Position numbers and translations under genes: made by a program | Assembly (NCBI GenBank): GCA_003153935.1 | Contig: PMCA01000034.1 | Location: forward strand, 1-64,000 | DNA: 64,000 nt | DNA from: Elusimicrobiota bacterium | GTDB taxonomy: Bacteria; CAYTYR01; UBA6262 | Direction: 5' to 3' | Shown here: positions 1-64,000 of the stretch, in pieces | Numbering within the stretch: the first letter of the stretch is position 1 | Layout: each line of letters starts with the position of its first letter | The notes under the pieces: generated by a model | Seen by the model: only the letters and a program-made list of their open reading frames with translations | Database searches by the model: none | What the model was told of the DNA's origin: nothing

Positions 1-357
1 ATCCAGAACCTGGTAGCTCCCAGGATAACCCTGATAGATGACACAGACAAATATCCCTTAGCGCTTACCCTGGGATTAGCCTACAGGTTCCTCAACAACA
101 ACCTCATTACAGCCATAGACCTGAACAAGACCCAAGACCGCCAGCTCAAAGTTCATCTGGGCTCGGAATATGTTTTCGCTAAGATGCTGGCTCTGAGAGC
201 CGGGTTGGATGAGACTGAACTCACTGCTGGGCTGGGCTTCACCTGGCAGAACTACTCCCTGGACTACGCTTTTGCCTACCATGATGCCTGGGCTGGTCAT
301 GAGGACCTGGGTGCATCACATAGGTTCGGGCTCACCGTCAAGTTCGGGAACAAGTAA
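1..357 (+). CDS. PorV/PorQ-like outer-membrane protein, 3' end only
   Basis: An open frame runs from the first base to the TAA at 355-357 and lacks its start, which lies outside the window. The 118 visible residues alternate hydrophobic and polar positions in strand-like blocks, with a tyrosine/tryptophan-rich segment (WQNYSLDYAFAYHD) and a final strand ending RFGLTVKFGNK. This pattern resembles the C-terminal strands of the PorV/PorQ (UPF0164-like) beta-barrel family common in uncultivated diderms. The chain ends in Lys rather than Phe, so it lacks the classic BAM-type terminal aromatic residue. The family call is from general pattern, not from catalytic residues, and the specific role (secretion cofactor or porin) cannot be told. 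It ends about 20 bases before the rplU promoter; no terminator is visible between them. Confidence 0.55.
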   Translation: MQNLVAPRITLIDDTDKYPLALTLGLAYRFLNNNLITAIDLNKTQDRQLKVHLGSEYVFAKMLALRAGLDETELTAGLGFTWQNYSLDYAFAYHDAWAGHEDLGASHRFGLTVKFGNK

Positions 358-375
358 ACATATATAAGTTTGTTA

Positions 376-404
376 TTGACAAAAAGGTCCGGATATAGTA
401 TATA
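376..404 (+). promoter_or_regulatory. Sigma-70-like promoter for rplU operon
   Basis: TTGACA at 376-381 is followed after 17 bases by TATATA at 399-404. It lies in the gap between the porin-like gene and rplU, giving a leader of roughly 50 bases before the rplU start. It is the closest match to the consensus -35 in the window. Confidence 0.75.
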
Positions 405-411
405 TTACATG

Positions 412-435
412 AGCAATAAGAGCTCTCTTATTGCT
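412..435 (+). promoter_or_regulatory. Perfect palindrome in the rplU leader
   Basis: AGCAATAAGAG (412-422) and its exact reverse complement CTCTTATTGCT (425-435) are separated by two bases. As RNA it would fold into a 10-bp stem with a 4-base loop just after the predicted transcription start and 27 bases before the rplU ATG. Candidate roles are an L21-type autoregulatory leader, a 5' stabilising hairpin, or a DNA operator overlapping the start of transcription. A short T-rich stretch follows but not a clean U-run. Confidence 0.5.
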
Positions 436-462
436 TATTATTATTTAATGAGGGAGTTAAAA

Positions 463-774
463 ATGTACGCAATAGTAGAACAAGCTGGAGTGCAGTTCCG
501 GGTCAGCGAGGGAGATGTCATTGAAGTGCCCAGAATGCACAGCAAGATCGGCGACAAGATACAATTAGAAAAAGTATTAATGATTGCGGACGGGGAGAAG
601 ATCAGCGTCGGCAAACCGGAAGTGGACAAAGCCACGGTGAAAGCTGAAGTAGTGGGCGAAGACCGGGCCAAGAAAGTAGTGGTTTTCAAGTATAAACCCA
701 AGAAATCCTACGCCCGCATGATGGGGCACAGGCAGGATTACACCAGGATAAAAATTACTGGAATTTCTCTTTAA
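463..774 (+). CDS. rplU: 50S ribosomal protein L21
   Basis: Encodes a 103-residue L21, the usual family length, which binds 23S rRNA in the large subunit. The N-terminus MYAIVEQAGVQFRVSEGD and the C-terminal RxGHRQ-type signature (MMGHRQDYTRIKITGI) are diagnostic. The start at 463 was chosen over longer in-frame starts at 370 or 448 because it matches the family N-terminus and has AGGGAG six bases upstream. One oddity is Val-Gln-Phe in place of the common Lys-Gln-Tyr in the first strand. It opens the rplU-rpmA-obgE order found in most bacteria. Confidence 0.96.
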   Translation: MYAIVEQAGVQFRVSEGDVIEVPRMHSKIGDKIQLEKVLMIADGEKISVGKPEVDKATVKAEVVGEDRAKKVVVFKYKPKKSYARMMGHRQDYTRIKITGISL

Positions 775-780
775 AAACAA

Positions 781-812
781 ATTACACAGATTACAAGAGA
801 GATTACACAGAT
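781..812 (+). repeat. ATTACACAG-type short repeat
   Basis: The rplU-rpmA gap holds the unit ATTACA / AGATTACA three times (781, 790 and 802), two of them extended to ATTACACAGAT. The spacing is 9-12 bases, so it differs from the 7-base arrays elsewhere in the window. It sits 20 bases before rpmA and leaves that gene's Shine-Dalgarno sequence intact. Confidence 0.5.
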
Positions 813-833
813 AAAGCGAAGGGGTGAAGTAAA

Positions 834-1103
834 ATGTCAGGCAATAAAAGTGGCGGCGGATCAGCCGTAAACGGCCGGGATTCATCCGGCAAGCGATTAG
901 GAGTTAAAAGAGGAGACGGCCAGACGGTAACGGCCGGTTGTATCCTGGTGCGTCAGCGCGGGACCAGGTTCTACCCCGGGCTTAACGTAGGTATCGGCGC
1001 GGATGATACTCTATTTGCTTTGGTTGACGGAACTGTTAAGTTCAAATATACCAAAGGCGGAGACAGGCAGATCACGGTAATACCAGTTCCCTCCTCAAAA
1101 TAA
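834..1103 (+). CDS. rpmA: 50S ribosomal protein L27
   Basis: An 89-residue L27 whose N-terminal tail reaches the peptidyl transferase centre. The signature [19 protein letters not shown] and the core block [23 protein letters not shown] are clear. The first residues are MSGNKSGGG rather than the common MAHKKGGG, so the basic tail is altered; there is no Firmicutes-type cleavable leader. GGGGTGA before the ATG is a good ribosome-binding site. It lies between rplU and obgE as in most bacteria. Confidence 0.96.
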
Positions 1104-1106
1104 AAT

Positions 1107-2369
1107 ATGTTTGTTGATAACTGTAAAATATTCGTCAAAGCCGGCGACGGCGGCGACGGTTGTATCAGTTTCCATCGCGAGAAGTTCGTACCTCTGGGAG
1201 GCCCGGACGGAGGCGATGGCGGTAAAGGTGGAGATGTCATTGTTAAAGCAAGGGTAACCTTGCGCACCCTGATAGACCTGAGAGTTCGTCCTCATTATAA
1301 AGCGGAAAGAGGAGATCACGGGCTGGGTGATAACAGATATGGCAGAGGTGCTCCGCCTTTATTTATTTATGTGCCCCTGGGAACGGTGCTGCAGGATGCC
1401 GATACCGGGAAAATAATTGCCGATATGACGCACGATGGCCAGGAGATAGTGATAGCCAAGGGTGGACGCGGCGGCAGGGGTAATGCCAAATTCAAGAGTT
1501 CTTCCCGGCGCGCGCCGAGAATAGCCGAGCGCGGCCAGCCGGGTGAGAAACTCACCCTGAAACTGGAGTTGAAATTACTAGCCGACGTCGGCCTGGTGGG
1601 CTACCCTAACGCCGGCAAGTCAACCTTACTGGCGCATGTTTCCAAAGCCCGGCCCAAGATAGCTGATTATCCTTTTACCACTCTTACGCCGAACCTGGGC
1701 GTGGTCAGCTTCGGAGAAGGCAGTAGTTTCGTCGTAGCGGATATCCCCGGTTTGATCGAAGGCGCGCATAACGGCACCGGTCTGGGCGATGAATTCCTCA
1801 GGCATATAGAGCGCACCAAAGTGATCGTACATGTGGTAGACCTCTTCGGGTTCGATGATAAATCGGCGTGGCAAAATTACCAATCCATCAATAAAGAATT
1901 GAAATTATACAGCCCCAAACTAGCCAAAAAACCGCAAATTATCGCTTTGAATAAAATAGACTTGCCGGAAGCCGAAGAAAAACTCAAAGAATTAAAAAAG
2001 CATTTGAAAAAGAAAAAATATTTTACCATTTCCGCGCAGGCCGGCACCGGCTTGCAGGAATTAATGGGTGAAGTTTTTGAAGAATTGAAGTCAGCCCCCG
2101 AACCGGACCCGATAATCATTCCGGAGGCGGTAGAGGAAATACGGCATGACCTGGAGTTTGAAGTAAAGAAAGCAGGCGATATCTTCGTCGTTCATGGCAA
2201 GCATGTAGAGAAGATCGTATCCATGACGCGGCTGGAAGAAGAAGAGGCCCTGGGCCGGATGCACAATATCCTGAAAAGGGTCGGGGTAGATAAAGCGCTT
2301 AAAGATAAAGGGATCAAGCCGGGCGATACCGTACGGATCGGCGGATTTGAATTCGAATATTCGGAGTAG
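1107..2369 (+). CDS. obgE: Obg family GTPase
   Basis: A 420-residue Obg/CgtA, a GTPase of large-subunit assembly and stress control. The glycine-rich N-terminal Obg fold is present (VDNCKIFVKAGDGGDGCISF at the start, GGxGGxGG repeats to about residue 150). The G domain follows with G1 GYPNAGKST, G3 DIPGLIEGAH and G4 NKID. The last 80 residues form the OCT domain, including ILKRVGVDKALKDKGIKPGD and FEFEYSE at the end. It starts three bases after the rpmA stop and ends three before proB, so one transcript is likely. Confidence 0.97.
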   Translation: MFVDNCKIFVKAGDGGDGCISFHREKFVPLGGPDGGDGGKGGDVIVKARVTLRTLIDLRVRPHYKAERGDHGLGDNRYGRGAPPLFIYVPLGTVLQDADTGKIIADMTHDGQEIVIAKGGRGGRGNAKFKSSSRRAPRIAERGQPGEKLTLKLELKLLADVGLVGYPNAGKSTLLAHVSKARPKIADYPFTTLTPNLGVVSFGEGSSFVVADIPGLIEGAHNGTGLGDEFLRHIERTKVIVHVVDLFGFDDKSAWQNYQSINKELKLYSPKLAKKPQIIALNKIDLPEAEEKLKELKKHLKKKKYFTISAQAGTGLQELMGEVFEELKSAPEPDPIIIPEAVEEIRHDLEFEVKKAGDIFVVHGKHVEKIVSMTRLEEEEALGRMHNILKRVGVDKALKDKGIKPGDTVRIGGFEFEYSE

Positions 2370-2372
2370 ACC

Positions 2373-3479
2373 ATGCATTACAAAAGAATAGTCATAAAGA
2401 TCGGCACCAGCACCATAACTGATGAAAAAGGGAATCTCAACCTGCGCCAAATGCGTATTTTGGTGGAGCAGGTAACGCAAATGTCCAACCAGGGCCGGGA
2501 AGTGATACTGGTTACCAGCGGAGCCATTGGCGCTGGCGTGGGCCGGCTGGACCTGCATACTCGTCCACAGACCATCAGGGAGAAGCAAGCCGTGGCCGCA
2601 GTGGGGCAGACCCATTTGATGCGCCACTATGAAGAGTTATTCAATGAATTTGGCTTTAAAGTAGCGCAGATTCTACTGACCCAGGAAGATATGCGGGCGC
2701 GGGATCGCTATTTAAATGCACGTAATACTATAATGACCTTGCTCGAATATAAGGTAGTTCCGATAATAAATGAGAACGATACGGTAGCGATAGAAGAGAT
2801 CAGATTCGGCGATAATGATACTTTATCAGCCCTGGTAGCCAGTAAAATAGAGGCCGACCTGCTGGTAATACTCAGTGATGTCGCCGGGCTGTATACCTCC
2901 GATCCGCATAAGGATAAGGACGCAGAGTTGATCAATGTGGTGGACGAGATCAATGATGAAGTGGAAACGATCGCCCTGAAATCTACCGGCAGTTCCCGTG
3001 GTGTGGGTGGGATGTACACCAAGATCCAGGCGGCGAAAATAGCCACCGCCAGCGGAGTGATGGTAGTAATTGCCGATGGCATGAAAGCCAGCGTATTAAG
3101 CGACATATTTAAGGGTGACGATATAGGTACCAAGTTTTTACCGAGCCAGGCAAAGATATCCGGCCGGAAGAAGTGGATCGCCTTTGCCAATCGCTCCAGC
3201 GGCAAGATCATGATCGATGACGGGGCGGTAAAAGCGCTGACCAAGATGGGAAAGAGTTTGTTACCCAGCGGCGTAGTCTCCGTCGAAGGGGATTTCCGTT
3301 TAGGAGATATGGTTACCGTGGTGGACGGTGATGGTGACGAAGTGGCGCGCGGCCTGGTGTCATTCAGCAGTGACGAGATAGAGAAGATCAAGGGTAAAAA
3401 AACATCCGAGATCGGCAAGATCCTGGGACATAATGACTATGATGAAGTGATCCACCGGGATAATCTCGTTATCGTTTAA
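2373..3479 (+). CDS. proB: Glutamate 5-kinase
   Basis: A 368-residue glutamate 5-kinase, the first step of proline synthesis (glutamate plus ATP to glutamyl 5-phosphate). The amino-acid kinase domain shows KIGTSTITDEKG, VTSGAIGAGVGRL, INENDTVA and SDVAGLYTSDP, with the glycine-rich STGSSRGVGGMYTKI block binding nucleotide. A PUA domain occupies the last 90 residues (RGLVSFSSDEIEKIKG), as in enterobacterial ProB. proA does not follow, although obg-proB-proA is a common order; the next gene starts 40 bases on, after a repeat fragment. Confidence 0.96.
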   Translation: MHYKRIVIKIGTSTITDEKGNLNLRQMRILVEQVTQMSNQGREVILVTSGAIGAGVGRLDLHTRPQTIREKQAVAAVGQTHLMRHYEELFNEFGFKVAQILLTQEDMRARDRYLNARNTIMTLLEYKVVPIINENDTVAIEEIRFGDNDTLSALVASKIEADLLVILSDVAGLYTSDPHKDKDAELINVVDEINDEVETIALKSTGSSRGVGGMYTKIQAAKIATASGVMVVIADGMKASVLSDIFKGDDIGTKFLPSQAKISGRKKWIAFANRSSGKIMIDDGAVKALTKMGKSLLPSGVVSVEGDFRLGDMVTVVDGDGDEVARGLVSFSSDEIEKIKGKKTSEIGKILGHNDYDEVIHRDNLVIV

Positions 3480-3483
3480 AACC

Positions 3484-3504
3484 TGTCTCGGATTGATTTC
3501 TTGG
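3484..3504 (+). repeat. Solo end of the mutM-flanking repeat element
   Basis: These 21 bases match, without mismatch, the outer end of the roughly 104-base inverted-repeat element found around mutM (reverse complement of 17222-17242). Only one end is present here; the sequence after 3504 is the ribosome-binding region of the next gene. It is probably a decayed or partial copy. Confidence 0.55.
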
Positions 3505-3519
3505 TGATTTAGGAGCCTT

Positions 3520-3741
3520 ATGATCGGCATAGTTGATAGGATAGAGGATGGTAAGATAGCGGTTATTAAGATCAGGGGTGGCGGGGAACTGCTGATCCCG
3601 GTGAAGAACCTGCCGTTAAAAGTATATGAAGGCGCCTGCCTGGACATCTGCATGTCGCTGGACCGTAAAGAAGAGACTAAACAGCGCAAGAAAATCAAAG
3701 ACCTGCAAGAGGACCTGCTGAAAAGAAATGCGAAAAAATAG
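3520..3741 (+). CDS. DUF3006 family small protein
   Basis: A 73-residue protein opening MIGIVDRIEDGKIAVIKI, the hallmark of DUF3006, followed by a short beta-rich region and a charged Lys/Glu C-terminal helix (KEETKQRKKIKDLQEDLLKR). In many bacteria DUF3006 is encoded next to, or fused with, secreted ComEC-like metallo-beta-lactamase proteins. That is the case here: the next gene overlaps this one by 14 bases. No catalytic residues or signal peptide are visible. AGGAG lies five bases before the ATG. Its biochemical role is unknown; translational coupling suggests it acts with its neighbour. Confidence 0.8.
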   Translation: MIGIVDRIEDGKIAVIKIRGGGELLIPVKNLPLKVYEGACLDICMSLDRKEETKQRKKIKDLQEDLLKRNAKK

Positions 3742-4597
3742 CCGTTTATTAATTATAGTATTCTTTTTCCTGCTCTTACCCCTCCATCTTAGCGCCCAAA
3801 ACCTAACCGTTACTTTTATCGATGTCGGCCAGGGTGATAGTATTCTATTGGAAACACCTATTGGCCATAATATCCTTATCGATGGCGGAGGGACCCCAGC
3901 CTGGCGCAAGCACGCTTATAATATAGGCGCTTTGCGGATCGCTCCGTTGTTGAGAAAAAAGCAGATAAAAATGCTGGATAAAGTCATCTTGACCCACGGG
4001 CACGCCGATCATGTGGAAGGCCTGCTGGATATAATCAGCCTTTACCCGGTAAAAGAAGTTATTGACACCAGGGAGGGCGGCGGCAGCGCGGATGATGAGT
4101 ATGTAAAGTTCCTGGAACTGGTCAAAGAAAAGAAGATCCGCTACCGGGTGGTTAAAGAGGGGGATGTACTGGAGCTTGATCCTGACCTGAGCGTGTGGGT
4201 ATTAAATCCCCCAAATAAATTAAGTTATAACAATGCTAATGATAATTCCCTGGTGCTGCAGGTAGTGTATCGCCAGGTTAGCTTTTTACTGGCGGCGGAT
4301 ATCGGCCAGACCGCGGAAAGGCGCCTGGTTGGAAGATATGGAGCAGCGATACATTCGCAAGTGCTAAAGATAGCGCATCACGGCTCGAAGACTTCATCCT
4401 GCGCCAGTTTCCTGGATGCAGTCAAGCCGGAGCTGGCGGTAATATCCTGCGGACGGAACAATACTTTTGGGCACCCTCATCCGGATGTTATCAAAAGATT
4501 GAAACGCAAGAAGATACAGTACCTCAATACAGCCTATCAGGGAAGCATAACGGTAACCACTAATGGCGAGAATTTCCAGGTCAAAACTGAATATTAA
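3728..4597 (+). CDS. Secreted ComEC-like metallo-beta-lactamase protein
   Basis: A 289-residue protein with a signal peptide (hydrophobic residues 6-23, likely cleavage after LSAQ) followed by a metallo-beta-lactamase fold. It begins VTFIDVGQGDSILLETP with LIDGGG, and carries the metal motif THGHADHVEGL (HxHxDH), a later IAHHGSKTS and a C-terminal FGHPHPDV. These match the C-terminal nuclease-like domain of ComEC/Rec2, here without the membrane channel. Such stand-alone proteins are presumed secreted hydrolases of nucleic acids or phosphoesters; the substrate is not known. It overlaps DUF3006 upstream and the next gene by 35 bases. Confidence 0.88.
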   Translation: MRKNSRLLIIVFFFLLLPLHLSAQNLTVTFIDVGQGDSILLETPIGHNILIDGGGTPAWRKHAYNIGALRIAPLLRKKQIKMLDKVILTHGHADHVEGLLDIISLYPVKEVIDTREGGGSADDEYVKFLELVKEKKIRYRVVKEGDVLELDPDLSVWVLNPPNKLSYNNANDNSLVLQVVYRQVSFLLAADIGQTAERRLVGRYGAAIHSQVLKIAHHGSKTSSCASFLDAVKPELAVISCGRNNTFGHPHPDVIKRLKRKKIQYLNTAYQGSITVTTNGENFQVKTEY

Positions 4598-5177
4598 AAT
4601 TGTTATTCTGGGGCTATTAATTTGCGCGGCCCCGGCTCAGGCGGCGGAGGCGGTATCTGTAACCAAAGTTGAGATACTCAACCAGGATGTAAACCCCAGC
4701 GCTAATATAGTTCTGAACGATATTATGGCGATCAGGGAAATAAAAATAAAGGGAGACATCAAAACCGGGAATATTAGTCTGTCCTACCCTGATTATATCA
4801 ACAAGCAGGGCCGGTCCATACCACAAGTGGAGATAGTTAATGAATCCCTGGCGAAAACAATAAGGCAGGCGATAGTAACGGGCGCTCCTTCCCAGCAAAA
4901 ACAAGTTGACTTTAATTATAAAATTGCTAAAATAAGCTTATTAAGACAGAAGGACCAGCACCTAAAGGCTTTTGTGTCGGTTTTTTTCAATGCCGCCATA
5001 AAGGTGGAAGCCCGGGTAATGGAATCGAAAACGGGATTGTGGGTAGCCTGGCCGGGACGCAAGGGTAGCAGTGGCAAGTGGCAGGACCAATTTAAGATAT
5101 TGGATTATCCTGCCAGCCAGAAGTTAGACAACATGATTGTTGAAAAATATAAAGTAGTGCGCAGTGAGGAGCCCTGA
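4563..5177 (+). CDS. Secreted protein with tandem SpoVG-like domains
   Basis: A 204-residue protein with a signal peptide (hydrophobic ILGLLICAAPAQA, cleavage after about residue 27). The rest looks like two SpoVG-type repeats. The second, about residues 118-200, has LKAFVSVFFNAAIKVEARV then GLWVAWPGRKGSSGKWQD and a terminal helix, closely following the SpoVG pattern (VSVT..DNEFVV, GLFVAMPSRK). The first, about residues 30-105, keeps the beta core but has LSYPDYINKQGRSIPQV in place of the MPSRK loop. SpoVG is normally a small cytoplasmic nucleic-acid-binding regulator, so export is unusual. The start overlaps the previous gene by 35 bases and supplies the basic n-region needed for export. Confidence 0.7.
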   Translation: MARISRSKLNIKIVILGLLICAAPAQAAEAVSVTKVEILNQDVNPSANIVLNDIMAIREIKIKGDIKTGNISLSYPDYINKQGRSIPQVEIVNESLAKTIRQAIVTGAPSQQKQVDFNYKIAKISLLRQKDQHLKAFVSVFFNAAIKVEARVMESKTGLWVAWPGRKGSSGKWQDQFKILDYPASQKLDNMIVEKYKVVRSEEP

Positions 5178-5180
5178 TAC

Positions 5181-5972
5181 ATGAACCTGTTCTGGCCGGT
5201 GTTTGAGAACCTGGTAATGCCTTTTATCGCGGGGCTTTTTTATTTTTTCCTGGCCCGTTATATCGCCTATATCGCCCCGTTAAGGAAGCTGGTCACCGGT
5301 GATATCACCTATAAGGGAGCTTTCTGGGGTTTTATCTTCTTTGGCTTGTTCCTGATGACACGGCCTCTGCAAATCGCGCTGGGGCCGCACCCAATGTCAT
5401 TGATCGTGAACGATATCCGGGAATTTATCATGATCGGGTTGTTCGCGCCGGCGGTGTTCGTCGGCTTGACCAGTTTTGCCCTGGGTTTCGAGAATATAAG
5501 GAAACAAACAGTTTTGCTGGTTTTTGGTCTTGGCATTGCGCTGGCCGTCACTTTCTGTATAGTAAACAGATTAGCTATCGGCGGCTCAATGGAGATCTTC
5601 AGGATAGGGAATTACTCGTTTTACGATGGTAAGTGGTTCGATTCATCAAATCCCGATTCCCACCTGATGCCGATACTTTTTATTATCCGGGTTACTGACC
5701 CGGTTCTGTTTATGATCATGCTGGGGATTTTCTGTTTCTGGCGCGCCATAGTTTTTCCCAAGAACAGCGTCTATGACAATATGCCGGCAAAACTGGTATT
5801 CCAGGGATTGGCAGTGATGAGCTTCGGCCTGAGCATGCTGTTCACCGGGTTCATGGCGGTCATCTGGAACATCCCCAACCAGTGGTGGATATATTATTTA
5901 GGAGCGATCCTGGCCGGTGTATTTGAATCGGTCAGCCTGAGTTTCCCTTTACATAAAGAACAGAAGATATAA
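5181..5972 (+). CDS. Polytopic membrane protein of unknown function
   Basis: A 263-residue protein with about seven hydrophobic segments, for example FIAGLFYFFLARYIAYI, GAFWGFIFFGLFLM, MIGLFAPAVFVGLTSFAL, VLLVFGLGIALAVTFCIV, ILFIIRVTDPVLFMIMLGIF and YYLGAILAGVFESVSL. A short loop rich in Ser, Asp and Asn lies near residues 140-160. No transporter or enzyme signature was recognised; the 7-TM layout resembles sensor modules of some kinases, but no signalling domain follows. It starts three bases after the preceding gene and is followed by a terminator, so it closes the operon. Confidence 0.7.
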   Translation: MNLFWPVFENLVMPFIAGLFYFFLARYIAYIAPLRKLVTGDITYKGAFWGFIFFGLFLMTRPLQIALGPHPMSLIVNDIREFIMIGLFAPAVFVGLTSFALGFENIRKQTVLLVFGLGIALAVTFCIVNRLAIGGSMEIFRIGNYSFYDGKWFDSSNPDSHLMPILFIIRVTDPVLFMIMLGIFCFWRAIVFPKNSVYDNMPAKLVFQGLAVMSFGLSMLFTGFMAVIWNIPNQWWIYYLGAILAGVFESVSLSFPLHKEQKI

Positions 5973-6000
5973 TCCGCCTTCGCTAACGCTATGGCGCGAT

Positions 6001-6037
6001 AAACTCCATGTTATGTTAATAGCATGGTGTTTTTATT
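6001..6037 (+). terminator. Rho-independent terminator
   Basis: AAACTCCATG (6001-6010) pairs with CATGGTGTTT (6023-6032) with one T-T mismatch, around a 12-base loop, and is followed by TTTTATTTT. It closes the transcription unit that ends with the membrane protein gene at 5972. Confidence 0.7.
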
Positions 6038-6057
6038 TTGCCCTAAGAAAGCCGTAG

Positions 6058-7905
6058 ATGAAAATTATCAAAGTATTAACCTTGAGTTCCGCCATATTTT
6101 CAGGAATGCTGCTGTCCAGTGCTTACGGTTTGGACTTGAATAAAGCAACATACCAGGAACTGCTGTCTTTACCCGGCATTAGTAAATTCCAGGCGTATAA
6201 GATAAATGAATACCGGGAAATATTCGGGTATTACCGGTCCCTGAATGAATTATTGAAGGTAGAAGGGGTGGGCCAGGAAGATGTGCAGGCTTGGCAGAGC
6301 TCCCTGGTGATCACGATTCCGGAGACAACCATTAAGCCGAAAGTGTCAGTGAGATTAAAAGACCAGCAGGTCAGGGGAGCGGGCGGCGGGAACTTCCAGT
6401 CACTGCATATGAAGGTGAAGGACCTGTACCGCTGCTGGTCAGCCGGACTGTTAGTGGAAGGGTACCGGCACTATATAGAATATGACATAGATGGCAGTCA
6501 TGCCATGAACGGAGAATGGGACCCAACGCCCCGGTTGAACAAATTCTATCTCTCCTGGACTCCGCATGGGGTAATTGACAGTATTTACTTCGGCGATTAC
6601 CTGGCGGGCTTTGGTGAAGGGGTGGTAATGGATATCAGCGGCCGCTCCAAACCGCAGGGGCTTTATCCCGGTGACACCCCGGCTATGGAATATGACACGG
6701 CTAAGATTTCCGACCATTCGCTATTGAACGGTATTTCTCACCGGTCAACTAAGAGCTTTAGAGGTGTGGCGGCAGTGCTGGACCAGACCTATATCAAGGA
6801 AACGATTTTATATTCCAACAAGAATAATTCCTATTACGGGTTCTATGTGGAAGATGACCCTTTGAGAAAACCGCTGGAAGACTATTTTTCCGAGCAGGTG
6901 ACCGGCCTGGATGTTACCGGGTTTGTTTTGGGTGAAACCGAAGTGGGAGTAACTTCTTATTATTCAACCCGGAATGTCAAAGGCCCTGACCCCTGGCGCT
7001 ATCCTGCAGGCAACAAGGATTTCCTGGTTTACGGGGCCCATGGATCTACTTACCTGGGACGGTTTAATCTTTGTGGCGAGTTAGGTAAGGTAAAGGATCA
7101 CGGCCAGGCCCTGTTTGTGGAAAGCAGCAGCAATTTCGCCAACCTCAATGTTTCTGCCAGTTTCCGGCAGTATGATATTGATTATACCAATCCTCATGCC
7201 GGCGTTTACTCTATCCATTACCCGCAGAGCGTGTTCCGCTGCCGGGATGAAAAAGGCGTTTTACTTAAAATGAAATGGCAAGTGTTCAGCATGTTCGGCC
7301 TGAACGCCTTCTTTGACCAGTATATTCACCAATACCAGGCTTATTGGAATAAAAGCAAAGGCGATTACGCTATCTCTGCCGGCAAGAAGGAAACCGACCG
7401 GGAATCCGGTATTGAAAGCAAAGCCGTTGTTATGAAGAAAGTTATAATAAATACCGGAATACGTTACAAGGACAATAATATTTACCAGAATTCGGGCAGT
7501 GAAAAGATAAACATCTCCAACAAGGTGACCTATGTCCCCAATGAAAAGATAGAAACATCGGTAAAATATTATATACGTCACTATATTTATCAAAGCGCGG
7601 ATTACAGCCCCTATGATTATATGACCGTGGCCTTATCATATCAGGTCGCCAGGGCCTGCGAAGTAGAGGGCACGGTAAAATATGCCAACATCTTTGTTTA
7701 CCAGAACAGCTCCGGGATCGGCGAATATACAGTCGGCTGTCACTATAAAATAAATGACGAAATAAAAATGAATATAAGCTACACCGCCATGCCGCCTCTG
7801 GCCAAGAACTCCAGTTATGAATTCGAGGAAGAAGCGGACCTTTTGCCCTACGCCGACGCCTATTATCAAGATAAATTAGTCGCTGAAGTTGTCTTTCACT
7901 GGTAA
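6058..7905 (+). CDS. Helix-hairpin-helix domain fused to an outer-membrane beta-barrel
   Basis: A 615-residue protein with a signal peptide (cleavage near SSAYG). Residues 25-85 form a ComEA-type double helix-hairpin-helix unit: LDLNKATYQELLSLPGIS, then a YREIFGYYRSLNELLKVEGVG block, typical of DNA-binding HhH2 domains. About 500 residues of alternating aromatic strands follow, ending in EVVFHW with a C-terminal aromatic residue as in BAM-inserted barrels. The likely location is the outer membrane with the HhH facing the periplasm. With a ComEC-like protein upstream and a pseudopilin downstream, a role in DNA capture is conceivable but unproven. The ribosome-binding site is weak (AAGAAAG). 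Confidence 0.78.
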   Translation: MKIIKVLTLSSAIFSGMLLSSAYGLDLNKATYQELLSLPGISKFQAYKINEYREIFGYYRSLNELLKVEGVGQEDVQAWQSSLVITIPETTIKPKVSVRLKDQQVRGAGGGNFQSLHMKVKDLYRCWSAGLLVEGYRHYIEYDIDGSHAMNGEWDPTPRLNKFYLSWTPHGVIDSIYFGDYLAGFGEGVVMDISGRSKPQGLYPGDTPAMEYDTAKISDHSLLNGISHRSTKSFRGVAAVLDQTYIKETILYSNKNNSYYGFYVEDDPLRKPLEDYFSEQVTGLDVTGFVLGETEVGVTSYYSTRNVKGPDPWRYPAGNKDFLVYGAHGSTYLGRFNLCGELGKVKDHGQALFVESSSNFANLNVSASFRQYDIDYTNPHAGVYSIHYPQSVFRCRDEKGVLLKMKWQVFSMFGLNAFFDQYIHQYQAYWNKSKGDYAISAGKKETDRESGIESKAVVMKKVIINTGIRYKDNNIYQNSGSEKINISNKVTYVPNEKIETSVKYYIRHYIYQSADYSPYDYMTVALSYQVARACEVEGTVKYANIFVYQNSSGIGEYTVGCHYKINDEIKMNISYTAMPPLAKNSSYEFEEEADLLPYADAYYQDKLVAEVVFHW

Positions 7906-7917
7906 ATGTGGTATAAT
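7889..7917 (+). promoter_or_regulatory. Extended -10 promoter abutting larB
   Basis: TTGTCT (7889-7894), a 17-base spacer, then TATAAT (7912-7917) preceded by TGG, giving an extended -10 (TGGTATAAT). Only seven bases separate the -10 box from the larB ATG at 7925, so transcription should start at or within a base of the start codon. Confidence 0.65.
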
Positions 7918-7924
7918 CCCAGCT

Positions 7925-8665
7925 ATGAATAAGGAAAAGTTAGAGCGCATATTGAAGCAAATAGAGTCGGGGAAGTTATCCCCGGCTGAGGCTGTAACCC
8001 GCTTTAAGGATTACCCTTGCGGTGACCTGGGATTTGCCAAAGTTGACCATCACCGGCACCTGCGCCAGGGATTCCCCGAGGTCATCTATTGTCCCGGCAA
8101 GACCACTCCCCAGATAATACAAATAATCTCACAAATGAATAAGCATAAGGAAAACATACTGGCTACCCGGGCAGAGAAGCCGGTCTTTTTGGCGGTCAAG
8201 AAGAAGTTTAAAAAGGCTCAATATAACGAATTGGCCAGATGTATCGTCATACGGCAGGAAAAATCCGCCCGGAAGAAGGGTATCCTGATAATCACCGCCG
8301 GGACGGCCGACTTGCCAGTGGCGGAAGAGGCCAAAGTCACCTGCGAACTGCTAGGGCATGATCCGGACACGCTTTTTGATGTCGGCGTAGCCGGAGTGCA
8401 TCGCCTGCTGATGGAAACCGGTAAGCTGGCCAAGTCCAGGGTTATTATCGTGGTAGCCGGCATGGAAGGGGCCTTGCCCAGCGTGGTGGGCGGCCTGGTG
8501 GACAAACCAGTTATCGCGGTGCCGACCAGCATAGGTTACGGTGCGGCCTTTGGCGGCGTATCCGCGTTGCTGGCCATGCTGAACAGCTGCGCGCCTAATG
8601 TGACTGTTGTGAATATTGATGATGGTTTTGGAGCCGGGGTAGTAGCGAGTTTAATAAACAAGTGA
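7925..8665 (+). CDS. larB: LarB, nicotinate adenine dinucleotide carboxylase/hydrolase
   Basis: A 246-residue LarB of the AIR-carboxylase fold. LarB carboxylates nicotinic acid adenine dinucleotide and cleaves AMP to give pyridinium-3,5-biscarboxylate mononucleotide, the first step of the nickel-pincer cofactor. Visible family features are DHHRHLRQGFPEVIYCPGK, ITAGTADLPVAEEA, DVGVAGVHRLL, VVAGMEGALPSVVGGLVDKP and the C-terminal VNIDDGFGAG. The start at 7925 (MNKEKLERIL) was preferred over 7889, which would overlap the previous gene and read through the promoter. No Shine-Dalgarno sequence is present, in line with a leaderless message. LarC follows; larE and larA are not in the window. Confidence 0.92.
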   Translation: MNKEKLERILKQIESGKLSPAEAVTRFKDYPCGDLGFAKVDHHRHLRQGFPEVIYCPGKTTPQIIQIISQMNKHKENILATRAEKPVFLAVKKKFKKAQYNELARCIVIRQEKSARKKGILIITAGTADLPVAEEAKVTCELLGHDPDTLFDVGVAGVHRLLMETGKLAKSRVIIVVAGMEGALPSVVGGLVDKPVIAVPTSIGYGAAFGGVSALLAMLNSCAPNVTVVNIDDGFGAGVVASLINK

Positions 8666-8740
8666 AAAGTTAAAAGTTTTAAGTTATAAGTTTAGGCATA
8701 ATTCATTAACTTAACACTTTACACTTAAAACTTATAACTG
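8660..8740 (+). repeat. Hairpin of two 7-base-periodic arrays (AAGTNNN / NNNACTT)
   Basis: Five consecutive heptads of form AAGTNNN run from 8660 to 8694, then an 11-base centre, then five heptads of form NNNACTT from 8706 to 8740. The arms are inverted relative to each other and can pair in several registers. The array starts inside the last codons of larB and ends 17 bases before larC. A related element lies before accD (39320-39390). Confidence 0.75.
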
Positions 8741-8757
8741 ATTTTATTAGGATTTTT

Positions 8758-9483
8758 ATGCGCATTGCATATTTAGATTGTTCCAGCGGGGTTAGCGGCG
8801 ATATGCTGCTGGCGGCTTTGCTGGATGCCGGGATCGAGATAGCCGATTTAAGGAAAGTGTTAGCCAAATTAGATATTTCGGGATACTCTATCAGCGTCAA
8901 GAAAGTCAGGAAGGGCGCTCTCCTCGTTTCCCGGTTAGAAGTAAGAATTACTCGCCATCAGCATTTCCGCAGTTACCAGGATATTAAAAGCATAATCCAG
9001 AACAGCCGGATAAGCCCCGCGGTAAAAATAACAGCCATAAAAATATTAAGGAAACTGGGACAGACCGAAGCCAAGGTGCATAAGTGCCGGCTGGAAGAGG
9101 TACATTTCCATGAGATCGGCGCCGTGGATACCATTATCGATATCGTGGGGACGGTTTGGGCGCTGTCCAGGCTGAAGATCGGGAAGATTTACTCTTCCCC
9201 GGTGAACGTGGGCTCAGGGACGGTAAGAACGGCCCATGGCATACTGCCGGTGCCGGCACCGGCTACTGCGGCGTTGCTTAAAAATATCCCCACTTACAGT
9301 TCCGGAATAAAACAGGAACTGGCTACGCCTACCGGCGCGGTACTGGTCTCAACTCTTAGCCATAGTTTTGGACACTTGCCGGAAATGAGGGTGCTGGCGG
9401 TAGGAAACAGCTGCGGCAGCCGTGAGGTTCCCGGTCATGCCAACCTGTTCCGGGTGATAATAGGGCAAAAGGGTAAAAAGTAA
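8758..9483 (+). CDS. larC: LarC N-terminal (LarC1) half only
   Basis: A 241-residue protein matching the N-terminal half of LarC (DUF111), the nickel insertase of the lactate-racemase-type cofactor. It has IAYLDCSSGVSGDMLLAALLD, LEEVHFHEIGAVDTIIDI, YSSPVNVGSGTV and HGILPVPAPATAALL. Full LarC proteins are about 400 residues and carry a C-terminal LarC2 domain that binds CTP; here the frame stops at FRVIIGQKGKK and no LarC2 coding is seen in any frame before the next promoter at 9492. The protein is therefore either truncated or a LarC1-only relative. The start is ATG at 8758 with AGGA upstream. Confidence 0.85.
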   Translation: MRIAYLDCSSGVSGDMLLAALLDAGIEIADLRKVLAKLDISGYSISVKKVRKGALLVSRLEVRITRHQHFRSYQDIKSIIQNSRISPAVKITAIKILRKLGQTEAKVHKCRLEEVHFHEIGAVDTIIDIVGTVWALSRLKIGKIYSSPVNVGSGTVRTAHGILPVPAPATAALLKNIPTYSSGIKQELATPTGAVLVSTLSHSFGHLPEMRVLAVGNSCGSREVPGHANLFRVIIGQKGKK

Positions 9484-9491
9484 AAAAATGC

Positions 9492-9520
9492 TTGGCTATT
9501 AAAATAGAATTTGTTATAAT
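9492..9520 (+). promoter_or_regulatory. Sigma-70-like promoter for the pseudopilin operon
   Basis: TTGGCT (9492-9497), 17-base spacer, TATAAT (9515-9520) with TG one base upstream. The predicted start is near 9527, leaving a leader of about 20 bases with AGGCGG before the ATG at 9547. It closely resembles the folC promoter (TTGGCA, TTGTGTTATAAT). Confidence 0.72.
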
Positions 9521-9546
9521 AACCAAAATCAGATAAAAGGCGGAAT

Positions 9547-9963
9547 ATGCTGAATTCGGCCAGAGCAAAGATACTGAAGAATGAACATGGTTTCTCCATG
9601 ACCTTTATTTTCCTGGTCCTGGTTATTGTTTTGGTGGTGGCCTGGATCATTCCCAGCTATCTGAAGATCCATAACATGGCTCAGCAAAAAGCGACCAGGG
9701 GAGATCTGGATAACCTGCGTAAGGGCATAAACCTCTTTTTCCTGCAGCGCGGGCGGTATCCTTACAGCCTGGAAGATCTTGAACCGAATTTCGTCCATCC
9801 TTTCCCGCAAGTTCGCTTGGGTCTACCCGGCTATCCTGAAACGCGCCAAGTCACCAGGGTGTTGGTGGATTCAGGTATGTGGTTTTATGATGAAAATACG
9901 GGAGAAGTTAAGATAGATTGCTCAACCAAAGATCGTGACGGCGAAGTCATCAAAGACTGGTAG
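9547..9963 (+). CDS. Type IV pilin / pseudopilin-like protein
   Basis: A 138-residue protein with a prepilin-type leader: a charged N-terminus (ARAKILKNEHG) followed by FSMTFIFLVLVIVLVVAWIIP, so cleavage would fall after the Gly of EHG. The mature helix lacks the conserved Glu5 of major pilins, as GspK-type minor pseudopilins do. The soluble part has LRKGINLFFLQRGRYPYSLEDL, typical of type II secretion G-like pseudopilins, and a later GMWFYDENTGEVKIDC. It is the first gene of a unit with HAMP and PilZ proteins. No assembly ATPase or platform protein is nearby. Confidence 0.78.
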   Translation: MLNSARAKILKNEHGFSMTFIFLVLVIVLVVAWIIPSYLKIHNMAQQKATRGDLDNLRKGINLFFLQRGRYPYSLEDLEPNFVHPFPQVRLGLPGYPETRQVTRVLVDSGMWFYDENTGEVKIDCSTKDRDGEVIKDW

Positions 9964-9974
9964 CGGAGGAATGA

Positions 9975-10577
9975 ATGCCGGAACAGGTAAAATTCAAGAA
10001 TAGAAGAAAAAGGCTGATCATCGCCAGAAGCCTGCAATTCCGCTATGTAAGCGTGGTTTTGCTGGCTATGCTGTTCGTGGCATTGCTGGAAGGATTTATC
10101 GTTTATAAAACCATCTGGAACGAGTTGCTGGCGGAATCACGCTACAGCGACTGGGCTCCATTACTGACCTCGGTCATGAAAAAAGCTGATCTCCGGATAA
10201 TGTTCGGGCTGGTCGGCTCGATCGCGGTCATGCTGATCATCAGTATTTATATGTCCCATAAAATAGCCGGTCCGATCTACCGCATAAAGAAATTCATGGT
10301 GGAAGCGGCCAAAGGGGACCTGAGCTTCGAGCTGCGCCTGCGCAAGGGCGATGAGCTGACCGACCTGGTAGACGAGTTCAACCTGATGGTTAAGGGGCTC
10401 CGGTCCATTATCAGCCAGGACCGTGAAAAGGTGGGCGGGATAATGCGGGAAGCGGAAGAAACGCTGATGATCGTTAACCGCGCTACGGTCACCGCCGATG
10501 AGAAGAAACAGACTGCGGACCATCTCAAGAGCCTGATCGTTAAACTTAAAGATATCACGGGTCAATTCAAAGTATAG
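9975..10577 (+). CDS. Membrane protein with HAMP domain
   Basis: A 200-residue protein with two transmembrane segments (about residues 24-44 and 76-97) flanking a short extracytoplasmic loop, then a HAMP domain: MSHKIAGPIYRIKKFM, GDLSFELRLRKGDELTDLVDEFN. About 60 residues of amphipathic helix follow. There is no kinase, methyl-accepting or cyclase domain. Short HAMP-only proteins of this type occur beside pilin genes in several diderm lineages, perhaps passing a membrane signal to a partner. GGAGGA lies just before the start. Partner identity is unknown. Confidence 0.82.
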   Translation: MPEQVKFKNRRKRLIIARSLQFRYVSVVLLAMLFVALLEGFIVYKTIWNELLAESRYSDWAPLLTSVMKKADLRIMFGLVGSIAVMLIISIYMSHKIAGPIYRIKKFMVEAAKGDLSFELRLRKGDELTDLVDEFNLMVKGLRSIISQDREKVGGIMREAEETLMIVNRATVTADEKKQTADHLKSLIVKLKDITGQFKV

Positions 10578-10606
10578 GGATCAACCACAAAAAGAGCGAG
10601 GGCCTT

Positions 10607-10987
10607 ATGTCGCTAGAAAAAAGACAGTTCTTCAGATTTTCCACCTGCGTGCCGGTAAAGTTCTTTAACGCTTTTGCCCCGGGACAAGGTTATTCGGGAA
10701 TGGTAACCAATATCAGCGCCGGCGGCTGCCAGATCTTCGTCAAAGGGGAATGCCAGAGCTTGAATTACGTGGTATTGAACATGCATCTGCCTAACGGCGT
10801 GCTGCTGGACCTGATCAATGCCCGGATCATGTACGAAAATAAGGAATCGGACGGCACCCATCTGGGCGTAATGTTCATGAATATGGATATAAAAAAGCTC
10901 AGCGTGCTGGTGGATTTCCTGTCGGACCTGGAAGCGCAGGAAAAGGAAAAAAGCCCCAAGCCCCAGAGTGAACAGACCACGCCGTAA
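10607..10987 (+). CDS. PilZ domain protein
   Basis: A 126-residue PilZ protein expected to bind cyclic di-GMP. The RxxxR motif appears as RQFFR near the N-terminus and the second motif, D/NxSxxG, as NISAGG about 30 residues later; a later GTHLGVMFMNM block fits the fold's final strands. The C-terminus is a short charged tail. Together with the HAMP protein and pseudopilin it suggests a pilus or surface function responsive to cyclic di-GMP. No cyclase or phosphodiesterase is seen in the window. Confidence 0.85.
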   Translation: MSLEKRQFFRFSTCVPVKFFNAFAPGQGYSGMVTNISAGGCQIFVKGECQSLNYVVLNMHLPNGVLLDLINARIMYENKESDGTHLGVMFMNMDIKKLSVLVDFLSDLEAQEKEKSPKPQSEQTTP

Positions 10988-11013
10988 ACTGCCGATCAAA
11001 CTCACGGGAAAAA

Positions 11014-12510
11014 ATGAAAATATTATTAGCCGGATATAATTTAGATACAGACGTCATCAAAGACCTGACTAAGGGCGATCCGCTGCGTGCCGATGTCACG
11101 CCGGAAACCCTTTCCGCCGCTTACGCGCGCATCAGCCGGGATCCCCGCCCGGTGGATGAACTGCGGCAGGCCGCCCGCGCCGAAGTAGAGAACGCCCGCA
11201 AATCCAACAAAAGCATTATCTTCAAGATGGGGCATCATTCCGTCGCCGAACACGCCGTCTTTAATTTCGACATTATCGGCGTCTCCCGCCTGGCCCTGGA
11301 AGAGCTGGAAAAATTCCGCCTCTGTTCCTATACCGAAAAATCCCAGCGTTACATCACCCTGGCCGATGATTACATAATCCCGCAGGAATTGAAGATGAGC
11401 CAGTTCATCAGGGAATACACCGCGACCATCCAGCTGCAGAATGATTTTTATAAGCGCGCTTTTGAGGCCCTGAAAAATTACATTAACTACAAGCACCCGG
11501 AAGAGGCCAAGGATCCCAAGAAGCAGATCCTGCTGGAGGGCTGGGCCAAGGAAGACGCCCGTTACATCACCAGTCTGGCCACCGCCGGCCAGTTAGGGGA
11601 AACGATTAACGCCCGTAACCTCGAACTGGTCATCAGGCGTTTTGCCAGCCATCCTCTGCGGGAAGTGCAGGAGATCGGCCGCAAAATGTACAACCTGGTC
11701 GCCGGCGTTGCACCCTCGATCATCATATTTACCGAAGCCAACGAATTCGACCAGAAAACCTATCCGGCGTTAAAACATTTGAGTGAAACTATCCTGCATG
11801 CCAAGCAGATAGTGCCTGAGTCCTATCCAGGGGAGGTCAGCCTGGTGGATTACAGCCTGCATGGGGACGACCTGCTGGTGGCTTCCATGATGCATACCAC
11901 CAGTAAGATCCCGTACCGGCAATGCCTGAACTTGGTGCGGTTGCTGAAACCCGAACAGAAGAAGGAATTTATCAAAACTGCCTGCCAGCACCTGCAGTTA
12001 TATGACTCCACTTTACGGGAGTTTGAATATCCGTCCATGACCTTTGAGCTGAATATGTCGGCGAGCTGTTTCGCCCAGTTCAAACGGCACCGTTTAGCCA
12101 CTATTACTACCCAGGAATATAATCCTGACCTGGGCGTGGTCATACCTCAGGCTATCAAGGAAGTCGAAATGGACAAGGAATTCAAGGAAATTATCGACAA
12201 GACCAATGAAGTATATAAGAAGATATACGCTTCATTCCCATTAGCCGCGCCTTATATCCTGACTAACGCCCACCAGCGCAGAGTCCTTACGAAAGTGAAC
12301 GCCCGGGAGCTATATCACATGTCCCGCCTGCGGGAAGATGAGCACGCGCAGTGGGAGATCAGGCAAAAGACCGCCAAGATGAGCGAGCAGGCCAAGAGGG
12401 TTATGCCCCTGACCATGCTTTTGATGGGCGGCAAAGACTCCTACCCTAAAGTTTACGAGCAGGAATTCGGCCATCCTCCGAAAGTAGTCAACCCGGTTCT
12501 TCCCACCTGA
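11014..12510 (+). CDS. thyX: Double-length FAD-dependent thymidylate synthase (tandem ThyX)
   Basis: A 498-residue protein, about twice the usual ThyX length of 220-250. Residues 1-240 form one ThyX-like unit with GHHSVAEHAVFNFDIIGVSR and SYTEKSQRY (105-113), matching the SxNExSxRY end of the ThyX motif but lacking the RHR part. Residues 250-498 form a second unit with KRHRLATITTQEYNP (RHR at 358-360) but no SxRY. In known ThyX both parts of the motif build one flavin/dUMP site at subunit interfaces, so the two halves look complementary. It would make dTMP from dUMP using methylene-tetrahydrofolate and a reduced flavin. No thyA is visible. Confidence 0.85.
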   Translation: MKILLAGYNLDTDVIKDLTKGDPLRADVTPETLSAAYARISRDPRPVDELRQAARAEVENARKSNKSIIFKMGHHSVAEHAVFNFDIIGVSRLALEELEKFRLCSYTEKSQRYITLADDYIIPQELKMSQFIREYTATIQLQNDFYKRAFEALKNYINYKHPEEAKDPKKQILLEGWAKEDARYITSLATAGQLGETINARNLELVIRRFASHPLREVQEIGRKMYNLVAGVAPSIIIFTEANEFDQKTYPALKHLSETILHAKQIVPESYPGEVSLVDYSLHGDDLLVASMMHTTSKIPYRQCLNLVRLLKPEQKKEFIKTACQHLQLYDSTLREFEYPSMTFELNMSASCFAQFKRHRLATITTQEYNPDLGVVIPQAIKEVEMDKEFKEIIDKTNEVYKKIYASFPLAAPYILTNAHQRRVLTKVNARELYHMSRLREDEHAQWEIRQKTAKMSEQAKRVMPLTMLLMGGKDSYPKVYEQEFGHPPKVVNPVLPT

Positions 12511-12557
12511 CATAACCCGATATTAAATATATAGATAATGTAAAGGAGGCAATTGTT

Positions 12558-13079
12558 ATGGCTAAGATTACGGATGCTTTGAAGATCAGTATCGATTTCG
12601 AAAAAAGGGGAGTTGGGCTCTATTTATTGCTGGCGACCAAAACCAAGAACCCGCTGGCTAAAAGATTATTCTACAACCTGGCGATGCAGGAGATACAGCA
12701 TATCCTGAAATTCGAGGATATTTACCAGGACCTGAAGGATAACAACAAGTGGCCGCGCTGGACAGTGGAAGAGGGTGAGAAACTGGAATTCGTCATCAGG
12801 GCGTTCTTCCATGAAGCCAAGAAGGACGAGTCCATCAAGTTGGCCGACAACGTCAAGGGGCTGGAGCTGGCCATGCAGATGGAGAAAAAAGGGTACGCTA
12901 TGTATGAGCAGTTCCTGGCCAAAGCCAAAGACGCCAATGAGAAGTTGTTCTATAAAGAGCTGCTGAAACAGGAAAATTCCCATTACGAAGCACTGGCCAA
13001 CGTGCATTTGTACCTGACCCAGACCAGCGACTGGTTCACGGATGAAGAAAGTAAGGTTTGGAAATGGATGAATCTGTAG
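12558..13079 (+). CDS. Ferritin-like / rubrerythrin-like diiron protein
   Basis: A 173-residue four-helix protein with duplicated iron-ligand motifs: a helix Glu (IDFEKRGVGLY) then QEIQHI (ExxH), and again MEKKGYAMY then QENSHY (ExxH). This is the rubrerythrin-type arrangement without a C-terminal rubredoxin. It probably handles iron or peroxide in the cytoplasm. A strong AAAGGAGG lies eight bases before the ATG, and the preceding 45 bases are AT-rich with a possible promoter (TATAGATAAT). The exact oxidase or storage role cannot be decided. Confidence 0.85.
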   Translation: MAKITDALKISIDFEKRGVGLYLLLATKTKNPLAKRLFYNLAMQEIQHILKFEDIYQDLKDNNKWPRWTVEEGEKLEFVIRAFFHEAKKDESIKLADNVKGLELAMQMEKKGYAMYEQFLAKAKDANEKLFYKELLKQENSHYEALANVHLYLTQTSDWFTDEESKVWKWMNL

Positions 13080-13082
13080 AAT

Positions 13083-13110
13083 AGATGGCGGATAACAGAT
13101 GGCAGATGAC
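13083..13110 (+). repeat. Four 7-base units AGATGGC-type
   Basis: AGATGGC, GGATAAC, AGATGGC, AGATGAC follow each other without gaps in the space between the ferritin-like gene and suhB. The same unit type (AGATAGC/AGATGGC) recurs inside hisH at 28583-28610. Confidence 0.7.
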
Positions 13111-13131
13111 AGTTGTAACAAGGAGAGTTGA

Positions 13132-13944
13132 TTGAAAGAATTTTTGAAAGAAGCCATCGCGGTGGCGCTGAAAAGCGGAGAGATGATTCGCCGGCATGTA
13201 GGAAAAGCCAAAGATATCTCTTTTAAAGGGGCGGCCGACCTGGTCACGGATGTGGACAAGAGGTCCGAAGCCCTGATCAAAAGCTACCTGGCCAAAAAGT
13301 TTCCTACTCACCAGTTCCTGGGAGAAGAGGGTGGGGGAGACCGGACCGGATGTGCTTATCGCTGGGTAGTGGACCCGATCGACGGCACTACCAATTTCGT
13401 CCATGATCTTCCTTATTTCAGCGTTTCTATCGCCTTGGAATCTGACTGTAAGCCGGTCCTCGGAGTGGTTTACGACCCAGTGCATAACGAGCTATTCCAC
13501 GCTGTCAAAGGCGGCGGGGCTTTCCTAAATAAAAAAAGCATCAAGGTATCCAAAGTCAAAGAATTAAAACAATCACTGCTCTGCACCGGGTTCGCTTACG
13601 AGCTGAAAGATACCCGGGACTCCAATGTCGAGCATTTCGTGGATTTCCTGCTGGCTGCGCAGGCGATCAGGCGCCTGGGCTCGGCTTCGCTGGATATGTG
13701 CTATGTGGCCTGCGGCAGGTTTGACGGCTACTGGGAAGTAGGGCTGAAACCCTGGGACACCGCCGCAGCCCTGATAATATTGAAAGAAGCCGGGGGCAAA
13801 GCTACCAAGTTTAACGGCAGCCCTTATTCGCATTACGACCAGGAGATCCTGGTATCCAACGGACTGCTGCATAAAAAAATGGAAGACGTGCTGATGCGCC
13901 GCCGCCGGGTACGCCACTGCAAGGTTACGTTTGGTAAATACTAA
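13132..13944 (+). CDS. suhB: Inositol monophosphatase family protein
   Basis: A 270-residue SuhB/IMPase-family phosphatase, hydrolysing inositol or related sugar phosphates with magnesium. Metal-binding motifs are visible: GEEGGG (EE), WVVDPIDGTTNFVHDLP (DPIDGT) and WDTAAALIILKEAGG (WD). The start is TTG at 13132 behind AAGGAGA, giving the normal N-terminus KEFLKEAIAVALKSGEMI. The C-terminus has an unusual basic run (RRRRVRHCK). The stop overlaps the polA ATG by one base (TAATG), so the two are translationally coupled. Confidence 0.92.
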   Translation: MKEFLKEAIAVALKSGEMIRRHVGKAKDISFKGAADLVTDVDKRSEALIKSYLAKKFPTHQFLGEEGGGDRTGCAYRWVVDPIDGTTNFVHDLPYFSVSIALESDCKPVLGVVYDPVHNELFHAVKGGGAFLNKKSIKVSKVKELKQSLLCTGFAYELKDTRDSNVEHFVDFLLAAQAIRRLGSASLDMCYVACGRFDGYWEVGLKPWDTAAALIILKEAGGKATKFNGSPYSHYDQEILVSNGLLHKKMEDVLMRRRRVRHCKVTFGKY

Positions 13945-16613
13945 TGAAAAAGAAATTGTACATAATCGATGGCAACGCTTATATCCATCGCGCTTTCCAC
14001 GCCCTGCCGATGCTGACCAATTCCCAGGGGCTGGTGATAAACGCTGTTTATGGCTTTACCAGGACCTTATTAAAGATCATCAAGCGCGACCAGCCCGATT
14101 ATCTCGCCGTTTGTTTTGACTCGCCTCATCCGACTTTCCGGCACAAAGAATTCGAACAATACAAAGCCACCCGTAAGGAAACCCCACCTGAGCTGAAATC
14201 CCAACTGCCCATGGTCAGGGAGATGGTGGAGGCCCTGAACATCCCGGTCTACCAGCTGGCGGGCTATGAAGCTGATGACCTGATCGCCACTATTGCCCAT
14301 AAAGTGGAGGAACAGGGCATAGATACCGTTATTGTTAGCGGCGACAAGGACGTCCTGCAGATGGTCAATCCGGATGTAAAGGTCCTGACCGAACCCAAAG
14401 AAACCATGTTTACCGAGAAAGAGGTAAAGGAGAAATACGGATTCGGCCCCGAGCATATCATCGACTACCTGGGATTGTGCGGGGATTCCAGCGATAATAT
14501 ACCGGGCGTGCCCGGCATAGGCGAAAAGACGGCGACCAAGCTGGTCAGCGAATTTGGCAGTATCGAGAATATTTACGCGAACCTGGATAAACTTCCGGCC
14601 GCGGTCAAGAATAAAATGGAAGCCGGACGTGAATCGGCTTTTGCGTCCAAACGGCTGGTGACCCTGGTTCAGGACGTACCGGTAGAGGTGGAGCTGGATA
14701 AACTGGCGCTTCACCCGATAGACCAGAAAAAGGCGCTGGAGCTGTTTAATAAATACGAATTCAAGACCCTGATCACGGAACTGATAGATCAGAAGCAGGA
14801 TAAGGATACAAATTATAAAGTGCTGGCGGATGGCGCAGGCCTGCGGGAGCTGATCAGCCGGACAGAGAAGCAAAAGGCAGTATCCGTAGACTTGGAAACG
14901 GACTCTGCCGACCCGATGCGCGCTCATTCCGTGGGTATGGTCTTCAGCCTGGGCCCCAAAGAAGCGTTTTATATACCCACCGCCCACACTCATGCTGCCG
15001 CTCCTAAACAAGATAAGAAGAGTACCCTGGAGTCCTTCCGCGGAGTTCTTGAAGATAAGCAGATTAAGAAATACGGACAGAACCTGAAGTACGACCTGTT
15101 GGTACTGCGCAATGAAGATATAACCTTGCGGGGCATATCATTTGATACGATGATCGCTTCTTACCTCATCAATCCTTCCAAATTCAAACATAATCTCGAA
15201 GATATCGTCGCCGAGTACTTGCAATACAAGATGACCCCGATCAGCGACTTGATCGGCAAGGGGGCTAAACAGATCACGATGGATCAGGTCCAGGTGGAAA
15301 CCGTATCCGATTATGCCTGCGCCCAGGCGGATATGGTCTGGCGGCTAGTAGAGAAACTATCGGGCCTGCTTAAGGAAAGAGATCTGGACAGCCTGTTCTA
15401 TAAGGTGGAAATGCCGTTGATGGAAATACTGGCGGATATGGAATATGCCGGTATCCTGGTTGACCTGGGCTATCTGAAGAAATTGGCCGTTGAGTTTGAA
15501 GAAAAAATATACGGGCTGGAACAGCAGATATATAAACTGGCCGGTGGTGAGTTCAATATTAATTCCCCACAGCAGTTGGCCAAGATATTATTCGAGAAGC
15601 TGAATTTGCCGGTGATCGAGCGCACCAAAACAGGCGCTTCCACTAACGAATCGGTGCTGAAGCAGTTATCGTCCAGCCATGAACTGCCCAAGCTTATCAT
15701 GCAGTACAGGGAGCTGGCTAAGTTAAAATCAACTTACATCGACCCGGTCCCGGAAATGGTCAATCCCAAAACTGGGCGCCTGCATACTTCCTTTAACCAA
15801 ACCGTTACCGCCACGGGGCGGTTGTCGTCAAGTGAACCTAATCTGCAGAATATTCCTATCCGCACCGAGATCGGGCGGTCTATCCGCCGCGCCTTCATCC
15901 CTAAAGAGGGCTGCGTCTTCATCGACGCGGACTATTCGCAGATCGACCTGCGGGTCCTGGCGCATATGTCCGGCGATGAGAATATGAGCGCGGCGTTCCG
16001 TAATAACGAGGATATCCACAACCATACCGCCTGCGAAATATTCGGCATCAAACCGGAAGAGGTGGATGAAGAAAAAAGGCGTATCGCCAAAACAGTTAAC
16101 TTCGGTCTTTCCTACGGGATGAGCCCGTTTGGGCTGTCGCAGAACCTGGGTATACCTACGGGCATTGCTAAGGAATACATTGAGAAATATTTTACCCGGT
16201 ATAAAGGGGTAAAGAAATATATGGAAGATATAGTTAAGACAGCGCAAAAAGACGGGTTTGTAACCACTTTGCTGAACCGGCGCCGTTATTTGCCGGAGAT
16301 TAGCGCCAAGAATGGAACGGTCCGGTCATTTGCCGAACGGGTAGCCATTAATATGCCGATACAGGGTACCGCCTCCGACATAATCAAGGTAGCGATGATA
16401 AACATAGCGCATCGCCTTAATGCGGAAAAACTGAAAACCAAAATGCTGCTGCAGGTGCATGATGAATTAATATTTGAAACGCTTAAAGATGAGGTCACTA
16501 AGGTCAAAAAGCTGGTGAAAGAGGAGATGGAAGGGGCAATTAAGCTGGATGTGCCTCTGATTGCCAATATTAGCATTGGCGCCAATTGGCGGGACCTGGA
16601 GGAAACAGAATGA
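13944..16613 (+). CDS. polA: DNA polymerase I
   Basis: An 889-residue family A polymerase with three domains: 5'-3' exonuclease (1-290; IDGNAYIHRAFHALP, SGDKDVLQ, GDSSDNIPGVPGIGEKTA), 3'-5' exonuclease-like (300-480) and polymerase (480-889; DYSQIDLRVLAHMSG, KTVNFGLSYGMS, VHDELIFE). In the proofreading domain, motifs DLE (about 316) and NLKYD are kept, but the YxxxD motif reads YACAQ, so the third catalytic Asp is Gln; editing may be weak or lost. The motif A steric-gate residue is Asp instead of the usual Glu. Motif B has Phe, as in enzymes that exclude dideoxynucleotides. Confidence 0.97.
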   Translation: MKKKLYIIDGNAYIHRAFHALPMLTNSQGLVINAVYGFTRTLLKIIKRDQPDYLAVCFDSPHPTFRHKEFEQYKATRKETPPELKSQLPMVREMVEALNIPVYQLAGYEADDLIATIAHKVEEQGIDTVIVSGDKDVLQMVNPDVKVLTEPKETMFTEKEVKEKYGFGPEHIIDYLGLCGDSSDNIPGVPGIGEKTATKLVSEFGSIENIYANLDKLPAAVKNKMEAGRESAFASKRLVTLVQDVPVEVELDKLALHPIDQKKALELFNKYEFKTLITELIDQKQDKDTNYKVLADGAGLRELISRTEKQKAVSVDLETDSADPMRAHSVGMVFSLGPKEAFYIPTAHTHAAAPKQDKKSTLESFRGVLEDKQIKKYGQNLKYDLLVLRNEDITLRGISFDTMIASYLINPSKFKHNLEDIVAEYLQYKMTPISDLIGKGAKQITMDQVQVETVSDYACAQADMVWRLVEKLSGLLKERDLDSLFYKVEMPLMEILADMEYAGILVDLGYLKKLAVEFEEKIYGLEQQIYKLAGGEFNINSPQQLAKILFEKLNLPVIERTKTGASTNESVLKQLSSSHELPKLIMQYRELAKLKSTYIDPVPEMVNPKTGRLHTSFNQTVTATGRLSSSEPNLQNIPIRTEIGRSIRRAFIPKEGCVFIDADYSQIDLRVLAHMSGDENMSAAFRNNEDIHNHTACEIFGIKPEEVDEEKRRIAKTVNFGLSYGMSPFGLSQNLGIPTGIAKEYIEKYFTRYKGVKKYMEDIVKTAQKDGFVTTLLNRRRYLPEISAKNGTVRSFAERVAINMPIQGTASDIIKVAMINIAHRLNAEKLKTKMLLQVHDELIFETLKDEVTKVKKLVKEEMEGAIKLDVPLIANISIGANWRDLEETE

Positions 16614-17005
16614 TCCGGAAACTTATATATTGGCTGGCCAGCTGGCTGGGGATATTTATCAGCTCGATCTGGATGATATTTGTTACCGGGCAATTCGTGA
16701 CCGGAGCCGATATTGGGTTTATCAACTACCTGATGCAATTGTTCGGGGGATTGATGCTGGTATTTACGGTCCTGATAGCCATCAGGCGGCCGGTATTAGG
16801 CGGAGCATGGCTTTTTACAGAAGGATTTTTATTTATAATGTTTTGTCGGTACAAAGGAGTATTAACAGCGCCGAATTTATTTAATGGACTGGCGCCGATG
16901 GTAGTGGCGTTGTTGTTCCTGGTCTCACAGCGGGGATACACGAATGAGCCGCCGCTGATCATTCCCGAACCAGATAAGGAACATCAATATAAATTCCCGG
17001 AGTGA
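16610..17005 (+). CDS. Small membrane protein of unknown function
   Basis: A 131-residue protein starting at the ATGA overlap with the polA stop. It has about four hydrophobic segments: LIYWLASWLGIFISSIWMIF, MQLFGGLMLVFTVLIAI, AWLFTEGFLFIMF and LAPMVVALLFLVSQ, followed by a short cytoplasmic-looking tail rich in Pro and Glu. No family was recognised. Coupling to polA is probably positional. The next 270 bases carry repeat elements before mutM. Confidence 0.65.
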   Translation: MIRKLIYWLASWLGIFISSIWMIFVTGQFVTGADIGFINYLMQLFGGLMLVFTVLIAIRRPVLGGAWLFTEGFLFIMFCRYKGVLTAPNLFNGLAPMVVALLFLVSQRGYTNEPPLIIPEPDKEHQYKFPE

Positions 17006-17017
17006 TATCGCGCGGGT

Positions 17018-17126
17018 CCTGTCTCAGGTCAATTTCTCGGGCCATCATGGTTTTCGAGACTTCTTGGAAGTACCAACTTGCTCTCGAAAACCAGATGTCT
17101 CTTTCGAAATTAACCTTTCGCCACCC
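17018..17126 (+). repeat. Inverted-repeat element copy B
   Basis: Diverged copy of the roughly 104-base element. Compared with the copy at 18102 it keeps the outer TGTCTC end, CATCATG, the TTTTCGA block, CGAAAACCAGATGTCTCT and the GAAAT-AACC...CACCC end. It lies in direct orientation to that copy and head-on to copy C, from which a CCGCT/AGCGG hairpin separates it. Confidence 0.7.
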
Positions 17127-17141
17127 CCGCTGGTTATGAGC

Positions 17142-17244
17142 GGTGTGTTGAGTGGTTGATTTCGACGAGGCATTTACTTTTCGAACCAAGGCTCTTGACG
17201 CTTATTTCGAAAAGTATAATGACCAAGAAATCAATCCGAGACAC
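17142..17244 (-). repeat. Inverted-repeat element copy C
   Basis: Reverse-oriented copy, closely matching the copy at 18102 along its whole length, including AAATAAGC-TCAAGAGCC and GGTTCGAAAA. It ends 31 bases before the mutM ATG. Read on the + strand it contains TATAAT (17215-17220) where the other copies have CATGAT, with TTGACG 14 bases upstream, so it may have gained a promoter for mutM. Confidence 0.75.
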
Positions 17245-17275
17245 AAGCCGCTCAGATGAGTTTAAATGGAGTTTT

Positions 17276-18097
17276 ATGCCTGAATTGCCGGAAGTGGAAA
17301 CAGTACGACGAGCTTTGGAGAAAAGGATCATCGGCAGGAAAATACTGGCCGTGGAATCCAATTTTCCTAAAATAGTCTCGACTCCTTCATTTAAAACCTT
17401 TGCCAGTCAGATCAAGGGCAGTAAAATTGAGGCTATGTTCCGCCGGGGTAAGTTCCTGATATTCGACCTGAGCGGCGGCCTGTCCATGATCTCGCACTTG
17501 CGCATGACCGGACACTGGCTGGTGACAAAGAACCTGCCCGATAGCAAATTCATCCATCTTAAACTTAAATTATCCGATGGCCATACACTGGCTTACAGCG
17601 ATATCCGCAAATTCGGCCGCATCTGGCTGATCGAGCGCCAGGATTTCGCGTTGTTCAAACCTTTTGCCAAGCTGGGTATTGAACCTCTGTCAAAGGGGTT
17701 CACCATGGAAGCATTCTCAGGGAGGCTGGCTAAATACAAGAACAATATAAAGCAAGTATTGCTTAATCAGCAGGTTGTGGCGGGTCTGGGAAATATTTAT
17801 GTTGATGAGGTGCTCTTTTCGGCAGGGGTGCGGCCGTCAAGGAAAGTGCCGAGCTTAACCAAAACTGAAATATTGAAAATATTCAAGGCCATCAGGCGGA
17901 TTTTGGCACTGGCGATAAAGCATGGTGGAACCACGGTGGAGAATTTTACGACACCGGAGGGCGGCACCGGGTATTTCCAGAATAAGCTGAAAATATATGG
18001 CAGAAAAGGCCAGAAGTGCTATAATTGTAAGGGAACGGTCAGCCGGATAGTCATCGCCGGCCGGGGAACGCATTTTTGTAAGAGTTGTCAAAAATGA
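17276..18097 (+). CDS. mutM: Formamidopyrimidine-DNA glycosylase (MutM/Fpg)
   Basis: A 273-residue Fpg that removes 8-oxoguanine and ring-opened purines. The N-terminus MPELPEVETVRRALEK gives the catalytic Pro and Glu after Met removal; RRGKFLIFDL supplies the conserved Lys; GLGNIYVDEVLF is the H2TH region; a C-terminal zinc finger shows CYNCKG and CKSCQ. Longer in-frame starts upstream fall in the repeat element and were rejected because Pro must be the first mature residue. The gene is bounded on both sides by copies of the roughly 104-base inverted-repeat element, between polA's partner gene and coaE. Confidence 0.96.
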   Translation: MPELPEVETVRRALEKRIIGRKILAVESNFPKIVSTPSFKTFASQIKGSKIEAMFRRGKFLIFDLSGGLSMISHLRMTGHWLVTKNLPDSKFIHLKLKLSDGHTLAYSDIRKFGRIWLIERQDFALFKPFAKLGIEPLSKGFTMEAFSGRLAKYKNNIKQVLLNQQVVAGLGNIYVDEVLFSAGVRPSRKVPSLTKTEILKIFKAIRRILALAIKHGGTTVENFTTPEGGTGYFQNKLKIYGRKGQKCYNCKGTVSRIVIAGRGTHFCKSCQK

Positions 18098-18101
18098 GTA
18101 A

Positions 18102-18205
18102 GGGTGTCTCGAATTGATTTCTTGGACATCATGATTTTCGAAATAAGCTTCAAGAGCCTTGGTTCGAAAACCAGATGTCTCTGCGAAATCAACCACTCGA
18201 CACCC
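18102..18205 (+). repeat. Inverted-repeat element copy D (reference copy)
   Basis: A 104-base element with terminal inverted repeats: GGGTGTC, three bases, then ATTGATTTC at the left; GAAATCAACCACTCGACACCC-like sequence at the right, whose complement begins GGGTGTC and ends GGTTGATTTC. The interior holds two TTTTCGAA / TTCGAAAA blocks. It starts five bases after the mutM stop and ends 18 bases before coaE. It has no coding capacity, as expected for a MITE-like or palindromic element moved in trans. Confidence 0.75.
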
Positions 18206-18223
18206 ATCTACGGGGACTAGCAC

Positions 18224-18805
18224 ATGTTAAAGATCGGATTAACCGGAAATATCGCATCGGGCAAGAGTACGGTGGCGGAGGTTTGGCGGAAGATGGGGGC
18301 CGAGATCATCGATGTGGATGAGTTGGCGCATGACCTCTATAGGCCGCGCAGCGTTATCTGGCGGAAAGTGTTCAAAGCCTTCGGTCCGGATATTGTTAGA
18401 AACGATAAAACTATCAACAGGGCAATATTAGCCGCTCTGGTATTCTCTGACCGCAAAAAACTGAAAAAGCTGGAGAAGATAATGTATCCGGCCATAGTCA
18501 AAGAGCTGAAAAGGCAGATGGCACAGGCCAAAGGCAAAATAGTGGTGGCTGATATGGCTATCCTCTTCGAAGCCCGGGCGCAGAAACTTTTTGATAAGAT
18601 AGTATTAGTTAAGGTATCCAAAGCCAACCAGGTAAAACGGTTACTCAAAAGCCGGAAACTTACAAAATCCCAGGCGCTGAGCAGAATAGGCGCTTTTAAG
18701 TCCCAAACCGGCAAAATAACCCAAAGCGACCACACAATTGACGGTAACCTGCCCCTGATCCGCATGCAAAAGCAGGCCCGGGAATTATTTAGAAAAATAC
18801 CTTGA
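18224..18805 (+). CDS. coaE: Dephospho-CoA kinase
   Basis: A 193-residue CoaE, the last step of coenzyme A synthesis (phosphorylation of dephospho-CoA). The P-loop is GLTGNIASGKSTV, followed by the family's DVDELAHDLY and later VADMAILFEA and VLVKVSKANQVKRLLKS. Length fits the family (about 200). Its neighbours polA and mutM are frequent partners of coaE in other bacteria. The stop codon lies within the -35 box of the rho promoter. Confidence 0.95.
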   Translation: MLKIGLTGNIASGKSTVAEVWRKMGAEIIDVDELAHDLYRPRSVIWRKVFKAFGPDIVRNDKTINRAILAALVFSDRKKLKKLEKIMYPAIVKELKRQMAQAKGKIVVADMAILFEARAQKLFDKIVLVKVSKANQVKRLLKSRKLTKSQALSRIGAFKSQTGKITQSDHTIDGNLPLIRMQKQARELFRKIP

Positions 18806-18830
18806 CGAAAGGGCGTTTTTACAGTATAGT
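18802..18830 (+). promoter_or_regulatory. Sigma-70-like promoter for rho
   Basis: TTGACG (18802-18807), 17-base spacer, TATAGT (18825-18830). The -35 overlaps the coaE stop. It would give a rho message with a leader of about 145 bases. Confidence 0.75.
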
Positions 18831-18836
18831 ATATGA

Positions 18837-18983
18837 AACATTAATACTGCTTTTAAGTCCACAGGAGTTCTCTCCATTTTAACAGCATGTCATTAACACA
18901 ATCCAAAACAGCAAAACCCTGAGTATTGATCGCTATATAGCAATATTACGGTTTGGTACGTATTTATAACGGGAGGAAGTAAA
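18837..18983 (+). promoter_or_regulatory. Long untranslated leader of rho
   Basis: About 147 bases without a credible reading frame lie between the predicted start of transcription and the rho ATG. A hairpin can form at 18924-18945 (TATTG, bulge, GCTA-TA-TAGC, CAATA). The rho leader is a known site of Rho autoregulation in enterobacteria; whether this one works that way cannot be read from sequence. GGGAGGAAG is the ribosome-binding site. Confidence 0.5.
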
Positions 18984-20267
18984 ATGGAAAATGCAGCACA
19001 AGGTGCAGCGTTAGATATGGCTGCTTTGGCAAAACGGACTGTTTCCGATCTGACGGAGATAGCCAAAGACCTGAAAATGGAATCAGTCAGCGGGCTGAAA
19101 AAGCAGGAGATCATCTTTAAGATCCTGCAGGCCCAGACTGAAAAAAGCGGCCTGATCTTCGATGAAGGCGTCCTGGAGATATTGCCGGACGGCTTCGGTT
19201 TTTTACGCTCGCCGCAATATAACTATTTAGCCGGGCCGGACGATATTTACGTTTCTCCCAGCCAGATCCGCCGTTTCGACCTGCGCAAAGGCGATACCAT
19301 CAGCGGCCAGGTCAGGCCTCCCAAGGAAGGCGAGAGATATTTCGCCCTGCTGAAGATCGAGGCGGTCAACAGCGCCAACCCCGATGACATCAAAAAAAGA
19401 ATTCTATTCGATAACCTAACTCCCTTATATCCGCAAGCCAAGCTGAACCTGGAAACCACCCAGGAAGAGATATCCATGCGCATCATGGACATGTTCACCC
19501 CGATAGGCAAGGGCCAGCGCGGCCTGATAGTATCCCCGCCGCGGGCCGGCAAGACCATTCTCCTGCAAAAACTCGCCAATGCCATCAGCACCAATCATCC
19601 GGAAGTATCCCTGATAGTCCTATTGATAGACGAGAGACCGGAAGAAGTGACGGATATGCAGCGGTCGGTCAAGGGAGAGGTAATTTCCTCCACTTTTGAC
19701 GAGCCGAGCGAACGGCATATCCAGGTGGCCGAAATGGTTATAGAGAAAGCGAAAAGGCTTGTAGAACAGAAGAAAGATGTGGTAATATTACTGGACAGCA
19801 TAACCCGGTTAGCCAGGGCTTATAATGCCACGGTCCCGCCCAGCGGCAAAGTGCTCAGCGGTGGCGTGGATTCGAATGCCTTGCAGCGGCCCAAGAGGTT
19901 CTTTGGCGCCGCTCGTAATATTGAAGAGGGTGGCAGTCTGACGATCATGGCTACGGCGCTGGTAGAGACCGGCTCCCGCATGGACGAAGTCATATTTGAA
20001 GAATTTAAGGGTACCGGCAACATGGAAATGATCCTGGACCGCCGGTTGGTAGACAAGCGAGTGTTCCCGGCCCTGGACATCAACAAGTCCGGCACGCGGC
20101 GCGAGGAATTACTGCTCAGTGAAGATGAATTGAACAAGGTCTGGATCCTGCGTAAGGTGCTCAATACCTTAAGCGTGGTAGAGACCATGGAACTGGTAGC
20201 GGAAAAGGTACGCAAGACTAAGAGCAACAAGGAATTCCTGAAATCGATGGAATTCAACGGCAGATAA
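18984..20267 (+). CDS. rho: Transcription termination factor Rho
   Basis: A 427-residue Rho, the hexameric RNA helicase of factor-dependent termination. The N-terminal helix bundle ([20 protein letters not shown]) is followed by the cold-shock-like RNA-binding domain ([20 protein letters not shown]) and the ATPase core: Walker [37 protein letters not shown] and the Q/R loops around [21 protein letters not shown]. Length is typical, without the large inserts of some phyla. rpmE follows 26 bases downstream. Confidence 0.97.
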
Positions 20268-20293
20268 TAAAAAACACCAAGGAGGAAGTCGCG

Positions 20294-20611
20294 ATGAAAG
20301 AAGGAACACACCCCCAGTATAAGGAAACCGTAATTAAGTGTGTATGCGGGGCCACTTATAAAACACGGTCAACCAAAGAGAATATCCACGTGGATATCTG
20401 CTCAGCCTGCCATCCGTTCTACACCGGTAAACAGAAGCTGGTAGATACGGCGGGTATGGTGGAGAAATTCCAGAAGAGACTGTCCAAGAAGACTGGCGAA
20501 GAAAAGAAAGTGAAAGGCAAAAAGGCCAAAGCCGCGGCTAAAGAGAAAAAAGTAGAGAAGGCCAAAAAAGAGAAAAAAGCGGCAGCCGAAACCGAAAAAC
20601 AGACTTCTTAG
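20294..20611 (+). CDS. rpmE: 50S ribosomal protein L31 with basic C-terminal tail
   Basis: A 105-residue L31; the first 70 residues are standard, beginning [19 protein letters not shown] and containing [24 protein letters not shown] and CSAC give the four cysteines of the zinc-binding C+ type. The last 35 residues are a low-complexity Lys/Ala/Glu tail absent from typical L31 (about 70 residues). AAGGAGG precedes the start. A terminator at 20633 follows, so rho-rpmE forms a unit. Confidence 0.95.
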
Positions 20612-20632
20612 AACGCTAATAAATGCTAAAAC

Positions 20633-20662
20633 AAAAAGGACAGAATACATCTGTCCTTTTTT
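20633..20662 (+). terminator. Rho-independent terminator after rpmE
   Basis: AAAAAGGACAG (20633-20643), a 7-base loop and CTGTCCTTTTTT (20651-20662) form a perfect stem ending in a T-run. It is the cleanest terminator in the window. Confidence 0.9.
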
Positions 20663-20676
20663 GTTAGGAGAAGATA

Positions 20677-21624
20677 TTGGCAGAAAATGATAAATTAAAG
20701 AAGATCGGCGGGCAGGCAGTGATCGAGGGCGTGATGATGCGCTCACCGCGGTTCTACGCTGTCGCGGTCCGGAATCCTCAGGGAGAGATCGTCGTCAAGA
20801 GCGAACCGGTAGTATCTCTCGCCAGCAAGTACGCGATATTCAAAAAGTTCCTCCTCCGGGGCATATTGGTTTTAGTCGAGAGCCTGGTTCTGGGTATTAA
20901 GGCCCTCAACTATTCGGCTGATATCCAGATGACCGAGTTGGAAAAAGAAAAAGACAAAAAGCCGCAGAATAACACCTGGCTCTGGTTCAGCACTATCGCT
21001 TTTGCCATGATCTTCGGTGTCGGACTTTTCGTGATCCTGCCGTACTGGCTGACCACCAAAGTCATTCACTATGGTTTTGCTTTTAACGTGATTGACGGGG
21101 CTGTCAGAATAGCGGTTTTTGTCCTGTATATTTACGCTATCTCTACTATGAAAGATATCCGGGCGATCTTCCGCTATCACGGCGCGGAGCACAAAGCGGT
21201 ATTCGCCCAGGAAGCCGGTGAAGAGCTGACCGTGGAGAACGCGCGGAAATACTCGCCGTTGCACCCGCGCTGCGGTACGGCTTTCCTCTTAGTGGTGATG
21301 GTAGTGGCGATAATCGTCTTTTCCATTATCCCCATAAGCAAAGAATGGCCGAAGCTGTACCAGACCCTGGCCAAGATCGGTATCCGCATCGTGTTCATAC
21401 CGCTGATCGCGGGGCTCAGTTATGAGATCATCAAATGGGCGGACCGAAAACGCAACGCTTTTACCAGAATGTTGATCGCTCCGGGTTTATGGCTGCAGAA
21501 CCTGACTACCAAGGAGCCGAACGATAAAGAGATAGAAGTGGCGATAGCCGCTTTGAAAGAAGTCATAAGGAAAGAAAAAGAAAGCACAGGTGAAGCCGAT
21601 GATTCTATTGAAGTTGTTCCTTAG
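20677..21624 (+). CDS. DUF1385 family membrane protein (YqhQ-like)
   Basis: A 315-residue DUF1385 protein starting at TTG with GGAG ten bases upstream. The family N-terminus IGGQAVIEGVMMRSPRFYAVAVRNP is clear, as are FRYHGAEHKAVFAQEAGEEL and the SPLHPRCGTAFLL segment. Several membrane helices are present (WFSTIAFAMIFGVGLFVILP and others). The gene sits between rpmE and prfA in many bacteria; its biochemical function is unknown, though the conserved His, Glu and Cys suggest metal binding. It overlaps the next gene by 26 bases. Confidence 0.93.
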   Translation: MAENDKLKKIGGQAVIEGVMMRSPRFYAVAVRNPQGEIVVKSEPVVSLASKYAIFKKFLLRGILVLVESLVLGIKALNYSADIQMTELEKEKDKKPQNNTWLWFSTIAFAMIFGVGLFVILPYWLTTKVIHYGFAFNVIDGAVRIAVFVLYIYAISTMKDIRAIFRYHGAEHKAVFAQEAGEELTVENARKYSPLHPRCGTAFLLVVMVVAIIVFSIIPISKEWPKLYQTLAKIGIRIVFIPLIAGLSYEIIKWADRKRNAFTRMLIAPGLWLQNLTTKEPNDKEIEVAIAALKEVIRKEKESTGEADDSIEVVP

Positions 21625-22117
21625 CTTTTTAAAAGTCGGATTTTTCGTTTTCGGCGGCGGATATGCGATGCTGCCGATGATCCAGTCGGAGGTCACCGGT
21701 AATAACTGGCTGACCGTGGACCAGTTCATGGACGGATTAGTGCTGGGCAATTCCCTGCCCGGACCTCTGGCGATCAATATGAGCACCTATACCGGCTATA
21801 AAGTGGCGGGCATACCGGGCGCTTTCCTGGCGACGGTGGGTATCTGCCTGCCGGCCTTTGTTTTGACCATGATCGGCGCGTATCTGATCATCCAGTATAA
21901 GAATAATCCCTATTTAAAGAAGGTTATGCTGGCTCTGCAGCCGGCGGTAGTGGCTTTGATCGCGGTAGCGCTATTCTCGGTCACCCGGAACGCGACAGCT
22001 TGGAACCTGAAATCGGCTCTGCTGGCGCTGGCCAGTTTCATCACCTTGATAGTTTTTAAAGTCAATCCCCTTTATGTTATTTTGGTCTGCGGGGTTATCG
22101 GTTTCCTGATATTCTGA
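21599..22117 (+). CDS. Half-size ChrA-family transporter
   Basis: A 172-residue single-domain member of the chromate-ion transporter (CHR) family. It shows [19 protein letters not shown], a [22 protein letters not shown] block and [12 protein letters not shown], which are the family motifs, with five or six hydrophobic helices. Short CHR proteins usually come as adjacent pairs inserted in opposite orientations; no partner gene is present here. Several starts are possible; 21599 gives the normal [10 protein letters not shown] opening. Its place between DUF1385 and prfA is unusual. Substrate may be chromate or sulfate, or something else. Confidence 0.88.
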
Positions 22118-22133
22118 AGAAGAGGTAAATATA

Positions 22134-23210
22134 GTGTTAGAAAAATTAGAAACAATAAAACAAAGATATGATGAGCTGTCCAACCTGCTGTCAAACCCGG
22201 CCGCTCTTAGCGGCCAGGATTTCCAGCGCCTGGCCAAGGAACATTCCAGCCTGGCCAAAACCGTGGCCAAGTATAACGAGTATGAGAGCGTGGTGCAGGA
22301 ATTAAAGCACGTGCAGGAGATGCTCAAGAGCCCTGACGCCGAGATGAAAGCTTTGGCAGAAGAGGAATTGAAGGATTTAACGGATAAAAGGGCGGTCCTG
22401 GAAAAGGAATTGACCGTGCTCCTGATACCGCCCGATCCCGATGACGGCAAGAATATCATCATGGAGATCAGGGCCGGCACAGGCGGGGATGAAGCGGCCC
22501 TGTTCGCGGCCGACCTATTCAGGATGTATTCCCGCTATGTGGCTAACAAGGGTTGGAAGATAGAAATGATGGATTCCCACGGCACCGATAAGAGCGGCTT
22601 CAAAGAGGTGATTTTTAACGTCAGCGGGACCGACGTTTACAAACATATGAAGTTCGAGAGCGGTGTGCACCGGGTCCAGCGCGTACCGGAAACCGAGGCC
22701 AGCGGGCGTATCCATACCTCCGCCGTGTCTGTAGCGGTACTGCCGGAAGCCGAAGAGATAGATGTTAAGATCAACCCTGAGGACCTGAGAATAGATACTT
22801 ATTGCGCCGGGGGCCCTGGCGGCCAGTGCGTGAACACTACTTATTCCGCGGTCCGTATCATACATATCCCTACCGGATTGATAGTACAGTGCCAGGATGA
22901 ACGGTCGCAGATCAAGAACCGGGCCAAAGCCATGAAGGTGCTGATGGCGCGCCTGCTGGAACGCGAGCGGCAGGAACGGGAAAAAGCGCAATCCCAGAAC
23001 CGCAAGGCCCAGATCGGTACCGGGGACCGGAGCGAGAAGATCCGCACTTATAATTTCCCGCAGGACCGGGTAACTGACCACCGTATCGGCCTGTCACTGC
23101 ATAATATCGGAGCGATCATGGAAGGGGAGATCGATGACCTGGTAACTTCCCTGTTGGCGGCAGAAGAAGAAAAGAAACTGCAAAGCTTGAAAGAAAGCGA
23201 CGCCACATGA
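22134..23210 (+). CDS. prfA: Peptide chain release factor 1
   Basis: A 358-residue RF1 starting at GTG behind AAGAGG. It terminates translation at UAG and UAA. The tripeptide anticodon region reads [15 protein letters not shown], so the PxT motif is PET rather than the common PAT, consistent with RF1 rather than RF2 (SPF). The GGQ motif is in [17 protein letters not shown]; the usual GGQHVN is changed to GGQCVN. The adjacent prmC methylates this Gln in other bacteria, and its start overlaps by four bases. Confidence 0.96.
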
Positions 23211-24058
23211 CCTGGGGCGAGCTGCTTAATTGGGCCGCGCAACTTTTGAAAAAAGCGGGGGTAGATAAGCCGGGCCTGGAAGCGGAATTACTGCTGGCGG
23301 AAACCCTGGGAATACCCAGATTAGAGTTAATGTTGTGCCGCCGGGAGACAGCCAAGCGGGCAGGTATTAAGAAATTTAAAAAATTTATAACCTTACGCCG
23401 GAGAAGAATACCAGCCGCCTATATTTTACAGAACGCTTTCTTCTATGGATTGAAATTTAGTATTGAAAAAGGGGTGCTGATACCGCGGCCGGAGACGGAG
23501 CTGCTGGTTGAGGAGACACTAAAAGCCGTTCATCGTTCATCGTTCATCGTTGATAGTAAAAAGATTAAAATACTTGATGTTGGGACGGGGAGCGGGGCGA
23601 TAGCTGTGACGCTGGCTAAGAATCTGGAAGCTGCCCGGGTATACGGGACCGATGTTTCGGCCAAGGCCCTGACAGTAACGCGGAAGAATGCCATCAGCCA
23701 TAAAGTAGCCGGGCGCTTACGCTTGAAACGTGGGAGCCTGCTGGCCGGACTGCCCGGGAAGTTTGATATAATAATTTCCAATCCGCCTTATATAAACGAG
23801 CGGGATATGAAGCGTTTGCAGCCGGAGGTCAATTACGAACCCAGGACGGCGCTGTCCGGCGGCCAAGACGGCCTGGACTTTTACCGCAAGATAATACCGC
23901 TGGCCAGGGAGCGACTGGCGACCAAAGGTTTCCTGGCCCTGGAGATCGGCTATGATCAGGCCGGAGCCATAGAAAAGATGTTAAGGACGAGAGGGTTTGA
24001 ACGGATAGAAATAAAGAAAGATTACGCGGGTATAGACCGAATAATAATCGCAAGCTAA
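23207..24058 (+). CDS. prmC: Release factor glutamine methyltransferase
   Basis: A 283-residue PrmC, modifying the GGQ glutamine of release factors with SAM. The N-terminal helical domain is followed by [10 protein letters not shown], the SAM loop [17 protein letters not shown] and the catalytic NPPY (ISNPPYINE). Between [13 protein letters not shown] and the SAM loop lies an extra stretch [12 protein letters not shown] encoded by four 7-base CGTTCAT-type units (23527-23554), which the family normally lacks. Start overlaps prfA (ATGA). murA follows nine bases later. Confidence 0.95.
23527..23554 (+). repeat. Four 7-base units CGTTCAT inside prmC
   Basis: CGTTCAT three times, then CGTTGAT. 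On the other strand the unit is ATGAACG, the same type as the array at 28512-28539 in hisH. It codes about ten extra residues (near 107-116 of PrmC) just before the SAM-binding loop, with the frame preserved. Confidence 0.85.
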
Positions 24059-24067
24059 AGGAATCCC

Positions 24068-25318
24068 ATGGATAGAATTGTCATAACCGGCGGCAGGAAA
24101 TTAAAAGGCGAAGTCATTATCAGTGGCAGCAAAAACGCCGCGTTACCGATACAGGTAGCGACCTTGCTTACTGACGAGCGCTGCCTGTTGACCAACGTAC
24201 CCAGATTGCGCGATATTTACACCATGAATGAGGTACTCAAGGCAATTGGGTCCGAAGTAAAAGAAACTACCGCTGGATTCAGTTTCCAAAGCAAGCCTAA
24301 GCAGAAAAAAGTTGCTCCTTACGAGCTGGTCAAGACCATGAGAGCGTCAGTACTGGTAGTTGGCCCTTTGCTGGTGCGTTTGGGTGAAGCTAAAGTAGCT
24401 CTGCCCGGCGGCTGCGCGATTGGCCAAAGGCCGATCAACATCCATTTGGACGGATTCAAGAAACTGGGAGCTAAAGTTGAGATCAAGGAAGGTTATGTTC
24501 ACCTAAAAGCCAAGAAATTAATCGGTACCAAGATAACCTTTGGTTTTCCCAGCGTAGGGGCAACGGAGAACCTGATGATGGCCGCGGTCCTGAGCGAAGG
24601 CCGGACCATTATTGAGAACGCTGCCCGTGAACCGGAGATCGTGGACCTGGCGGATTTCCTGGTAAAAATGGGCGCCCAGGTCAGCGGGGCCGGCTCCGGC
24701 GTTATCAAGATAAACGGGGTGAAGGAACTACACGGCTGTGAGCATCGGGTGATCCCGGACCGGATAGAAACTGGAACTTTTATTATCGCCAGCGCCATAA
24801 CCGGCGGGGAGATCAAGATCAGGAACGCCCGGCTGGACCACCTTGATGCCTTGATCGACAAGCTTAACCAAACGGGAGTAAAGATAGAAAAGAAGGAAGA
24901 CTATATACTGGTGGACGGGACGTCAAAATTAAGTCCCCTGGAAATAGAGACCATGCCTTACCCTGGGTTTCCGACCGACATGCAGGCCCAGGTCATGAGC
25001 CTGATGTGCGTTACGCCCGGAACCAGTATTTTCACGGAAAACATCTTTGAGAACCGCTTCATGCATGTGTCGGAATTGCAGAGGATGGGCGCGGAGATCG
25101 GCTTGAAGGGTAATGTGGCCTTTGTCAAAGGGGTGAAAAACCTGAGCGGGGCCCCGGTGATGGCCACTGACCTGAGGGCCAGCGCTGCCCTGGTGCTTGC
25201 CGGCCTGGTAGCCAAAGGGGAAACCGACATATCCCGTATCTATCACCTGGACCGGGGCTATGAGCAGATAGAAGTAAAATTGGCCAAATTGGGCGCGAAA
25301 ATCAAGAGAATTAAGTGA
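24068..25318 (+). CDS. murA: UDP-N-acetylglucosamine 1-carboxyvinyltransferase
   Basis: A 416-residue MurA, the committed step of peptidoglycan synthesis (enolpyruvyl transfer from PEP to UDP-GlcNAc). It opens DRIVITGGRKLKGEVIISGSKNAAL; the catalytic loop reads LPGGCAIGQRPINIH and keeps the Cys that fosfomycin targets. Further blocks are FPSVGATENLMMAA, DRIETGTFI, YPGFPTDMQAQ and DLRASAALVLAGL. Length is normal. It is the last gene of the prfA-prmC-murA string, before the his promoter. Confidence 0.97.
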   Translation: MDRIVITGGRKLKGEVIISGSKNAALPIQVATLLTDERCLLTNVPRLRDIYTMNEVLKAIGSEVKETTAGFSFQSKPKQKKVAPYELVKTMRASVLVVGPLLVRLGEAKVALPGGCAIGQRPINIHLDGFKKLGAKVEIKEGYVHLKAKKLIGTKITFGFPSVGATENLMMAAVLSEGRTIIENAAREPEIVDLADFLVKMGAQVSGAGSGVIKINGVKELHGCEHRVIPDRIETGTFIIASAITGGEIKIRNARLDHLDALIDKLNQTGVKIEKKEDYILVDGTSKLSPLEIETMPYPGFPTDMQAQVMSLMCVTPGTSIFTENIFENRFMHVSELQRMGAEIGLKGNVAFVKGVKNLSGAPVMATDLRASAALVLAGLVAKGETDISRIYHLDRGYEQIEVKLAKLGAKIKRIK

Positions 25319-25335
25319 TATTTACCCGCGCTTTA

Positions 25336-25344
25336 TGCTATAAT
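25336..25344 (+). promoter_or_regulatory. Extended -10 box before hisD
   Basis: TGCTATAAT, an extended -10 with no good -35 at 16-18 bases. It ends ten bases before the hisD ATG, and AGGAG (25345-25349) lies between them. If this box is used, the Shine-Dalgarno sequence would be left outside the message; if not, the operon is read from upstream of murA. Confidence 0.5.
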
Positions 25345-25354
25345 AGGAGATAAC

Positions 25355-26521
25355 ATGGAAAGTATCGAAAAAACAGTAAGAGAGATCATCACGGAAGTGA
25401 AAAAAGACGGTGATAAAGCCGTTCTAAGGTTCACCCGTGACTTTGACGGGTATTCCTTAAATAGCGTTGGTTTGCGCCTGTCCGATAATGCCCTGCAAGA
25501 CAGCGTAAACAAGGTGTCCAAAGAGTTCTTAAAGGCGCTAAAAAAGGCCAAGAAAAATATAGAGGTTTTCCAGCGTAAGGTACTACCCAAATCATGGCAG
25601 ATGACCAGGAACGGTATAACCACCGGGGAAAAATATTCACCGATCGAAACGGTCGGGATTTACGTGCCAGGCGGGAAATACCCGTATCCTTCTACCGTGC
25701 TGATGACCGCAGTTCCGGCCAAAGTAGCCGGGGTTAAAAAGATCGTTATGGTAACGCCGCCTAATAATGTTAATAATGACGTGCTGGCCGCCGCGTATCT
25801 TTGCGGGGTCAACGAGGTATATCAGGTCGGCGGGGCACAGGCCATCGCCGCACTGGCTTATGGAACCGAAACTATTCCGAAAGTAGACAAAATAGTAGGA
25901 CCGGGTAATGTTTATGTCTCGGTAGCCAAGAAACTGGTTTTCGGAGACGTCGGCATTGATACTATCGCCGGTCCCAGCGAAGTAATCGTGATCGCTGATG
26001 ATTCGGTTAAAACCGAGTACGTGATCACGGACTTGATGGCGCAGGCGGAACACGGCAGCGGCGCCAATGCCCTGTTGCTGACCTGCTCAGCCAAGCTGTA
26101 TAAGCGGGTAAAAGCCAAGATAGGGCATGTTAAAAATGTGAAATTACACCTGGCGGAAAATAACCAGGAGATCATAGCCATAACCGATCAGCAGGCTCCG
26201 GAGCACGTGGAAGTCCTGACGCGGGACGCAGTCAGTTTGAGCAAGAAGATCACTAACGCCGGGGCGATTTTTGCCGGCGCTTATTCACCTACGGCTACCG
26301 GTGATTACCTAGCCGGCCCGAGTCATGTTCTACCGACCGGACGGACAGCCCGGTTTGCCAGCGGCTTGTCCAGCGCGGATTTTGTCAAGCGCTCCAGCCT
26401 GGTCAGTTGCACCAGGCAGGCGCTGCAAAAGAACGCCAAAGATATCATCGCTCTGGCTGAACGCGAAGGCCTGAAGTACCACGGGGCCAGCATTATCCAG
26501 AGGACGGAGAAGAAAAAATGA
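25355..26521 (+). CDS. hisD: Histidinol dehydrogenase
   Basis: A 388-residue HisD, oxidising histidinol to histidine in two NAD-dependent steps. Family blocks are YVPGGKYPYPSTVLM, VGGAQAIAALAYGTE, KIVGPGNVYV, IAGPSEVIVIAD, the zinc region AQAEHGSGANALLL and SHVLPTGRTARFASGLS. It is about 40 residues shorter than the usual 430 because the N-terminal arm is trimmed, but it keeps VREIITEVKKDGDKAVLRFT. First gene of hisDCBHA-x-FI; its stop overlaps the hisC start (ATGA). Confidence 0.96.
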   Translation: MESIEKTVREIITEVKKDGDKAVLRFTRDFDGYSLNSVGLRLSDNALQDSVNKVSKEFLKALKKAKKNIEVFQRKVLPKSWQMTRNGITTGEKYSPIETVGIYVPGGKYPYPSTVLMTAVPAKVAGVKKIVMVTPPNNVNNDVLAAAYLCGVNEVYQVGGAQAIAALAYGTETIPKVDKIVGPGNVYVSVAKKLVFGDVGIDTIAGPSEVIVIADDSVKTEYVITDLMAQAEHGSGANALLLTCSAKLYKRVKAKIGHVKNVKLHLAENNQEIIAITDQQAPEHVEVLTRDAVSLSKKITNAGAIFAGAYSPTATGDYLAGPSHVLPTGRTARFASGLSSADFVKRSSLVSCTRQALQKNAKDIIALAEREGLKYHGASIIQRTEKKK

Positions 26522-27576
26522 AGATCAATATTCAGGGGTTAGTACGGCCGGAAATCCGCACCCTGGAGCCATATTTCGTTCCCGCGGGTAATTATGAGAT
26601 TAAGCTTGACGCCATGGAAAACCCATATGATCTGCCTGCAGACCTTAAGAAAACGATCTCTAAAAAGATAAAGGGCTTGGCGTTCAACCGCTACCCGGAC
26701 GCGGGGGCAGTAGCTCTGAGGAAAGCGATAGCGGGTTACCTGAAAGTTTCGGCTGACCAAATACTGGTCGGCAACGGATCCGATGAACTGATCTTAGCGA
26801 TACTGCTGACCTTCGGTGGTTGGGGCAAAAGGATAGTATATCCTGTCCCGACCTTTTCTGTTTATGGTATCCTGACCCAGGCGACCGGCGGCATTAAACG
26901 AGAGGTCTTCCTGGAGGAGGGGTTCCAGCTGGACCCGCGCAAGATCATGAAGGAATACCCGGACGTGGTTTTCCTGGCTTACCCTAACAATCCCACCGGC
27001 AATTGTTTCCCGAAGGACGAGATACTGGAGATTGCCGAAAAATCCCGTGGCATCGTGGTCATTGACGAGGCATATTTTGAATTCTCCAACCGGACTTTTC
27101 TGAACCAACTGTATGAATATGATAATATCATCATCCTGAGGACTTTTTCCAAAGCCTTCAGCCTGGCGGGTTTGCGGGTGGGGTATTTGGTGGCCAATCC
27201 CCAAATAGTCAAAGAGATCGCTAAAGTCAAACTACCTTACAATGTGAATGCGGTCAGCCAGGCGGTGGCCGAGGTTATGGTTAAGAATATTAAGAGAGTG
27301 AACAAGACGGTGGACCTGATCAAACAGGAGAGGGCTGCCCTGATGGAGGAGTTAAAGAATATCGTCACTCCCTATCCGAGTGAAACCAATTTTATTCTTT
27401 TCCGTTGTGAGCGGGCGCAGGATCTGTACGCTTACCTGCTAAAGAAGAAGATATTGATAAAAGCTTTTGGCGAAACCTACCTGCGTGATTTCCTAAGGGT
27501 AACGGTGGGTACGCCGGCGGAAAACAAGAAGTTCCTGCTGGAAACAAAAAAATTTTTGCGGGGGAAAAATGCTTAA
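26518..27576 (+). CDS. hisC: Histidinol-phosphate aminotransferase
   Basis: A 352-residue class I/II PLP aminotransferase acting on imidazole-acetol phosphate. Motifs include KLDAMENPYDLP, the NGSDELI cofactor-loop residues, YPNNPTGNCFP, VIDEAYFEF and the PLP lysine in RTFSKAFSLAGLRVGY. The position inside the his operon settles the HisC call over related aminotransferases. It overlaps hisB by eight bases. Confidence 0.95.
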   Translation: MKINIQGLVRPEIRTLEPYFVPAGNYEIKLDAMENPYDLPADLKKTISKKIKGLAFNRYPDAGAVALRKAIAGYLKVSADQILVGNGSDELILAILLTFGGWGKRIVYPVPTFSVYGILTQATGGIKREVFLEEGFQLDPRKIMKEYPDVVFLAYPNNPTGNCFPKDEILEIAEKSRGIVVIDEAYFEFSNRTFLNQLYEYDNIIILRTFSKAFSLAGLRVGYLVANPQIVKEIAKVKLPYNVNAVSQAVAEVMVKNIKRVNKTVDLIKQERAALMEELKNIVTPYPSETNFILFRCERAQDLYAYLLKKKILIKAFGETYLRDFLRVTVGTPAENKKFLLETKKFLRGKNA

Positions 27577-28171
27577 GAGGATAGCAACCGTAAAGCGCGA
27601 CACCAAAGAAACCAAGATCGAGGTAAAGCTTAACCTGGATGGCAGCGGTAATTACCGGATCGCTACCGGGATAGCGTTCCTGGATCATATGCTGGGATTA
27701 TTCGCCAAGCACGGGTTATTCGACCTGGAAGTCAAAGCCAAAGGCGACCTGGATGTCGATATTCATCATACCAATGAAGACGTGGGTATCTGCCTGGGGT
27801 TGGCTTTTGACAAGGCCTTGGGAGACAAGAAGGGCATTAAGCGCTTTGCCGGCGCCGGTGTGCCGATGGATGAAGCGCTGGCCAGGATCACTCTGGATAT
27901 CAGCGGCCGCCCGTCGCTCTATCTCACCCAGGACAAAAAGGTGAAGATCGCGGCCCGCAGCAAGTCTGAATATAACTTTGAGGATGCCAAGCATTTCCTG
28001 CGCTCATTCTGCCAGGAGGCTGGCATCAACGCGCACATCGATATCCTGGCCGGGGAAGACCTGCACCATGTATTGGAATCTGTTTTTAAAGCCCTGGGGC
28101 GGTCGATGGACAACGCTACCAAGACCGACCCGAGAATAAAAGGCATACCAAGCACGAAAGGAACGATATAG
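27569..28171 (+). CDS. hisB: Imidazoleglycerol-phosphate dehydratase
   Basis: A 200-residue monofunctional IGPD, dehydrating imidazole glycerol phosphate. Manganese-binding histidine/glutamate motifs are FLDHMLGLFAKHG, DIHHTNEDVGI and EDAKHFLRSFCQEAGINAH. There is no histidinol-phosphatase domain, so that activity must be encoded elsewhere. The SuhB-like protein at 13132 belongs to a family that includes histidinol phosphatases, which is only a possibility. Confidence 0.96.
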   Translation: MLKRIATVKRDTKETKIEVKLNLDGSGNYRIATGIAFLDHMLGLFAKHGLFDLEVKAKGDLDVDIHHTNEDVGICLGLAFDKALGDKKGIKRFAGAGVPMDEALARITLDISGRPSLYLTQDKKVKIAARSKSEYNFEDAKHFLRSFCQEAGINAHIDILAGEDLHHVLESVFKALGRSMDNATKTDPRIKGIPSTKGTI

Positions 28172-28172
28172 T

Positions 28173-28838
28173 TTGATAGCCATTATAGATTACGGCATGG
28201 GAAATTTAAGAAGCGTGGCCAAGGCTCTGGAAAACCTGGGAGCGGAGATCAAGATAACTTCCAGTCCGAAAGTTATTACCAGTGCCCAGGGAGTTGTTTT
28301 GCCCGGAGTTGGCGCTATGCCCGATGCCATGAAAGCGCTGGTTAAGGAAAAATTAGTAAAACCGATAGAAAAGGTGATCTCCGCCGATAAGCCTTTCCTG
28401 GGTATCTGCCTGGGTCTGCAATTATTGTTTGAGACAAGTAAAGAGGGCGGGGGTTCTAAAGGACTTGGTATTTTTGCAGGTTCTGTTCCTCGCTTTGTTT
28501 TCTCTAAACCACGAACGGCCAACGATGAACGATTAACGGCTCTTAAAGTGCCGCACATGGGATGGAACCAGATCAAGCAGACAGATAGCAGATGGCAGAT
28601 GGCAGATAGCAGTAAAAACATCCTGTCGGGTATAGAAGATAATTCTTATGTATATTTTGTCCATTCGTATTACGCCAAACCCAAAGACCGGACCCTGGTC
28701 GCGACTACCACTGATTATGGGATAGAGTTTTGCTCGTCCATTGCCAGGGGTAATCTTTTCGCCTGCCAGTTTCACCCGGAGAAGAGCCAAAAGGTGGGCC
28801 TGCGCATTCTCAAGAACTTTGTCGCCCAATGTAAGTAG
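28173..28838 (+). CDS. hisH: Imidazole glycerol phosphate synthase, glutaminase subunit
   Basis: A 221-residue class I glutamine amidotransferase that supplies ammonia to HisF. The start is TTG at 28173, one base after the hisB stop, giving the normal IAIIDYGMGNLRSV. The triad is visible as GICLGLQLLFE (Cys) and QFHPEKS (His, Glu). The conserved KVPHMGWNQI is flanked on both sides by extra residues encoded by 7-base arrays: PRTANDERLTA before it and DSRWQMADSS after it. HisH is normally about 200 residues, so the inserts account for the added length. Confidence 0.95.
   Translation: MIAIIDYGMGNLRSVAKALENLGAEIKITSSPKVITSAQGVVLPGVGAMPDAMKALVKEKLVKPIEKVISADKPFLGICLGLQLLFETSKEGGGSKGLGIFAGSVPRFVFSKPRTANDERLTALKVPHMGWNQIKQTDSRWQMADSSKNILSGIEDNSYVYFVHSYYAKPKDRTLVATTTDYGIEFCSSIARGNLFACQFHPEKSQKVGLRILKNFVAQCK
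28512..28539 (+). repeat. Four 7-base NNAACGN units inside hisH
   Basis: CGAACGG, CCAACGA, TGAACGA, TTAACGG run without gaps. The unit is the complement of the CGTTCAT array in prmC. It encodes about ten residues just before the conserved KVPHMGWNQI motif. Confidence 0.8.
28583..28612 (+). repeat. 7-base AGATRGC array inside hisH
   Basis: AGATAGC, AGATGGC, AGATGGC, AGATAGC, then AG. It matches the intergenic array at 13083. It encodes DSRWQMADSS after the conserved KVPHMGWNQI, 43 bases after the end of the first hisH array. Confidence 0.85.
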
Positions 28839-28864
28839 TAACCTAAAACCGTTTAGGAGATATC

Positions 28865-29602
28865 ATGATGATAATCCCAGCCATCGATTTGCGTGGCGGA
28901 CAGTGCGTGAGACTGGTACAGGGTAAGTTGGAACAGGAAACCGTCTATTCCAAGGACCCGGTTTTCGTAGCGAAGCTTTTCCAGGCCAAGGGAGCGCAAC
29001 GTCTGCATATAATTGATCTGGATGGCGCTTTTTCCGGCGTGGTCCAGAACCTGGAGATCATTGAAAAGATCTGTAAAGAGATGACCATCCCCGTACAAGT
29101 TGGCGGAGGCATCCGTAAGATGGAAACTATCGACCGGGTCCTGGCTGCCGGGGTGAGCAAGGTTATCTTGGGGACCATAGCGATTACCGACGCTCCTTTG
29201 CTGGAAGAGGCATTAAAGAAATATCCCGGTAAGATAATCGTGGCCATAGATGCTAAGAATGGCCTAGTCGCGATTGACGGTTGGAAAGACGAGACCCAGG
29301 TTAAAGCTTCTGACCTGGCGAAAAAGATGAAGGATAGTGGCGTCGGGGAGATACTTTATACCGATATTATGCGTGACGGAATGATGGAGGGCCCCAACCT
29401 GCGCGGGATCAAGTCCCTGGCCAAGAGTTGCGGCATTCCCATTATAGCCGCCGGAGGTATTTCCACCCTGCAGGATGTGGAGAAGATATACGCCCTGGAG
29501 AAAGACGGGGTGGAGGGAATGGTGATAGGTAAGGCTATCTATACGGAAGGTATTAAATTGGAAGAAGCGGTCAAGTTAGTGTCCGGCCAGGCAATAAATT
29601 AA
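28865..29602 (+). CDS. hisA: ProFAR isomerase
   Basis: A 245-residue (beta/alpha)8 barrel isomerase of histidine synthesis. It has IIPAIDLRGGQCVRLVQG, VQVGGGIRKMETIDRVL, IVAIDAKNG, YTDIMRDGMMEGPN and IIAAGGISTLQDV, including both catalytic Asp positions. Two adjacent ATG codons (28865, 28868) are possible starts, with AGGAG upstream. The gap before it and the unknown gene after it break the usual HA-F continuity. Confidence 0.96.
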   Translation: MMIIPAIDLRGGQCVRLVQGKLEQETVYSKDPVFVAKLFQAKGAQRLHIIDLDGAFSGVVQNLEIIEKICKEMTIPVQVGGGIRKMETIDRVLAAGVSKVILGTIAITDAPLLEEALKKYPGKIIVAIDAKNGLVAIDGWKDETQVKASDLAKKMKDSGVGEILYTDIMRDGMMEGPNLRGIKSLAKSCGIPIIAAGGISTLQDVEKIYALEKDGVEGMVIGKAIYTEGIKLEEAVKLVSGQAIN

Positions 29603-29625
29603 TACACTTAGAAGGGGAATAGTTA

Positions 29626-30042
29626 ATGGCTAAAAAGAAAAGCGGGATTTTACGTATTCTCTTTTTGATCATCCTTGGGGTTTTCGTGGTATATCTCTTA
29701 AACGGGTTCATGGATAATTTTTTTTCCCACCAGAAGTCAGTGATCATGAAATATTATAAAGTTATGCCAGGGGTATTGGCTTATTTCCTGGGCGGTCTTT
29801 TCATAGGTTATATTGCCAGTGAAAAGGGGATCCTGATGGGTTTGCTTGTGGGTTTGGCCTTTATTTTCTTCGGCGAGTACTCTAGTTTCACTCAGACACT
29901 GAAAGCTGGAGAAACGATCTTCAACAACTTTGATAAGGTACTGCCATTCATCAAAGATAGAAATTTTGATTACCTGCACTGGTTCCTGATGATCGTCTTC
30001 AGCACGCTGGGAGGCTATTTAGGGGAGCGGATGCATAGTTAG
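29626..30042 (+). CDS. Membrane protein of unknown function between hisA and hisF
   Basis: A 138-residue protein with a Lys-rich N-terminus and about four membrane segments: [51 protein letters not shown] and [18 protein letters not shown]. No family was recognised. It is co-directional within the his operon, 23 bases after hisA and 14 before hisF, with AAGGGGAA as ribosome-binding site. No feature links it to histidine synthesis; it may be a passenger gene. Confidence 0.65.
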
Positions 30043-30056
30043 CAGAAGAGGTTCAT

Positions 30057-30812
30057 ATGTTAGCCAAAAGAATAATCCCTTGCCTCGACGTCGATGCAGG
30101 ACGCGTAGTCAAGGGTACAAAATTTATAAACATCCGCGACGCCGGCGACCCGGTGGAAGTAGCCAAGCGCTATGACGCCGAAGGGGCGGACGAGATCGTG
30201 TTCCTGGACATCACCGCCAGCTACCAGAAGCGCAACATCATGCTGGAAGTGGTCAGGAAAACAGCGGAGCAGGTATTTATGCCGTTGACAGTAGGCGGGG
30301 GTGTAAGGAACGTCGAAGATATCCGCACCCTGTTAAAAAGCGGCGCCGACAAAGTTTCCATGAATACGGCCGCGGTGGAAGATCCCCAGCTGGTCAAGGT
30401 ATCCAGCGACCGTTTTGGCAGCCAATGCATCGTCGTAGCTATCGATGCTCAAAGAAAAGGCCGCGGCTGGCAGGTCTATACTCATGGGGGACGCACGCCG
30501 GTAGATCTGGACGCTGTGGATTGGGCCCGTACCGTGGAGAAATTGGGAGCGGGAGAGATCCTGCTGACCAGCATGGATTGTGATGGCACCAAGGACGGTT
30601 ACGACCTGGAGCTGACCAAAGCGGTGAGCCGGGCTACGACCATTCCGGTGATCGCCTCCGGCGGCGCCGGCAAACTGGAGCATTTCTATGATGCATTTGC
30701 CGAAGGAGAAGCTGACGCGGCCCTGGCGGCCTCGTTGTTCCACTTTAAAGAATTAACGATAAAACAAGTAAAGGAATATTTAAATAAAAGGAAAGTGACG
30801 GTAAGAATATGA
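30057..30812 (+). CDS. hisF: Imidazole glycerol phosphate synthase, cyclase subunit
   Basis: A 251-residue (beta/alpha)8 barrel that uses HisH-derived ammonia to form imidazole glycerol phosphate and AICAR. Blocks are [70 protein letters not shown] and [14 protein letters not shown]. The two catalytic Asp residues (CLDVD, SMDCDG) are in place. The hisI start overlaps its stop (ATGA). Confidence 0.97.
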
Positions 30813-31204
30813 GCAATAGTATTTTAAAGGAAGTCAAGTTTGACGATAAGGGATTAGTGCCGGCGGTATTGCAGGACTACAAGACCGATGAGATCCTGAT
30901 GCTGGCTTATATGGATAAAGAAGCGCTGATACGCACCTTGCGCGATAAAAAATGCTGGTACTGGTCACGCTCTCGGCACAAATACTGGTTAAAGGGCGAG
31001 ACCAGCGGCAATATCCAGAAGGTGAAGTCAATTTGCCTTGATTGCGACGGTGATGCGCTGGTGATAAAGATAGAGCAGGTAGGCGGTTCTGCTTGCCATA
31101 CAGGCTACCGCAGCTGCTTTTACCGCACCCTGGAAAAAGGCCGGCTGAAAATTAGGGGCAAGAGGGTCTTCGACCCTGATAAAGTATACAAAAATATTAA
31201 GTAG
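30809..31204 (+). CDS. hisI: Phosphoribosyl-AMP cyclohydrolase
   Basis: A 131-residue PRA-CH with [30 protein letters not shown] and the zinc cysteines in CLDCDGDAL and [13 protein letters not shown]. There is no fused HisE pyrophosphohydrolase domain, and neither hisE nor hisG appears in this window, so the first two steps must be encoded elsewhere. It is the last his gene; trpE begins 47 bases on. Confidence 0.96.
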
Positions 31205-31232
31205 CGGGTGGCGAAGGGTTGCCAGGACCCGC
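31204..31232 (+). promoter_or_regulatory. GC-rich hairpin between his and trp operons
   Basis: GCGGGT (31204-31209) pairs with ACCCGC (31227-31232), and GGC with GCC inside it. There is no T-run after it, so it is not a standard terminator. It covers the only space between hisI and trpE and could act as an RNA stability or attenuation element, but no leader peptide with Trp codons is visible. Confidence 0.4.
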
Positions 31233-31251
31233 GCTAAAATGGAGTATATAA

Positions 31252-32742
31252 ATGTTTTACCCAGATATTAAAGAATTTAAGAAACTGACGAAAACGTATA
31301 ATTTGATACCGGTTTATAAAGAGATCCTGGCGGATATGGAGACGCCGGTGTCGGCGTTCCATAAAATATCCAAAAAAGCCAAGTACGCCTACCTGCTCGA
31401 AAGTGTGGAGGGCGGGGAGAAATTGGGGCGCTATTCGTTCATCTCCGCGGATCCCTCAATAGTTCTGGAAACCAAAGGCCATAGCGCCAAATTAATGCGC
31501 AAGGATACCACGGTTACCATTAACCTGATGGATAAGGATCCGCTGTATATCCTGCAGCAGCTGATGAAGGATTACCGGCCGGTGCATCATCGCGGCCTGC
31601 CGCGTTTCTACGGCGGTGCCGTTGGCTATATGGGCTACGATGTGGTCCGGTTCTTCGAGCCGAAACTGCGCGATACCGACGTTAATCCCGATGAGCTGAA
31701 GATACCGGATTGCGTTTACATGTTTACCGACACCATCCTGATCTTCGACCACGTCAAGCACACGATCAAGGTGGTTTCCTGCGCGCACGTCAGCGGCAAT
31801 GCCGCCAAGGTTTATAAAGAGGCCTGCGCCAAGATCGATGAATTGATAAACCTTCTGCGCCAGCCGGTTCGTATCCCTTCAAAACCTTACCGTAAGAAAG
31901 CTCCGCTTAAGATGCAGTCCAATTTCACCCCCGCCAATTTCAAGAAAATGATCCTGAAAGCCAAAGAACATATTAAAGCCGGGGATATTATCCAGGTAGT
32001 GCCATCGCAGAGGTTCAGCGTCAAGATAAATACGGACGCGTTCACCATTTACCGGGCTCTGCGGCGTATAAACCCGTCGAGTTACATGTATTTCCTGAAG
32101 TGCGATGATTTTAATATTGTCGGGACCTCGCCTGAGATCCTGGTGCGCAAGGAAGAAGAACTGGTAGAGGTCAGGCCGATTGCCGGTACCCGGCCGCGCG
32201 GCAAAACCGACGAAGAGGATGATAAGTTGGCCAAAGAGTTGCTGGCCGATCCTAAAGAGAGAGCCGAGCATATCATGCTGGTGGACCTGGGGCGCAACGA
32301 CGTCGGCCGGGTCTGCGATTATCATACGGTAAAGGTACCGGAGTTGATGGTGATAGAAAAATATTCCCATGTCCAGCACATCGTCTCGGATGTGGTTGGT
32401 AAGATCAGCAAGGGTAAGGATTGTTTTGACGTGTTAAGGGCGTGTTTCCCGGCCGGGACTGTTTCCGGCGCGCCGAAGATACGGGCGATGGAGATAATAG
32501 ACGAACTGGAACCGGTAAAGCGCGGCTTATACGCCGGCTGTATCGGTTATTTTTCTTTTAGCGGTAACCTGGACGCCTGCATTGCCATCAGAACAGCGGT
32601 GGTCAAGGACGGAAAAGCCTATGTGCAGGCCGGAGGCGGGATAGTGGCCGACAGCGTGCCGGAAACAGAATACCAGGAGACGATCAATAAAGCCAAAGCC
32701 ATGGTTAAAGCGATTGAAATGGCCGAAGAGGGACTCGAATGA
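31252..32742 (+). CDS. trpE: Anthranilate synthase component I
   Basis: A 496-residue TrpE converting chorismate and ammonia to anthranilate. The N-terminal [16 protein letters not shown] carries the LLES-type tryptophan feedback site. The catalytic half shows [71 protein letters not shown] and [10 protein letters not shown]. These favour TrpE over PabB. It overlaps trpG by four bases, so the two subunits are coupled. Confidence 0.97.
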
Positions 32743-33302
32743 TACTAATGATCGATAATTATGATTCGTTTACTTATAACCTGGTCCAATACCTGGGTGA
32801 GATGGGACAGAAACTGAAAGTGGTGCGGAATGACGAGATTTCCGCGGCCGATATTGCCAGGATAAAGCCAAACAAGATAGTTATTTCCCCTGGGCCGGGC
32901 TCACCAGAGGACGCTGGCATCTCCGTCGATGTGATAAGGGATTACGCCGGAAAAATACCCATTTTAGGCGTGTGCCTGGGCCATCAGGCGATAGGTTATG
33001 CTTTTGGCGGCAAGATCATCCGGGCCAAGAACTTGATGCATGGCAAGACTTCCAAAATATACCATGACAAGAAGGGTATATTCAATGGTTTGAGCAATCC
33101 TTTTGAAGCCACGCGGTATCATTCATTGCTGGTGGAAAGAAAAAGCCTGCCAAAATGTTTACAGGTCACGGCCGAAACTATAGAAAAAGAGATAATGGGC
33201 CTGCAACATAAAACCATGAAGGTATATGGCGTCCAGTTCCATCCTGAATCCATTTTGACCGCGGAAGGCAAAAAGATCCTGCATAATTTTATTAAGATGT
33301 AA
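32739..33302 (+). CDS. trpG: Anthranilate synthase glutaminase component
   Basis: A 187-residue class I glutamine amidotransferase. It has [32 protein letters not shown], the Cys nucleophile in [15 protein letters not shown], and [12 protein letters not shown] with the His and Glu. It delivers ammonia to TrpE and may also serve PabB, as dual-use TrpG/PabA proteins do. The length is standard. A small Trm112-like gene follows before trpD. Confidence 0.96.
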
Positions 33303-33313
33303 TGGAGATGAAA

Positions 33314-33469
33314 ATGGTGGAAAAAAGTTTACTGGATATCATGGCCTGTCCCGACTGTAAAGGCGGGGTGATAGAAAAAGATAACAAAATTATCTGCCAG
33401 AATTGCGGCAAAAAATATCCTATCCGCGACGGTATCCCCGTCATGCTGGTGGAAGAAGCCGAGAAATAA
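33314..33469 (+). CDS. Trm112-like zinc-binding small protein
   Basis: A 51-residue protein, [19 protein letters not shown], with CPDC and, 18 residues on, [18 protein letters not shown], the four-cysteine zinc ribbon and IPVML ending of the Trm112/UPF0434 (YcaR) family. GGAG lies six bases before the ATG at 33314; in-frame ATGs at 33302 and 33308 are alternatives. In other organisms the family activates methyltransferases or is linked to lipid A genes; here it lies between trpG and trpD. Its role is unknown. Confidence 0.85.
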
Positions 33470-33470
33470 A

Positions 33471-34556
33471 ATGATCAAAGAAGCGATCGGGAAAATAGTG
33501 GAGAAGAAGGACCTGACGGAGCAGGAAGCTATCGGTGTCATGGACGAGATCATGAACGGACAGTCTACTGACGCCCAGATCGGCGCTTTTATGACTGCGT
33601 TGCGCATGAAGGGCGAAAGCGTAGACGAAATTACAGGCTGCGCCCGGGTGATGCGCGAACACGCCACGCCTATCAGGGCCAGCAATAACGGGGTTATTGA
33701 CCTGGACCGGGATGACATAAATATAGACCGGGAAACGATAGTAGATACCTGCGGAACCGGCGGCGATAGGACCAATACTTTTAATATTTCAACCGCCAGC
33801 GCGTTCGTGGTGGCGGGAGCGGGTCTGAAGGTTGCCAAGCATGGCAATCGCTCGGTTTCCTCCCTGTGCGGCAGCGCTGATGTCATACAAACCCTGGGCG
33901 TGAACCTGGATATACCGCCGGAGATGGTGGAGAAATGCCTGAATGAGGTAGGCATTGGATTTTTATTCGCGCAGTTGCTTCATGGCGCCATGAAATTCGC
34001 GGCAGGACCGCGTAAACAGATCGGCATTCGTTCCATATTCAATATTTTGGGCCCGCTGGCCAACCCGGCTCAAGCCACGGCGCAAGTTTTGGGAGTGTAT
34101 AGCGGGCATTTATGCGAGATCATGGCTCAGGTCCTGGGGAATCTCGGAGTGAGCCGGGCCATGGTCGTGCACGGTCTAGACGCTATTGATGAGATCTCCA
34201 TTACCGGACCTACAATAGTGGCGGAACTTAAAGATAAGCAGGTTAAAACATACAATATAGCGCCGGAGCAATTCGGCTTTAAAGCCGCGACCTTGGCGGA
34301 TATTGGCGGCGGTAACGCTCAGGAGAACGCGCAAATAATCATAAACATACTCAAAGGCGAGAAAGGACCGAAACGCGATATCGTATTACTTAACGCCGGC
34401 GCGGCTATTTATGTCGGGGGCAAGGCTATAGACCTGAAAGAGGGCGTAAAACTGGCAGCAGAAAGCATAGATTCAGGGCAGGCCTTAAAGAAGTTGGAAT
34501 TATTAAAGGAATTCACTAATAGGGAGAATCATGAGCGTATTGCAAAAAATAGTTGA
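33471..34556 (+). CDS. trpD: Anthranilate phosphoribosyltransferase
   Basis: A 361-residue TrpD joining anthranilate to PRPP. Motifs are [39 protein letters not shown] (with the conserved KHGNR), [26 protein letters not shown] and [16 protein letters not shown]. It overlaps trpC by 26 bases at its 3' end. Confidence 0.96.
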
Positions 34557-35316
34557 ACATAAGAAAAAACAGATCGCCTTGGCCAAACAGGAAGTGTCAT
34601 TATGGGAACTGCAGGGGAAGTTGCTCGAAATGAAAACCCCGGCTAAGAATTTTAAGTCGTCCATCTCGGTGCCCAAAGATAAATTGCATGTCATCGCGGA
34701 GATAAAAAAGGCTTCTCCCAGCGCCGGGCTTATCATAGATAATTACAATCCCGCCCGGATCGCCCGGCTCTACCAGACGCACAGGGTGAACGCTATTTCC
34801 GTCCTGACCGAGGAAAAATACTTCCAGGGGGACCTGTATCATATTTCCCTGGTCAAGCAAGTTACGACCCTGCCGGTCCTGCGGAAAGATTTCATTATTG
34901 ACGAATACCAGATCTACGAGTCCCGGCTGGAAGGCGCGGACGCCATTTTGCTGATCGCCGGATTACTATTCAAAAGCGAGATACAGAAGTTTCTGGATAT
35001 TGCCAAGGAGATCGGCCTGCAATGCCTGGTGGAAGTGCATAACGAGGCCGAATTGAACAAAGTGCTGGATACCTCCGCGGATATTATCGGGATCAATAAC
35101 CGCAATCTTTCCACCCTTAAAGTGGACCTGAAAACTACGGTGGAATTAAGGCCGAAAGTGCCCCGGGATAAAGTGGTGGTCAGCGAGAGTGGAATAAGGT
35201 CAAAAGAGGACATAAAATTGTTGAAAGATTTGAAGGTAAATGCTATACTAATAGGACATTATTTACTGGAGCAAAGGGATACCATGGGTAAGGCTCTCAA
35301 GGAGCTTTTAACCTAA
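34531..35316 (+). CDS. trpC: Indole-3-glycerol phosphate synthase
   Basis: A 261-residue (beta/alpha)8 enzyme closing the indole ring. It has [77 protein letters not shown] and VVSESGIRS. The catalytic Lys and Glu positions are present. It is not fused to TrpF, whose gene lies beyond trpB2. Confidence 0.96.
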
Positions 35317-35342
35317 TTTTAATGTCGGCAAAGGAGAAAATG

Positions 35343-36704
35343 ATGGACGAGAAAATCCTGTTGTCAGAGAACGAAATACCCAAAGCCTGGTACAACGTGG
35401 CCCCGGACCTGCCGGAGCCATTGGCCCCGCCGCTTAACCCCAAGACCGGCAAGCCTGCCGAAGCGGGTGATTTTACTCCTATTTTCCCGATGGAACTGAT
35501 CAAACAGGAGATGTCCCAGGAACCATGGATAGAAATACCCAGCGAAGTCAGGGATATCTTGAAAATATGGCGTCCTACGCCTCTGGTACGCGCGGTGCGT
35601 CTGGAAAAAGCCCTGGGAACACCAGCCAGGATATATTATAAAAATGAAAGCGTCAGCCCGGCAGGCAGTCATAAGCCTAACACCGCCGTGGCGCAAGCCT
35701 ATTACAACAAAAAAGAAGGGGTCAAGCGCTTATGTACCGAAACCGGCGCCGGGCAGTGGGGCAGCGCTTTATCGTTTGCCACTTGTCTGATGGACCTGAA
35801 ATGCACGGTTTACATGGTCAGGGTGAGTTTCGACCAGAAACCATACCGTAAACTTATGATGCAAACCTGGGGCGGGGAAGTTTTTGCCTCTCCTTCCGAT
35901 AAAACTAATTCAGGGCGGGCGATGCTGAAAGAAGACCCGAATTCAGCCGGATCGCTGGGTATGGCTATCAGCGAAGCAGTGGAAGACGCAGCTACCCATG
36001 ATGATGCTAAATATGCCCTGGGCAGCGTGCTGAACCATGTAATATTGCACCAGACCGTAATAGGCCTGGAAACCAGGGAACAACTTAAAAAGGCCGGAGA
36101 AAAAGCCGATGTGCTGATCGCCTGCGTAGGCGGTGGCAGTAACTTCGGCGGTTTTGTTTTCCCGTTCGTGCCGGATAAGAAAAAAGGGCAGAATATCAAG
36201 ATGATCGCGGTTGAGCCCTATAGCTGCCCAACCCTGACTAAGGGACCTTTCACTTACGATTTCGGCGATACGGTAGGTTTAACGCCTTTACTTAAAATGT
36301 ACACGCTGGGTCATACTTTTATGCCGCCTTCGATCCACGCTGGCGGACTGCGCTATCACGGAGCTTCGCCGCTGGTCAGCCTGGCGGTTAAGACCGGACT
36401 GGTAGAAGCCAGAGCCGTGCACCAGAACCCATGTTTTGAGGCCGCTGTACAGTTTGCCCGTACCGAAGGCCTTATACCAGCGCCGGAATCATCCCACGCC
36501 ATCAGGGTGGCTATCGATGAGGCCCTGTTATGTAAGAAGAACAATGAATCTAAATGCATAGTCTTCAACCTGAGCGGCCATGGTCATTTTGATATGGCCA
36601 GCTATGACAAGTATTTCGCCAAGAAGCTGGAAGATTACGAATATCCTGACGAGAAGGTCAAAGAAGCTTTAAAACACTTACCGAATTTATGTAAGGTAGA
36701 ATAA
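35343..36704 (+). CDS. Tryptophan synthase beta chain, TrpB2 type
   Basis: A 453-residue TrpB-like PLP enzyme of the TrpB2 (TrpEb_2) subgroup: longer than TrpB1, with an N-terminal [37 protein letters not shown] and the PLP lysine in [22 protein letters not shown]. The serine/indole half includes [11 protein letters not shown] and [15 protein letters not shown]. TrpB2 is thought to salvage free indole or act as a serine deaminase, often without TrpA. AAGGAG fits the ATG at 35343 best; 35340 and 35322 are alternatives. A normal trpB-trpA pair follows, so both types are in one operon. Confidence 0.94.
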
Positions 36705-37340
36705 TTGGTTAAAATAAAAATTTGCGGTATAACCTGCGCGCAGGATGCGACCTGGGCGGTAAATTTAGGGGCGGATTTTATTGGATTAAACTTTTTTAAA
36801 GATAGTCCAAGAAAAGTTTCGCCCCAAAATGCAATGGAGATAATCCAGCAGCTGCCTCCCTTTGTGTCCGCGGCCGGAGTTTTCGTCAACGAGGAGCAGA
36901 AAGAGCTGGTCAAGATCGCCCGCAAGCTGGGGCTGAAGATGATCCAACTGCACGGTGACGAGAGTCCAGATTATTGCCGCCAGCTGAAGGAAGCCTTACC
37001 CGAGGCCAAGATCATCAAGGCTTTCCGCATCCAGGATGAGGCCAGCCTGGCCCCAATGTCATCTTTCAGCGAAGCGGCCGACTATTTCCTGCTGGATGCC
37101 TATGTGCCGGAGATACCCGGTGGGACCGGCGTTACCTTTAACTGGGAACTGGCGGTAAAAGCTAAAGAGCTCGGGAAGCTGGTTTTCCTGTCCGGCGGAC
37201 TAAACCCGGAAAACATCCAGGAAGCCATTGAGAAAGTCAAGCCGTTCGCGGTAGACGTTTGCAGCGGCATCGAGCGCTCGCCAAAACGCAAAGATTACGA
37301 CAAGATGAAAGATTTTATTACGAAAGCGAAGCAGGTTTAA
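36705..37340 (+). CDS. trpF: Phosphoribosylanthranilate isomerase
   Basis: A 211-residue TrpF starting at TTG directly after the trpB2 stop. It has VKIKICGITCAQDATWAVNLGADFIGLNF, IQLHGDE, FLLDAYVPEIPGGTGVTFNW and LSGGLNPENIQEAI, with catalytic Cys (KICGIT) and Asp (LLDAY). Zero spacing to trpB2 suggests coupled translation. Confidence 0.95.
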   Translation: MVKIKICGITCAQDATWAVNLGADFIGLNFFKDSPRKVSPQNAMEIIQQLPPFVSAAGVFVNEEQKELVKIARKLGLKMIQLHGDESPDYCRQLKEALPEAKIIKAFRIQDEASLAPMSSFSEAADYFLLDAYVPEIPGGTGVTFNWELAVKAKELGKLVFLSGGLNPENIQEAIEKVKPFAVDVCSGIERSPKRKDYDKMKDFITKAKQV

Positions 37341-37343
37341 AAC

Positions 37344-38534
37344 ATGTTACCAGACAAGAACGGATATTTTGGGATTTTCGGCGGCAAGTTCGTGCCGGAA
37401 ACGCTGATGCCGGCCCTGGCCGAACTGGAAGAGACCTATAGCCGGGTAAAGAATGAAGCCCGGTTTAAAAAGGATTTGGCTTATTACCTGACAGAATATG
37501 CCGGCCGACCCACGCCTCTATATTTTGCCGCGAATCTCACGGCTCTATACGGCGGGGCTAAAATTTACCTGAAAAGGGAAGACCTCTGTCATACCGGCGC
37601 TCACAAGATAAACAATACCATCGGCCAGGCCTTAGTGACCCTGCGCATGGGTAAGAAAAGGATCATTGCCGAAACAGGGGCGGGCCAGCATGGCGTAGCG
37701 GTAGCGACGGTGGCCGCGCTCTTCAAGCTCTCCTGCGACGTGTATATGGGCGCGGAAGACGTAGAGCGCCAGAAGCTCAACGTTTACCGCATGCAAAAGC
37801 TGGGTACCAGGGTGATACCTGTGACCAGCGGCACCCAAACCTTGAAAGACGCCATGAACGAAGCGTTGCGCGACTGGGTAACCAATGTGCGCACGACACA
37901 CTATATGCTGGGTTCCTGCGCCGGACCGCATCCTTTCCCAATGATGGTCAGGGATTTCCAGGCGGTGATAGGCAAGGAAACCAGGAAGCAGATACTGCAA
38001 AAGGAAGGGCGCTTGCCTGATTACCTGCTGGCCTGCGTCAATGGCGGCAGTAACGCGATTGGCCTGTTCCACCCATTCTATAACGATGATAAAGTGAAAT
38101 TTATTGGCGTGGAAGCCTCGGGCGCCGGGGTAAATACCAAAAATACCGCGGCGACCATGGCCAAAGGCCGCATCGGTATATTGCACGGTTCCAAATCCTA
38201 TCTCCTGCAGGACCAAAACGGACAGGTCAGTCCGACTCATTCCATCGCCGCTGGATTGGATTACCCGGGAGTAGGACCGGAGCATAGCTATTATAAATAT
38301 ACCGGCCGGGCCGAGTATGTCAGCGCGACCGACCAGGAAGCCCTGGCGGCATTTGATCTGCTGGCCAGGCAGGAAGGTATCCTACCGGCTCTGGAAAGCG
38401 CGCACGCTGTCGCTTATTTAAAGAAACTAGCCCCTAAATTAGCGAAAAATAAAATAATCGTGGTCTGTCTCTCGGGCCGCGGAGATAAAGATATGGAACA
38501 GATCAAGCATAGAGAAGGTCTAAAGAATACATGA
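37344..38534 (+). CDS. trpB: Tryptophan synthase beta chain, TrpB1 type
   Basis: A 396-residue canonical TrpB. It shows [30 protein letters not shown], the PLP lysine in [48 protein letters not shown] and [10 protein letters not shown]. It forms the alpha-beta complex with TrpA, whose start overlaps its stop (ATGA). It coexists with the TrpB2 gene 640 bases upstream. Confidence 0.97.
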
Positions 38535-39313
38535 ACCGCATAGAAAAGAAATTTCAGGAACTAAAAAAACTGAAGAAGCCGGCACTGATCACCTATATTT
38601 GCGCCGGTGACCCTAACCTGAAGACCACTTACGAGCTGGTCCTGGAGCTGGAGAGAAGCGGCGCGGATATTATCGAGTTAGGGGTGCCGTTCAGCGACCC
38701 GATCGCCGACGGGCCAACGATACAGCGGGCGGCTTTACGGGCGCTTAAGAAAAACACTTCTTTAAAAGATATAGTCTCACTGGTCGGGAAGCTCAGGAAA
38801 GAGAGCCAGATACCTATTCTCCTGATGACCTATGCCAATCCGGTCTATCAGTTTGGGGTAAAGAAACTGGCCGGATCATCACAGGGAAACGGGGTGGACG
38901 GGTATATAATACCCGACCTGCCGCCGGAAGCCGGGCGGGAGATCAGGCAGGAATTCAGGAAAGAGAACGTAGACCTGGTTTACTTGGCGTCGCCGTTGAC
39001 CGACAAACGGCGGTTGAACATAATTAACCATAATTCTTCCGGATTCATTTACTACGTATCGGTGACCGGAGTGACCGGGACCAGAGTGAGCCTGCCCGGA
39101 GAGGTCAGCAACCAGGCCAGGTCTCTGCGCCGGCTGGCGGATAAACCGGTAGCGATAGGATTCGGCGTATCCAACCACGTTCAGGTGAAGAAATTGGCGG
39201 CTGATTTTGACGGTGTTATTGTCGGCAGCGCCATAGTCAATATTATCGAACAGAACCTAGGTAAAAAAGACCTGGTGGAAAAAGTAGGGAAGTTTGTACG
39301 GAGTCTTAAATAA
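38531..39313 (+). CDS. trpA: Tryptophan synthase alpha chain
   Basis: A 260-residue TrpA, cleaving indole-3-glycerol phosphate. Blocks are [40 protein letters not shown] (catalytic Glu), [15 protein letters not shown] (catalytic Asp), [14 protein letters not shown] and [11 protein letters not shown]. It ends the trp operon; a 7-base-periodic hairpin follows, then accD. Confidence 0.97.
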
Positions 39314-39319
39314 GAAAAG

Positions 39320-39390
39320 CAGTTTTAAGTTATAAGTTATTGTTTAAAAATTATATTTCACCATAACTTAACACTTAACACTTATAACTT
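39320..39390 (+). repeat. Hairpin of 7-base-periodic arrays before accD
   Basis: CAGTTTT, AAGTTAT, AAGTTAT (39320-39340) face ATAACTT, AACACTT, AACACTT, ATAACTT (39363-39390) across a 22-base AT-rich loop. The arms are complementary heptad by heptad. It is the same family as the element at 8660-8740, in the same kind of place (after a stop, just before a ribosome-binding site). Confidence 0.8.
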
Positions 39391-39412
39391 GTCACTGTAT
39401 TTTGAGGTGAAT

Positions 39413-40234
39413 ATGGCAGTAAAAAATCCAAAAAAGAAAAAGAACGTACCGGAAGGCTTGTGGACCAAGTGCCCGAGCTGTACCCAGATCATCTTTAACA
39501 AGGACCTGGAAAAGAATCTGAAGGTCTGCCCTAAATGCGATTATCATTTCCCTCTCAGTGCAAAGGAGAGGATCAGCCAGCTCTCTCCGAAGAAAACGTT
39601 TGTCGAACTGGACGCCGATATGCACGCCCTGGACCCGTTGGGATTTGTCGACCTGAAAAAGTATAAGGACCGTTTGAAAGAGAATATCAAGAAAAGCGGA
39701 TTGAACGAGGCGGTGATCACCGGGGTCGGGGACATCGGCCGGCACCGGGTAGGCATCGGCGTGCTGGATTTCAATTTCCTGGGCGGGAGCATGGGTTCGG
39801 TGGTGGGAGAAAAAATATCCCGGATGGTCGAGAAAGCCATCGCTAAACGCTTGCCGGTAGTTATGGTCTCGGTCAGCGGCGGAGCCCGGATGCAGGAAAG
39901 CATATTATCGCTGATGCAAATGGCCAAAACCTGCGCCGCATTGGCGAAATTAGGAGAGAATAAGTTGCCTTATATATCCGTCCTGGCCAATCCAACCACC
40001 GGCGGGGTGACCGCCAGTTTTGCCATGATGGGAGACGTGAATCTGGCCGAACCCAAGGCTCTGATCGGCTTCGCGGGCCCGCGGGTCATCGAACAAACCA
40101 TCCGACAGCAGTTGCCGGCGGGTTTCCAGCGGTCGGAATTTCTATTGAGCCATGGTTTCGTCGATATGGTGGTGGAACGCAAAAACCTCAAGGGCACCAT
40201 CGATAAACTGCTTGATTTCCTGTACAAAGGATAA
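39413..40234 (+). CDS. accD: Acetyl-CoA carboxylase carboxyltransferase beta subunit
   Basis: A 273-residue AccD, transferring carboxyl from biotin to acetyl-CoA in fatty-acid synthesis. A four-cysteine zinc ribbon (CPSC, CPKC) starts the protein, followed by YKDRLKENIKKSGLNEAVITG, DFNFLGGSMGSVVGEKI, SVSGGARMQESILSLMQM and GFAGPRVIEQTIRQQLP. GAGGTGA precedes the chosen start; a longer frame from 39389 would run through repeat sequence. accA is not in the window. Confidence 0.96.
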   Translation: MAVKNPKKKKNVPEGLWTKCPSCTQIIFNKDLEKNLKVCPKCDYHFPLSAKERISQLSPKKTFVELDADMHALDPLGFVDLKKYKDRLKENIKKSGLNEAVITGVGDIGRHRVGIGVLDFNFLGGSMGSVVGEKISRMVEKAIAKRLPVVMVSVSGGARMQESILSLMQMAKTCAALAKLGENKLPYISVLANPTTGGVTASFAMMGDVNLAEPKALIGFAGPRVIEQTIRQQLPAGFQRSEFLLSHGFVDMVVERKNLKGTIDKLLDFLYKG

Positions 40235-40240
40235 TAAATA

Positions 40241-40270
40241 TTGGCATTGGCTGGAAACTTGTGTTATAAT
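40241..40270 (+). promoter_or_regulatory. Promoter overlapping the apparent folC start
   Basis: TTGGCA (40241-40246), 18-base spacer, TATAAT (40265-40270) with TGT upstream. It is almost a twin of the promoter at 9492. The -35 box is also the TTG that opens the longest folC frame, and transcription would start near 40277. Confidence 0.65.
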
Positions 40271-41527
40271 AAAAAAATAAGGTCATTTACCGAGGCTATT
40301 AGCTTCCTGGAAAAGGCCGAGAAATTAGGCATAAATTTTGGCTTGGCAGGTGTAATTAAGGCTTGCGGTTATTTGGGCGATCCGCAAGATAAAATTAAGG
40401 TAATTCATGTAGCCGGAACTAACGGCAAGGGCTCGGTATGCGCTTTCATCTCCGGCATCCTGCAGTCAGCGGGATACCGGGTGGGGCTGTACAGTTCGCC
40501 GCACCTGATCGATGTGGAAGAGCGCATCCAGATAAACCGGGTGCCGATCAGCAAAAAAGATTTCAGCAGGGTCATCAGCCGGATCCATGACACTCTTGTA
40601 GCCCTGGACCTGAAACTGACCTACTTTGAAATATTAACAGTGGCTGCTTTTCTTTATTTCGCGGAACAAAAAGTGGACTTGGCCATCCTGGAAGTGGGTA
40701 TGGGGGGGCGCCTGGATGCTACTAACGTGGTCAGTTCTTCTTTAATATCCGTGATCACTAATATCGATCTGGACCATACTCAGTATTTAGGTAATACTCT
40801 GGCCAAGATCGCCAGAGAGAAAGCGGCCATCATTAAACGCGACAGTATTTTGGTCACAGCCGCTAAACAACCGGAAGTCCTTTCAGTATTTGAACGGAAA
40901 TGCCGGCAGCAGCATTCGCTATTTTGGCGGGTTGGCAGGGATATCGCAGTCCCGACCGGCCAACTGGGACTGCGGGGCGAGCATCAGAGACTTAACGCCG
41001 CTTGCGCACTGGGAGCGGTCAAAGCGCTCCGGCAGCGTGGATATAAGATAAAACAGTTAGCTATCAGGCGCGGGTTGGCAAAAACATCCTGGCCCGGCAG
41101 ATTAGAAATTCTTAAACTGCCAACTGCCAACTGCCAACTGCGAACGATTATACTTGACGGCGCCCACAATCCCGCTGGCGCGGAAACCCTCGCCACCTAT
41201 CTTAATGGCGAGATTCGAGCGTGTAAACCAGTGACTCTGGTCTTCGGCGTATTGAAAGACAAGGACTACCCGGAGATGATCAGGATAATGGCGCCAGTAG
41301 CCACACGGGTGATACTGGTTAGACCTGGGTCGGAACGGGCGTTACCGCCGCGGCGGATGTTAGCCCTGTGGCGTAAGGCGATAGGAGCCGGCAAGGTAAG
41401 CGCGGCGAAAGATATCGGGCAAGCCTTTAGGCAAGCACGATCGGCAGCGGACGGAAATAGCCTGGTTTGCGTATGCGGCTCTCTTTATGTAGTCGGCACG
41501 GCCAGAAAAATATTGCTAAAAGCTTAA
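40241..41527 (+). CDS. folC: Folylpolyglutamate / dihydrofolate synthase
   Basis: Up to 428 residues. FolC adds glutamate to folates and often also makes dihydrofolate. Visible motifs are GLAGVIKACGYLG, the P-loop VAGTNGKGSVCAFI, SSPHLIDVEERIQIN, LDATNVVSSSL, TNIDLDHTQYLG, REKAAIIK and LDGAHNPAGAE. The frame's first TTG (40241) coincides with a -35 box; the family N-terminus would fit a start near 40277 (ATA AGG TCA), so the true start is uncertain and may be non-standard. Four 7-base AACTGCC units insert about ten residues (PTANCQLR) before LDGAHNP. It follows accD, a common accD-folC pairing. Confidence 0.93.
   Translation: MALAGNLCYNKKIRSFTEAISFLEKAEKLGINFGLAGVIKACGYLGDPQDKIKVIHVAGTNGKGSVCAFISGILQSAGYRVGLYSSPHLIDVEERIQINRVPISKKDFSRVISRIHDTLVALDLKLTYFEILTVAAFLYFAEQKVDLAILEVGMGGRLDATNVVSSSLISVITNIDLDHTQYLGNTLAKIAREKAAIIKRDSILVTAAKQPEVLSVFERKCRQQHSLFWRVGRDIAVPTGQLGLRGEHQRLNAACALGAVKALRQRGYKIKQLAIRRGLAKTSWPGRLEILKLPTANCQLRTIILDGAHNPAGAETLATYLNGEIRACKPVTLVFGVLKDKDYPEMIRIMAPVATRVILVRPGSERALPPRRMLALWRKAIGAGKVSAAKDIGQAFRQARSAADGNSLVCVCGSLYVVGTARKILLKA
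41115..41142 (+). repeat. Four 7-base AACTGCC units inside folC
   Basis: AACTGCC three times then AACTGCG. They encode residues KLPTANCQLR, placed between the GRLEIL strand and the conserved LDGAHNP motif, and keep the frame. Confidence 0.85.
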
Positions 41528-41544
41528 CACGGAGGAGAAAACGT

Positions 41545-42663
41545 ATGGCAGATGTGATCCTGAAACATGTCGGTAAATTATTTAAGAGTAAAAAGAGCGG
41601 GGAAGATGTCTGGGCGGTAAAAGACTTTAACCTGGAGATAAAGGACAAAGAGTTTTGCGTCTTCGTGGGACCGTCCGGCTGCGGCAAGACTACTACCCTG
41701 CGCATGGTCGCCGGGCTGGAGGATGCTACTGAGGGAGAAATTTACATCGGCGACGTTTTGGTCAACAATATGCAGCCCAAGGACCGCAACATCGCCATGG
41801 TCTTCCAGAACTACGCTCTTTATCCGCACATGACGGTTTTTAATAATATGGCTTTTGGCTTGAAACTGCGCGGTATGCCCAAAAAAGAGATCAAGCAGAG
41901 AGTGGAAGAGGCGGCTGAGATCCTGGAGATCACCCACCTGCTGAACCGGAAGCCCAAGGCCCTGAGCGGCGGGCAGAGACAACGAGTGGCCGTGGGCCGG
42001 GCCATCGTCAGGAGACCGAAGGTCTTCTTATTTGACGAACCCCTGAGCAATTTGGACGCTAAGTTAAGGGTAGAAATGCGCACCCAGCTGAAGAAGATCC
42101 ATAAAACGCTGGAAGCGACCATCATTTACGTAACCCATGACCAGATCGAGGCCATGACCATGGGCGACCAGATCGTGATCATGAAAGACGGCCTGATCCA
42201 GCAGATCGCCGATCCCATTACCCTTTATGATAAACCGAACAATAAGTTCGTCGCCGGCTTTATCGGCACGCCGCCCATGAATTTCGTGGAATGCCTGGTG
42301 GTCAAGCGCGGCAAGGAGATATACCTGGACGAAGGTAAGATCTCCTTGCAGGTGAACAGCCCGATCTCCGACATGCTGGAGAAATGCGTGGACACAAAAG
42401 TTATCTTCGGTATCCGTCCGGAAGATATTTATGACAAGTTTTTCGCCCGGAGTATCCCGGGTTGCTGTCCGGTTAAGTTGAAAGTGGACCTGATCGAGCC
42501 GATGGGCAACGAAGTGTACGTGCACCTGACCACTGGACAGAATCTGTTACTGGCTCGTCTGGATTCACATGTGAAAGCAGAAGTGGAGAAGGACCTGGAA
42601 GTCGTTTTCAATATGAACAAGATCCATATTTTCGACGCGGAAACCAATAAAACCATCATTTAA
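41545..42663 (+). CDS. ugpC: MalK/UgpC-type ABC transporter ATPase
   Basis: A 372-residue ATP-binding subunit of the carbohydrate-uptake CUT1 class. The nucleotide-binding domain has GPSGCGKTTTLRM (Walker A), NYALYPHMTVFNNMAFGLK, LSGGQRQRVAVGRAI (signature), LFDEPLSNLDAKL (Walker B) and VTHDQIEAMTMGD. The last 130 residues are the TOBE regulatory domain typical of MalK/MsmK/UgpC. No permease or binding protein is nearby, so it may energise several sugar importers encoded elsewhere. GGAGGA precedes the ATG at 41545; longer frames upstream overlap folC. Confidence 0.92.
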   Translation: MADVILKHVGKLFKSKKSGEDVWAVKDFNLEIKDKEFCVFVGPSGCGKTTTLRMVAGLEDATEGEIYIGDVLVNNMQPKDRNIAMVFQNYALYPHMTVFNNMAFGLKLRGMPKKEIKQRVEEAAEILEITHLLNRKPKALSGGQRQRVAVGRAIVRRPKVFLFDEPLSNLDAKLRVEMRTQLKKIHKTLEATIIYVTHDQIEAMTMGDQIVIMKDGLIQQIADPITLYDKPNNKFVAGFIGTPPMNFVECLVVKRGKEIYLDEGKISLQVNSPISDMLEKCVDTKVIFGIRPEDIYDKFFARSIPGCCPVKLKVDLIEPMGNEVYVHLTTGQNLLLARLDSHVKAEVEKDLEVVFNMNKIHIFDAETNKTII

Positions 42664-42682
42664 TATAGCGATGAGGTGAAGA

Positions 42683-43633
42683 ATGACCCAGTACAGCGTA
42701 GGGGTTGACCTTGGGGGCACTAATATCACTATTGCTCTGGTTGACGCCAAGGGAAATATCAAGAATAAAGTTAAGATCTCAACCCAGATAGATAAAGACG
42801 CGGGTTTCGTGATCAAGACCATTATCGAGAACATCAAACTGATAATCAAAGATGTCAGTGTTAAGAAACTGATGGGAATAGGGATCGGCGCCGCCGGCCA
42901 GATCGATCATGAGAACGGAGTTATCCAGTTCTCGCCTAATCTGCACTGGCGCAATGTGCACATTGTCAAAGAGATTCGCAGTAAATTCAAGCTGCCGGTT
43001 GCAATCGATAATGACGCTAACGTAGCCTGCTACGGGGAATTCATGTTCGGCGCGGGCCAGGGGGCCAATAATGTTATCTGCGTAACCCTGGGGACTGGTG
43101 TGGGCGGCGGTATCATCATTGACCGTAAGATCTACCGCGGGGTTAACGGCAGTGCCGGAGAGATCGGCCATATTACGGTGGAAAGCAATGGCCGCCGGTG
43201 TAACTGCGGCAATCGCGGCTGTATGGAAGCTTATGTAGGCGCGCCTCATATCAAGGAGCGCGCTATCGAAAAGATCAAGAGCGGCCGCCACAGCATAATT
43301 GTTAAGCTGGTAAATGGCAGTCTGAACAAGATCACCCCTAAGAGATTGGAAGAAGCGGCACTGTACAGGGATAAATTAGCTCTGGAAATATGGCAGGAGA
43401 CCGGTTTTTACCTGGGTACCGGTTTAGCGAGCTTGATCAATATCCTTAATCCCGAAAAGATCATCATCGGCGGTGGCGTGGCCAATGCCGGCAAACTTAT
43501 ATTTGATCCCTTGCTGAAGACCATAAAGGAGAGGGCTTTGCCGGTTTCCTGGCAGGATACCAAGATCGTGCGGGCTAAATTGGGAGAAGATGCCGGCGTT
43601 ATCGGCGCGGCTATGCTGGTTAAATACAGTTAG
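42683..43633 (+). CDS. ROK family sugar kinase
   Basis: A 316-residue ROK kinase, probably a glucokinase. It has VGVDLGGTNITIALVD (phosphate 1), the catalytic IDNDANVACYGE, TLGTGVGGGIIID (phosphate 2), GEIGHI with substrate Glu and His, and the ROK zinc motif CNCGNRGCMEAY. There is no DNA-binding domain, so it is an enzyme rather than a repressor. Its place after a sugar ABC ATPase and before lptD suggests sugar uptake and activation, but no regulator is present. Confidence 0.93.
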   Translation: MTQYSVGVDLGGTNITIALVDAKGNIKNKVKISTQIDKDAGFVIKTIIENIKLIIKDVSVKKLMGIGIGAAGQIDHENGVIQFSPNLHWRNVHIVKEIRSKFKLPVAIDNDANVACYGEFMFGAGQGANNVICVTLGTGVGGGIIIDRKIYRGVNGSAGEIGHITVESNGRRCNCGNRGCMEAYVGAPHIKERAIEKIKSGRHSIIVKLVNGSLNKITPKRLEEAALYRDKLALEIWQETGFYLGTGLASLINILNPEKIIIGGGVANAGKLIFDPLLKTIKERALPVSWQDTKIVRAKLGEDAGVIGAAMLVKYS

Positions 43634-43649
43634 GCCTCAAGGAGCCGTG

Positions 43650-45956
43650 ATGAAACCTAATATGGCCTGTAAAATATCCGGCATATTAGCAATTTATTTT
43701 ATAATGGTTTTTGCCCCATCGGTACTTAGCGCCGCGTCTGGTACGCAGGACGCGCCCATAGACCTGACGGCGGATTACCTGGAATACCAGAAGGGAAACG
43801 ACCTGGTTTACGGCCGGGGCCATGTGGTGGCTGTTTCGCGGGATATGTCCCTGGCTTGCGATGAGATATACGTGCAGGTAAAGGATGAGACCCTGCAAGC
43901 CAAAGGCCATGTGACCGGCCATGACCAGAGCCAGGAACTTTCCGGTGACGAGCTGGAATATAATTTGAAAACCAAAGTTGGTAAAATAGTCAAGGGCACT
44001 GCTAAATTTGGGCAGGTCTTTGTGCGCGGGCCGGTAATGGAGCGGCAGGGCCCCGACAAAATGTATGTCCCTAAAGGATATTTTACTACCTGCGACCTGG
44101 CGGAACCGCATTACCGGATCACGGCCAGCCGGATCTCTATTTACCCGCAGAAGAAAATTATTTGCCATAACGCGTTCTTTACTATCGGTGATCTGCCGAT
44201 CTTTTATATGCCGGCTTATTACCAGTCTTTGAAAAAGCAAAAATATTATATCAACATGGCCTTCGGGCATGACTCCACCGAAGGGGATTTCCTCAAGGTA
44301 ATATACGGCTATCCCCTGACTGAGCATACCTATGGGCGCCTGTATCTGGATTATTTTTCCCGGTTGGGCTGGGGCAAGGGCGCGCAGTTTGATTACAACT
44401 TCCCTGACCGGATGGTCGGCTCCCTGTATTATTATTACATCAACCAGAGAGCTAATATCGATCCGCCGGTTACCGCAGAGGATACCAGGAAGATCTATAC
44501 CTTCACCCATTGGCAAAAATTTCCGCAGAATTGGATCGCCCAGGCCAATGCCAAGGTTATGACCGATGAAAGTTTTAACCAGGTCACCAGCGAGCAAGAC
44601 TACCGTCAGGTCACCAATGATATCACCTCTTACCTGGCTTTAAGCAAAACCGCGCCGCTCTACACTTTCCGGGTGTTGGGTGAAAGGCACGACCTGTTCA
44701 GCAGCGCTACCCAGAAATATATGCCGGATTACGTGTACGCGCCGAGGCTGTCCCTGACCACCAACCAGTTGCGCTTGCCCTGGAGCGTTTCCTTGAGGGC
44801 GCCTTTATATATGAGTTTCAGCCTGGATACGAAACGCGGTTACACCTCGTCCCAGGGGCTGTACATTTGGGATGGCACTTCGCAGTTAACTCTGACCAGC
44901 ATCCTCAACCTCAACTGGATGATGTCTTTAACGCCGAGCTTGGGGATAAACGAGAGTTGGCAGGACAAGGTCAGCGCGCTGGACCTCAGGAAATTGTATC
45001 GCACGCAGTATTTTACCAACTTGAATTTAAGGACCCGGCTTAGCCGCTATGTGGACTGGGACCTGGGACATTATTACAGTGAAGAGATAAGATCAACTCC
45101 GGAGGATTTGCGGGGTGTTCTCACTAATCATGTGACCACGGCCCTGGAGTTCAGGATGGCCCGAAGGGGCCAGGCAACACCACCGCCACCGCCGACGATG
45201 ACCGAGGCCACTTATAATCAACTGCAGGGACAAACGCCGAACCTGGTACAAGTATCGAGCGGCACGGTTAGCCAGCCGTACGTAGTGTATCCTTCGACTG
45301 CAGCGGTATCAATTTCCACCTGGACGGTAAATGTCCCGGCAAGAGTGGCGCCCATCGCGCCCATGTCGCAATTATTGAGATTCCGGACCAGCACCGGTTA
45401 TAATCTTATCAACCGGCAACAATATTTCAGGTTAAGCGGATTATTCCTGGAGAACCGCAAGGCCAGATTTGATAACCTAGTCAATACCTTAACCATAACG
45501 CCGACTATTTGGATAAGCTTGGCGGCCACCGAAGAATATAGCTTTTTGACGACTGATAACCAAAGGGTAACCACCGATATGAGGGCGTGGGGCAACAAGT
45601 TCGACAGCGCGGTTCAGGCCACGTTTCTGAAGAGCACACCAGGCCAAGTCGATGTGCAGAATGACGCCGGCTTGTGGTTGACCGCTAATTGGAAGCTTAA
45701 TTTTCACCTGCGCTATACATTGTTCAATGATAATATAATGATCACCAAGTCCCAGCTTACGGAGAGGGGAATAACGCTGTACCGGGACCTGCATTGCTGG
45801 GAAGTGACATTTTCCTGGCGTAAATTGCCGCTCAGCGAAGAGGCCTGGATCCGCTTTAACTTGAAAGCGTTCCCTGCCCAGTCCATCGCCGGTTATCACA
45901 ATGAACAAATAATTGGGGATACGCAAACCGAAGAATGGAACATCAGGAGAAGATAA
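43650..45956 (+). CDS. lptD: LPS-assembly protein LptD (OstA)
   Basis: A 768-residue outer-membrane protein that inserts LPS. A signal peptide (GILAIYFIMVFAPSVLSA) is followed by an LptA-like jellyroll (IDLTADYLEYQKGNDLVYGRGHV, SGDELEYNLKTKVGKIV) and a long barrel starting near FYMPAYYQSLKKQKYYI. A Pro/Thr/Val-rich stretch, about residues 507-575 with PPPPPTM, looks like an enlarged loop. No LptE is recognised nearby. Start at 43650 fits AAGGAG and the signal peptide; a longer frame would overlap the kinase gene. Presence of LptD supports an LPS-bearing outer membrane. Confidence 0.92.
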   Translation: MKPNMACKISGILAIYFIMVFAPSVLSAASGTQDAPIDLTADYLEYQKGNDLVYGRGHVVAVSRDMSLACDEIYVQVKDETLQAKGHVTGHDQSQELSGDELEYNLKTKVGKIVKGTAKFGQVFVRGPVMERQGPDKMYVPKGYFTTCDLAEPHYRITASRISIYPQKKIICHNAFFTIGDLPIFYMPAYYQSLKKQKYYINMAFGHDSTEGDFLKVIYGYPLTEHTYGRLYLDYFSRLGWGKGAQFDYNFPDRMVGSLYYYYINQRANIDPPVTAEDTRKIYTFTHWQKFPQNWIAQANAKVMTDESFNQVTSEQDYRQVTNDITSYLALSKTAPLYTFRVLGERHDLFSSATQKYMPDYVYAPRLSLTTNQLRLPWSVSLRAPLYMSFSLDTKRGYTSSQGLYIWDGTSQLTLTSILNLNWMMSLTPSLGINESWQDKVSALDLRKLYRTQYFTNLNLRTRLSRYVDWDLGHYYSEEIRSTPEDLRGVLTNHVTTALEFRMARRGQATPPPPPTMTEATYNQLQGQTPNLVQVSSGTVSQPYVVYPSTAAVSISTWTVNVPARVAPIAPMSQLLRFRTSTGYNLINRQQYFRLSGLFLENRKARFDNLVNTLTITPTIWISLAATEEYSFLTTDNQRVTTDMRAWGNKFDSAVQATFLKSTPGQVDVQNDAGLWLTANWKLNFHLRYTLFNDNIMITKSQLTERGITLYRDLHCWEVTFSWRKLPLSEEAWIRFNLKAFPAQSIAGYHNEQIIGDTQTEEWNIRRR

Positions 45957-45980
45957 TTGATCAAGGAGGCAGATAATATT

Positions 45981-46958
45981 GTGAAGTGTCTTATAACCGG
46001 GGTAAATGGATTTGTTGGCAGTCACATGGTGGAGTTTCTGATGCAGCAGAAAAACGTGGAAATATTTGGCGTGGATAGGTGGAACACCACTAAAGAGAAT
46101 ATTCAACATTTGGCGGGGAAATTTACCTACCAGGAATTCGATATGACTGACTGGATCTCGGTTTATGATCTCTTGGATCAAGTCCGGCCGGATAAAATAT
46201 TTCATTTGGCTGCGCAGAGTTTTGTGCCTAATAGCTGGAAGGCTCCCCGGGAGACCCTGGATACCAATATTATCGGGGAACTTAATATTTTTGAATCAGT
46301 TAGGCGCTTAAAATTAGATCCCTGGATACAATTAGCCTGTTCCAGTGAGGAATATGGCATGGTCTACCCGAACGAAGTACCGATTAAAGAAACCAATCCT
46401 TTAAGACCTTTATCGCCTTATGGAGTGAGCAAAGTGACCCAAGATTTGCTGGGATACCAATATCACCAAAGCTATAAAATGAAAATAATCCGTACCAGGG
46501 CTTTCAATCATACCGGACCGCGGCGCGGGGAGAATTTTGTCACCAGTAATTTTGCCAAGCAAATTGCGGAGATTGAGCTCGGGAAGCGCGAACCGGTGAT
46601 CTACGTCGGGAACATGAATACCAAGCGGGACTTTTCCGATGTGCGTGATATTGTCAGGGCTTACTGGCTGGCGACGGAAAAGGGACTGCCAGGAGAGGTT
46701 TATAATATCTGTTCTAACGAGACCATGTCCATAAAATACATGCTTGATGTGCTCCTCTCTTTCTCCCAATTGAAAGATAAAATTCAAATAAAGGAAGACC
46801 CGGCCAGGCTGAGGCCGAGCGATGTTGCTGAACTTTTGGGAGACAGCAGTAAATTTCGTCAACAGACGGGGTGGCAGCCTGAGATTCCTTTCCGTAAGAC
46901 CATGGAAGATCTGCTTAATTACTGGAGAGCAAAGATTAATGGACGGAGGCCACAGTGA
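45981..46958 (+). CDS. GDP-mannose 4,6-dehydratase / GDP-6-deoxymannose reductase family
   Basis: A roughly 325-residue extended SDR. It has ITGVNGFVGSHMVEFL (NAD-binding), FHLAAQSFVPNSW, CSSEEYG, the active-site YGVSK and RAFNHTGPRRGENFV, and ends with DPARLRPSDVAELLGDSSK and TGWQPEIPF. The C-terminal pattern is that of the GMD/RMD group producing GDP-4-keto-6-deoxymannose or GDP-rhamnose. GTG at 45981 gives the normal N-terminus; TTG at 45957 is another choice. It overlaps the next gene by four bases. A single gene cannot complete GDP-fucose or GDP-rhamnose synthesis. Confidence 0.88.
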   Translation: MKCLITGVNGFVGSHMVEFLMQQKNVEIFGVDRWNTTKENIQHLAGKFTYQEFDMTDWISVYDLLDQVRPDKIFHLAAQSFVPNSWKAPRETLDTNIIGELNIFESVRRLKLDPWIQLACSSEEYGMVYPNEVPIKETNPLRPLSPYGVSKVTQDLLGYQYHQSYKMKIIRTRAFNHTGPRRGENFVTSNFAKQIAEIELGKREPVIYVGNMNTKRDFSDVRDIVRAYWLATEKGLPGEVYNICSNETMSIKYMLDVLLSFSQLKDKIQIKEDPARLRPSDVAELLGDSSKFRQQTGWQPEIPFRKTMEDLLNYWRAKINGRRPQ

Positions 46959-48016
46959 AAGCACTGATACTAAGCGGCGGCAAAGGCACACGTTTGCGCC
47001 CGATCACCCATACTAATGCCAAACAGCTTATTCCCATTGCCAATAAACCAATACTTTTTTACGGCATAGAAGCGATCAAGGAAGCCGGTATTACCGATAT
47101 CGGTATTATCGTCGGTGAAACCCGGGAAGATGTGAAGCAGGCGGTTGGTAACGGTGATAAATGGGGAGTGAAGATAACTTATATCGAGCAGGACGAACCT
47201 CTGGGGTTGGCACATGCGGTTAAGATAGCCGAAGATTTTATCGGCCGGGACAGTTTTGTAATGTATCTGGGAGATAATTTAATAAAAGACGGTATCAAGG
47301 CGTTGGTGACCGAATTCAAACAAAATAAGCCGAACGCGCAGATTTTACTGGCGAAGGTGCCTCATCCCGAACAATTCGGGGTTGCGGAGCTGGCTAATGG
47401 CAAGGTGATACGGCTGGAGGAAAAACCGGTATATCCTAAGAGTGACCTGGCCCTGGTCGGTGTATACATGTTTGACAGCAGTATATTCGATGCGGTGAAA
47501 AATATTAGACCAAGTTCCAGAAATGAACTGGAGATAACCGACGCGATCCAGTATTTGATCGACCAAAAGAAAGTAGTGCATCCGCATGTGGTGACTGGTT
47601 GGTGGAAAGATACCGGCAAGCTGGAGGATATGCTGGAAGCCAATAGCATAATCCTGGATACCTTCACTTTCAAGAATGAAGGTAGGGTGGATTCCGCTTC
47701 CAAGATCGAAGGCAAAGTAGTAATAGAAAAAGGGGCAGTGATCGAAGGTAGCACTGTCAGGGGGCCGGCCATAATCGGCGAAAATGCCAGAATAATAAAT
47801 TCCTACATCGGTCCATATACCTCGGTCTACTTTGGGTCCCATATTGAATCCAGCGAAATTGAACACAGCATTATTCTGGAGAATAGCCAGATCGTGGATA
47901 TAAAAAGGATAGCTGATAGTCTTATCGGACAGAACGTGGAGATAGTTAAGTCTCATACCCGGCCCCAGGCCTATCGCATCATGGTGGGAGACAGTTCCAA
48001 GATAGAAATAATATAA
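46955..48016 (+). CDS. rmlA: Glucose-1-phosphate thymidylyltransferase, long form
   Basis: A 353-residue nucleotidyltransferase starting at GTG. Residues 1-240 hold LILSGGKGTRLRP, NKPILFYGIEAI and YLGDNLI, forming dTDP-glucose from glucose 1-phosphate. The last 110 residues form a left-handed beta-helix (GKVVIEKGAVIEGSTVRGP and repeats), the long RmlA/RffH variant seen in Actinobacteria and archaea rather than the 290-residue short form. It heads the rmlA-C-like-B-D set for dTDP-6-deoxysugars. Confidence 0.92.
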   Translation: MKALILSGGKGTRLRPITHTNAKQLIPIANKPILFYGIEAIKEAGITDIGIIVGETREDVKQAVGNGDKWGVKITYIEQDEPLGLAHAVKIAEDFIGRDSFVMYLGDNLIKDGIKALVTEFKQNKPNAQILLAKVPHPEQFGVAELANGKVIRLEEKPVYPKSDLALVGVYMFDSSIFDAVKNIRPSSRNELEITDAIQYLIDQKKVVHPHVVTGWWKDTGKLEDMLEANSIILDTFTFKNEGRVDSASKIEGKVVIEKGAVIEGSTVRGPAIIGENARIINSYIGPYTSVYFGSHIESSEIEHSIILENSQIVDIKRIADSLIGQNVEIVKSHTRPQAYRIMVGDSSKIEII

Positions 48017-48042
48017 CATATCGGAAAAAGTAAGGAGACAAC

Positions 48043-48504
48043 ATGATTGCCGGTGTAGTACTTAAAGACTTGAAGTTGCATGCGGATGAACGTGGCGCTT
48101 TATTCGAAATATTGCGCGCGGATTCCCCGGAGTTTAAGAGCTTTGGACAAGCTTATGTCACTATCTGCAAACCGGGCTGGGTAAAAGGATGGCACTACCA
48201 CATGAAGCAGCAGGATTATTTCTGTGTCCTGCGCGGTAAAGCCAAAATTGTCCTATTTGACAGAAGAGAAGACTCGTTAACGAAAAATGAGATCAATGAG
48301 ATTGAACTAGATTCGTCCAAACCGCAAACTCTGGTCATACCCATTGGGGTCGTCCATGGCTTTGAGTGCCTTTCAGCTGATGAAGCCTGGATCATGAACA
48401 TACCCAACCAATTGTATAATTATAAGCAGCCGGACGAGTACCGGATCTTGTTAAATTCAGCGGAAGTACCCTATAAACCCTGGCAAAGTAAAAAAGGCTG
48501 GTAG
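48043..48504 (+). CDS. dTDP-4-dehydrorhamnose 3,5-epimerase-like cupin
   Basis: A 153-residue RmlC-family cupin: LHADERGALFEILRAD, VTICKPGWVKGWHYHMKQQDYFCVL, KAKIVLFD and VIPIGVVHGFECLSADEAWI. The conserved His appears in WHYH and the later HGF, but the usual RGLHYQ is KGWHYH, so it belongs to the shorter RmlC-like subgroup. It probably epimerises dTDP-4-keto-6-deoxyglucose before RmlD, consistent with its place between rmlA and rmlB; single-site (C3 or C5) epimerisation is an alternative. Confidence 0.85.
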   Translation: MIAGVVLKDLKLHADERGALFEILRADSPEFKSFGQAYVTICKPGWVKGWHYHMKQQDYFCVLRGKAKIVLFDRREDSLTKNEINEIELDSSKPQTLVIPIGVVHGFECLSADEAWIMNIPNQLYNYKQPDEYRILLNSAEVPYKPWQSKKGW

Positions 48505-48538
48505 GGTTGGGGTAAAGTATAATATTTGGAGGTTTCCA

Positions 48539-49504
48539 TTGCGAATTTTAGTAACTGGCGGGGCCGGATTCATTGGCTCTAATTTTGTCCGTCATATGCT
48601 GCGAAAATACCCTGATTACCGGATAGTTAACCTTGATAAGTTAACTTACGCCGGCAATCTGGAGAATCTGCGAGATGTTGCAGAGCATAAGAACTATGAA
48701 TTTATTAAGGGCGATATTACCGATCCGAAGCTGGTTAATAAACTGGCCAAGGACGCAGATGCTATTATAAATTTCGCCGCAGAAACGCATGTGGACCGGT
48801 CGATTGTAGACGCTGGTGATTTTGTTAAAACCAATGTATTTGGCACCTACTGCCTGTTGGAAGCGGCTAAAAAGCATAACGTAGCCAAGTTCATCCAGAT
48901 CTCTACTGATGAAGTATACGGGTCCATTGAAAAAGGGGCGTTCAAGGAAACAAATCCGATAATGCCTTCCAGCCCGTATTCAGCCAGCAAAGCCAGCGCT
49001 GACCTGCTGGCCCTGTCGTATTTCACCACCTATAAGATGCCGGTGATGATCACCCGTTCCAGCAACAACTTTGGTCCTTATCAATATCCGGAAAAAGTCA
49101 TACCGTTGTTCATCACCAACGCCTTGGCTGATAAGCCCGTTCCCTTATATGGGACTGGAATGAACGTGCGTGACTGGGTTTATGTTCTTGACAATGTGGA
49201 GGGTATAGACCAGGTCCTGCATAAGGGCCGGACTGGCGAAGTCTATAACATCGGAGGGGGCAATGAACTTACCAATCTAGAATTGACCAAGAAAATTCTG
49301 GAGATCTTAGGTAAGAAAGAAGATATGATAAAGCCGGTGGAAGACCGTTTGGGACATGACTGGCGCTATGCCCTGGATTGTTTCAAGATCAGGACGGAGA
49401 TCGGCTGGAAACCCCAGTACGATTTTACCAAGGCGTTGCAGGAAACAATATCCTGGTACCAAAACAATAAAAACTGGTGGTTAAAGTTGAAGGGTGATAT
49501 ATGA
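48539..49504 (+). CDS. rmlB: dTDP-glucose 4,6-dehydratase
   Basis: A 321-residue SDR starting at TTG behind GGAGG. Diagnostic blocks are ILVTGGAGFIGSNFVRHML, DKLTYAGNLENL, FAAETHVDRSI, ISTDEVYGS (catalytic Asp-Glu), YSASKASADL, RSSNNFGPYQYPEKVIPLF and GTGMNVRDWVYV. It makes dTDP-4-keto-6-deoxyglucose. It overlaps rmlD by four bases. Confidence 0.96.
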   Translation: MRILVTGGAGFIGSNFVRHMLRKYPDYRIVNLDKLTYAGNLENLRDVAEHKNYEFIKGDITDPKLVNKLAKDADAIINFAAETHVDRSIVDAGDFVKTNVFGTYCLLEAAKKHNVAKFIQISTDEVYGSIEKGAFKETNPIMPSSPYSASKASADLLALSYFTTYKMPVMITRSSNNFGPYQYPEKVIPLFITNALADKPVPLYGTGMNVRDWVYVLDNVEGIDQVLHKGRTGEVYNIGGGNELTNLELTKKILEILGKKEDMIKPVEDRLGHDWRYALDCFKIRTEIGWKPQYDFTKALQETISWYQNNKNWWLKLKGDI

Positions 49505-50394
49505 GAATACTTATAACCGGCGCGACTGGTATGCTGGGCAGTGAACTGGCGGCAACGCTGGCGGGGGAACATGAACTTTGGGCGGTAGATATCAGGAAGC
49601 CACTGGAAACGGTGCCGGGAGTACAATACCAACTTCTGGATATCGTGAACACTAAGGAAACTTTTTCCGCCATCACCCGGATAAACCCGGAACTGGTAAT
49701 TCACACTGCCGCTTTCACTGACGTGGATGGGGCGGAAACCAAGAGCGACCTGGTTTTCCAGGTCAACGCTATCGGTACCAGGAATGTGGCCCTATCCTGC
49801 CAGAAGTTTGACGCAGCGCTCATTTATATCAGCACTGATTATGTTTTTGACGGGCAAAAAACCGAGCCCTATGTGGAATTTGACCAGCCGCATCCCCTGA
49901 GCATCTACGCCCAGAGCAAATACTGGGGGGAATTATATACGCAGTGGCTGGTTAACCGGTTTATGATCATCCGCACCAGTTGGATGTTCGGCAAGAACGG
50001 CCGTAACTTTGTCCAAGCCATGCTCTCCCAGCTGAAAAACCAGCATTCGTTGAAAGTAGTGAAAGACCAGGTGGGTTCACCTACCTACGCGGTCGACCTG
50101 GCCTTGGCGATAAAAGAATTGATAACGGTCAACCAGCAGGTATCCACCGGGCTTTACGGTATCTGGCATTTGACCAATTCGGGGTTCTGTTCGTGGTATG
50201 AGTTCGCTGCGGAAATTGTCAGGCTGAGCCAAAGTCACGAAACCGTAGAGTCCACTACGAGCGAACAATTACAGAGGCCGGCCGTCAGGCCGAAAAATTC
50301 GGTCCTGCGCAATTATAACTGGGAATTGCAGAACTTCGCGGCTTTGCCGCCCTGGCAGGACGCCTTAAGGCGGTATCTGGTAACAATAAAGTGA
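49501..50394 (+). CDS. rmlD: dTDP-4-dehydrorhamnose reductase
   Basis: A 297-residue SDR: ILITGATGMLGSELAATL, VIHTAAFTDVDGAE, YISTDYVFDG, FDQPHPLSIYAQSKYWGE (YxxxK) and RTSWMFGKNGRNFV. It reduces the 4-keto sugar to dTDP-rhamnose and completes the rml set at 46955-50394. The C-terminal region has RPKNSVLRNYNWEL, the usual RP(K/R)NS motif. Confidence 0.95.
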   Translation: MRILITGATGMLGSELAATLAGEHELWAVDIRKPLETVPGVQYQLLDIVNTKETFSAITRINPELVIHTAAFTDVDGAETKSDLVFQVNAIGTRNVALSCQKFDAALIYISTDYVFDGQKTEPYVEFDQPHPLSIYAQSKYWGELYTQWLVNRFMIIRTSWMFGKNGRNFVQAMLSQLKNQHSLKVVKDQVGSPTYAVDLALAIKELITVNQQVSTGLYGIWHLTNSGFCSWYEFAAEIVRLSQSHETVESTTSEQLQRPAVRPKNSVLRNYNWELQNFAALPPWQDALRRYLVTIK

Positions 50395-50422
50395 TACAAA
50401 CGATTGCCGTGAGAGGAATGTT

Positions 50423-51292
50423 TTGAAAAATTTCTTCGGTATCCTGAGCAAAATAATATTGGTCCTGGTGGTAGCAGCCCTGGTCTGGTATAACCTGCCG
50501 CAAACGCAGGACGATCCGTTTAGTTATTTGCCGGATAAAGCCCTCGGCTACGGGCAGGTGAAAGTAAACTGGTCCGATAAAGGGCCTCAGGAACTTTTTA
50601 ACGTTTTCTGGCAGAAAATGGCTGCCGCTAATCCCCAGTTGAATAACGGCCTCGCCAGGCATTTGGCTTTGGCCTGGCTGCCCCAGGAAATCACAGCTGC
50701 GGTGCTGTACGACCGGCAATATGAATTGAGAAAACAATCCCCAGGCTTGGTGACGGTCATCAAGCTTGATAAGAAGACCCGCCTCCTGAAACTGGTAAAA
50801 CCCTGGATCAAGGTAATGTCGGGATGGGAAATTGAAAATAACCTGGTGATCATCAGCGACCAGCCGGATAACGCGCCCAGGATCAGGCCGGAAGAATTGA
50901 TTACTTTGAAGAATATGCTGTTGCCACAGCGAAATGCCGATCTGAATTTTTTCTTTCCCAACCGGGACCATCAGCTGACCGCCCTGGTAAAATCGTTTGA
51001 AGAGAAAAATAAGTTTTCCCTTTTCCCCTCTATTAGTATGGTCGACTATCTGGAAATCGACGGTAAATTAGCCGACGCCAACCGGTTTCAGGGTAAAATA
51101 ACGTTCGTGGGTAAACATATATCGGATGTTGACAATATCGGAATGGATACTATTTTCTTAAATAGCCTGTTGCAGAGGTTCCTGTTGGGTAATGATCTGG
51201 ATTACACGGGGGAAGTAAGTTCCCTGGCCAATTACGTGGAGATAAATTACCGTTTGGTCAACCTTAATAAAATTTGGGACCGGTTCAAATGA
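50423..51292 (+). CDS. Membrane-anchored protein of unknown function, first of a pair
   Basis: A 289-residue protein starting at TTG with an N-terminal anchor (IILVLVVAALVWYNL) and a soluble extracytoplasmic domain beginning LPDKALGYGQVKVN. No catalytic motif is visible. The layout (anchor, LPxx start, alternating strands and helices, around 300 residues) recalls DUF3352-type proteins, without certainty. It overlaps the next gene by four bases, and the two have similar size and layout, suggesting an old duplication. Both lie within the nucleotide-sugar region. Confidence 0.65.
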   Translation: MKNFFGILSKIILVLVVAALVWYNLPQTQDDPFSYLPDKALGYGQVKVNWSDKGPQELFNVFWQKMAAANPQLNNGLARHLALAWLPQEITAAVLYDRQYELRKQSPGLVTVIKLDKKTRLLKLVKPWIKVMSGWEIENNLVIISDQPDNAPRIRPEELITLKNMLLPQRNADLNFFFPNRDHQLTALVKSFEEKNKFSLFPSISMVDYLEIDGKLADANRFQGKITFVGKHISDVDNIGMDTIFLNSLLQRFLLGNDLDYTGEVSSLANYVEINYRLVNLNKIWDRFK

Positions 51293-52236
51293 GAAGACTA
51301 TTGATAGTGGCGATGGTCATGGTTTGCCTGGCACTGCCGGTCCGGGGCGCAGGCCTGGCGGGGTATTTACCGGCCAATATGGATGTAACTTACCAGTTGC
51401 TTCATGTTGATTCCCAACCGGCCTGGCAGGAGATATTGAATCTTTACCGTGATAAACTGGCAAATCAGAACGATCCCAATATGCTGTTGTTGAGCTATAT
51501 TTTCAAACAATTTAAATTCCGGGAAATAGCGGGAGGGTATAATCGCGCGGCTCAGCAGAATAACAATGTTTTACTGGTCCAACCGCAATTATCCGGCCCG
51601 GGAGAACAATTTAACCGGTTCCTAATAGATAACCTGGGCAGCTTCGTAGCCATTGATCAGAATTGGCACCAAACGGCTGAAGGCGAAGCCAAGATATATT
51701 TTGATATAAGAGGTGAAGCCAACGAGAAGTTAACGTCTTTTAACGTAGCCAATGACCAGGTTATCCTGGCTAGCAACAGCGCCTTGGTAAAAAAGTGCCT
51801 GGCCGCCGGGGAAAAACAGGCAAATATTGAAAGCCAAAGCTGGTACAAGGCGTTAAGGGATAAAGCGCTGGCTAATTATGACGGCGTGGGAGGCATCAAT
51901 AACCGGAACCGTAATTTTACTGCTGAGCTAAAAAAATGGGAAAAGAATAACAACCTGGTAGTGTTGATGTCGAGCGATTGGATTGACGCCCTGGGACTTA
52001 GTTTCAGGTTCCTGAGCGATGACCGCATCCAGGGGCGGCTACTTTTCCAGTGCAGCGAGCCGGGTAAAGTCGCCCTGGTCAAGAGCGACGCCGAGTTTCT
52101 GGGCGAAGTGGCGAAACGCCGTTACAGCGCCAGCCAATTAGGTATCAAAAGCAAAGTGACCGTGAACGGGAACGTAGTAATACTCGATTTTGAAGCCGTA
52201 AACTGGCGGCCGATACTTGAAAAGGAATTAAAATAA
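51289..52236 (+). CDS. Secreted protein of unknown function, second of a pair
   Basis: A 315-residue protein with a signal peptide (LLIVAMVMVCLALPVRGAG) and a mature part starting GYLPANMDVTYQLLHVD. A region FDIRGEANEKLTSFNVANDQVILASNS resembles the FDIR..ND.L.LA-type segment of DUF3352-like proteins. There is no known active site. Its ATG overlaps the upstream gene's stop (ATGA), so the two are co-translated. Function unknown; position suggests an envelope role. Confidence 0.65.
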   Translation: MRRLLIVAMVMVCLALPVRGAGLAGYLPANMDVTYQLLHVDSQPAWQEILNLYRDKLANQNDPNMLLLSYIFKQFKFREIAGGYNRAAQQNNNVLLVQPQLSGPGEQFNRFLIDNLGSFVAIDQNWHQTAEGEAKIYFDIRGEANEKLTSFNVANDQVILASNSALVKKCLAAGEKQANIESQSWYKALRDKALANYDGVGGINNRNRNFTAELKKWEKNNNLVVLMSSDWIDALGLSFRFLSDDRIQGRLLFQCSEPGKVALVKSDAEFLGEVAKRRYSASQLGIKSKVTVNGNVVILDFEAVNWRPILEKELK

Positions 52237-52256
52237 GAAATTAATAGGGAGCGAGC

Positions 52257-53549
52257 ATGAATATTTGCGTTATCGGCACGGGTTATGTCGGCTTGGTGAC
52301 CGGTACCTGTCTCGCGGACCTGGGCAACCAGGTGATCTGCGTGGACAATAACCAGGACAAGATCAAAATGCTTAAAAAAGGCAAAATGCCTATCTATGAA
52401 CCGGGCCTGGCGGAATTAGTGGCTAAGAATACCAAAGAAAAAAGGCTGGAATTTACCACCAAGATCAAAGAGGGCGTGGGGCAGAGTCAGATCATATTTA
52501 TTTCAGTCAATACGCCGAGAAAAGAAGACGGCGAACCCGACCTGTCCTATGTAGAAAAAGTAACGGCGGAGATCGCTGCTCATATGAAAGATTACAAGAT
52601 CATTGTCGAGAAAAGCACCGTGCCGGTGGAAACGGGCGAGAAAATAATCCAGACCATAAAATTGCATAATCCTCATAAAACTGATTTTGACGTAGTGTCC
52701 AATCCGGAATTCCTGAGGGAGGGCTCAGCTATTGAGGATACTATGCATCCTGACCGGATAGTACTGGGTGTATCCAGCAAGCGTGCGGAAAAGATCATGC
52801 GGGACCTGTACCGGCCGCTGAAAGCGCCGATCATTGTTACGGATATTAAAAGCGCTGAAATAATCAAGCATGCTTCCAATTCATTTTTAGCGATGAAGAT
52901 ATCGTTTGCCAACGCGGTCGCCAATATTTGCGACCGGGTTGGCGCGGATGTTGAAAAAGTGGCGGAAGGAATGGGCTATGACAAAAGAATCGGCAGGGCA
53001 TTCCTGAATGCCGGGGTTGGATTCGGTGGCTCATGCTTTCCTAAGGACTTGGCCGCTTTTATTTATATAGCCAAAAAAAGCGGTTATGACTTCGAGTTAT
53101 TAAAGGCTGTGCAAAAAATCAACGAGCAGCAGAAAAAGATCCTGTTGCAGAAAATAGAAGAGTCGCTGTGGGTTTTAAAGAATAAAACCATAGGTATTCT
53201 CGGCTTGGCTTTCAAACCGGAAACCGATGACTTACGCTCTGCCCCAGCCATAGATATTATCAGGTCATTGCAGGCGGCAGGCGCTAAAATTAAGGCCTAC
53301 GACCCTATCGCCATGGGCAAGGCCCGGAAAGTGCTGTCTGGAGTGAAATATGGCCATAACGCGTATGAAGTGGCCAGGGGCAGCGATATGCTGGTGATCA
53401 TTACTGAGTGGAACGAATTCAAGCAGCTGGACCTGGAACGGGTCAAAAAGCTCCTCCGGACCCCGATTATAGTGGATGGCCGCAATATTTACGACCCAGT
53501 TAAGATGAAAGAGCTGGGCTATACCTATAAGTGTATTGGCCGAAAATAA
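52257..53549 (+). CDS. ugd: UDP-glucose 6-dehydrogenase
   Basis: A 430-residue nucleotide-sugar dehydrogenase: [21 protein letters not shown] (NAD), [48 protein letters not shown], the Lys/Asn block [18 protein letters not shown] and the catalytic Cys in [15 protein letters not shown]. These indicate UDP-glucose rather than GDP-mannose as substrate. It yields UDP-glucuronate for the decarboxylase encoded next. Confidence 0.95.
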
Positions 53550-53566
53550 AATCAGCGGAGGACGTA

Positions 53567-54496
53567 ATGAAGGTGCTGATCACAGGTGGAGCGGGATTCC
53601 TTGGTTCGCATTTATGCGATCTGTTCATTAAAAAAGGCCATTCCGTTATCGCCATGGACAACCTGATAACGGGCAATATGGAAAATATCGACCATTTGGC
53701 CGGGAACAAAAATTTCCGGTTCATCCATCATAATGTGACCGAATTTATGTTCATCCCCGGCAAATTGGACGCCATACTGCATTTCGCCTCGCCGGCCAGT
53801 CCCATAGATTACTTGAATTTACCCATACAAACACTGAAGGTGGGATCACTGGGTACGCATAAGGCCCTGGGGCTGGCGAAAGAAAAAAAGGCCATTTTTT
53901 TACTTGCATCTACTTCGGAAGTTTATGGCGATCCGTTGGTTAATCCCCAGAAAGAAACCTATTGGGGTAATGTCAATCCTATCGGACCGCGCGGCGTTTA
54001 TGATGAAGCCAAACGATTCGCCGAGGCCCTGACTATGGCTTATCACCGGTTTCATGGAGTAGACGTAAAAATAGTCCGGATCTTCAATACTTTCGGCCCG
54101 CGTATGCGCAAAAACGATGGAAGAGTGGTGCCGAATTTTATCGACCAGGCGCTGAAAGGTGAACCCTTGACGGTGTTCGGGGATGGTTCGCAAACCCGCA
54201 GTTTCTGTTATGTTAGCGACATGGTTGAGGGTATTTATCGCCTGCTGCTCAGCAACACCAACGAGCCTGTCAATATCGGCAACCAGGAAGAAATGACAGT
54301 GCTGGAATTTGCCAAATTGATTAAAAAGATTACCCGGACCAAGAGCAAGATAGAGTTCAGGGACCTGCCAATCGACGATCCCAAAGTTAGGCAGCCGAAT
54401 ATTGCCCTGGCAAAGAAATTGATCAATTGGGAACCCAAGATCAGCGTCGAAGAAGGCCTGAACAGAACCATAAAGTGGTTCCTGAAGAATAAATAA
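53567..54496 (+). CDS. uxs: UDP-glucuronate decarboxylase (UDP-xylose synthase)
   Basis: A 309-residue SDR with [84 protein letters not shown] (YxxxK) and [20 protein letters not shown]. The HFASPASP and SEVYGDP motifs are diagnostic for UXS. It converts UDP-glucuronate from Ugd to UDP-xylose. GGAGG precedes the chosen ATG. Confidence 0.94.
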
Positions 54497-54579
54497 GCGA
54501 AATTATTGAAAGTTAGTCATATTTGATCCCGGGAAATGAAATAGCTTGGATCTATCTATGCTGAAATAGGGGGAATACA

Positions 54580-55353
54580 ATGAAAGTAGTAATACTGGCA
54601 GGTGGTAAGGGGACCAGGATCAGTGAAGAAACTTTAACTATTCCCAAACCAATGATTGAAATAGGCAGCAAGCCGATTCTTTGGCACATAATGAAGATTT
54701 ATTCACATTACGGGTTTAATGAATTTATCGTTTGTCTCGGCTATTTGGGTTATGTCGTTAAAGAATATTTCTCTCATTATTTTTTGCATATGAGCGATGT
54801 GACCATGGACCTGGCCAAGAATAAAATGCATATCCATAATACCGCATCGGAACCCTGGCAGGTAACACTGGTAGACACGGGGGCGGAGACCATGACCGCC
54901 GGCCGGATAAAAAGGATCGAGAAATATATAGGGACGGACCCCTTCTTAATGACTTATGGTGACGGCGTGGGGGATATTGACCTTAAGGCCCTGGTTAAAT
55001 TTCATCAGAAAAGCAAGGCTCTGGCCACGGTTACCGCGGTCCAGCCTTTAGGTCGGTTTGGCACTTTAGATATCAGTACTACGGGTAAGGTTAATCATTT
55101 CCTGGAAAAACCACAGGGTGACAATAACTGGATCAATGCCGGGTTCTTTGTTTTACAGCCGGAAATTTTTAAGTACATTGAAGCTGATGACATAATATGG
55201 GAAAAAGAGCCGATGGAGAAACTGTCACGGGAAGGGCAGTTGACTGCTTACAAGCATCATGGTTTTTGGCGGCCAATGGATGCCTTAAGGGATAAAATTG
55301 AACTGGAACGGCTCTGGCAGTCGGGTGAGGCCCCCTGGAAGATCTGGAAATAA
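54580..55353 (+). CDS. rfbF: Glucose-1-phosphate cytidylyltransferase
   Basis: A 257-residue RfbF: VVILAGGKGTRISEETLTIPKPMIEIG, KPILWHIMKIYSHYGFNEF, LVDTGAETMTAGRIKRI, MTYGDGVGDI, and the late FWRPMDALRDKIELERLW. It makes CDP-glucose from CTP and glucose 1-phosphate. The 83 bases upstream contain no clear promoter or terminator but separate it from the UDP-xylose genes. It pairs with the dehydratase encoded next. Confidence 0.96.
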   Translation: MKVVILAGGKGTRISEETLTIPKPMIEIGSKPILWHIMKIYSHYGFNEFIVCLGYLGYVVKEYFSHYFLHMSDVTMDLAKNKMHIHNTASEPWQVTLVDTGAETMTAGRIKRIEKYIGTDPFLMTYGDGVGDIDLKALVKFHQKSKALATVTAVQPLGRFGTLDISTTGKVNHFLEKPQGDNNWINAGFFVLQPEIFKYIEADDIIWEKEPMEKLSREGQLTAYKHHGFWRPMDALRDKIELERLWQSGEAPWKIWK

Positions 55354-55363
55354 GCAGGAGATT

Positions 55364-56347
55364 ATGGTGAACTTTTGGCGCAACAAGAGAGTACTGATAA
55401 CCGGCAATGAAGGATTCCTGGGGTCTAATCTGACTCTAAAGCTGCTGGCTGCGGGCGCGCAAATAACCGGTTTGGATATAAGAGTGCGCCGGCCTGATAC
55501 TATTTTTACCAGTAAAGACTATCAGGGGTTCAAGACTATTAAAGGCAGTGTGGCCGATTTCGCCTTGGTTAGGCGTTTAATCAAGCAGAATAAGATTGAA
55601 TTTGTTTTCCACCTGGCGGCCGAGGCCATTGTCGGACGATCGCTAAAAGATCCGTTAAATACATTTGCTTCTAATGTTGAAGGTACCTGGAATATCCTGG
55701 AAGCCTGCCGGCAATTGGGTACAGTGGAAGCGATCATTGTCGCTTCCAGTGATAAAGCCTATGGTAGCCATAAGATATTACCCTATAAGGAAGATGCGCC
55801 ATTGATTGGCGATCATCCTTATGATGTTTCCAAGAGCTGTGCCGACCTTATCGCCTATTCATATTTTCATACCTATAATTTGCCGGTGGCCGTGACCAGG
55901 TGCGGCAATATCTACGGGCCGGGCGACTTTAATTACAGTCGTATAATACCTGATGCGTTGCGCTGCCTTTACTATGGCCGGACCCTGCTGATCCGCAGTG
56001 ACGGCAGATTTACCAGGGATTATGTTTATGTTGATGACATCGTCAACGGGTATATGCTTTTGGCGGAAAAATTGAAGAAACTGAAACTGGCAGGCGAAGC
56101 TTTCAATATCAGCGATGAAAATCCTATTTCCGTGCTCGCCTTGCTGGCGCAGATCAACATGCTTTCCGGTAGAAAACTGAACTATAAAATACTGGACCGG
56201 GCTAAATACGAAATTAAAGATCAATATCTGGCAGCCAACAAAGCCAGAAGGATCTTAGGCTGGAAGCCGCAATTTAATCTGGATGAGGCTCTAAAAATAA
56301 CTATGGCCTGGTATGAAAATTATTTTGGGACTGTTTTATGCCAATGA
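55364..56347 (+). CDS. rfbG: CDP-glucose 4,6-dehydratase-like SDR
   Basis: A 327-residue SDR: NKRVLITGNEGFLGSNLTL, HLAAEAIVGRSLKDPLNTFASNVEGTW, ASSDKAYG, PLIGDHPYDVSKSCADLIA (YxxxK) and RCGNIYGPGDFNYSRIIPD. The SDKxYG, DHPYDVSKSCADL and GNxYGPGDxNxSRIIPD blocks are the RfbG pattern. It is about 30 residues shorter than typical RfbG, with ASSDK for TSDK. It should give CDP-4-keto-6-deoxyglucose. The end overlaps the methyltransferase start by ten bases. Confidence 0.9.
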   Translation: MVNFWRNKRVLITGNEGFLGSNLTLKLLAAGAQITGLDIRVRRPDTIFTSKDYQGFKTIKGSVADFALVRRLIKQNKIEFVFHLAAEAIVGRSLKDPLNTFASNVEGTWNILEACRQLGTVEAIIVASSDKAYGSHKILPYKEDAPLIGDHPYDVSKSCADLIAYSYFHTYNLPVAVTRCGNIYGPGDFNYSRIIPDALRCLYYGRTLLIRSDGRFTRDYVYVDDIVNGYMLLAEKLKKLKLAGEAFNISDENPISVLALLAQINMLSGRKLNYKILDRAKYEIKDQYLAANKARRILGWKPQFNLDEALKITMAWYENYFGTVLCQ

Positions 56348-57474
56348 GGAAATGCAGAGTATGCGGCCATGAATTTTTTAAAGAGCCATTGCTGCGATAT
56401 GAGAATATGCCCAAGGCCGCTCAGTTTTTACCGGACGCGAAATCGGTGGAAAACGAAAAGGGAGAAAATCTAGAAATATACCAGTGTTCGGGTTGCGGAT
56501 TGATTCAGCTAAGTAATGATCCTGTCCCATATTATAAGGAGGTCATACGTGCGGCGGCCTTTTCCGCAGAAATGAAAGATTTCCGCAACAAGCAATTCCA
56601 GAGTTTCGCACAGAAATATTCCCTTAAAGGAGAAAAAGTTATCGAGATCGGCTGCGGCCGCGGGGAATATCTGTCCATAATGCAACAATTGGGCGTAGAA
56701 GCTTATGGGCTAGAATATGCGGAAGAAGCGGTGATGCAGTGCGTCAAGAATGGTCTAAAAGTTTCCCAAGGATTTATCCAAAGCGGTTCTGAAAGTTTAA
56801 AACACGCTCCCTTTAAGGGTTTTTTTATATTGAATTTTCTTGAGCACCTGCCTGACCCGAATTCAACTCTTAGGGGAATATATAACAACTTGATGAATGA
56901 TGCTATAGGACTTGTTGAAGTGCCAAATTTTGACATGATTTTGCGGAAAAACCTTTTCTCCGAATTCATTGGCGACCATCTGTTTTATTTTACCAGGGAA
57001 ACCTTAAATACAACTTTAAAACTTAATGGTTTTGAGATCCTGGAATGTGATGAAGTGTGGCACGATTATATAATTTCCGCGGTGGTTAGGAAAAGAGCCA
57101 AGATCGGCCTGGAACGTTTTTATAAAGATCAGGCGAAACTTAAAAATGAAATCGAAGAATATATTAACCGCTTCCAGGACAAAAAAGTAGCCATCTGGGG
57201 CGCAGGGCATCAAGCCCTGGCCGTGATTTCTTTAACAAATTTAACCGGTAAGGTTAAGTACGTTGTGGATTCCGCCGTATTTAAGCAGGGTAAATTTACT
57301 CCGGCTACGCATATCCCCATCGTTTCTCCCGATACGCTGGGCACTGATCCGGTCGGGGCGATTATAGTTATGGCGGCCAGCTATTCTGATGAAGTGGTGA
57401 AAATCATACAAGGGAAATTCGGGAAGAAGATAGCTATTGCCGTACTGAGAGATTTTGGCTTAGAAGAAGTTTAA
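56338..57474 (+). CDS. Sugar C-methyltransferase-like protein
   Basis: A 378-residue protein with a zinc-binding N-terminus (CRVCGH, then CSGCGL about 45 residues later), a class I SAM domain (VIEIGCGRGEYLSIMQQLG, then LNFLEHLPDP) and a C-terminal domain with VAIWGAGHQALAVISL. This three-part build is that of TylC3/NovU-type C-methyltransferases that act on nucleotide 4-keto-6-deoxysugars. An NDP-sugar substrate from RfbG is likely, since the genes overlap. It could act at C3 or C5; sequence alone does not tell. Confidence 0.85.
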   Translation: MPMRKCRVCGHEFFKEPLLRYENMPKAAQFLPDAKSVENEKGENLEIYQCSGCGLIQLSNDPVPYYKEVIRAAAFSAEMKDFRNKQFQSFAQKYSLKGEKVIEIGCGRGEYLSIMQQLGVEAYGLEYAEEAVMQCVKNGLKVSQGFIQSGSESLKHAPFKGFFILNFLEHLPDPNSTLRGIYNNLMNDAIGLVEVPNFDMILRKNLFSEFIGDHLFYFTRETLNTTLKLNGFEILECDEVWHDYIISAVVRKRAKIGLERFYKDQAKLKNEIEEYINRFQDKKVAIWGAGHQALAVISLTNLTGKVKYVVDSAVFKQGKFTPATHIPIVSPDTLGTDPVGAIIVMAASYSDEVVKIIQGKFGKKIAIAVLRDFGLEEV

Positions 57475-57528
57475 CTGGTGGGACGCACAGTTAATAAATA
57501 TTCCCTGGGAAGATGAGGAGAAAATAGC

Positions 57529-58599
57529 ATGGCGAAGGAACAAGAAAAGTTAAAAGCTGATGAACAGGAAAAAAGAAACCGGTTGAAAAATGAAAAACCT
57601 TATGTGTATAAGAAAATCATGCAATTCGATGAAAAAGTTAAAAAGGGTGAAAGTATAGCGATACTGCAGTTTCAATACAATTACAAATGCAATTTCCGTT
57701 GCCAGCACTGTGACATTACCGGCCTGCGGGATAAAACGGGGGAAAAAAGAAGCTTTACGCCAAAAGACGTAAAGGAACTTTCGCGCCAGGCGGATGAAAT
57801 GGGTCTGGCCCATATCGTGATCACTGGTGGTGAACCGCTGGTTTTCGCGGAATTTGACGAAATTGTTAAGGCCATAGACCCGCAAAAATTTTATATAACC
57901 TCTGATACGAATGGCTGGTTTTTAGATACGAAACGAGCAAAGCATCTCAAGGCCATCGGTATTGACAAAATCCAACTTAGCTTGGACAGCCTTAACGCAG
58001 CTGAACATGATGACTTTCGGCGCAGTCCTGGGTCTCACGAACGATGTTTAAAAGCCATTGATGCGGCTTTGGCCGCCGGTTTGAATATTATTATCCAAAC
58101 CGTGGTTACCAAGCAAAGGGTACGTTCTCAGGAATTTATAGAATTTTTAGAATTTTTGAACGGAAAAGGTGTGGGCGTTTTTGTGACCTACGCGAAACCG
58201 GTCGGAGAATGGACAGGCAATTATGACGTTATGATCAATCGCGATGATATGGATTATCTGCGGGGGCTGGAGAAGAAATATAATGTATTTACCCATCTGA
58301 CCCCGTCTTACGGCCTCAATTTGGGCTGTATTGCCGTAAAAAGAATGGTTTCTATCACTCAGTACGGGGATGTGCTTCCATGCCCGTATATCCATATTTC
58401 ACTGGGTAATTTCTTTAAAGAGCCGCTAAAGGATATTATCGCCAGAGGCATGAAAATCAGATATTTTGGCGAATATCATGATACCTGTTTTATAGCCGAG
58501 GATAGAAAATTCATAGAGGAAATAGAGGCTAAGAAGATATACGGCAAACCGCTTCCGGTTCCTTATACGGAAGTGTTTACGGAAGATGATTATATTTAG
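57529..58599 (+). CDS. Radical SAM enzyme
   Basis: A 356-residue radical SAM protein. The [4Fe-4S] motif CNFRCQHC (Cys 54, 58, 61) is followed by ITGGEPLVF and IQLSLDSLNAAEHD. A shortened C-terminal part with CIAVKRMVSITQYGDVLPCPY resembles a SPASM-like region binding an auxiliary cluster, and the N-terminus is a charged helix. Related proteins act in peptide or sugar modification; the substrate is unknown. It lies between the C-methyltransferase and NeuB-cupin genes, which suggests an envelope-sugar role. Confidence 0.85.
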   Translation: MAKEQEKLKADEQEKRNRLKNEKPYVYKKIMQFDEKVKKGESIAILQFQYNYKCNFRCQHCDITGLRDKTGEKRSFTPKDVKELSRQADEMGLAHIVITGGEPLVFAEFDEIVKAIDPQKFYITSDTNGWFLDTKRAKHLKAIGIDKIQLSLDSLNAAEHDDFRRSPGSHERCLKAIDAALAAGLNIIIQTVVTKQRVRSQEFIEFLEFLNGKGVGVFVTYAKPVGEWTGNYDVMINRDDMDYLRGLEKKYNVFTHLTPSYGLNLGCIAVKRMVSITQYGDVLPCPYIHISLGNFFKEPLKDIIARGMKIRYFGEYHDTCFIAEDRKFIEEIEAKKIYGKPLPVPYTEVFTEDDYI

Positions 58600-58609
58600 A
58601 GGGGGGAAA

Positions 58610-60115
58610 ATGAAGAGTCACGATAAATGGCCATTGTTCGTTTTCGAGATGGCCAATAATCATATGGGTGATGTAGTGCACGGGATGAAGATCATCAGGG
58701 AAATCAGCCGGGTGTGCCAGGGATTTGATTTTAAATTTGCCTTTAAATTCCAATATCGGGATCTTGACACGTTCATTCATCCGGATTTCAAAAATAATCT
58801 TGAATATAAATATGTTAAAAGGTTTTCTGAGACAAAACTTAGCCAAGATCAGTTTAGAACGCTAAAGGATGAAGCGGTTAAAGAAGGTTTTGTTACTATG
58901 TGCACTCCGTTTGATGAGAATTCCGTTGATTTAATTGAAAAATTTGATTTCGACATTATTAAGATAGCCAGTTGTTCCTTCACGGACTGGCCGCTGCTGG
59001 AAAGAATAGCAAGAACTAATAAGCCGGTTATTGCTTCGACGGCAGGCGCCTCCTTGGACGATATAGATAAAGTTGTTAGTTTTTTTACTCATCGGGACAA
59101 AGAATTTGCCTTAATGCATTGTGTCGCGGAATATCCTACTCTAAAAAATAATCTTCAATTAAATCAAATTGATTTGATGAGAGCGCGTTATCCTCAGGTC
59201 GTAGTCGGCTATTCCACTCACGAATCTCCGGATATGTATGAGGCTATCAAAGTGGCCATAGGGAAAGGGGCCAAGATATTTGAAAAACATGTTGGCGTCC
59301 AAACCGAAAAGTATAAATTGAATGATTATTCCGCTACTCCGGAGCAAGTTAAAAAATGGCTGGAGGCGGCCAGGGAAGGTTTGGAGATATGCGGGGTTTC
59401 AGGCAGCCGCATGGATTTTACGGAAAAAGAGTTATCCAGCCTGAGATCTTTAGGCAGAGGGGTTTTCGCCGCGCAAAATATCAAAAAAGGTGAAAGAATA
59501 AACAGGCCCGAGGTATTTCTGGCCATACCTACGCAGGAAAATCAAATTATTGCCAATGATTTCTCAAAGTATGCGGAGTTTTACGCTACGGATAATATAA
59601 AGAAGAATGAGCCGATTCTTTTTAAAAATACTACTAGGATAGATAATAGAGAAAAGATTTATGCCATGGTTCAAAGCGTGAAAGAAGTTATTATGAAAAG
59701 CGGGATATTGGTCCCAAGCAGGCTGGATCTGGAAATTTCACACCATTATGGCATTGATAGGTTTTATGAATACGGATGTACTTTAATAAATTTTGTTAAC
59801 AGGGAATACTGCAAAAAACTTATAGTGGTATTGCCAGGGCAGAAGCATCCGGAACAATATCATAAGGTGAAAGAGGAAACTTTTCATGTTCTATACGGCG
59901 AGGTAATAATAATTCTTGACGGGAAAGAGCGGGTGTGCAAGCCGGGGGAAATAGTAACCGTGGAGCGCGGTATAAAACATATATTTACCAGCAAAACCGG
60001 TGCCATAATAGAAGAAATATCTTCCACGCATTTCCAGGACGATTCATTCTATACCGCGCCGGAAATTGCCAAAAATAAAAACAGAAAAACTCTCATTACT
60101 TACTGGTTAGGCTGA
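58610..60115 (+). CDS. NeuB-like synthase fused to a cupin
   Basis: A 501-residue fusion. Residues 1-270 form the NeuB barrel (FEMANNHMGDVVHGMKII, TMCTPFDENSVDLIEKFD, IIKIASCSFTDWPLL, VVVGYSTHESPDMYEAI, FEKHVGV), which condenses PEP with an aldose or aldose phosphate. Residues about 285-350 are the SAF domain (RSLGRGVFAAQNIKKGERI). Residues about 400-490 are an added cupin (HPEQYHKVKEETFHVLYGEV with metal-type His/Glu), absent from classic NeuB (about 345 residues). The cupin may isomerise or bind the sugar substrate. No NeuA or NeuC is nearby. ATG at 58610 follows GGGGGG. Confidence 0.88.
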   Translation: MKSHDKWPLFVFEMANNHMGDVVHGMKIIREISRVCQGFDFKFAFKFQYRDLDTFIHPDFKNNLEYKYVKRFSETKLSQDQFRTLKDEAVKEGFVTMCTPFDENSVDLIEKFDFDIIKIASCSFTDWPLLERIARTNKPVIASTAGASLDDIDKVVSFFTHRDKEFALMHCVAEYPTLKNNLQLNQIDLMRARYPQVVVGYSTHESPDMYEAIKVAIGKGAKIFEKHVGVQTEKYKLNDYSATPEQVKKWLEAAREGLEICGVSGSRMDFTEKELSSLRSLGRGVFAAQNIKKGERINRPEVFLAIPTQENQIIANDFSKYAEFYATDNIKKNEPILFKNTTRIDNREKIYAMVQSVKEVIMKSGILVPSRLDLEISHHYGIDRFYEYGCTLINFVNREYCKKLIVVLPGQKHPEQYHKVKEETFHVLYGEVIIILDGKERVCKPGEIVTVERGIKHIFTSKTGAIIEEISSTHFQDDSFYTAPEIAKNKNRKTLITYWLG

Positions 60116-60705
60116 TGCTGACGATTGTCTGGGATGTTGATGATGTGCTTAATGACCTTATGCATGCCTGGTTTAAGCATAGCTGGTTAGCTGATCATCC
60201 AGATGGTAAAATCAGATACGAAGATTTGACGGGAAACCCGCCGCATCATTTATTAGGAATGACCAGACAACAGTATTTACGCTCACTCGATGCTTTCCGT
60301 AATTCCGCCAGGGGTCAAGCTATGCTCCCGAACGCGGCGCTTTTAAAATGGTTTCATGTTTACGGACATTTGGCCAGGCATGTAGCTTTGACCAGCAGGC
60401 CGCTTAATACCGTGCCGCTTCTGTCGCAATGGGTTTTCCGGCATTTCGGGGTTTGGATCAGGACCTTCGCATTTGTGCCGGCGCGCGCTGATAAAGCTAT
60501 TCCCTTTTATGACCGCGATAAACGCGGGTATCTGAAATGGCTGGCTAAAACCGATGTATTGGTGGATGATAGTACGGAGAATATTAAAGACGCCAGGGAT
60601 TTGGGAATAAAAGGCTTATTATATCCCAGGACCTGGAATCGAAGCGACTTGACGGTTGATCAGCTTTTAAGGATCTTGACGCAAGAGGTTAAAGCCAAAA
60701 AGTAA
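60115..60705 (+). CDS. HAD-superfamily phosphatase-like protein
   Basis: A 196-residue HAD-like hydrolase. Motif I is WDVDDVLND (Asp7, Asp9), motif II TSRP, and motif IV VLVDDSTENI. The Asp-Val-Asp start and small cap resemble the 5'(3')-nucleotidase branch. A role dephosphorylating the NeuB product or its precursor is a reasonable inference from position, not from motifs. Its ATG overlaps the NeuB stop (TGATG). Confidence 0.82.
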   Translation: MLTIVWDVDDVLNDLMHAWFKHSWLADHPDGKIRYEDLTGNPPHHLLGMTRQQYLRSLDAFRNSARGQAMLPNAALLKWFHVYGHLARHVALTSRPLNTVPLLSQWVFRHFGVWIRTFAFVPARADKAIPFYDRDKRGYLKWLAKTDVLVDDSTENIKDARDLGIKGLLYPRTWNRSDLTVDQLLRILTQEVKAKK

Positions 60706-60713
60706 AGGAAACC

Positions 60714-62513
60714 ATGATTAAATTATCCGACTATGTAATCAAATTTGTGGCAGAACAAAAAGTTAAACACATTTTCATGTTTCCCGGCGGCGGCGCCATG
60801 CATTTAGTTGATTCCGCCGGTAAATGTCCGGGTTTGGAATTTGTCTGTAACCTGCATGAACAGGCTTGCGCTATTTGTGCCGAGGCTTACAGCCAGTGTT
60901 CCGGCAATTTGGGGGTCGCTTTGGTGACCACCGGCCCTGGCGGCACTAATGCTGTTACCGGTGTAGCCGGAGCCTGGATCGATTCAACGCCAATGATGAT
61001 TTTCTCCGGGCAGGTTAAAAGGGCCGACCTGGCTGCCGGCCGCGGGGTACGCCAGATGGGTCCGCAGGAGATAGACATCATTTCTATAGTTAAGCCAATT
61101 ACTAAGTACGCCGTTACGGTAGATGATCCTGAAGATATCCGTTATCACTTGGAAAAGGCGTTGTCTCTGGCTAAAAGCGGGCGGCCGGGTCCGGTATGGC
61201 TGGATATCCCGTTAGACGTGCAATCAGCAATGGTCGATGAAAGAAGATTGAAAAGTTTTTCGCCTAAAGAGAAACCCAGGCTCACTAAGGCATTACGCGG
61301 TAAAATTACCAAAGCGATAGGACTTATTAATCAGGCTCAGCGGCCGGTGATAATTGCCGGTAACGGCGTGCGTTTAGCCGGCGCGTTAGCTGATTTTCGT
61401 GCACTTGCTGATTTTTTGGATATACCGGTGCTAACTACCTGGAAGGCTATTGATTTTCTTCCCCAGGATCACCGTTTATATGCCGGCCGGCCAGGCATAA
61501 TAGGACAACGCGGGGCTAATTTTGTACAACAGAACAGCGATTGCCTGATTATGCTGGGTGCGCGCATGGATCTTTTACAATTAGCTTTTGACCATAAACA
61601 TTTCGCTCGCGCAGCCAAAAAAATAATGGTGGAAATCGATCCCAATGAGATCAAAAAAATGACTGCTAAAATAGATTTGCCCATTTGCGCTGACGCGGGT
61701 TTAGCCATCAGGGAGTTTTTAAGAGCCGGAAAGAAGATAAAATCGCCGGATCGTTCACCCTGGATAAACCGCTGCCAGGAATGGAACAAAGAATATCCCG
61801 TTATATTGCCGCAATATTGGGAAGAGGAGGATATAGTTAATGTTTATGTCCTGATCGATGTCCTATCCGACGCCTTAACCAAAAAAGACGTGGTAGTCCC
61901 GGGCAGCTCAGGCCAGTGCAGCGAAATATTTATGCAGTCATTCAGGGTCAAAGAGGGCCAACGTATTTTAAACACTCCGGGTTTAGGCGCCATGGGGTTT
62001 GGTTTGCCGGCCAGTATAGGCGCCTGTTTAGCTGCTGGCCAGCGCCGGACCATATGTATCAACGGCGACGGCGGTTTCCAATTGAACATCCAGGAACTGG
62101 AAACCGTGCGCAGGTTAAATCTGCCCATAAAATATTTTATTTTAAATAATCACGGATACGCTTCGATCAAAGCTACCCAGAAAAATAGTTTTTCCGGGCA
62201 TTATGTAGCCTGCGATGTTGCCAGCGGTTTAAGCCTGCCTGATATCGCCAAGTTAGCCAAGGCTTACGATATTAAGACCGCTAGCCTGGAAAATCATACT
62301 AATATCAGGGAAAAGATAAGGGAAATATTAGAAACCCCCGGTCCGGTTATCTGCAATGTTAATGTTTCTATAAGCCAGACGGTGGCGCCAAAAGTCATTT
62401 CCAAATTGAACCCCGACGGCTCCGTAGTATCGAAGCCCATGGAAGACATGTGGCCGTTTCTTGACCGTGAAGAGTTTAAGAAAAACATGATCATAAAGCC
62501 CTTAAAAGAATAA
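60714..62513 (+). CDS. ThDP-dependent enzyme of the acetolactate synthase family
   Basis: A 599-residue ThDP enzyme with the three-domain acetolactate synthase layout. The catalytic Glu is in CNLHEQACAICAEAY (Glu49), the middle domain has PVIIAGNGVRLAGA, and the ThDP motif is GDGGFQLNIQE...NNHGY (from about residue 451). Homologues in polysaccharide loci include YerE, which adds a two-carbon unit from pyruvate to a CDP-4-keto sugar. The rfbF-rfbG genes upstream make such a substrate possible. True acetolactate synthase is unlikely because the partner subunit and ilvC are missing. Confidence 0.86.
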   Translation: MIKLSDYVIKFVAEQKVKHIFMFPGGGAMHLVDSAGKCPGLEFVCNLHEQACAICAEAYSQCSGNLGVALVTTGPGGTNAVTGVAGAWIDSTPMMIFSGQVKRADLAAGRGVRQMGPQEIDIISIVKPITKYAVTVDDPEDIRYHLEKALSLAKSGRPGPVWLDIPLDVQSAMVDERRLKSFSPKEKPRLTKALRGKITKAIGLINQAQRPVIIAGNGVRLAGALADFRALADFLDIPVLTTWKAIDFLPQDHRLYAGRPGIIGQRGANFVQQNSDCLIMLGARMDLLQLAFDHKHFARAAKKIMVEIDPNEIKKMTAKIDLPICADAGLAIREFLRAGKKIKSPDRSPWINRCQEWNKEYPVILPQYWEEEDIVNVYVLIDVLSDALTKKDVVVPGSSGQCSEIFMQSFRVKEGQRILNTPGLGAMGFGLPASIGACLAAGQRRTICINGDGGFQLNIQELETVRRLNLPIKYFILNNHGYASIKATQKNSFSGHYVACDVASGLSLPDIAKLAKAYDIKTASLENHTNIREKIREILETPGPVICNVNVSISQTVAPKVISKLNPDGSVVSKPMEDMWPFLDREEFKKNMIIKPLKE

Positions 62514-62565
62514 GAAAACCGTTTATCCGTGCGCGGCAGTAATTCATATGATAAAGAGGTAATTT

Positions 62566-63444
62566 GTGCGAGTATTTTTAACCGGAGGGTCGGGATTTAC
62601 CGGCCGTAATTTGCTTGAGCAGATGCGGGGCCGCTATGAAATACTGGCTCCCGGGCATAAAGAACTGGAATTGCTTGATGAGGATGCAGTCAAAAGTTTT
62701 ATTAAAGGGAATAAAATTGATGTAGTAGTACATGCGGCTATTAAGCCGTTGCATCGCAATGCCAAAGACACGGTTGATTTAGTTAACAATAATATCCGGA
62801 TATTTTTTAATATAGCCCGCAATAACGCATATTTTAAAAAGATGGTCTATATAAGCTCGGGTGCTATTTACGATAAACGTTATTATCAACCTAAAATGAA
62901 AGAGGATTATTTTGATGCGCACGTGCCGGCTGATGATACGGGGTTGTATAAATATGCCGTGGCAAAATATATCGAGAAAGCTGATAATATAACAGAATTG
63001 CGGCCGTTCGGCATTTTCGGTAAAAACGAAGATTACGCTATCAGGTTTATTTCCAATATGATCTGCAAGGCTATTTTTGATCTGCCTTTGACCATGCACC
63101 AGAACCGCAGGTTTGATTACCTGTATGTCAATGATCTGTCCCAGGTGGTCGAATATTTCATTGAACATAACGGCCGGTATAAAGCCTATAACGTTACGCC
63201 GGATGATTCCATAGAACTGTATCAATTGGCGCAGCTGGTATTGAGAGTTGCCGGAAAAGACTTGCCGATAGCGGTAGTCAGGGAAGATATGGGACCGGAA
63301 TACACTGGGGATAACACCCGGTTGCGTAAGGAGATGCCGGGTGTCCTGTTTACTCCGTTCGAAACCGCGGTAAAGGAATTGTATGATTGGTATCTTGCCA
63401 ACCGGCAAATGATCGATAAAAATGTGTTGCTGGTGGATAAGTAA
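62566..63444 (+). CDS. NAD-dependent epimerase/dehydratase family SDR
   Basis: A 292-residue extended SDR starting at GTG with GAGGT upstream. It has VFLTGGSGFTGRNLLEQM, VVHAAIKPL, YISSGAIYD, the active-site YKYAVAKYIE (YxxxK) and RPFGIFGKNEDYAIRF. It resembles keto-reductases of deoxysugar pathways (WcaG-like). After the ThDP enzyme it could reduce the branched keto sugar, as YerF does after YerE; that analogy is inference. Confidence 0.85.
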   Translation: MRVFLTGGSGFTGRNLLEQMRGRYEILAPGHKELELLDEDAVKSFIKGNKIDVVVHAAIKPLHRNAKDTVDLVNNNIRIFFNIARNNAYFKKMVYISSGAIYDKRYYQPKMKEDYFDAHVPADDTGLYKYAVAKYIEKADNITELRPFGIFGKNEDYAIRFISNMICKAIFDLPLTMHQNRRFDYLYVNDLSQVVEYFIEHNGRYKAYNVTPDDSIELYQLAQLVLRVAGKDLPIAVVREDMGPEYTGDNTRLRKEMPGVLFTPFETAVKELYDWYLANRQMIDKNVLLVDK

Positions 63445-63474
63445 GGGGAAATCTATGAAACAAGAAAAGATCCA
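63443..63474 (+). repeat. Direct repeat, left copy
   Basis: A 32-base stretch spanning a ribosome-binding site and start codon, matching 63953-63984 at 27 of 32 positions. The two copies bracket gtrA exactly: each includes AAGGGGAA, TCTATGA and GAAAAGATCC. Confidence 0.75.
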
Positions 63475-63478
63475 ATGA
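63455..63478 (+). CDS. Seven-codon mini-ORF overlapping gtrA start
   Basis: ATG AAA CAA GAA AAG ATC CAA TGA, behind a good AAGGGGAA site. Its TGA overlaps the gtrA ATG (ATGA), so it could couple translation. It looks like a leftover of the 5' end of the gene that starts at 63965 (MSQEKIL). Probably a relic rather than a functional peptide. Confidence 0.35.
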   Translation: MKQEKIQ

Positions 63479-63945
63479 ACCGTTTTAAGGAGAAATTAGC
63501 GCAGGTAAGCGGTAACCATGGGATGAAAATGCGTTTTGCCATGGTGGGCGCCTGGAATACGGTTTTTGGTTACGGCGTGTTTTGGTTTTTGGATAATTTT
63601 TTCGCTGCTAATTTGAAATCACGAGTTGCGGCCTATATGTGGGCAACTGCGCTTAGCCAGGTTACAGCAGTTATTAATGCGTTCATTTTTCATAAATATG
63701 TAACCTTTAAATCACAGGTTAGAGGTTCGGGAATTGTACTAGAATTCTTTCGTTTCTGTTTGACATACGTAGTTACTTTTTTTCTGGGTCTGTTATTAAT
63801 GCCCTTTTTTGTGGAAGTGTTTTCTTTCGATCCGAAAGTATCCGCCGCCTTAATTATTGCCATTTGCACGGCAGTTAGCTATTTTGGGCATTTTAAGTTT
63901 TCCTTTAATCAACCAGGTAAAAACAAAGGGACAGGCGATCAGTAG
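63475..63945 (+). CDS. GtrA-like membrane protein
   Basis: A 156-residue GtrA-family protein with four transmembrane segments: RFAMVGAWNTVFGYGVFWFL, MWATALSQVTAVINAFIFH, FFRFCLTYVVTFFLGLLLM and AALIIAICTAVSYFGHFKFSF, and the family's FHKYVTFKS. GtrA proteins are thought to help move undecaprenyl-linked sugars across the inner membrane. It has no strong ribosome-binding site of its own and depends on the mini-ORF upstream or on its own weak GATCC context. It closes the sugar cassette before the next gene at 63965. Confidence 0.9.
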   Translation: MNRFKEKLAQVSGNHGMKMRFAMVGAWNTVFGYGVFWFLDNFFAANLKSRVAAYMWATALSQVTAVINAFIFHKYVTFKSQVRGSGIVLEFFRFCLTYVVTFFLGLLLMPFFVEVFSFDPKVSAALIIAICTAVSYFGHFKFSFNQPGKNKGTGDQ

Positions 63946-63952
63946 ATAAGCA

Positions 63953-63984
63953 AAGGGGAAGTCTATGAGTCAGGAAAAGATCCT
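63953..63984 (+). repeat. Direct repeat, right copy
   Basis: Right-hand partner of the 63443-63474 repeat. It contains the genuine ribosome-binding site and first codons of the gene starting at 63965. Confidence 0.75.
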
Positions 63985-64000
63985 GCGTAATGAGATCCGG
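63965..64000 (+). CDS. Start of an unidentified gene, cut by the window end
   Basis: ATG behind AAGGGGAA, reading MSQEKILRNEIR to the window edge with no stop. Twelve residues are too few to identify it. Its close spacing (20 bases) to gtrA suggests it continues the sugar cluster. Confidence 0.5.
   Translation, partial: MSQEKILRNEIR

Follow-up and report, generated by a model that had tools for sequence, protein, structure and literature searches.

Heptamer arrays of an Elusimicrobiota bacterium differ in dialect at orthologous sites in spacers and essential genes

We found that the genome of an Elusimicrobiota bacterium carries about 100 short arrays of 7-bp units, lying in spacers and in frame within housekeeping genes, and that at orthologous sites in related species the array often consists of a different heptamer. 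We give about an even chance to the reading that these arrays are a dispersed, selfish hairpin repeat in which old copies have others written over them in register. The preliminary description had reported seven arrays in the window, the 64,000-nt stretch analysed here. All seven are real and were recovered at the positions first reported or a few bases off them, but they are not isolated sites.

Period-7 arrays in the window and across the genome

In the window, nine arrays reach a lag-7 score of at least 11 at period 7, with 0, 0, 1, 2, 0 and 0 arrays at periods 5, 6, 8, 9, 10 and 11, respectively, and the random expectation is a mean of 0.18 arrays with a maximum of 2 (40 order-3 Markov windows). 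Across 36 contigs (1,747,160 bp; score of at least 12) the expected genome-wide excess is present, with 97 arrays at period 7 versus 2, 4, 4, 2, 5 and 7 at periods 4, 5, 8, 10, 11 and 13. Periods 6 and 9 are also elevated genome-wide (40 and 23 arrays), and this excess consists, as far as the strongest arrays show, of repeats of other composition, mostly coding. Five GTT cores at constant spacing occur 18 times in the whole genome at period 7 and never at any of the periods 4-6 and 8-15. The claim that the period never varies fails for the wider family: about 16 octamer arrays are found in 150 kb of the relative G003, and many other species also have octamer arrays laid out in this way, which rules out period 7 as a universal rule.

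The window arrays occupy spacers between protein genes as well as prmC, hisH and folC (Table 1); placement both between and inside genes had been described. The reported recurrence of related units at distant sites was likewise confirmed: the arrays at 13083 and 28583 share CAGATGG, those at 8660 and 39320 share AAGTNNN, and those at 23527 and 28512 are reverse complements of each other (CGTT/AACG).

Table 1. Heptamer arrays of the window, with one array-free spacer, and the state of the same sites in the relatives G001, G002 and G003.
Position	Strand	Location	Array	Same site in relatives
8660..8742	.	Spacer; left, purE-like gene (AIR carboxylase domain); right, nickel-insertion (larC-like) gene	Inverted pair: AAGTNNN arm (8660-8692), 16-nt loop, NNNACTT arm (8709-8742)	G003, other short inverted repeat, GCGGATA/TATCCGC
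13083..13115	+	Spacer, rubrerythrin gene / inositol-phosphatase (suhB-like) gene	CAGATGG dialect, lone array	G003, GTTGCGA/AACTCGC-type arms
20268..20293	.	Spacer, 80 bp shorter than in relatives	Array-free in this genome	G002 and G003, 80-bp GCGTATA/TATACGC hairpin between stop codon and ribosome-binding site
23527..23557	+	prmC (23207-24058), in frame	GTTCATC x4 + GT	G001, GGCGGAC units; G002, GTCGCTG units, interrupted by an insert; G003, GTCGCTA units (31 bp)
28507..28538	+	hisH (28173-28838), loop 1, in frame	NNNAACG dialect, five AAC cores	G001, AGCGACC; G002, dialect unchanged; G003, CGCGACT; length and phase equal
28582..28612	+	hisH, loop 2, in frame	CAGATRG dialect	G001, GACGGCG; G002, AAAATCA; G003, AGCGTAT units; lengths unequal
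39321..39396	.	trpA-accD spacer	Inverted pair: AAGTTAT / ATAACTT arms (39321-39340 and 39366-39396)	Both arms: G001, AGTTTTG; G003, GAGTTGCG dialect
41115..41145	+	folC (40241-41527), in frame	AACTGCC dialect, five AAC cores	G001 and G003, AACCACG; site and phase unchanged

Unit grammar and inverted pairing

Array length has its mode at 31 bp and mostly falls between 28 and 35 bp. The usual array contains five GTT cores, with the unit GTTnXYn, and dialects are distinguished by XY (TA, AT, CG, GC and others), the main ones in the genome being GTTTTAA, GTTGATA and GTTGGCA. Within arrays of the AT dialect, diversity is 0.03, 0.07 and 0.05 at the GTT positions and 0.09 and 0.12 at XY, rising to 0.46 and 0.41 at the two n positions, and the position-wise pattern of the CG, GT and GC dialects resembles it.

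Spacer arrays, placed beside stop codons and ribosome-binding sites, are often paired as inverted arms that give hairpins of about 80 bp. The pairing is strongly polarised, with 27 of the 29 inverted pairs running GTT...AAC and none AAC...GTT, and the dialect matches between the arms; among 12 AT-rich pairs, neither arm-to-arm agreement beyond the dialect nor compensatory pairing at the free positions was detected (p = 0.26). The hairpin at 8660 folds as RNA at -18.3 kcal/mol (z -3.44), and that of the trpA-accD spacer has a z of -2.61. Integron attC boxes, which have the form GTTRRRY/RYYYAAC, were rejected on the opposite polarity of the inverted pairs and on mismatching dialects.

Arrays in frame within genes were found genome-wide in purL, pgm, hisH, prmC, folC, argJ, argS and nadC, and no stable fold was found in in-gene arrays (z 0.57, -0.53 and 1.61). 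At the array site, prmC has about 6 residues more than solved HemK and folC a net gain of about 5 residues over solved FolC, and the loop 2 array of hisH is present neither in array-free HisH nor in solved HisH. Measured against array-free homologues, the net gain in length is small (about 0 at purL-2, +9 to 15 nt in pgm, +15 in argJ and +15 in folC), the array itself being 31 nt.

Dialect change at orthologous sites

Three relatives with about 70-80% DNA identity, G001, G002 and G003, carry period-7 arrays at orthologous sites, often in a different dialect, with length and phase kept at most in-gene sites. The dialect has changed at prmC, at both hisH loops, and at folC, pgm-a, pgm-b, purL-2 and argJ. 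At pgm-a the units read AATCAAC, CCGCAAC and GGTCAGC across species, all arrays being 33 nt long and in one phase, and at purL-2 they read GTCGCGA, GGCAGAC and ATCAACA, with the identity of orthologous arrays going down to 0.17. Two spacers have changed dialect jointly in both hairpin arms. Borders, length and core phase are identical in up to four species at pgm-a, argJ, folC, hisH loop 1 and purL-2. The arrays evolve in concert, with a mean lag-7 identity of 0.81 within arrays, 0.61 between orthologous arrays and 0.73 in the flanks, and with identity within arrays exceeding that between orthologues in 22 of 28 pairs.

Under in-register overwriting, the arrays would be copies of a dispersed, non-autonomous and probably selfish repeat. 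The spreading unit would be the array itself, about 31 bp long, with a GTT (or AAC) core five times, one per 7 bp, (GTTnXYn)4GTT, in which XY is constant and sets the dialect and n is free. In spacers the arrays take the form of a GTT arm, a loop of 10-50 nt and an AAC arm, about 80 bp altogether, as a hairpin directly after the stop codon, and in genes that of a single in-frame array in a protein loop. Copies would move from locus to locus, and a resident array would be replaced by one of another dialect, with the core register kept and the length usually constant, possibly through gene conversion or ectopic template switching, in which the common cores spaced at 7 bp would act as the guide.

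That the dialect changes by copying from array to array is what we infer from several observations. Arrays at far-apart loci have a common unit order in the AT and TA dialects (reached by 0 of 500 shuffles), and such sharing in two abundant dialects indicates copying between loci. In-gene arrays are also somewhat closer to the other arrays of the genome they lie in than to the pool of the relative (means of 0.80 v 0.77 and 0.82 v 0.75), with own-pool preference in 14 of 20 site comparisons, a weak and not decisive difference in which the G003 pool is drawn from a 150-kb stretch. Against in-register overwriting, no enzyme that could do the copying was detected: the single Y1/RAYT-like gene has no array nearby, and no reverse transcriptase (PF00078) was found in the bacterium's own genome (95% complete) or in the three relatives, on which ground telomerase-like or DGR-like templating and a retroelement were rejected. 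Clean insertion with target duplication is likewise not visible in the comparison with the relatives, because the nearest of them are only about 70-80% identical in DNA.

We consider it unlikely that tolerant loops and spacers are instead recurrent targets of mobile arrays, each new dialect being a new insertion after an earlier array was lost. Arrays in the same two hisH loops were acquired independently in Omnitrophota (L194, L178 and L184), the old pgm paralogues, two in number, both have an array in one and the same loop, and the length of hisH loop 2 varies among the relatives, all of which fit repeated insertion. However, the constancy of borders, length and phase at the five sites named above would then require strict site specificity.

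A small chance remains for an ordinary heptamer minisatellite, in which replication slippage or misaligned template switching inside the array makes and homogenises the units, a cause that has been proposed for heptamer repeats of bacteria at large. Concerted change within arrays would follow from it, the purL-3 series (GATGGCA, GCTGGCA, GCTGGAA) looks stepwise and not replacement-like, and long heptamer arrays of slippage type are known in other bacteria, such as G072 and G060, as well as in the two congeners of G072, a regime unlike that of the present arrays. Against it, lengths are narrow and most in-gene sites show no single-heptamer length changes, and similarity is flat with unit distance, adjacent units being no more alike than remote ones (identity at lags 1, 2 and 3 of 0.692, 0.684 and 0.680; p = 0.29). 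Moreover, hypervariable and frozen positions stand side by side in one unit, with variation confined to fixed unit positions, distant loci share their unit order, and the low orthologous identity at purL-2 is hard to reconcile with slippage. The earlier proposal that slippage imposes the period of seven is thus unsupported.

The fixed and free unit positions and the constant unit number could also reflect binding sites, each 7-bp unit being recognised by a single subunit of a protein that binds DNA or RNA, needs GTT and XY, and tolerates n. The omega repressor reads tandem heptads in this manner, and stop codons and ribosome-binding sites adjoin the arrays, but many dialects coexist in one genome, arrays lie inside unrelated housekeeping genes and the dialect changes at one and the same site, and we regard this explanation as improbable. 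A REPIN-like element mobilised by a Y1/RAYT transposase is very improbable: single and inverted double forms exist as in REP/REPIN and Y1_Tnp genes are present in all four genomes, but the sole Y1/RAYT-like gene of the bacterium's own genome has no array within 1.5 kb, few are flanked in the relatives, and one Y1 gene stands against several dialects.

Comparison with known repeat systems

Rickettsia palindromic elements are selfish short elements that lie, like the in-gene copies here, in frame within housekeeping genes, but membership was rejected on the single, non-palindromic form of our in-gene arrays, which have neither a common long sequence nor a stable fold. The short tandemly repeated repetitive sequences (STRR) of filamentous cyanobacteria are 7-bp repeats capable of forming hairpins (PMC2670836). 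Here as well, many loci have 7-bp units in tandem, and some of these form intergenic hairpin loops; the suggestion of a comparable, varied heptamer family in another lineage is supported. Unlike STRR, the present family has multiple dialects with a common GTT/AAC core, a fixed length of five cores, in-frame copies in essential genes and dialect change at orthologous sites, and no link of its lineage to cyanobacteria was seen, the top 80 named relatives of its HisH including no cyanobacterium.

A parallel in behaviour is the P6b region of the Nostoc trnL (UAA) group I intron, which has heptad stems of Class I (TDNGATT) or Class II (NNTGAGT), with the class swapped at one place, a swap that was taken to mean exchange of the entire region (PMC4476775). 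Here, too, degenerate heptads in which some positions are fixed and others free make up both sides of a stem, with whole replacement at one site, but there one locus and two classes are involved, whereas here about 100 loci, many dialects and protein-coding sites are. The window sites lie in three protein genes (prmC, hisH and folC) and in the spacers that separate such genes, which excludes membership of the P6b class and leaves a similar way of working only.

GGGNATC heptamers of Xanthomonas and Nostoc are dispersed, mainly in spacers, with four units preferred and some copies inverted, and have been explained by G-quadruplexes (PMC4692102). Our heptamers are also dispersed, mostly in spacers and partly as inverted repeats, but a G-quadruplex needs G tracts, of at least three G in each unit, and most dialects here (such as AAGTNNN and GTTGATA) have none and yet have about the same number of units, and we rejected this explanation. 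In marine Beggiatoaceae, TAACTGA forms intergenic arrays of few units near start codons, with related heptamers rare (PMC4679880), in contrast to the set of related dialects coexisting here. REP/REPIN sequences with RAYT likewise have single and inverted double spacer forms (PMC3116915, PMC8266576), but the units here are tandem heptads and the Y1 gene of the genome is unflanked by arrays. As cited in two of these papers (PMC4692102, PMC4679880), Mrazek and colleagues report that heptamers are more common than any other long simple repeat in some bacteria, polymerase slippage being the cause proposed.

Discussion

Heptamer repeats as such are already known, as is the replacement of heptad stems at a single locus in Nostoc trnL; overwriting across the genome, essential genes included, seems to be a variant not described before. 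We put forward only tentatively the broader proposal that heptad arrays are rewritten in place across the genome, in register and mostly without change of length, one seven-base word being exchanged for another in all units and in both hairpin arms, including in purL, pgm and hisH. Arrays of the same layout with period 7 or 8 in many phyla suggest that such rewriting may be general, with no tie to polymerase slippage.

Bacterial heptamer repeats have been noted for decades, with either slippage of the polymerase or special folds given as the cause. At orthologous sites in conserved genes, length, grammar and concerted dialect change can be measured, and there slippage fails as an explanation. 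Comparison of strains at the named orthologous sites permits a direct test of the way in which short repeats spread and one comes to replace another. If in-register overwriting is correct, the loops of essential enzymes would be in the course of being overwritten by a repeat system.

Heptamer arrays and their unit grammar

All seven heptamer arrays named in the preliminary description are present in the window, where, taking runs of identity at lag 7 as the score, nine arrays reach at least 11 at period 7; order-3 Markov windows give an expectation of 0.18. Across the whole genome (36 contigs, 1,747,160 bp, joined from successive stretches, with the window as contig 14), 97 arrays score at least 12 at period 7, compared with 4, 4, 2, 5 and 7 at periods 5, 8, 10, 11 and 13; counts at multiples of three are raised by differently composed repeats, mostly within coding sequence. 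A simpler count, of five GTT at a fixed spacing, finds 18 cases at period 7 and none at periods 4-6 and 8-15. Both counts favour period 7; other periods therefore do not equal it and the arrays are not absent elsewhere in the genome, the two outcomes that the preliminary description had set against its own claim.

We found that array length peaks sharply, with a mode of 31 bp (four units plus three bases, i.e. five cores) and most arrays between 28 and 35 bp. Nearly all units are described by GTTnXYn, in which XY is fixed inside each array and serves as the name of its dialect: TA (AAGTNNN), AT (GTTSATW), CG (GTTNCGR), and GC and GT (GTTGGCA, GTTCGTC). Within-array diversity is near zero at GTT and low at XY, and it reaches 0.4-0.7 at the two free positions (the last three in the AAGTNNN dialect), where the resemblance of adjacent units does not exceed that of units three apart. 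Arrays at distant loci have their unit order in common beyond shuffling in the two abundant dialects, a small effect of which special end units could partly be the source.

Among 29 close array pairs in the source genome, 27 run GTT arm, loop, AAC arm, and none the reverse. They occupy tight spacers, typically a few bases after a stop codon and ahead of a ribosome-binding site; gene orientation around them is little informative, the majority of gene pairs being co-directional. For both window pairs, folding is more favourable than in shuffled controls (z = -3.44 and -2.61). One pair on another contig, C25, encloses a putative terminator (table), so the hairpin loop can hold other elements.

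Arrays inside genes

Some two dozen arrays are intragenic; the genes include purL (purL-1 to purL-3), two phosphoglucomutase paralogues (pgm-a, pgm-b), hisH (two), prmC, folC, argJ, argS, nadC, an ABC-F ATPase and an M20 amidohydrolase, named by Pfam within the window and by inspection of protein sequences elsewhere. Six AAC-type arrays of 33 nt (pgm-a, pgm-b, M20, argJ, hisH loop 1, folC) share one reading frame, encode [KEQ]xxTxNx[EQR]xxT or a close variant, and mostly stand immediately ahead of a hydrophobic stretch. Their frame is also that of a seventh array close to an N-terminus. GTT-type arrays end in any frame. Three or more copies of a heptamer within a gene expose it to translation in every phase, so no stop triplets are allowed, and the dialects found in genes agree with this.

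Though the arrays are each about 31 nt, the net gain over array-free homologues is small and variable, at about 0 for purL-2, 9-15 nt for pgm, 15 nt for both argJ and folC, about 18 nt for prmC, 24 nt for hisH loop 2 and purL-3, and 39 nt for purL-1, with a few residues' uncertainty in the loop alignments to distant homologues. The gain is mostly below array length, so at most such sites the array replaced part of the loop rather than being simply added.

Dialect change among relatives

The window shows synteny, at a DNA identity of about 65-80%, with three genomes from the same family (G001-G003). Their orthologous sites mostly carry period-7 arrays too, often in a different dialect. At pgm-a, AATCAAC (source genome), CCGCAAC (G003) and GGTCAGC (G001) each span exactly 33 nt in identical phase. 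Similar changes are seen in purL-2 (GTCGCGA; GGCAGAC in G001; ATCAACA in G002 and G003), hisH loop 1 (AACG units, also in G002; CGCGACT in G003; AGCGACC in G001), prmC (GTTCATC; GTCGCTA in G003; GGCGGAC in G001), folC (AACTGCC; AACCACG in G001 and G003) and argJ (AACGACC, AACGGCC, ATCCGCC and ATCTGTC). Two spacers, trpA-accD and one that is array-free in the source genome, show a joint switch of dialect in both hairpin arms.

Over seven in-gene sites, identity is 0.81 between units of one array (inflated for source-genome arrays, which were selected by self-similarity, while those of relatives were located by position), 0.61 between orthologous arrays and 0.73 in the flanks, and in 22 of 28 orthologous pairs each array is closer to itself than to its orthologue. 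The in-gene arrays show concerted evolution, because independent unit mutation from an ancestral array cannot make agreement within arrays exceed that between species. Some sites are array-free in the source genome where relatives have an 80-bp hairpin, so whole elements are also gained or lost. A gene with a neat array in G003 has decayed versions of the same length, amino acids conserved, in the source genome and G001, so ordinary ageing is also possible. Small palindromes (CCCGCCACTAAAGCATCGGCGGG; TCCGCCAAAGGCGGATCAGCCTCTGGCTGA; GGCCGGCCGGCCGACGTTTTAGTGGCCGG) inserted in frame within heptamer arrays make up a second family of repeats, nested inside the heptamer one.

Individual features of the source genome and other genomes
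Genome	Position	Feature
Source	window 20268-20293	no array; 80-bp hairpin in relatives
Source	C3:11273-12697; C18:46470-47906	phosphoglucomutase paralogues; arrays in same loop, dialects differ
Source	C13:18473-18506; C21:6632-6664	octamer arrays
Source	C24:32431-32763	single Y1_Tnp (RAYT-like) gene
Source	C25:18527-18634	AGTTGAT arms around putative intrinsic terminator (AACAGGTTCTGATCTCTCAGAACCTGTTTT), between convergent genes
G001	L114	hisH loop 2, palindrome
G002	L148	prmC, palindrome
G003	L296; L316	pgm-b; purL-2, palindromes
G003	66483	neat array, gene rmlD-like by sequence
G003	C55 (L136-L143)	octamer arrays
G157	L261, L262 (C19); C81, C90, C155, C169	GTTSRAY pairs: AAC arm first, then GTT arm, with about 50-85 nt between

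Possible origin

The data favour a dispersed selfish repeat, to which we give roughly an even chance; its whole arrays would be copied between loci and would replace resident arrays in register. In-gene arrays are somewhat closer to their own genome's array pool than to another's, a weak effect that matches the prediction of ectopic copying. No candidate enzyme emerged: a search for a reverse transcriptase found none, and arrays do not flank the single Y1 transposase gene. The main rival is that arrays at shared sites reflect repeated independent insertion where tolerated. Slippage, which the preliminary description had offered as one possible source of the period and which has been suggested for the published excess of heptamers among the long simple repeats that some bacteria carry (Mrazek and colleagues, as cited in PMC4692102 and PMC4679880), is disfavoured as main driver in this lineage by the length limit, the missing adjacency effect and the position-specific variation.

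Other bacteria and known systems

Among 193 species from about 170 families, five GTT cores occur at period 7 in 50 and at period 8 in 32; a reversed-core control is near zero in several (113 versus 0 in G022, 168 versus 5 in G157, 18 versus 0 in the source genome), and some species favour another core (G055). Octamer pairs in G179 have the inverted layout of the source genome's heptamer pairs; pairs in G157, from another lineage, run opposite (AAC...GTT). Seven is thus the commonest period and not an obligatory one, since octamer arrays occur. Octamer words in G003 (about 16 arrays in 150 kb), G002 and the source genome include AGGTGTAA/AGCTNTAC, CAGGTAAT paired with CCTGATAA, and GTGTCAAT, some in inverted layout; G113, G179 and G053 are also octamer-rich. 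The two hisH loops that bear arrays in the source genome also hold arrays in Omnitrophota.

In layout, the closest precedent is STRR (PMC2670836). For the dialect change it is the Nostoc trnL intron stem, made up of TDNGATT or NNTGAGT heptads, of which one class has repeatedly replaced the other, apparently whole (PMC4476775). As far as the searched literature shows, the genome-wide scale, the five-core grammar, and in-frame arrays in essential genes, replaced there without change of phase, are new.
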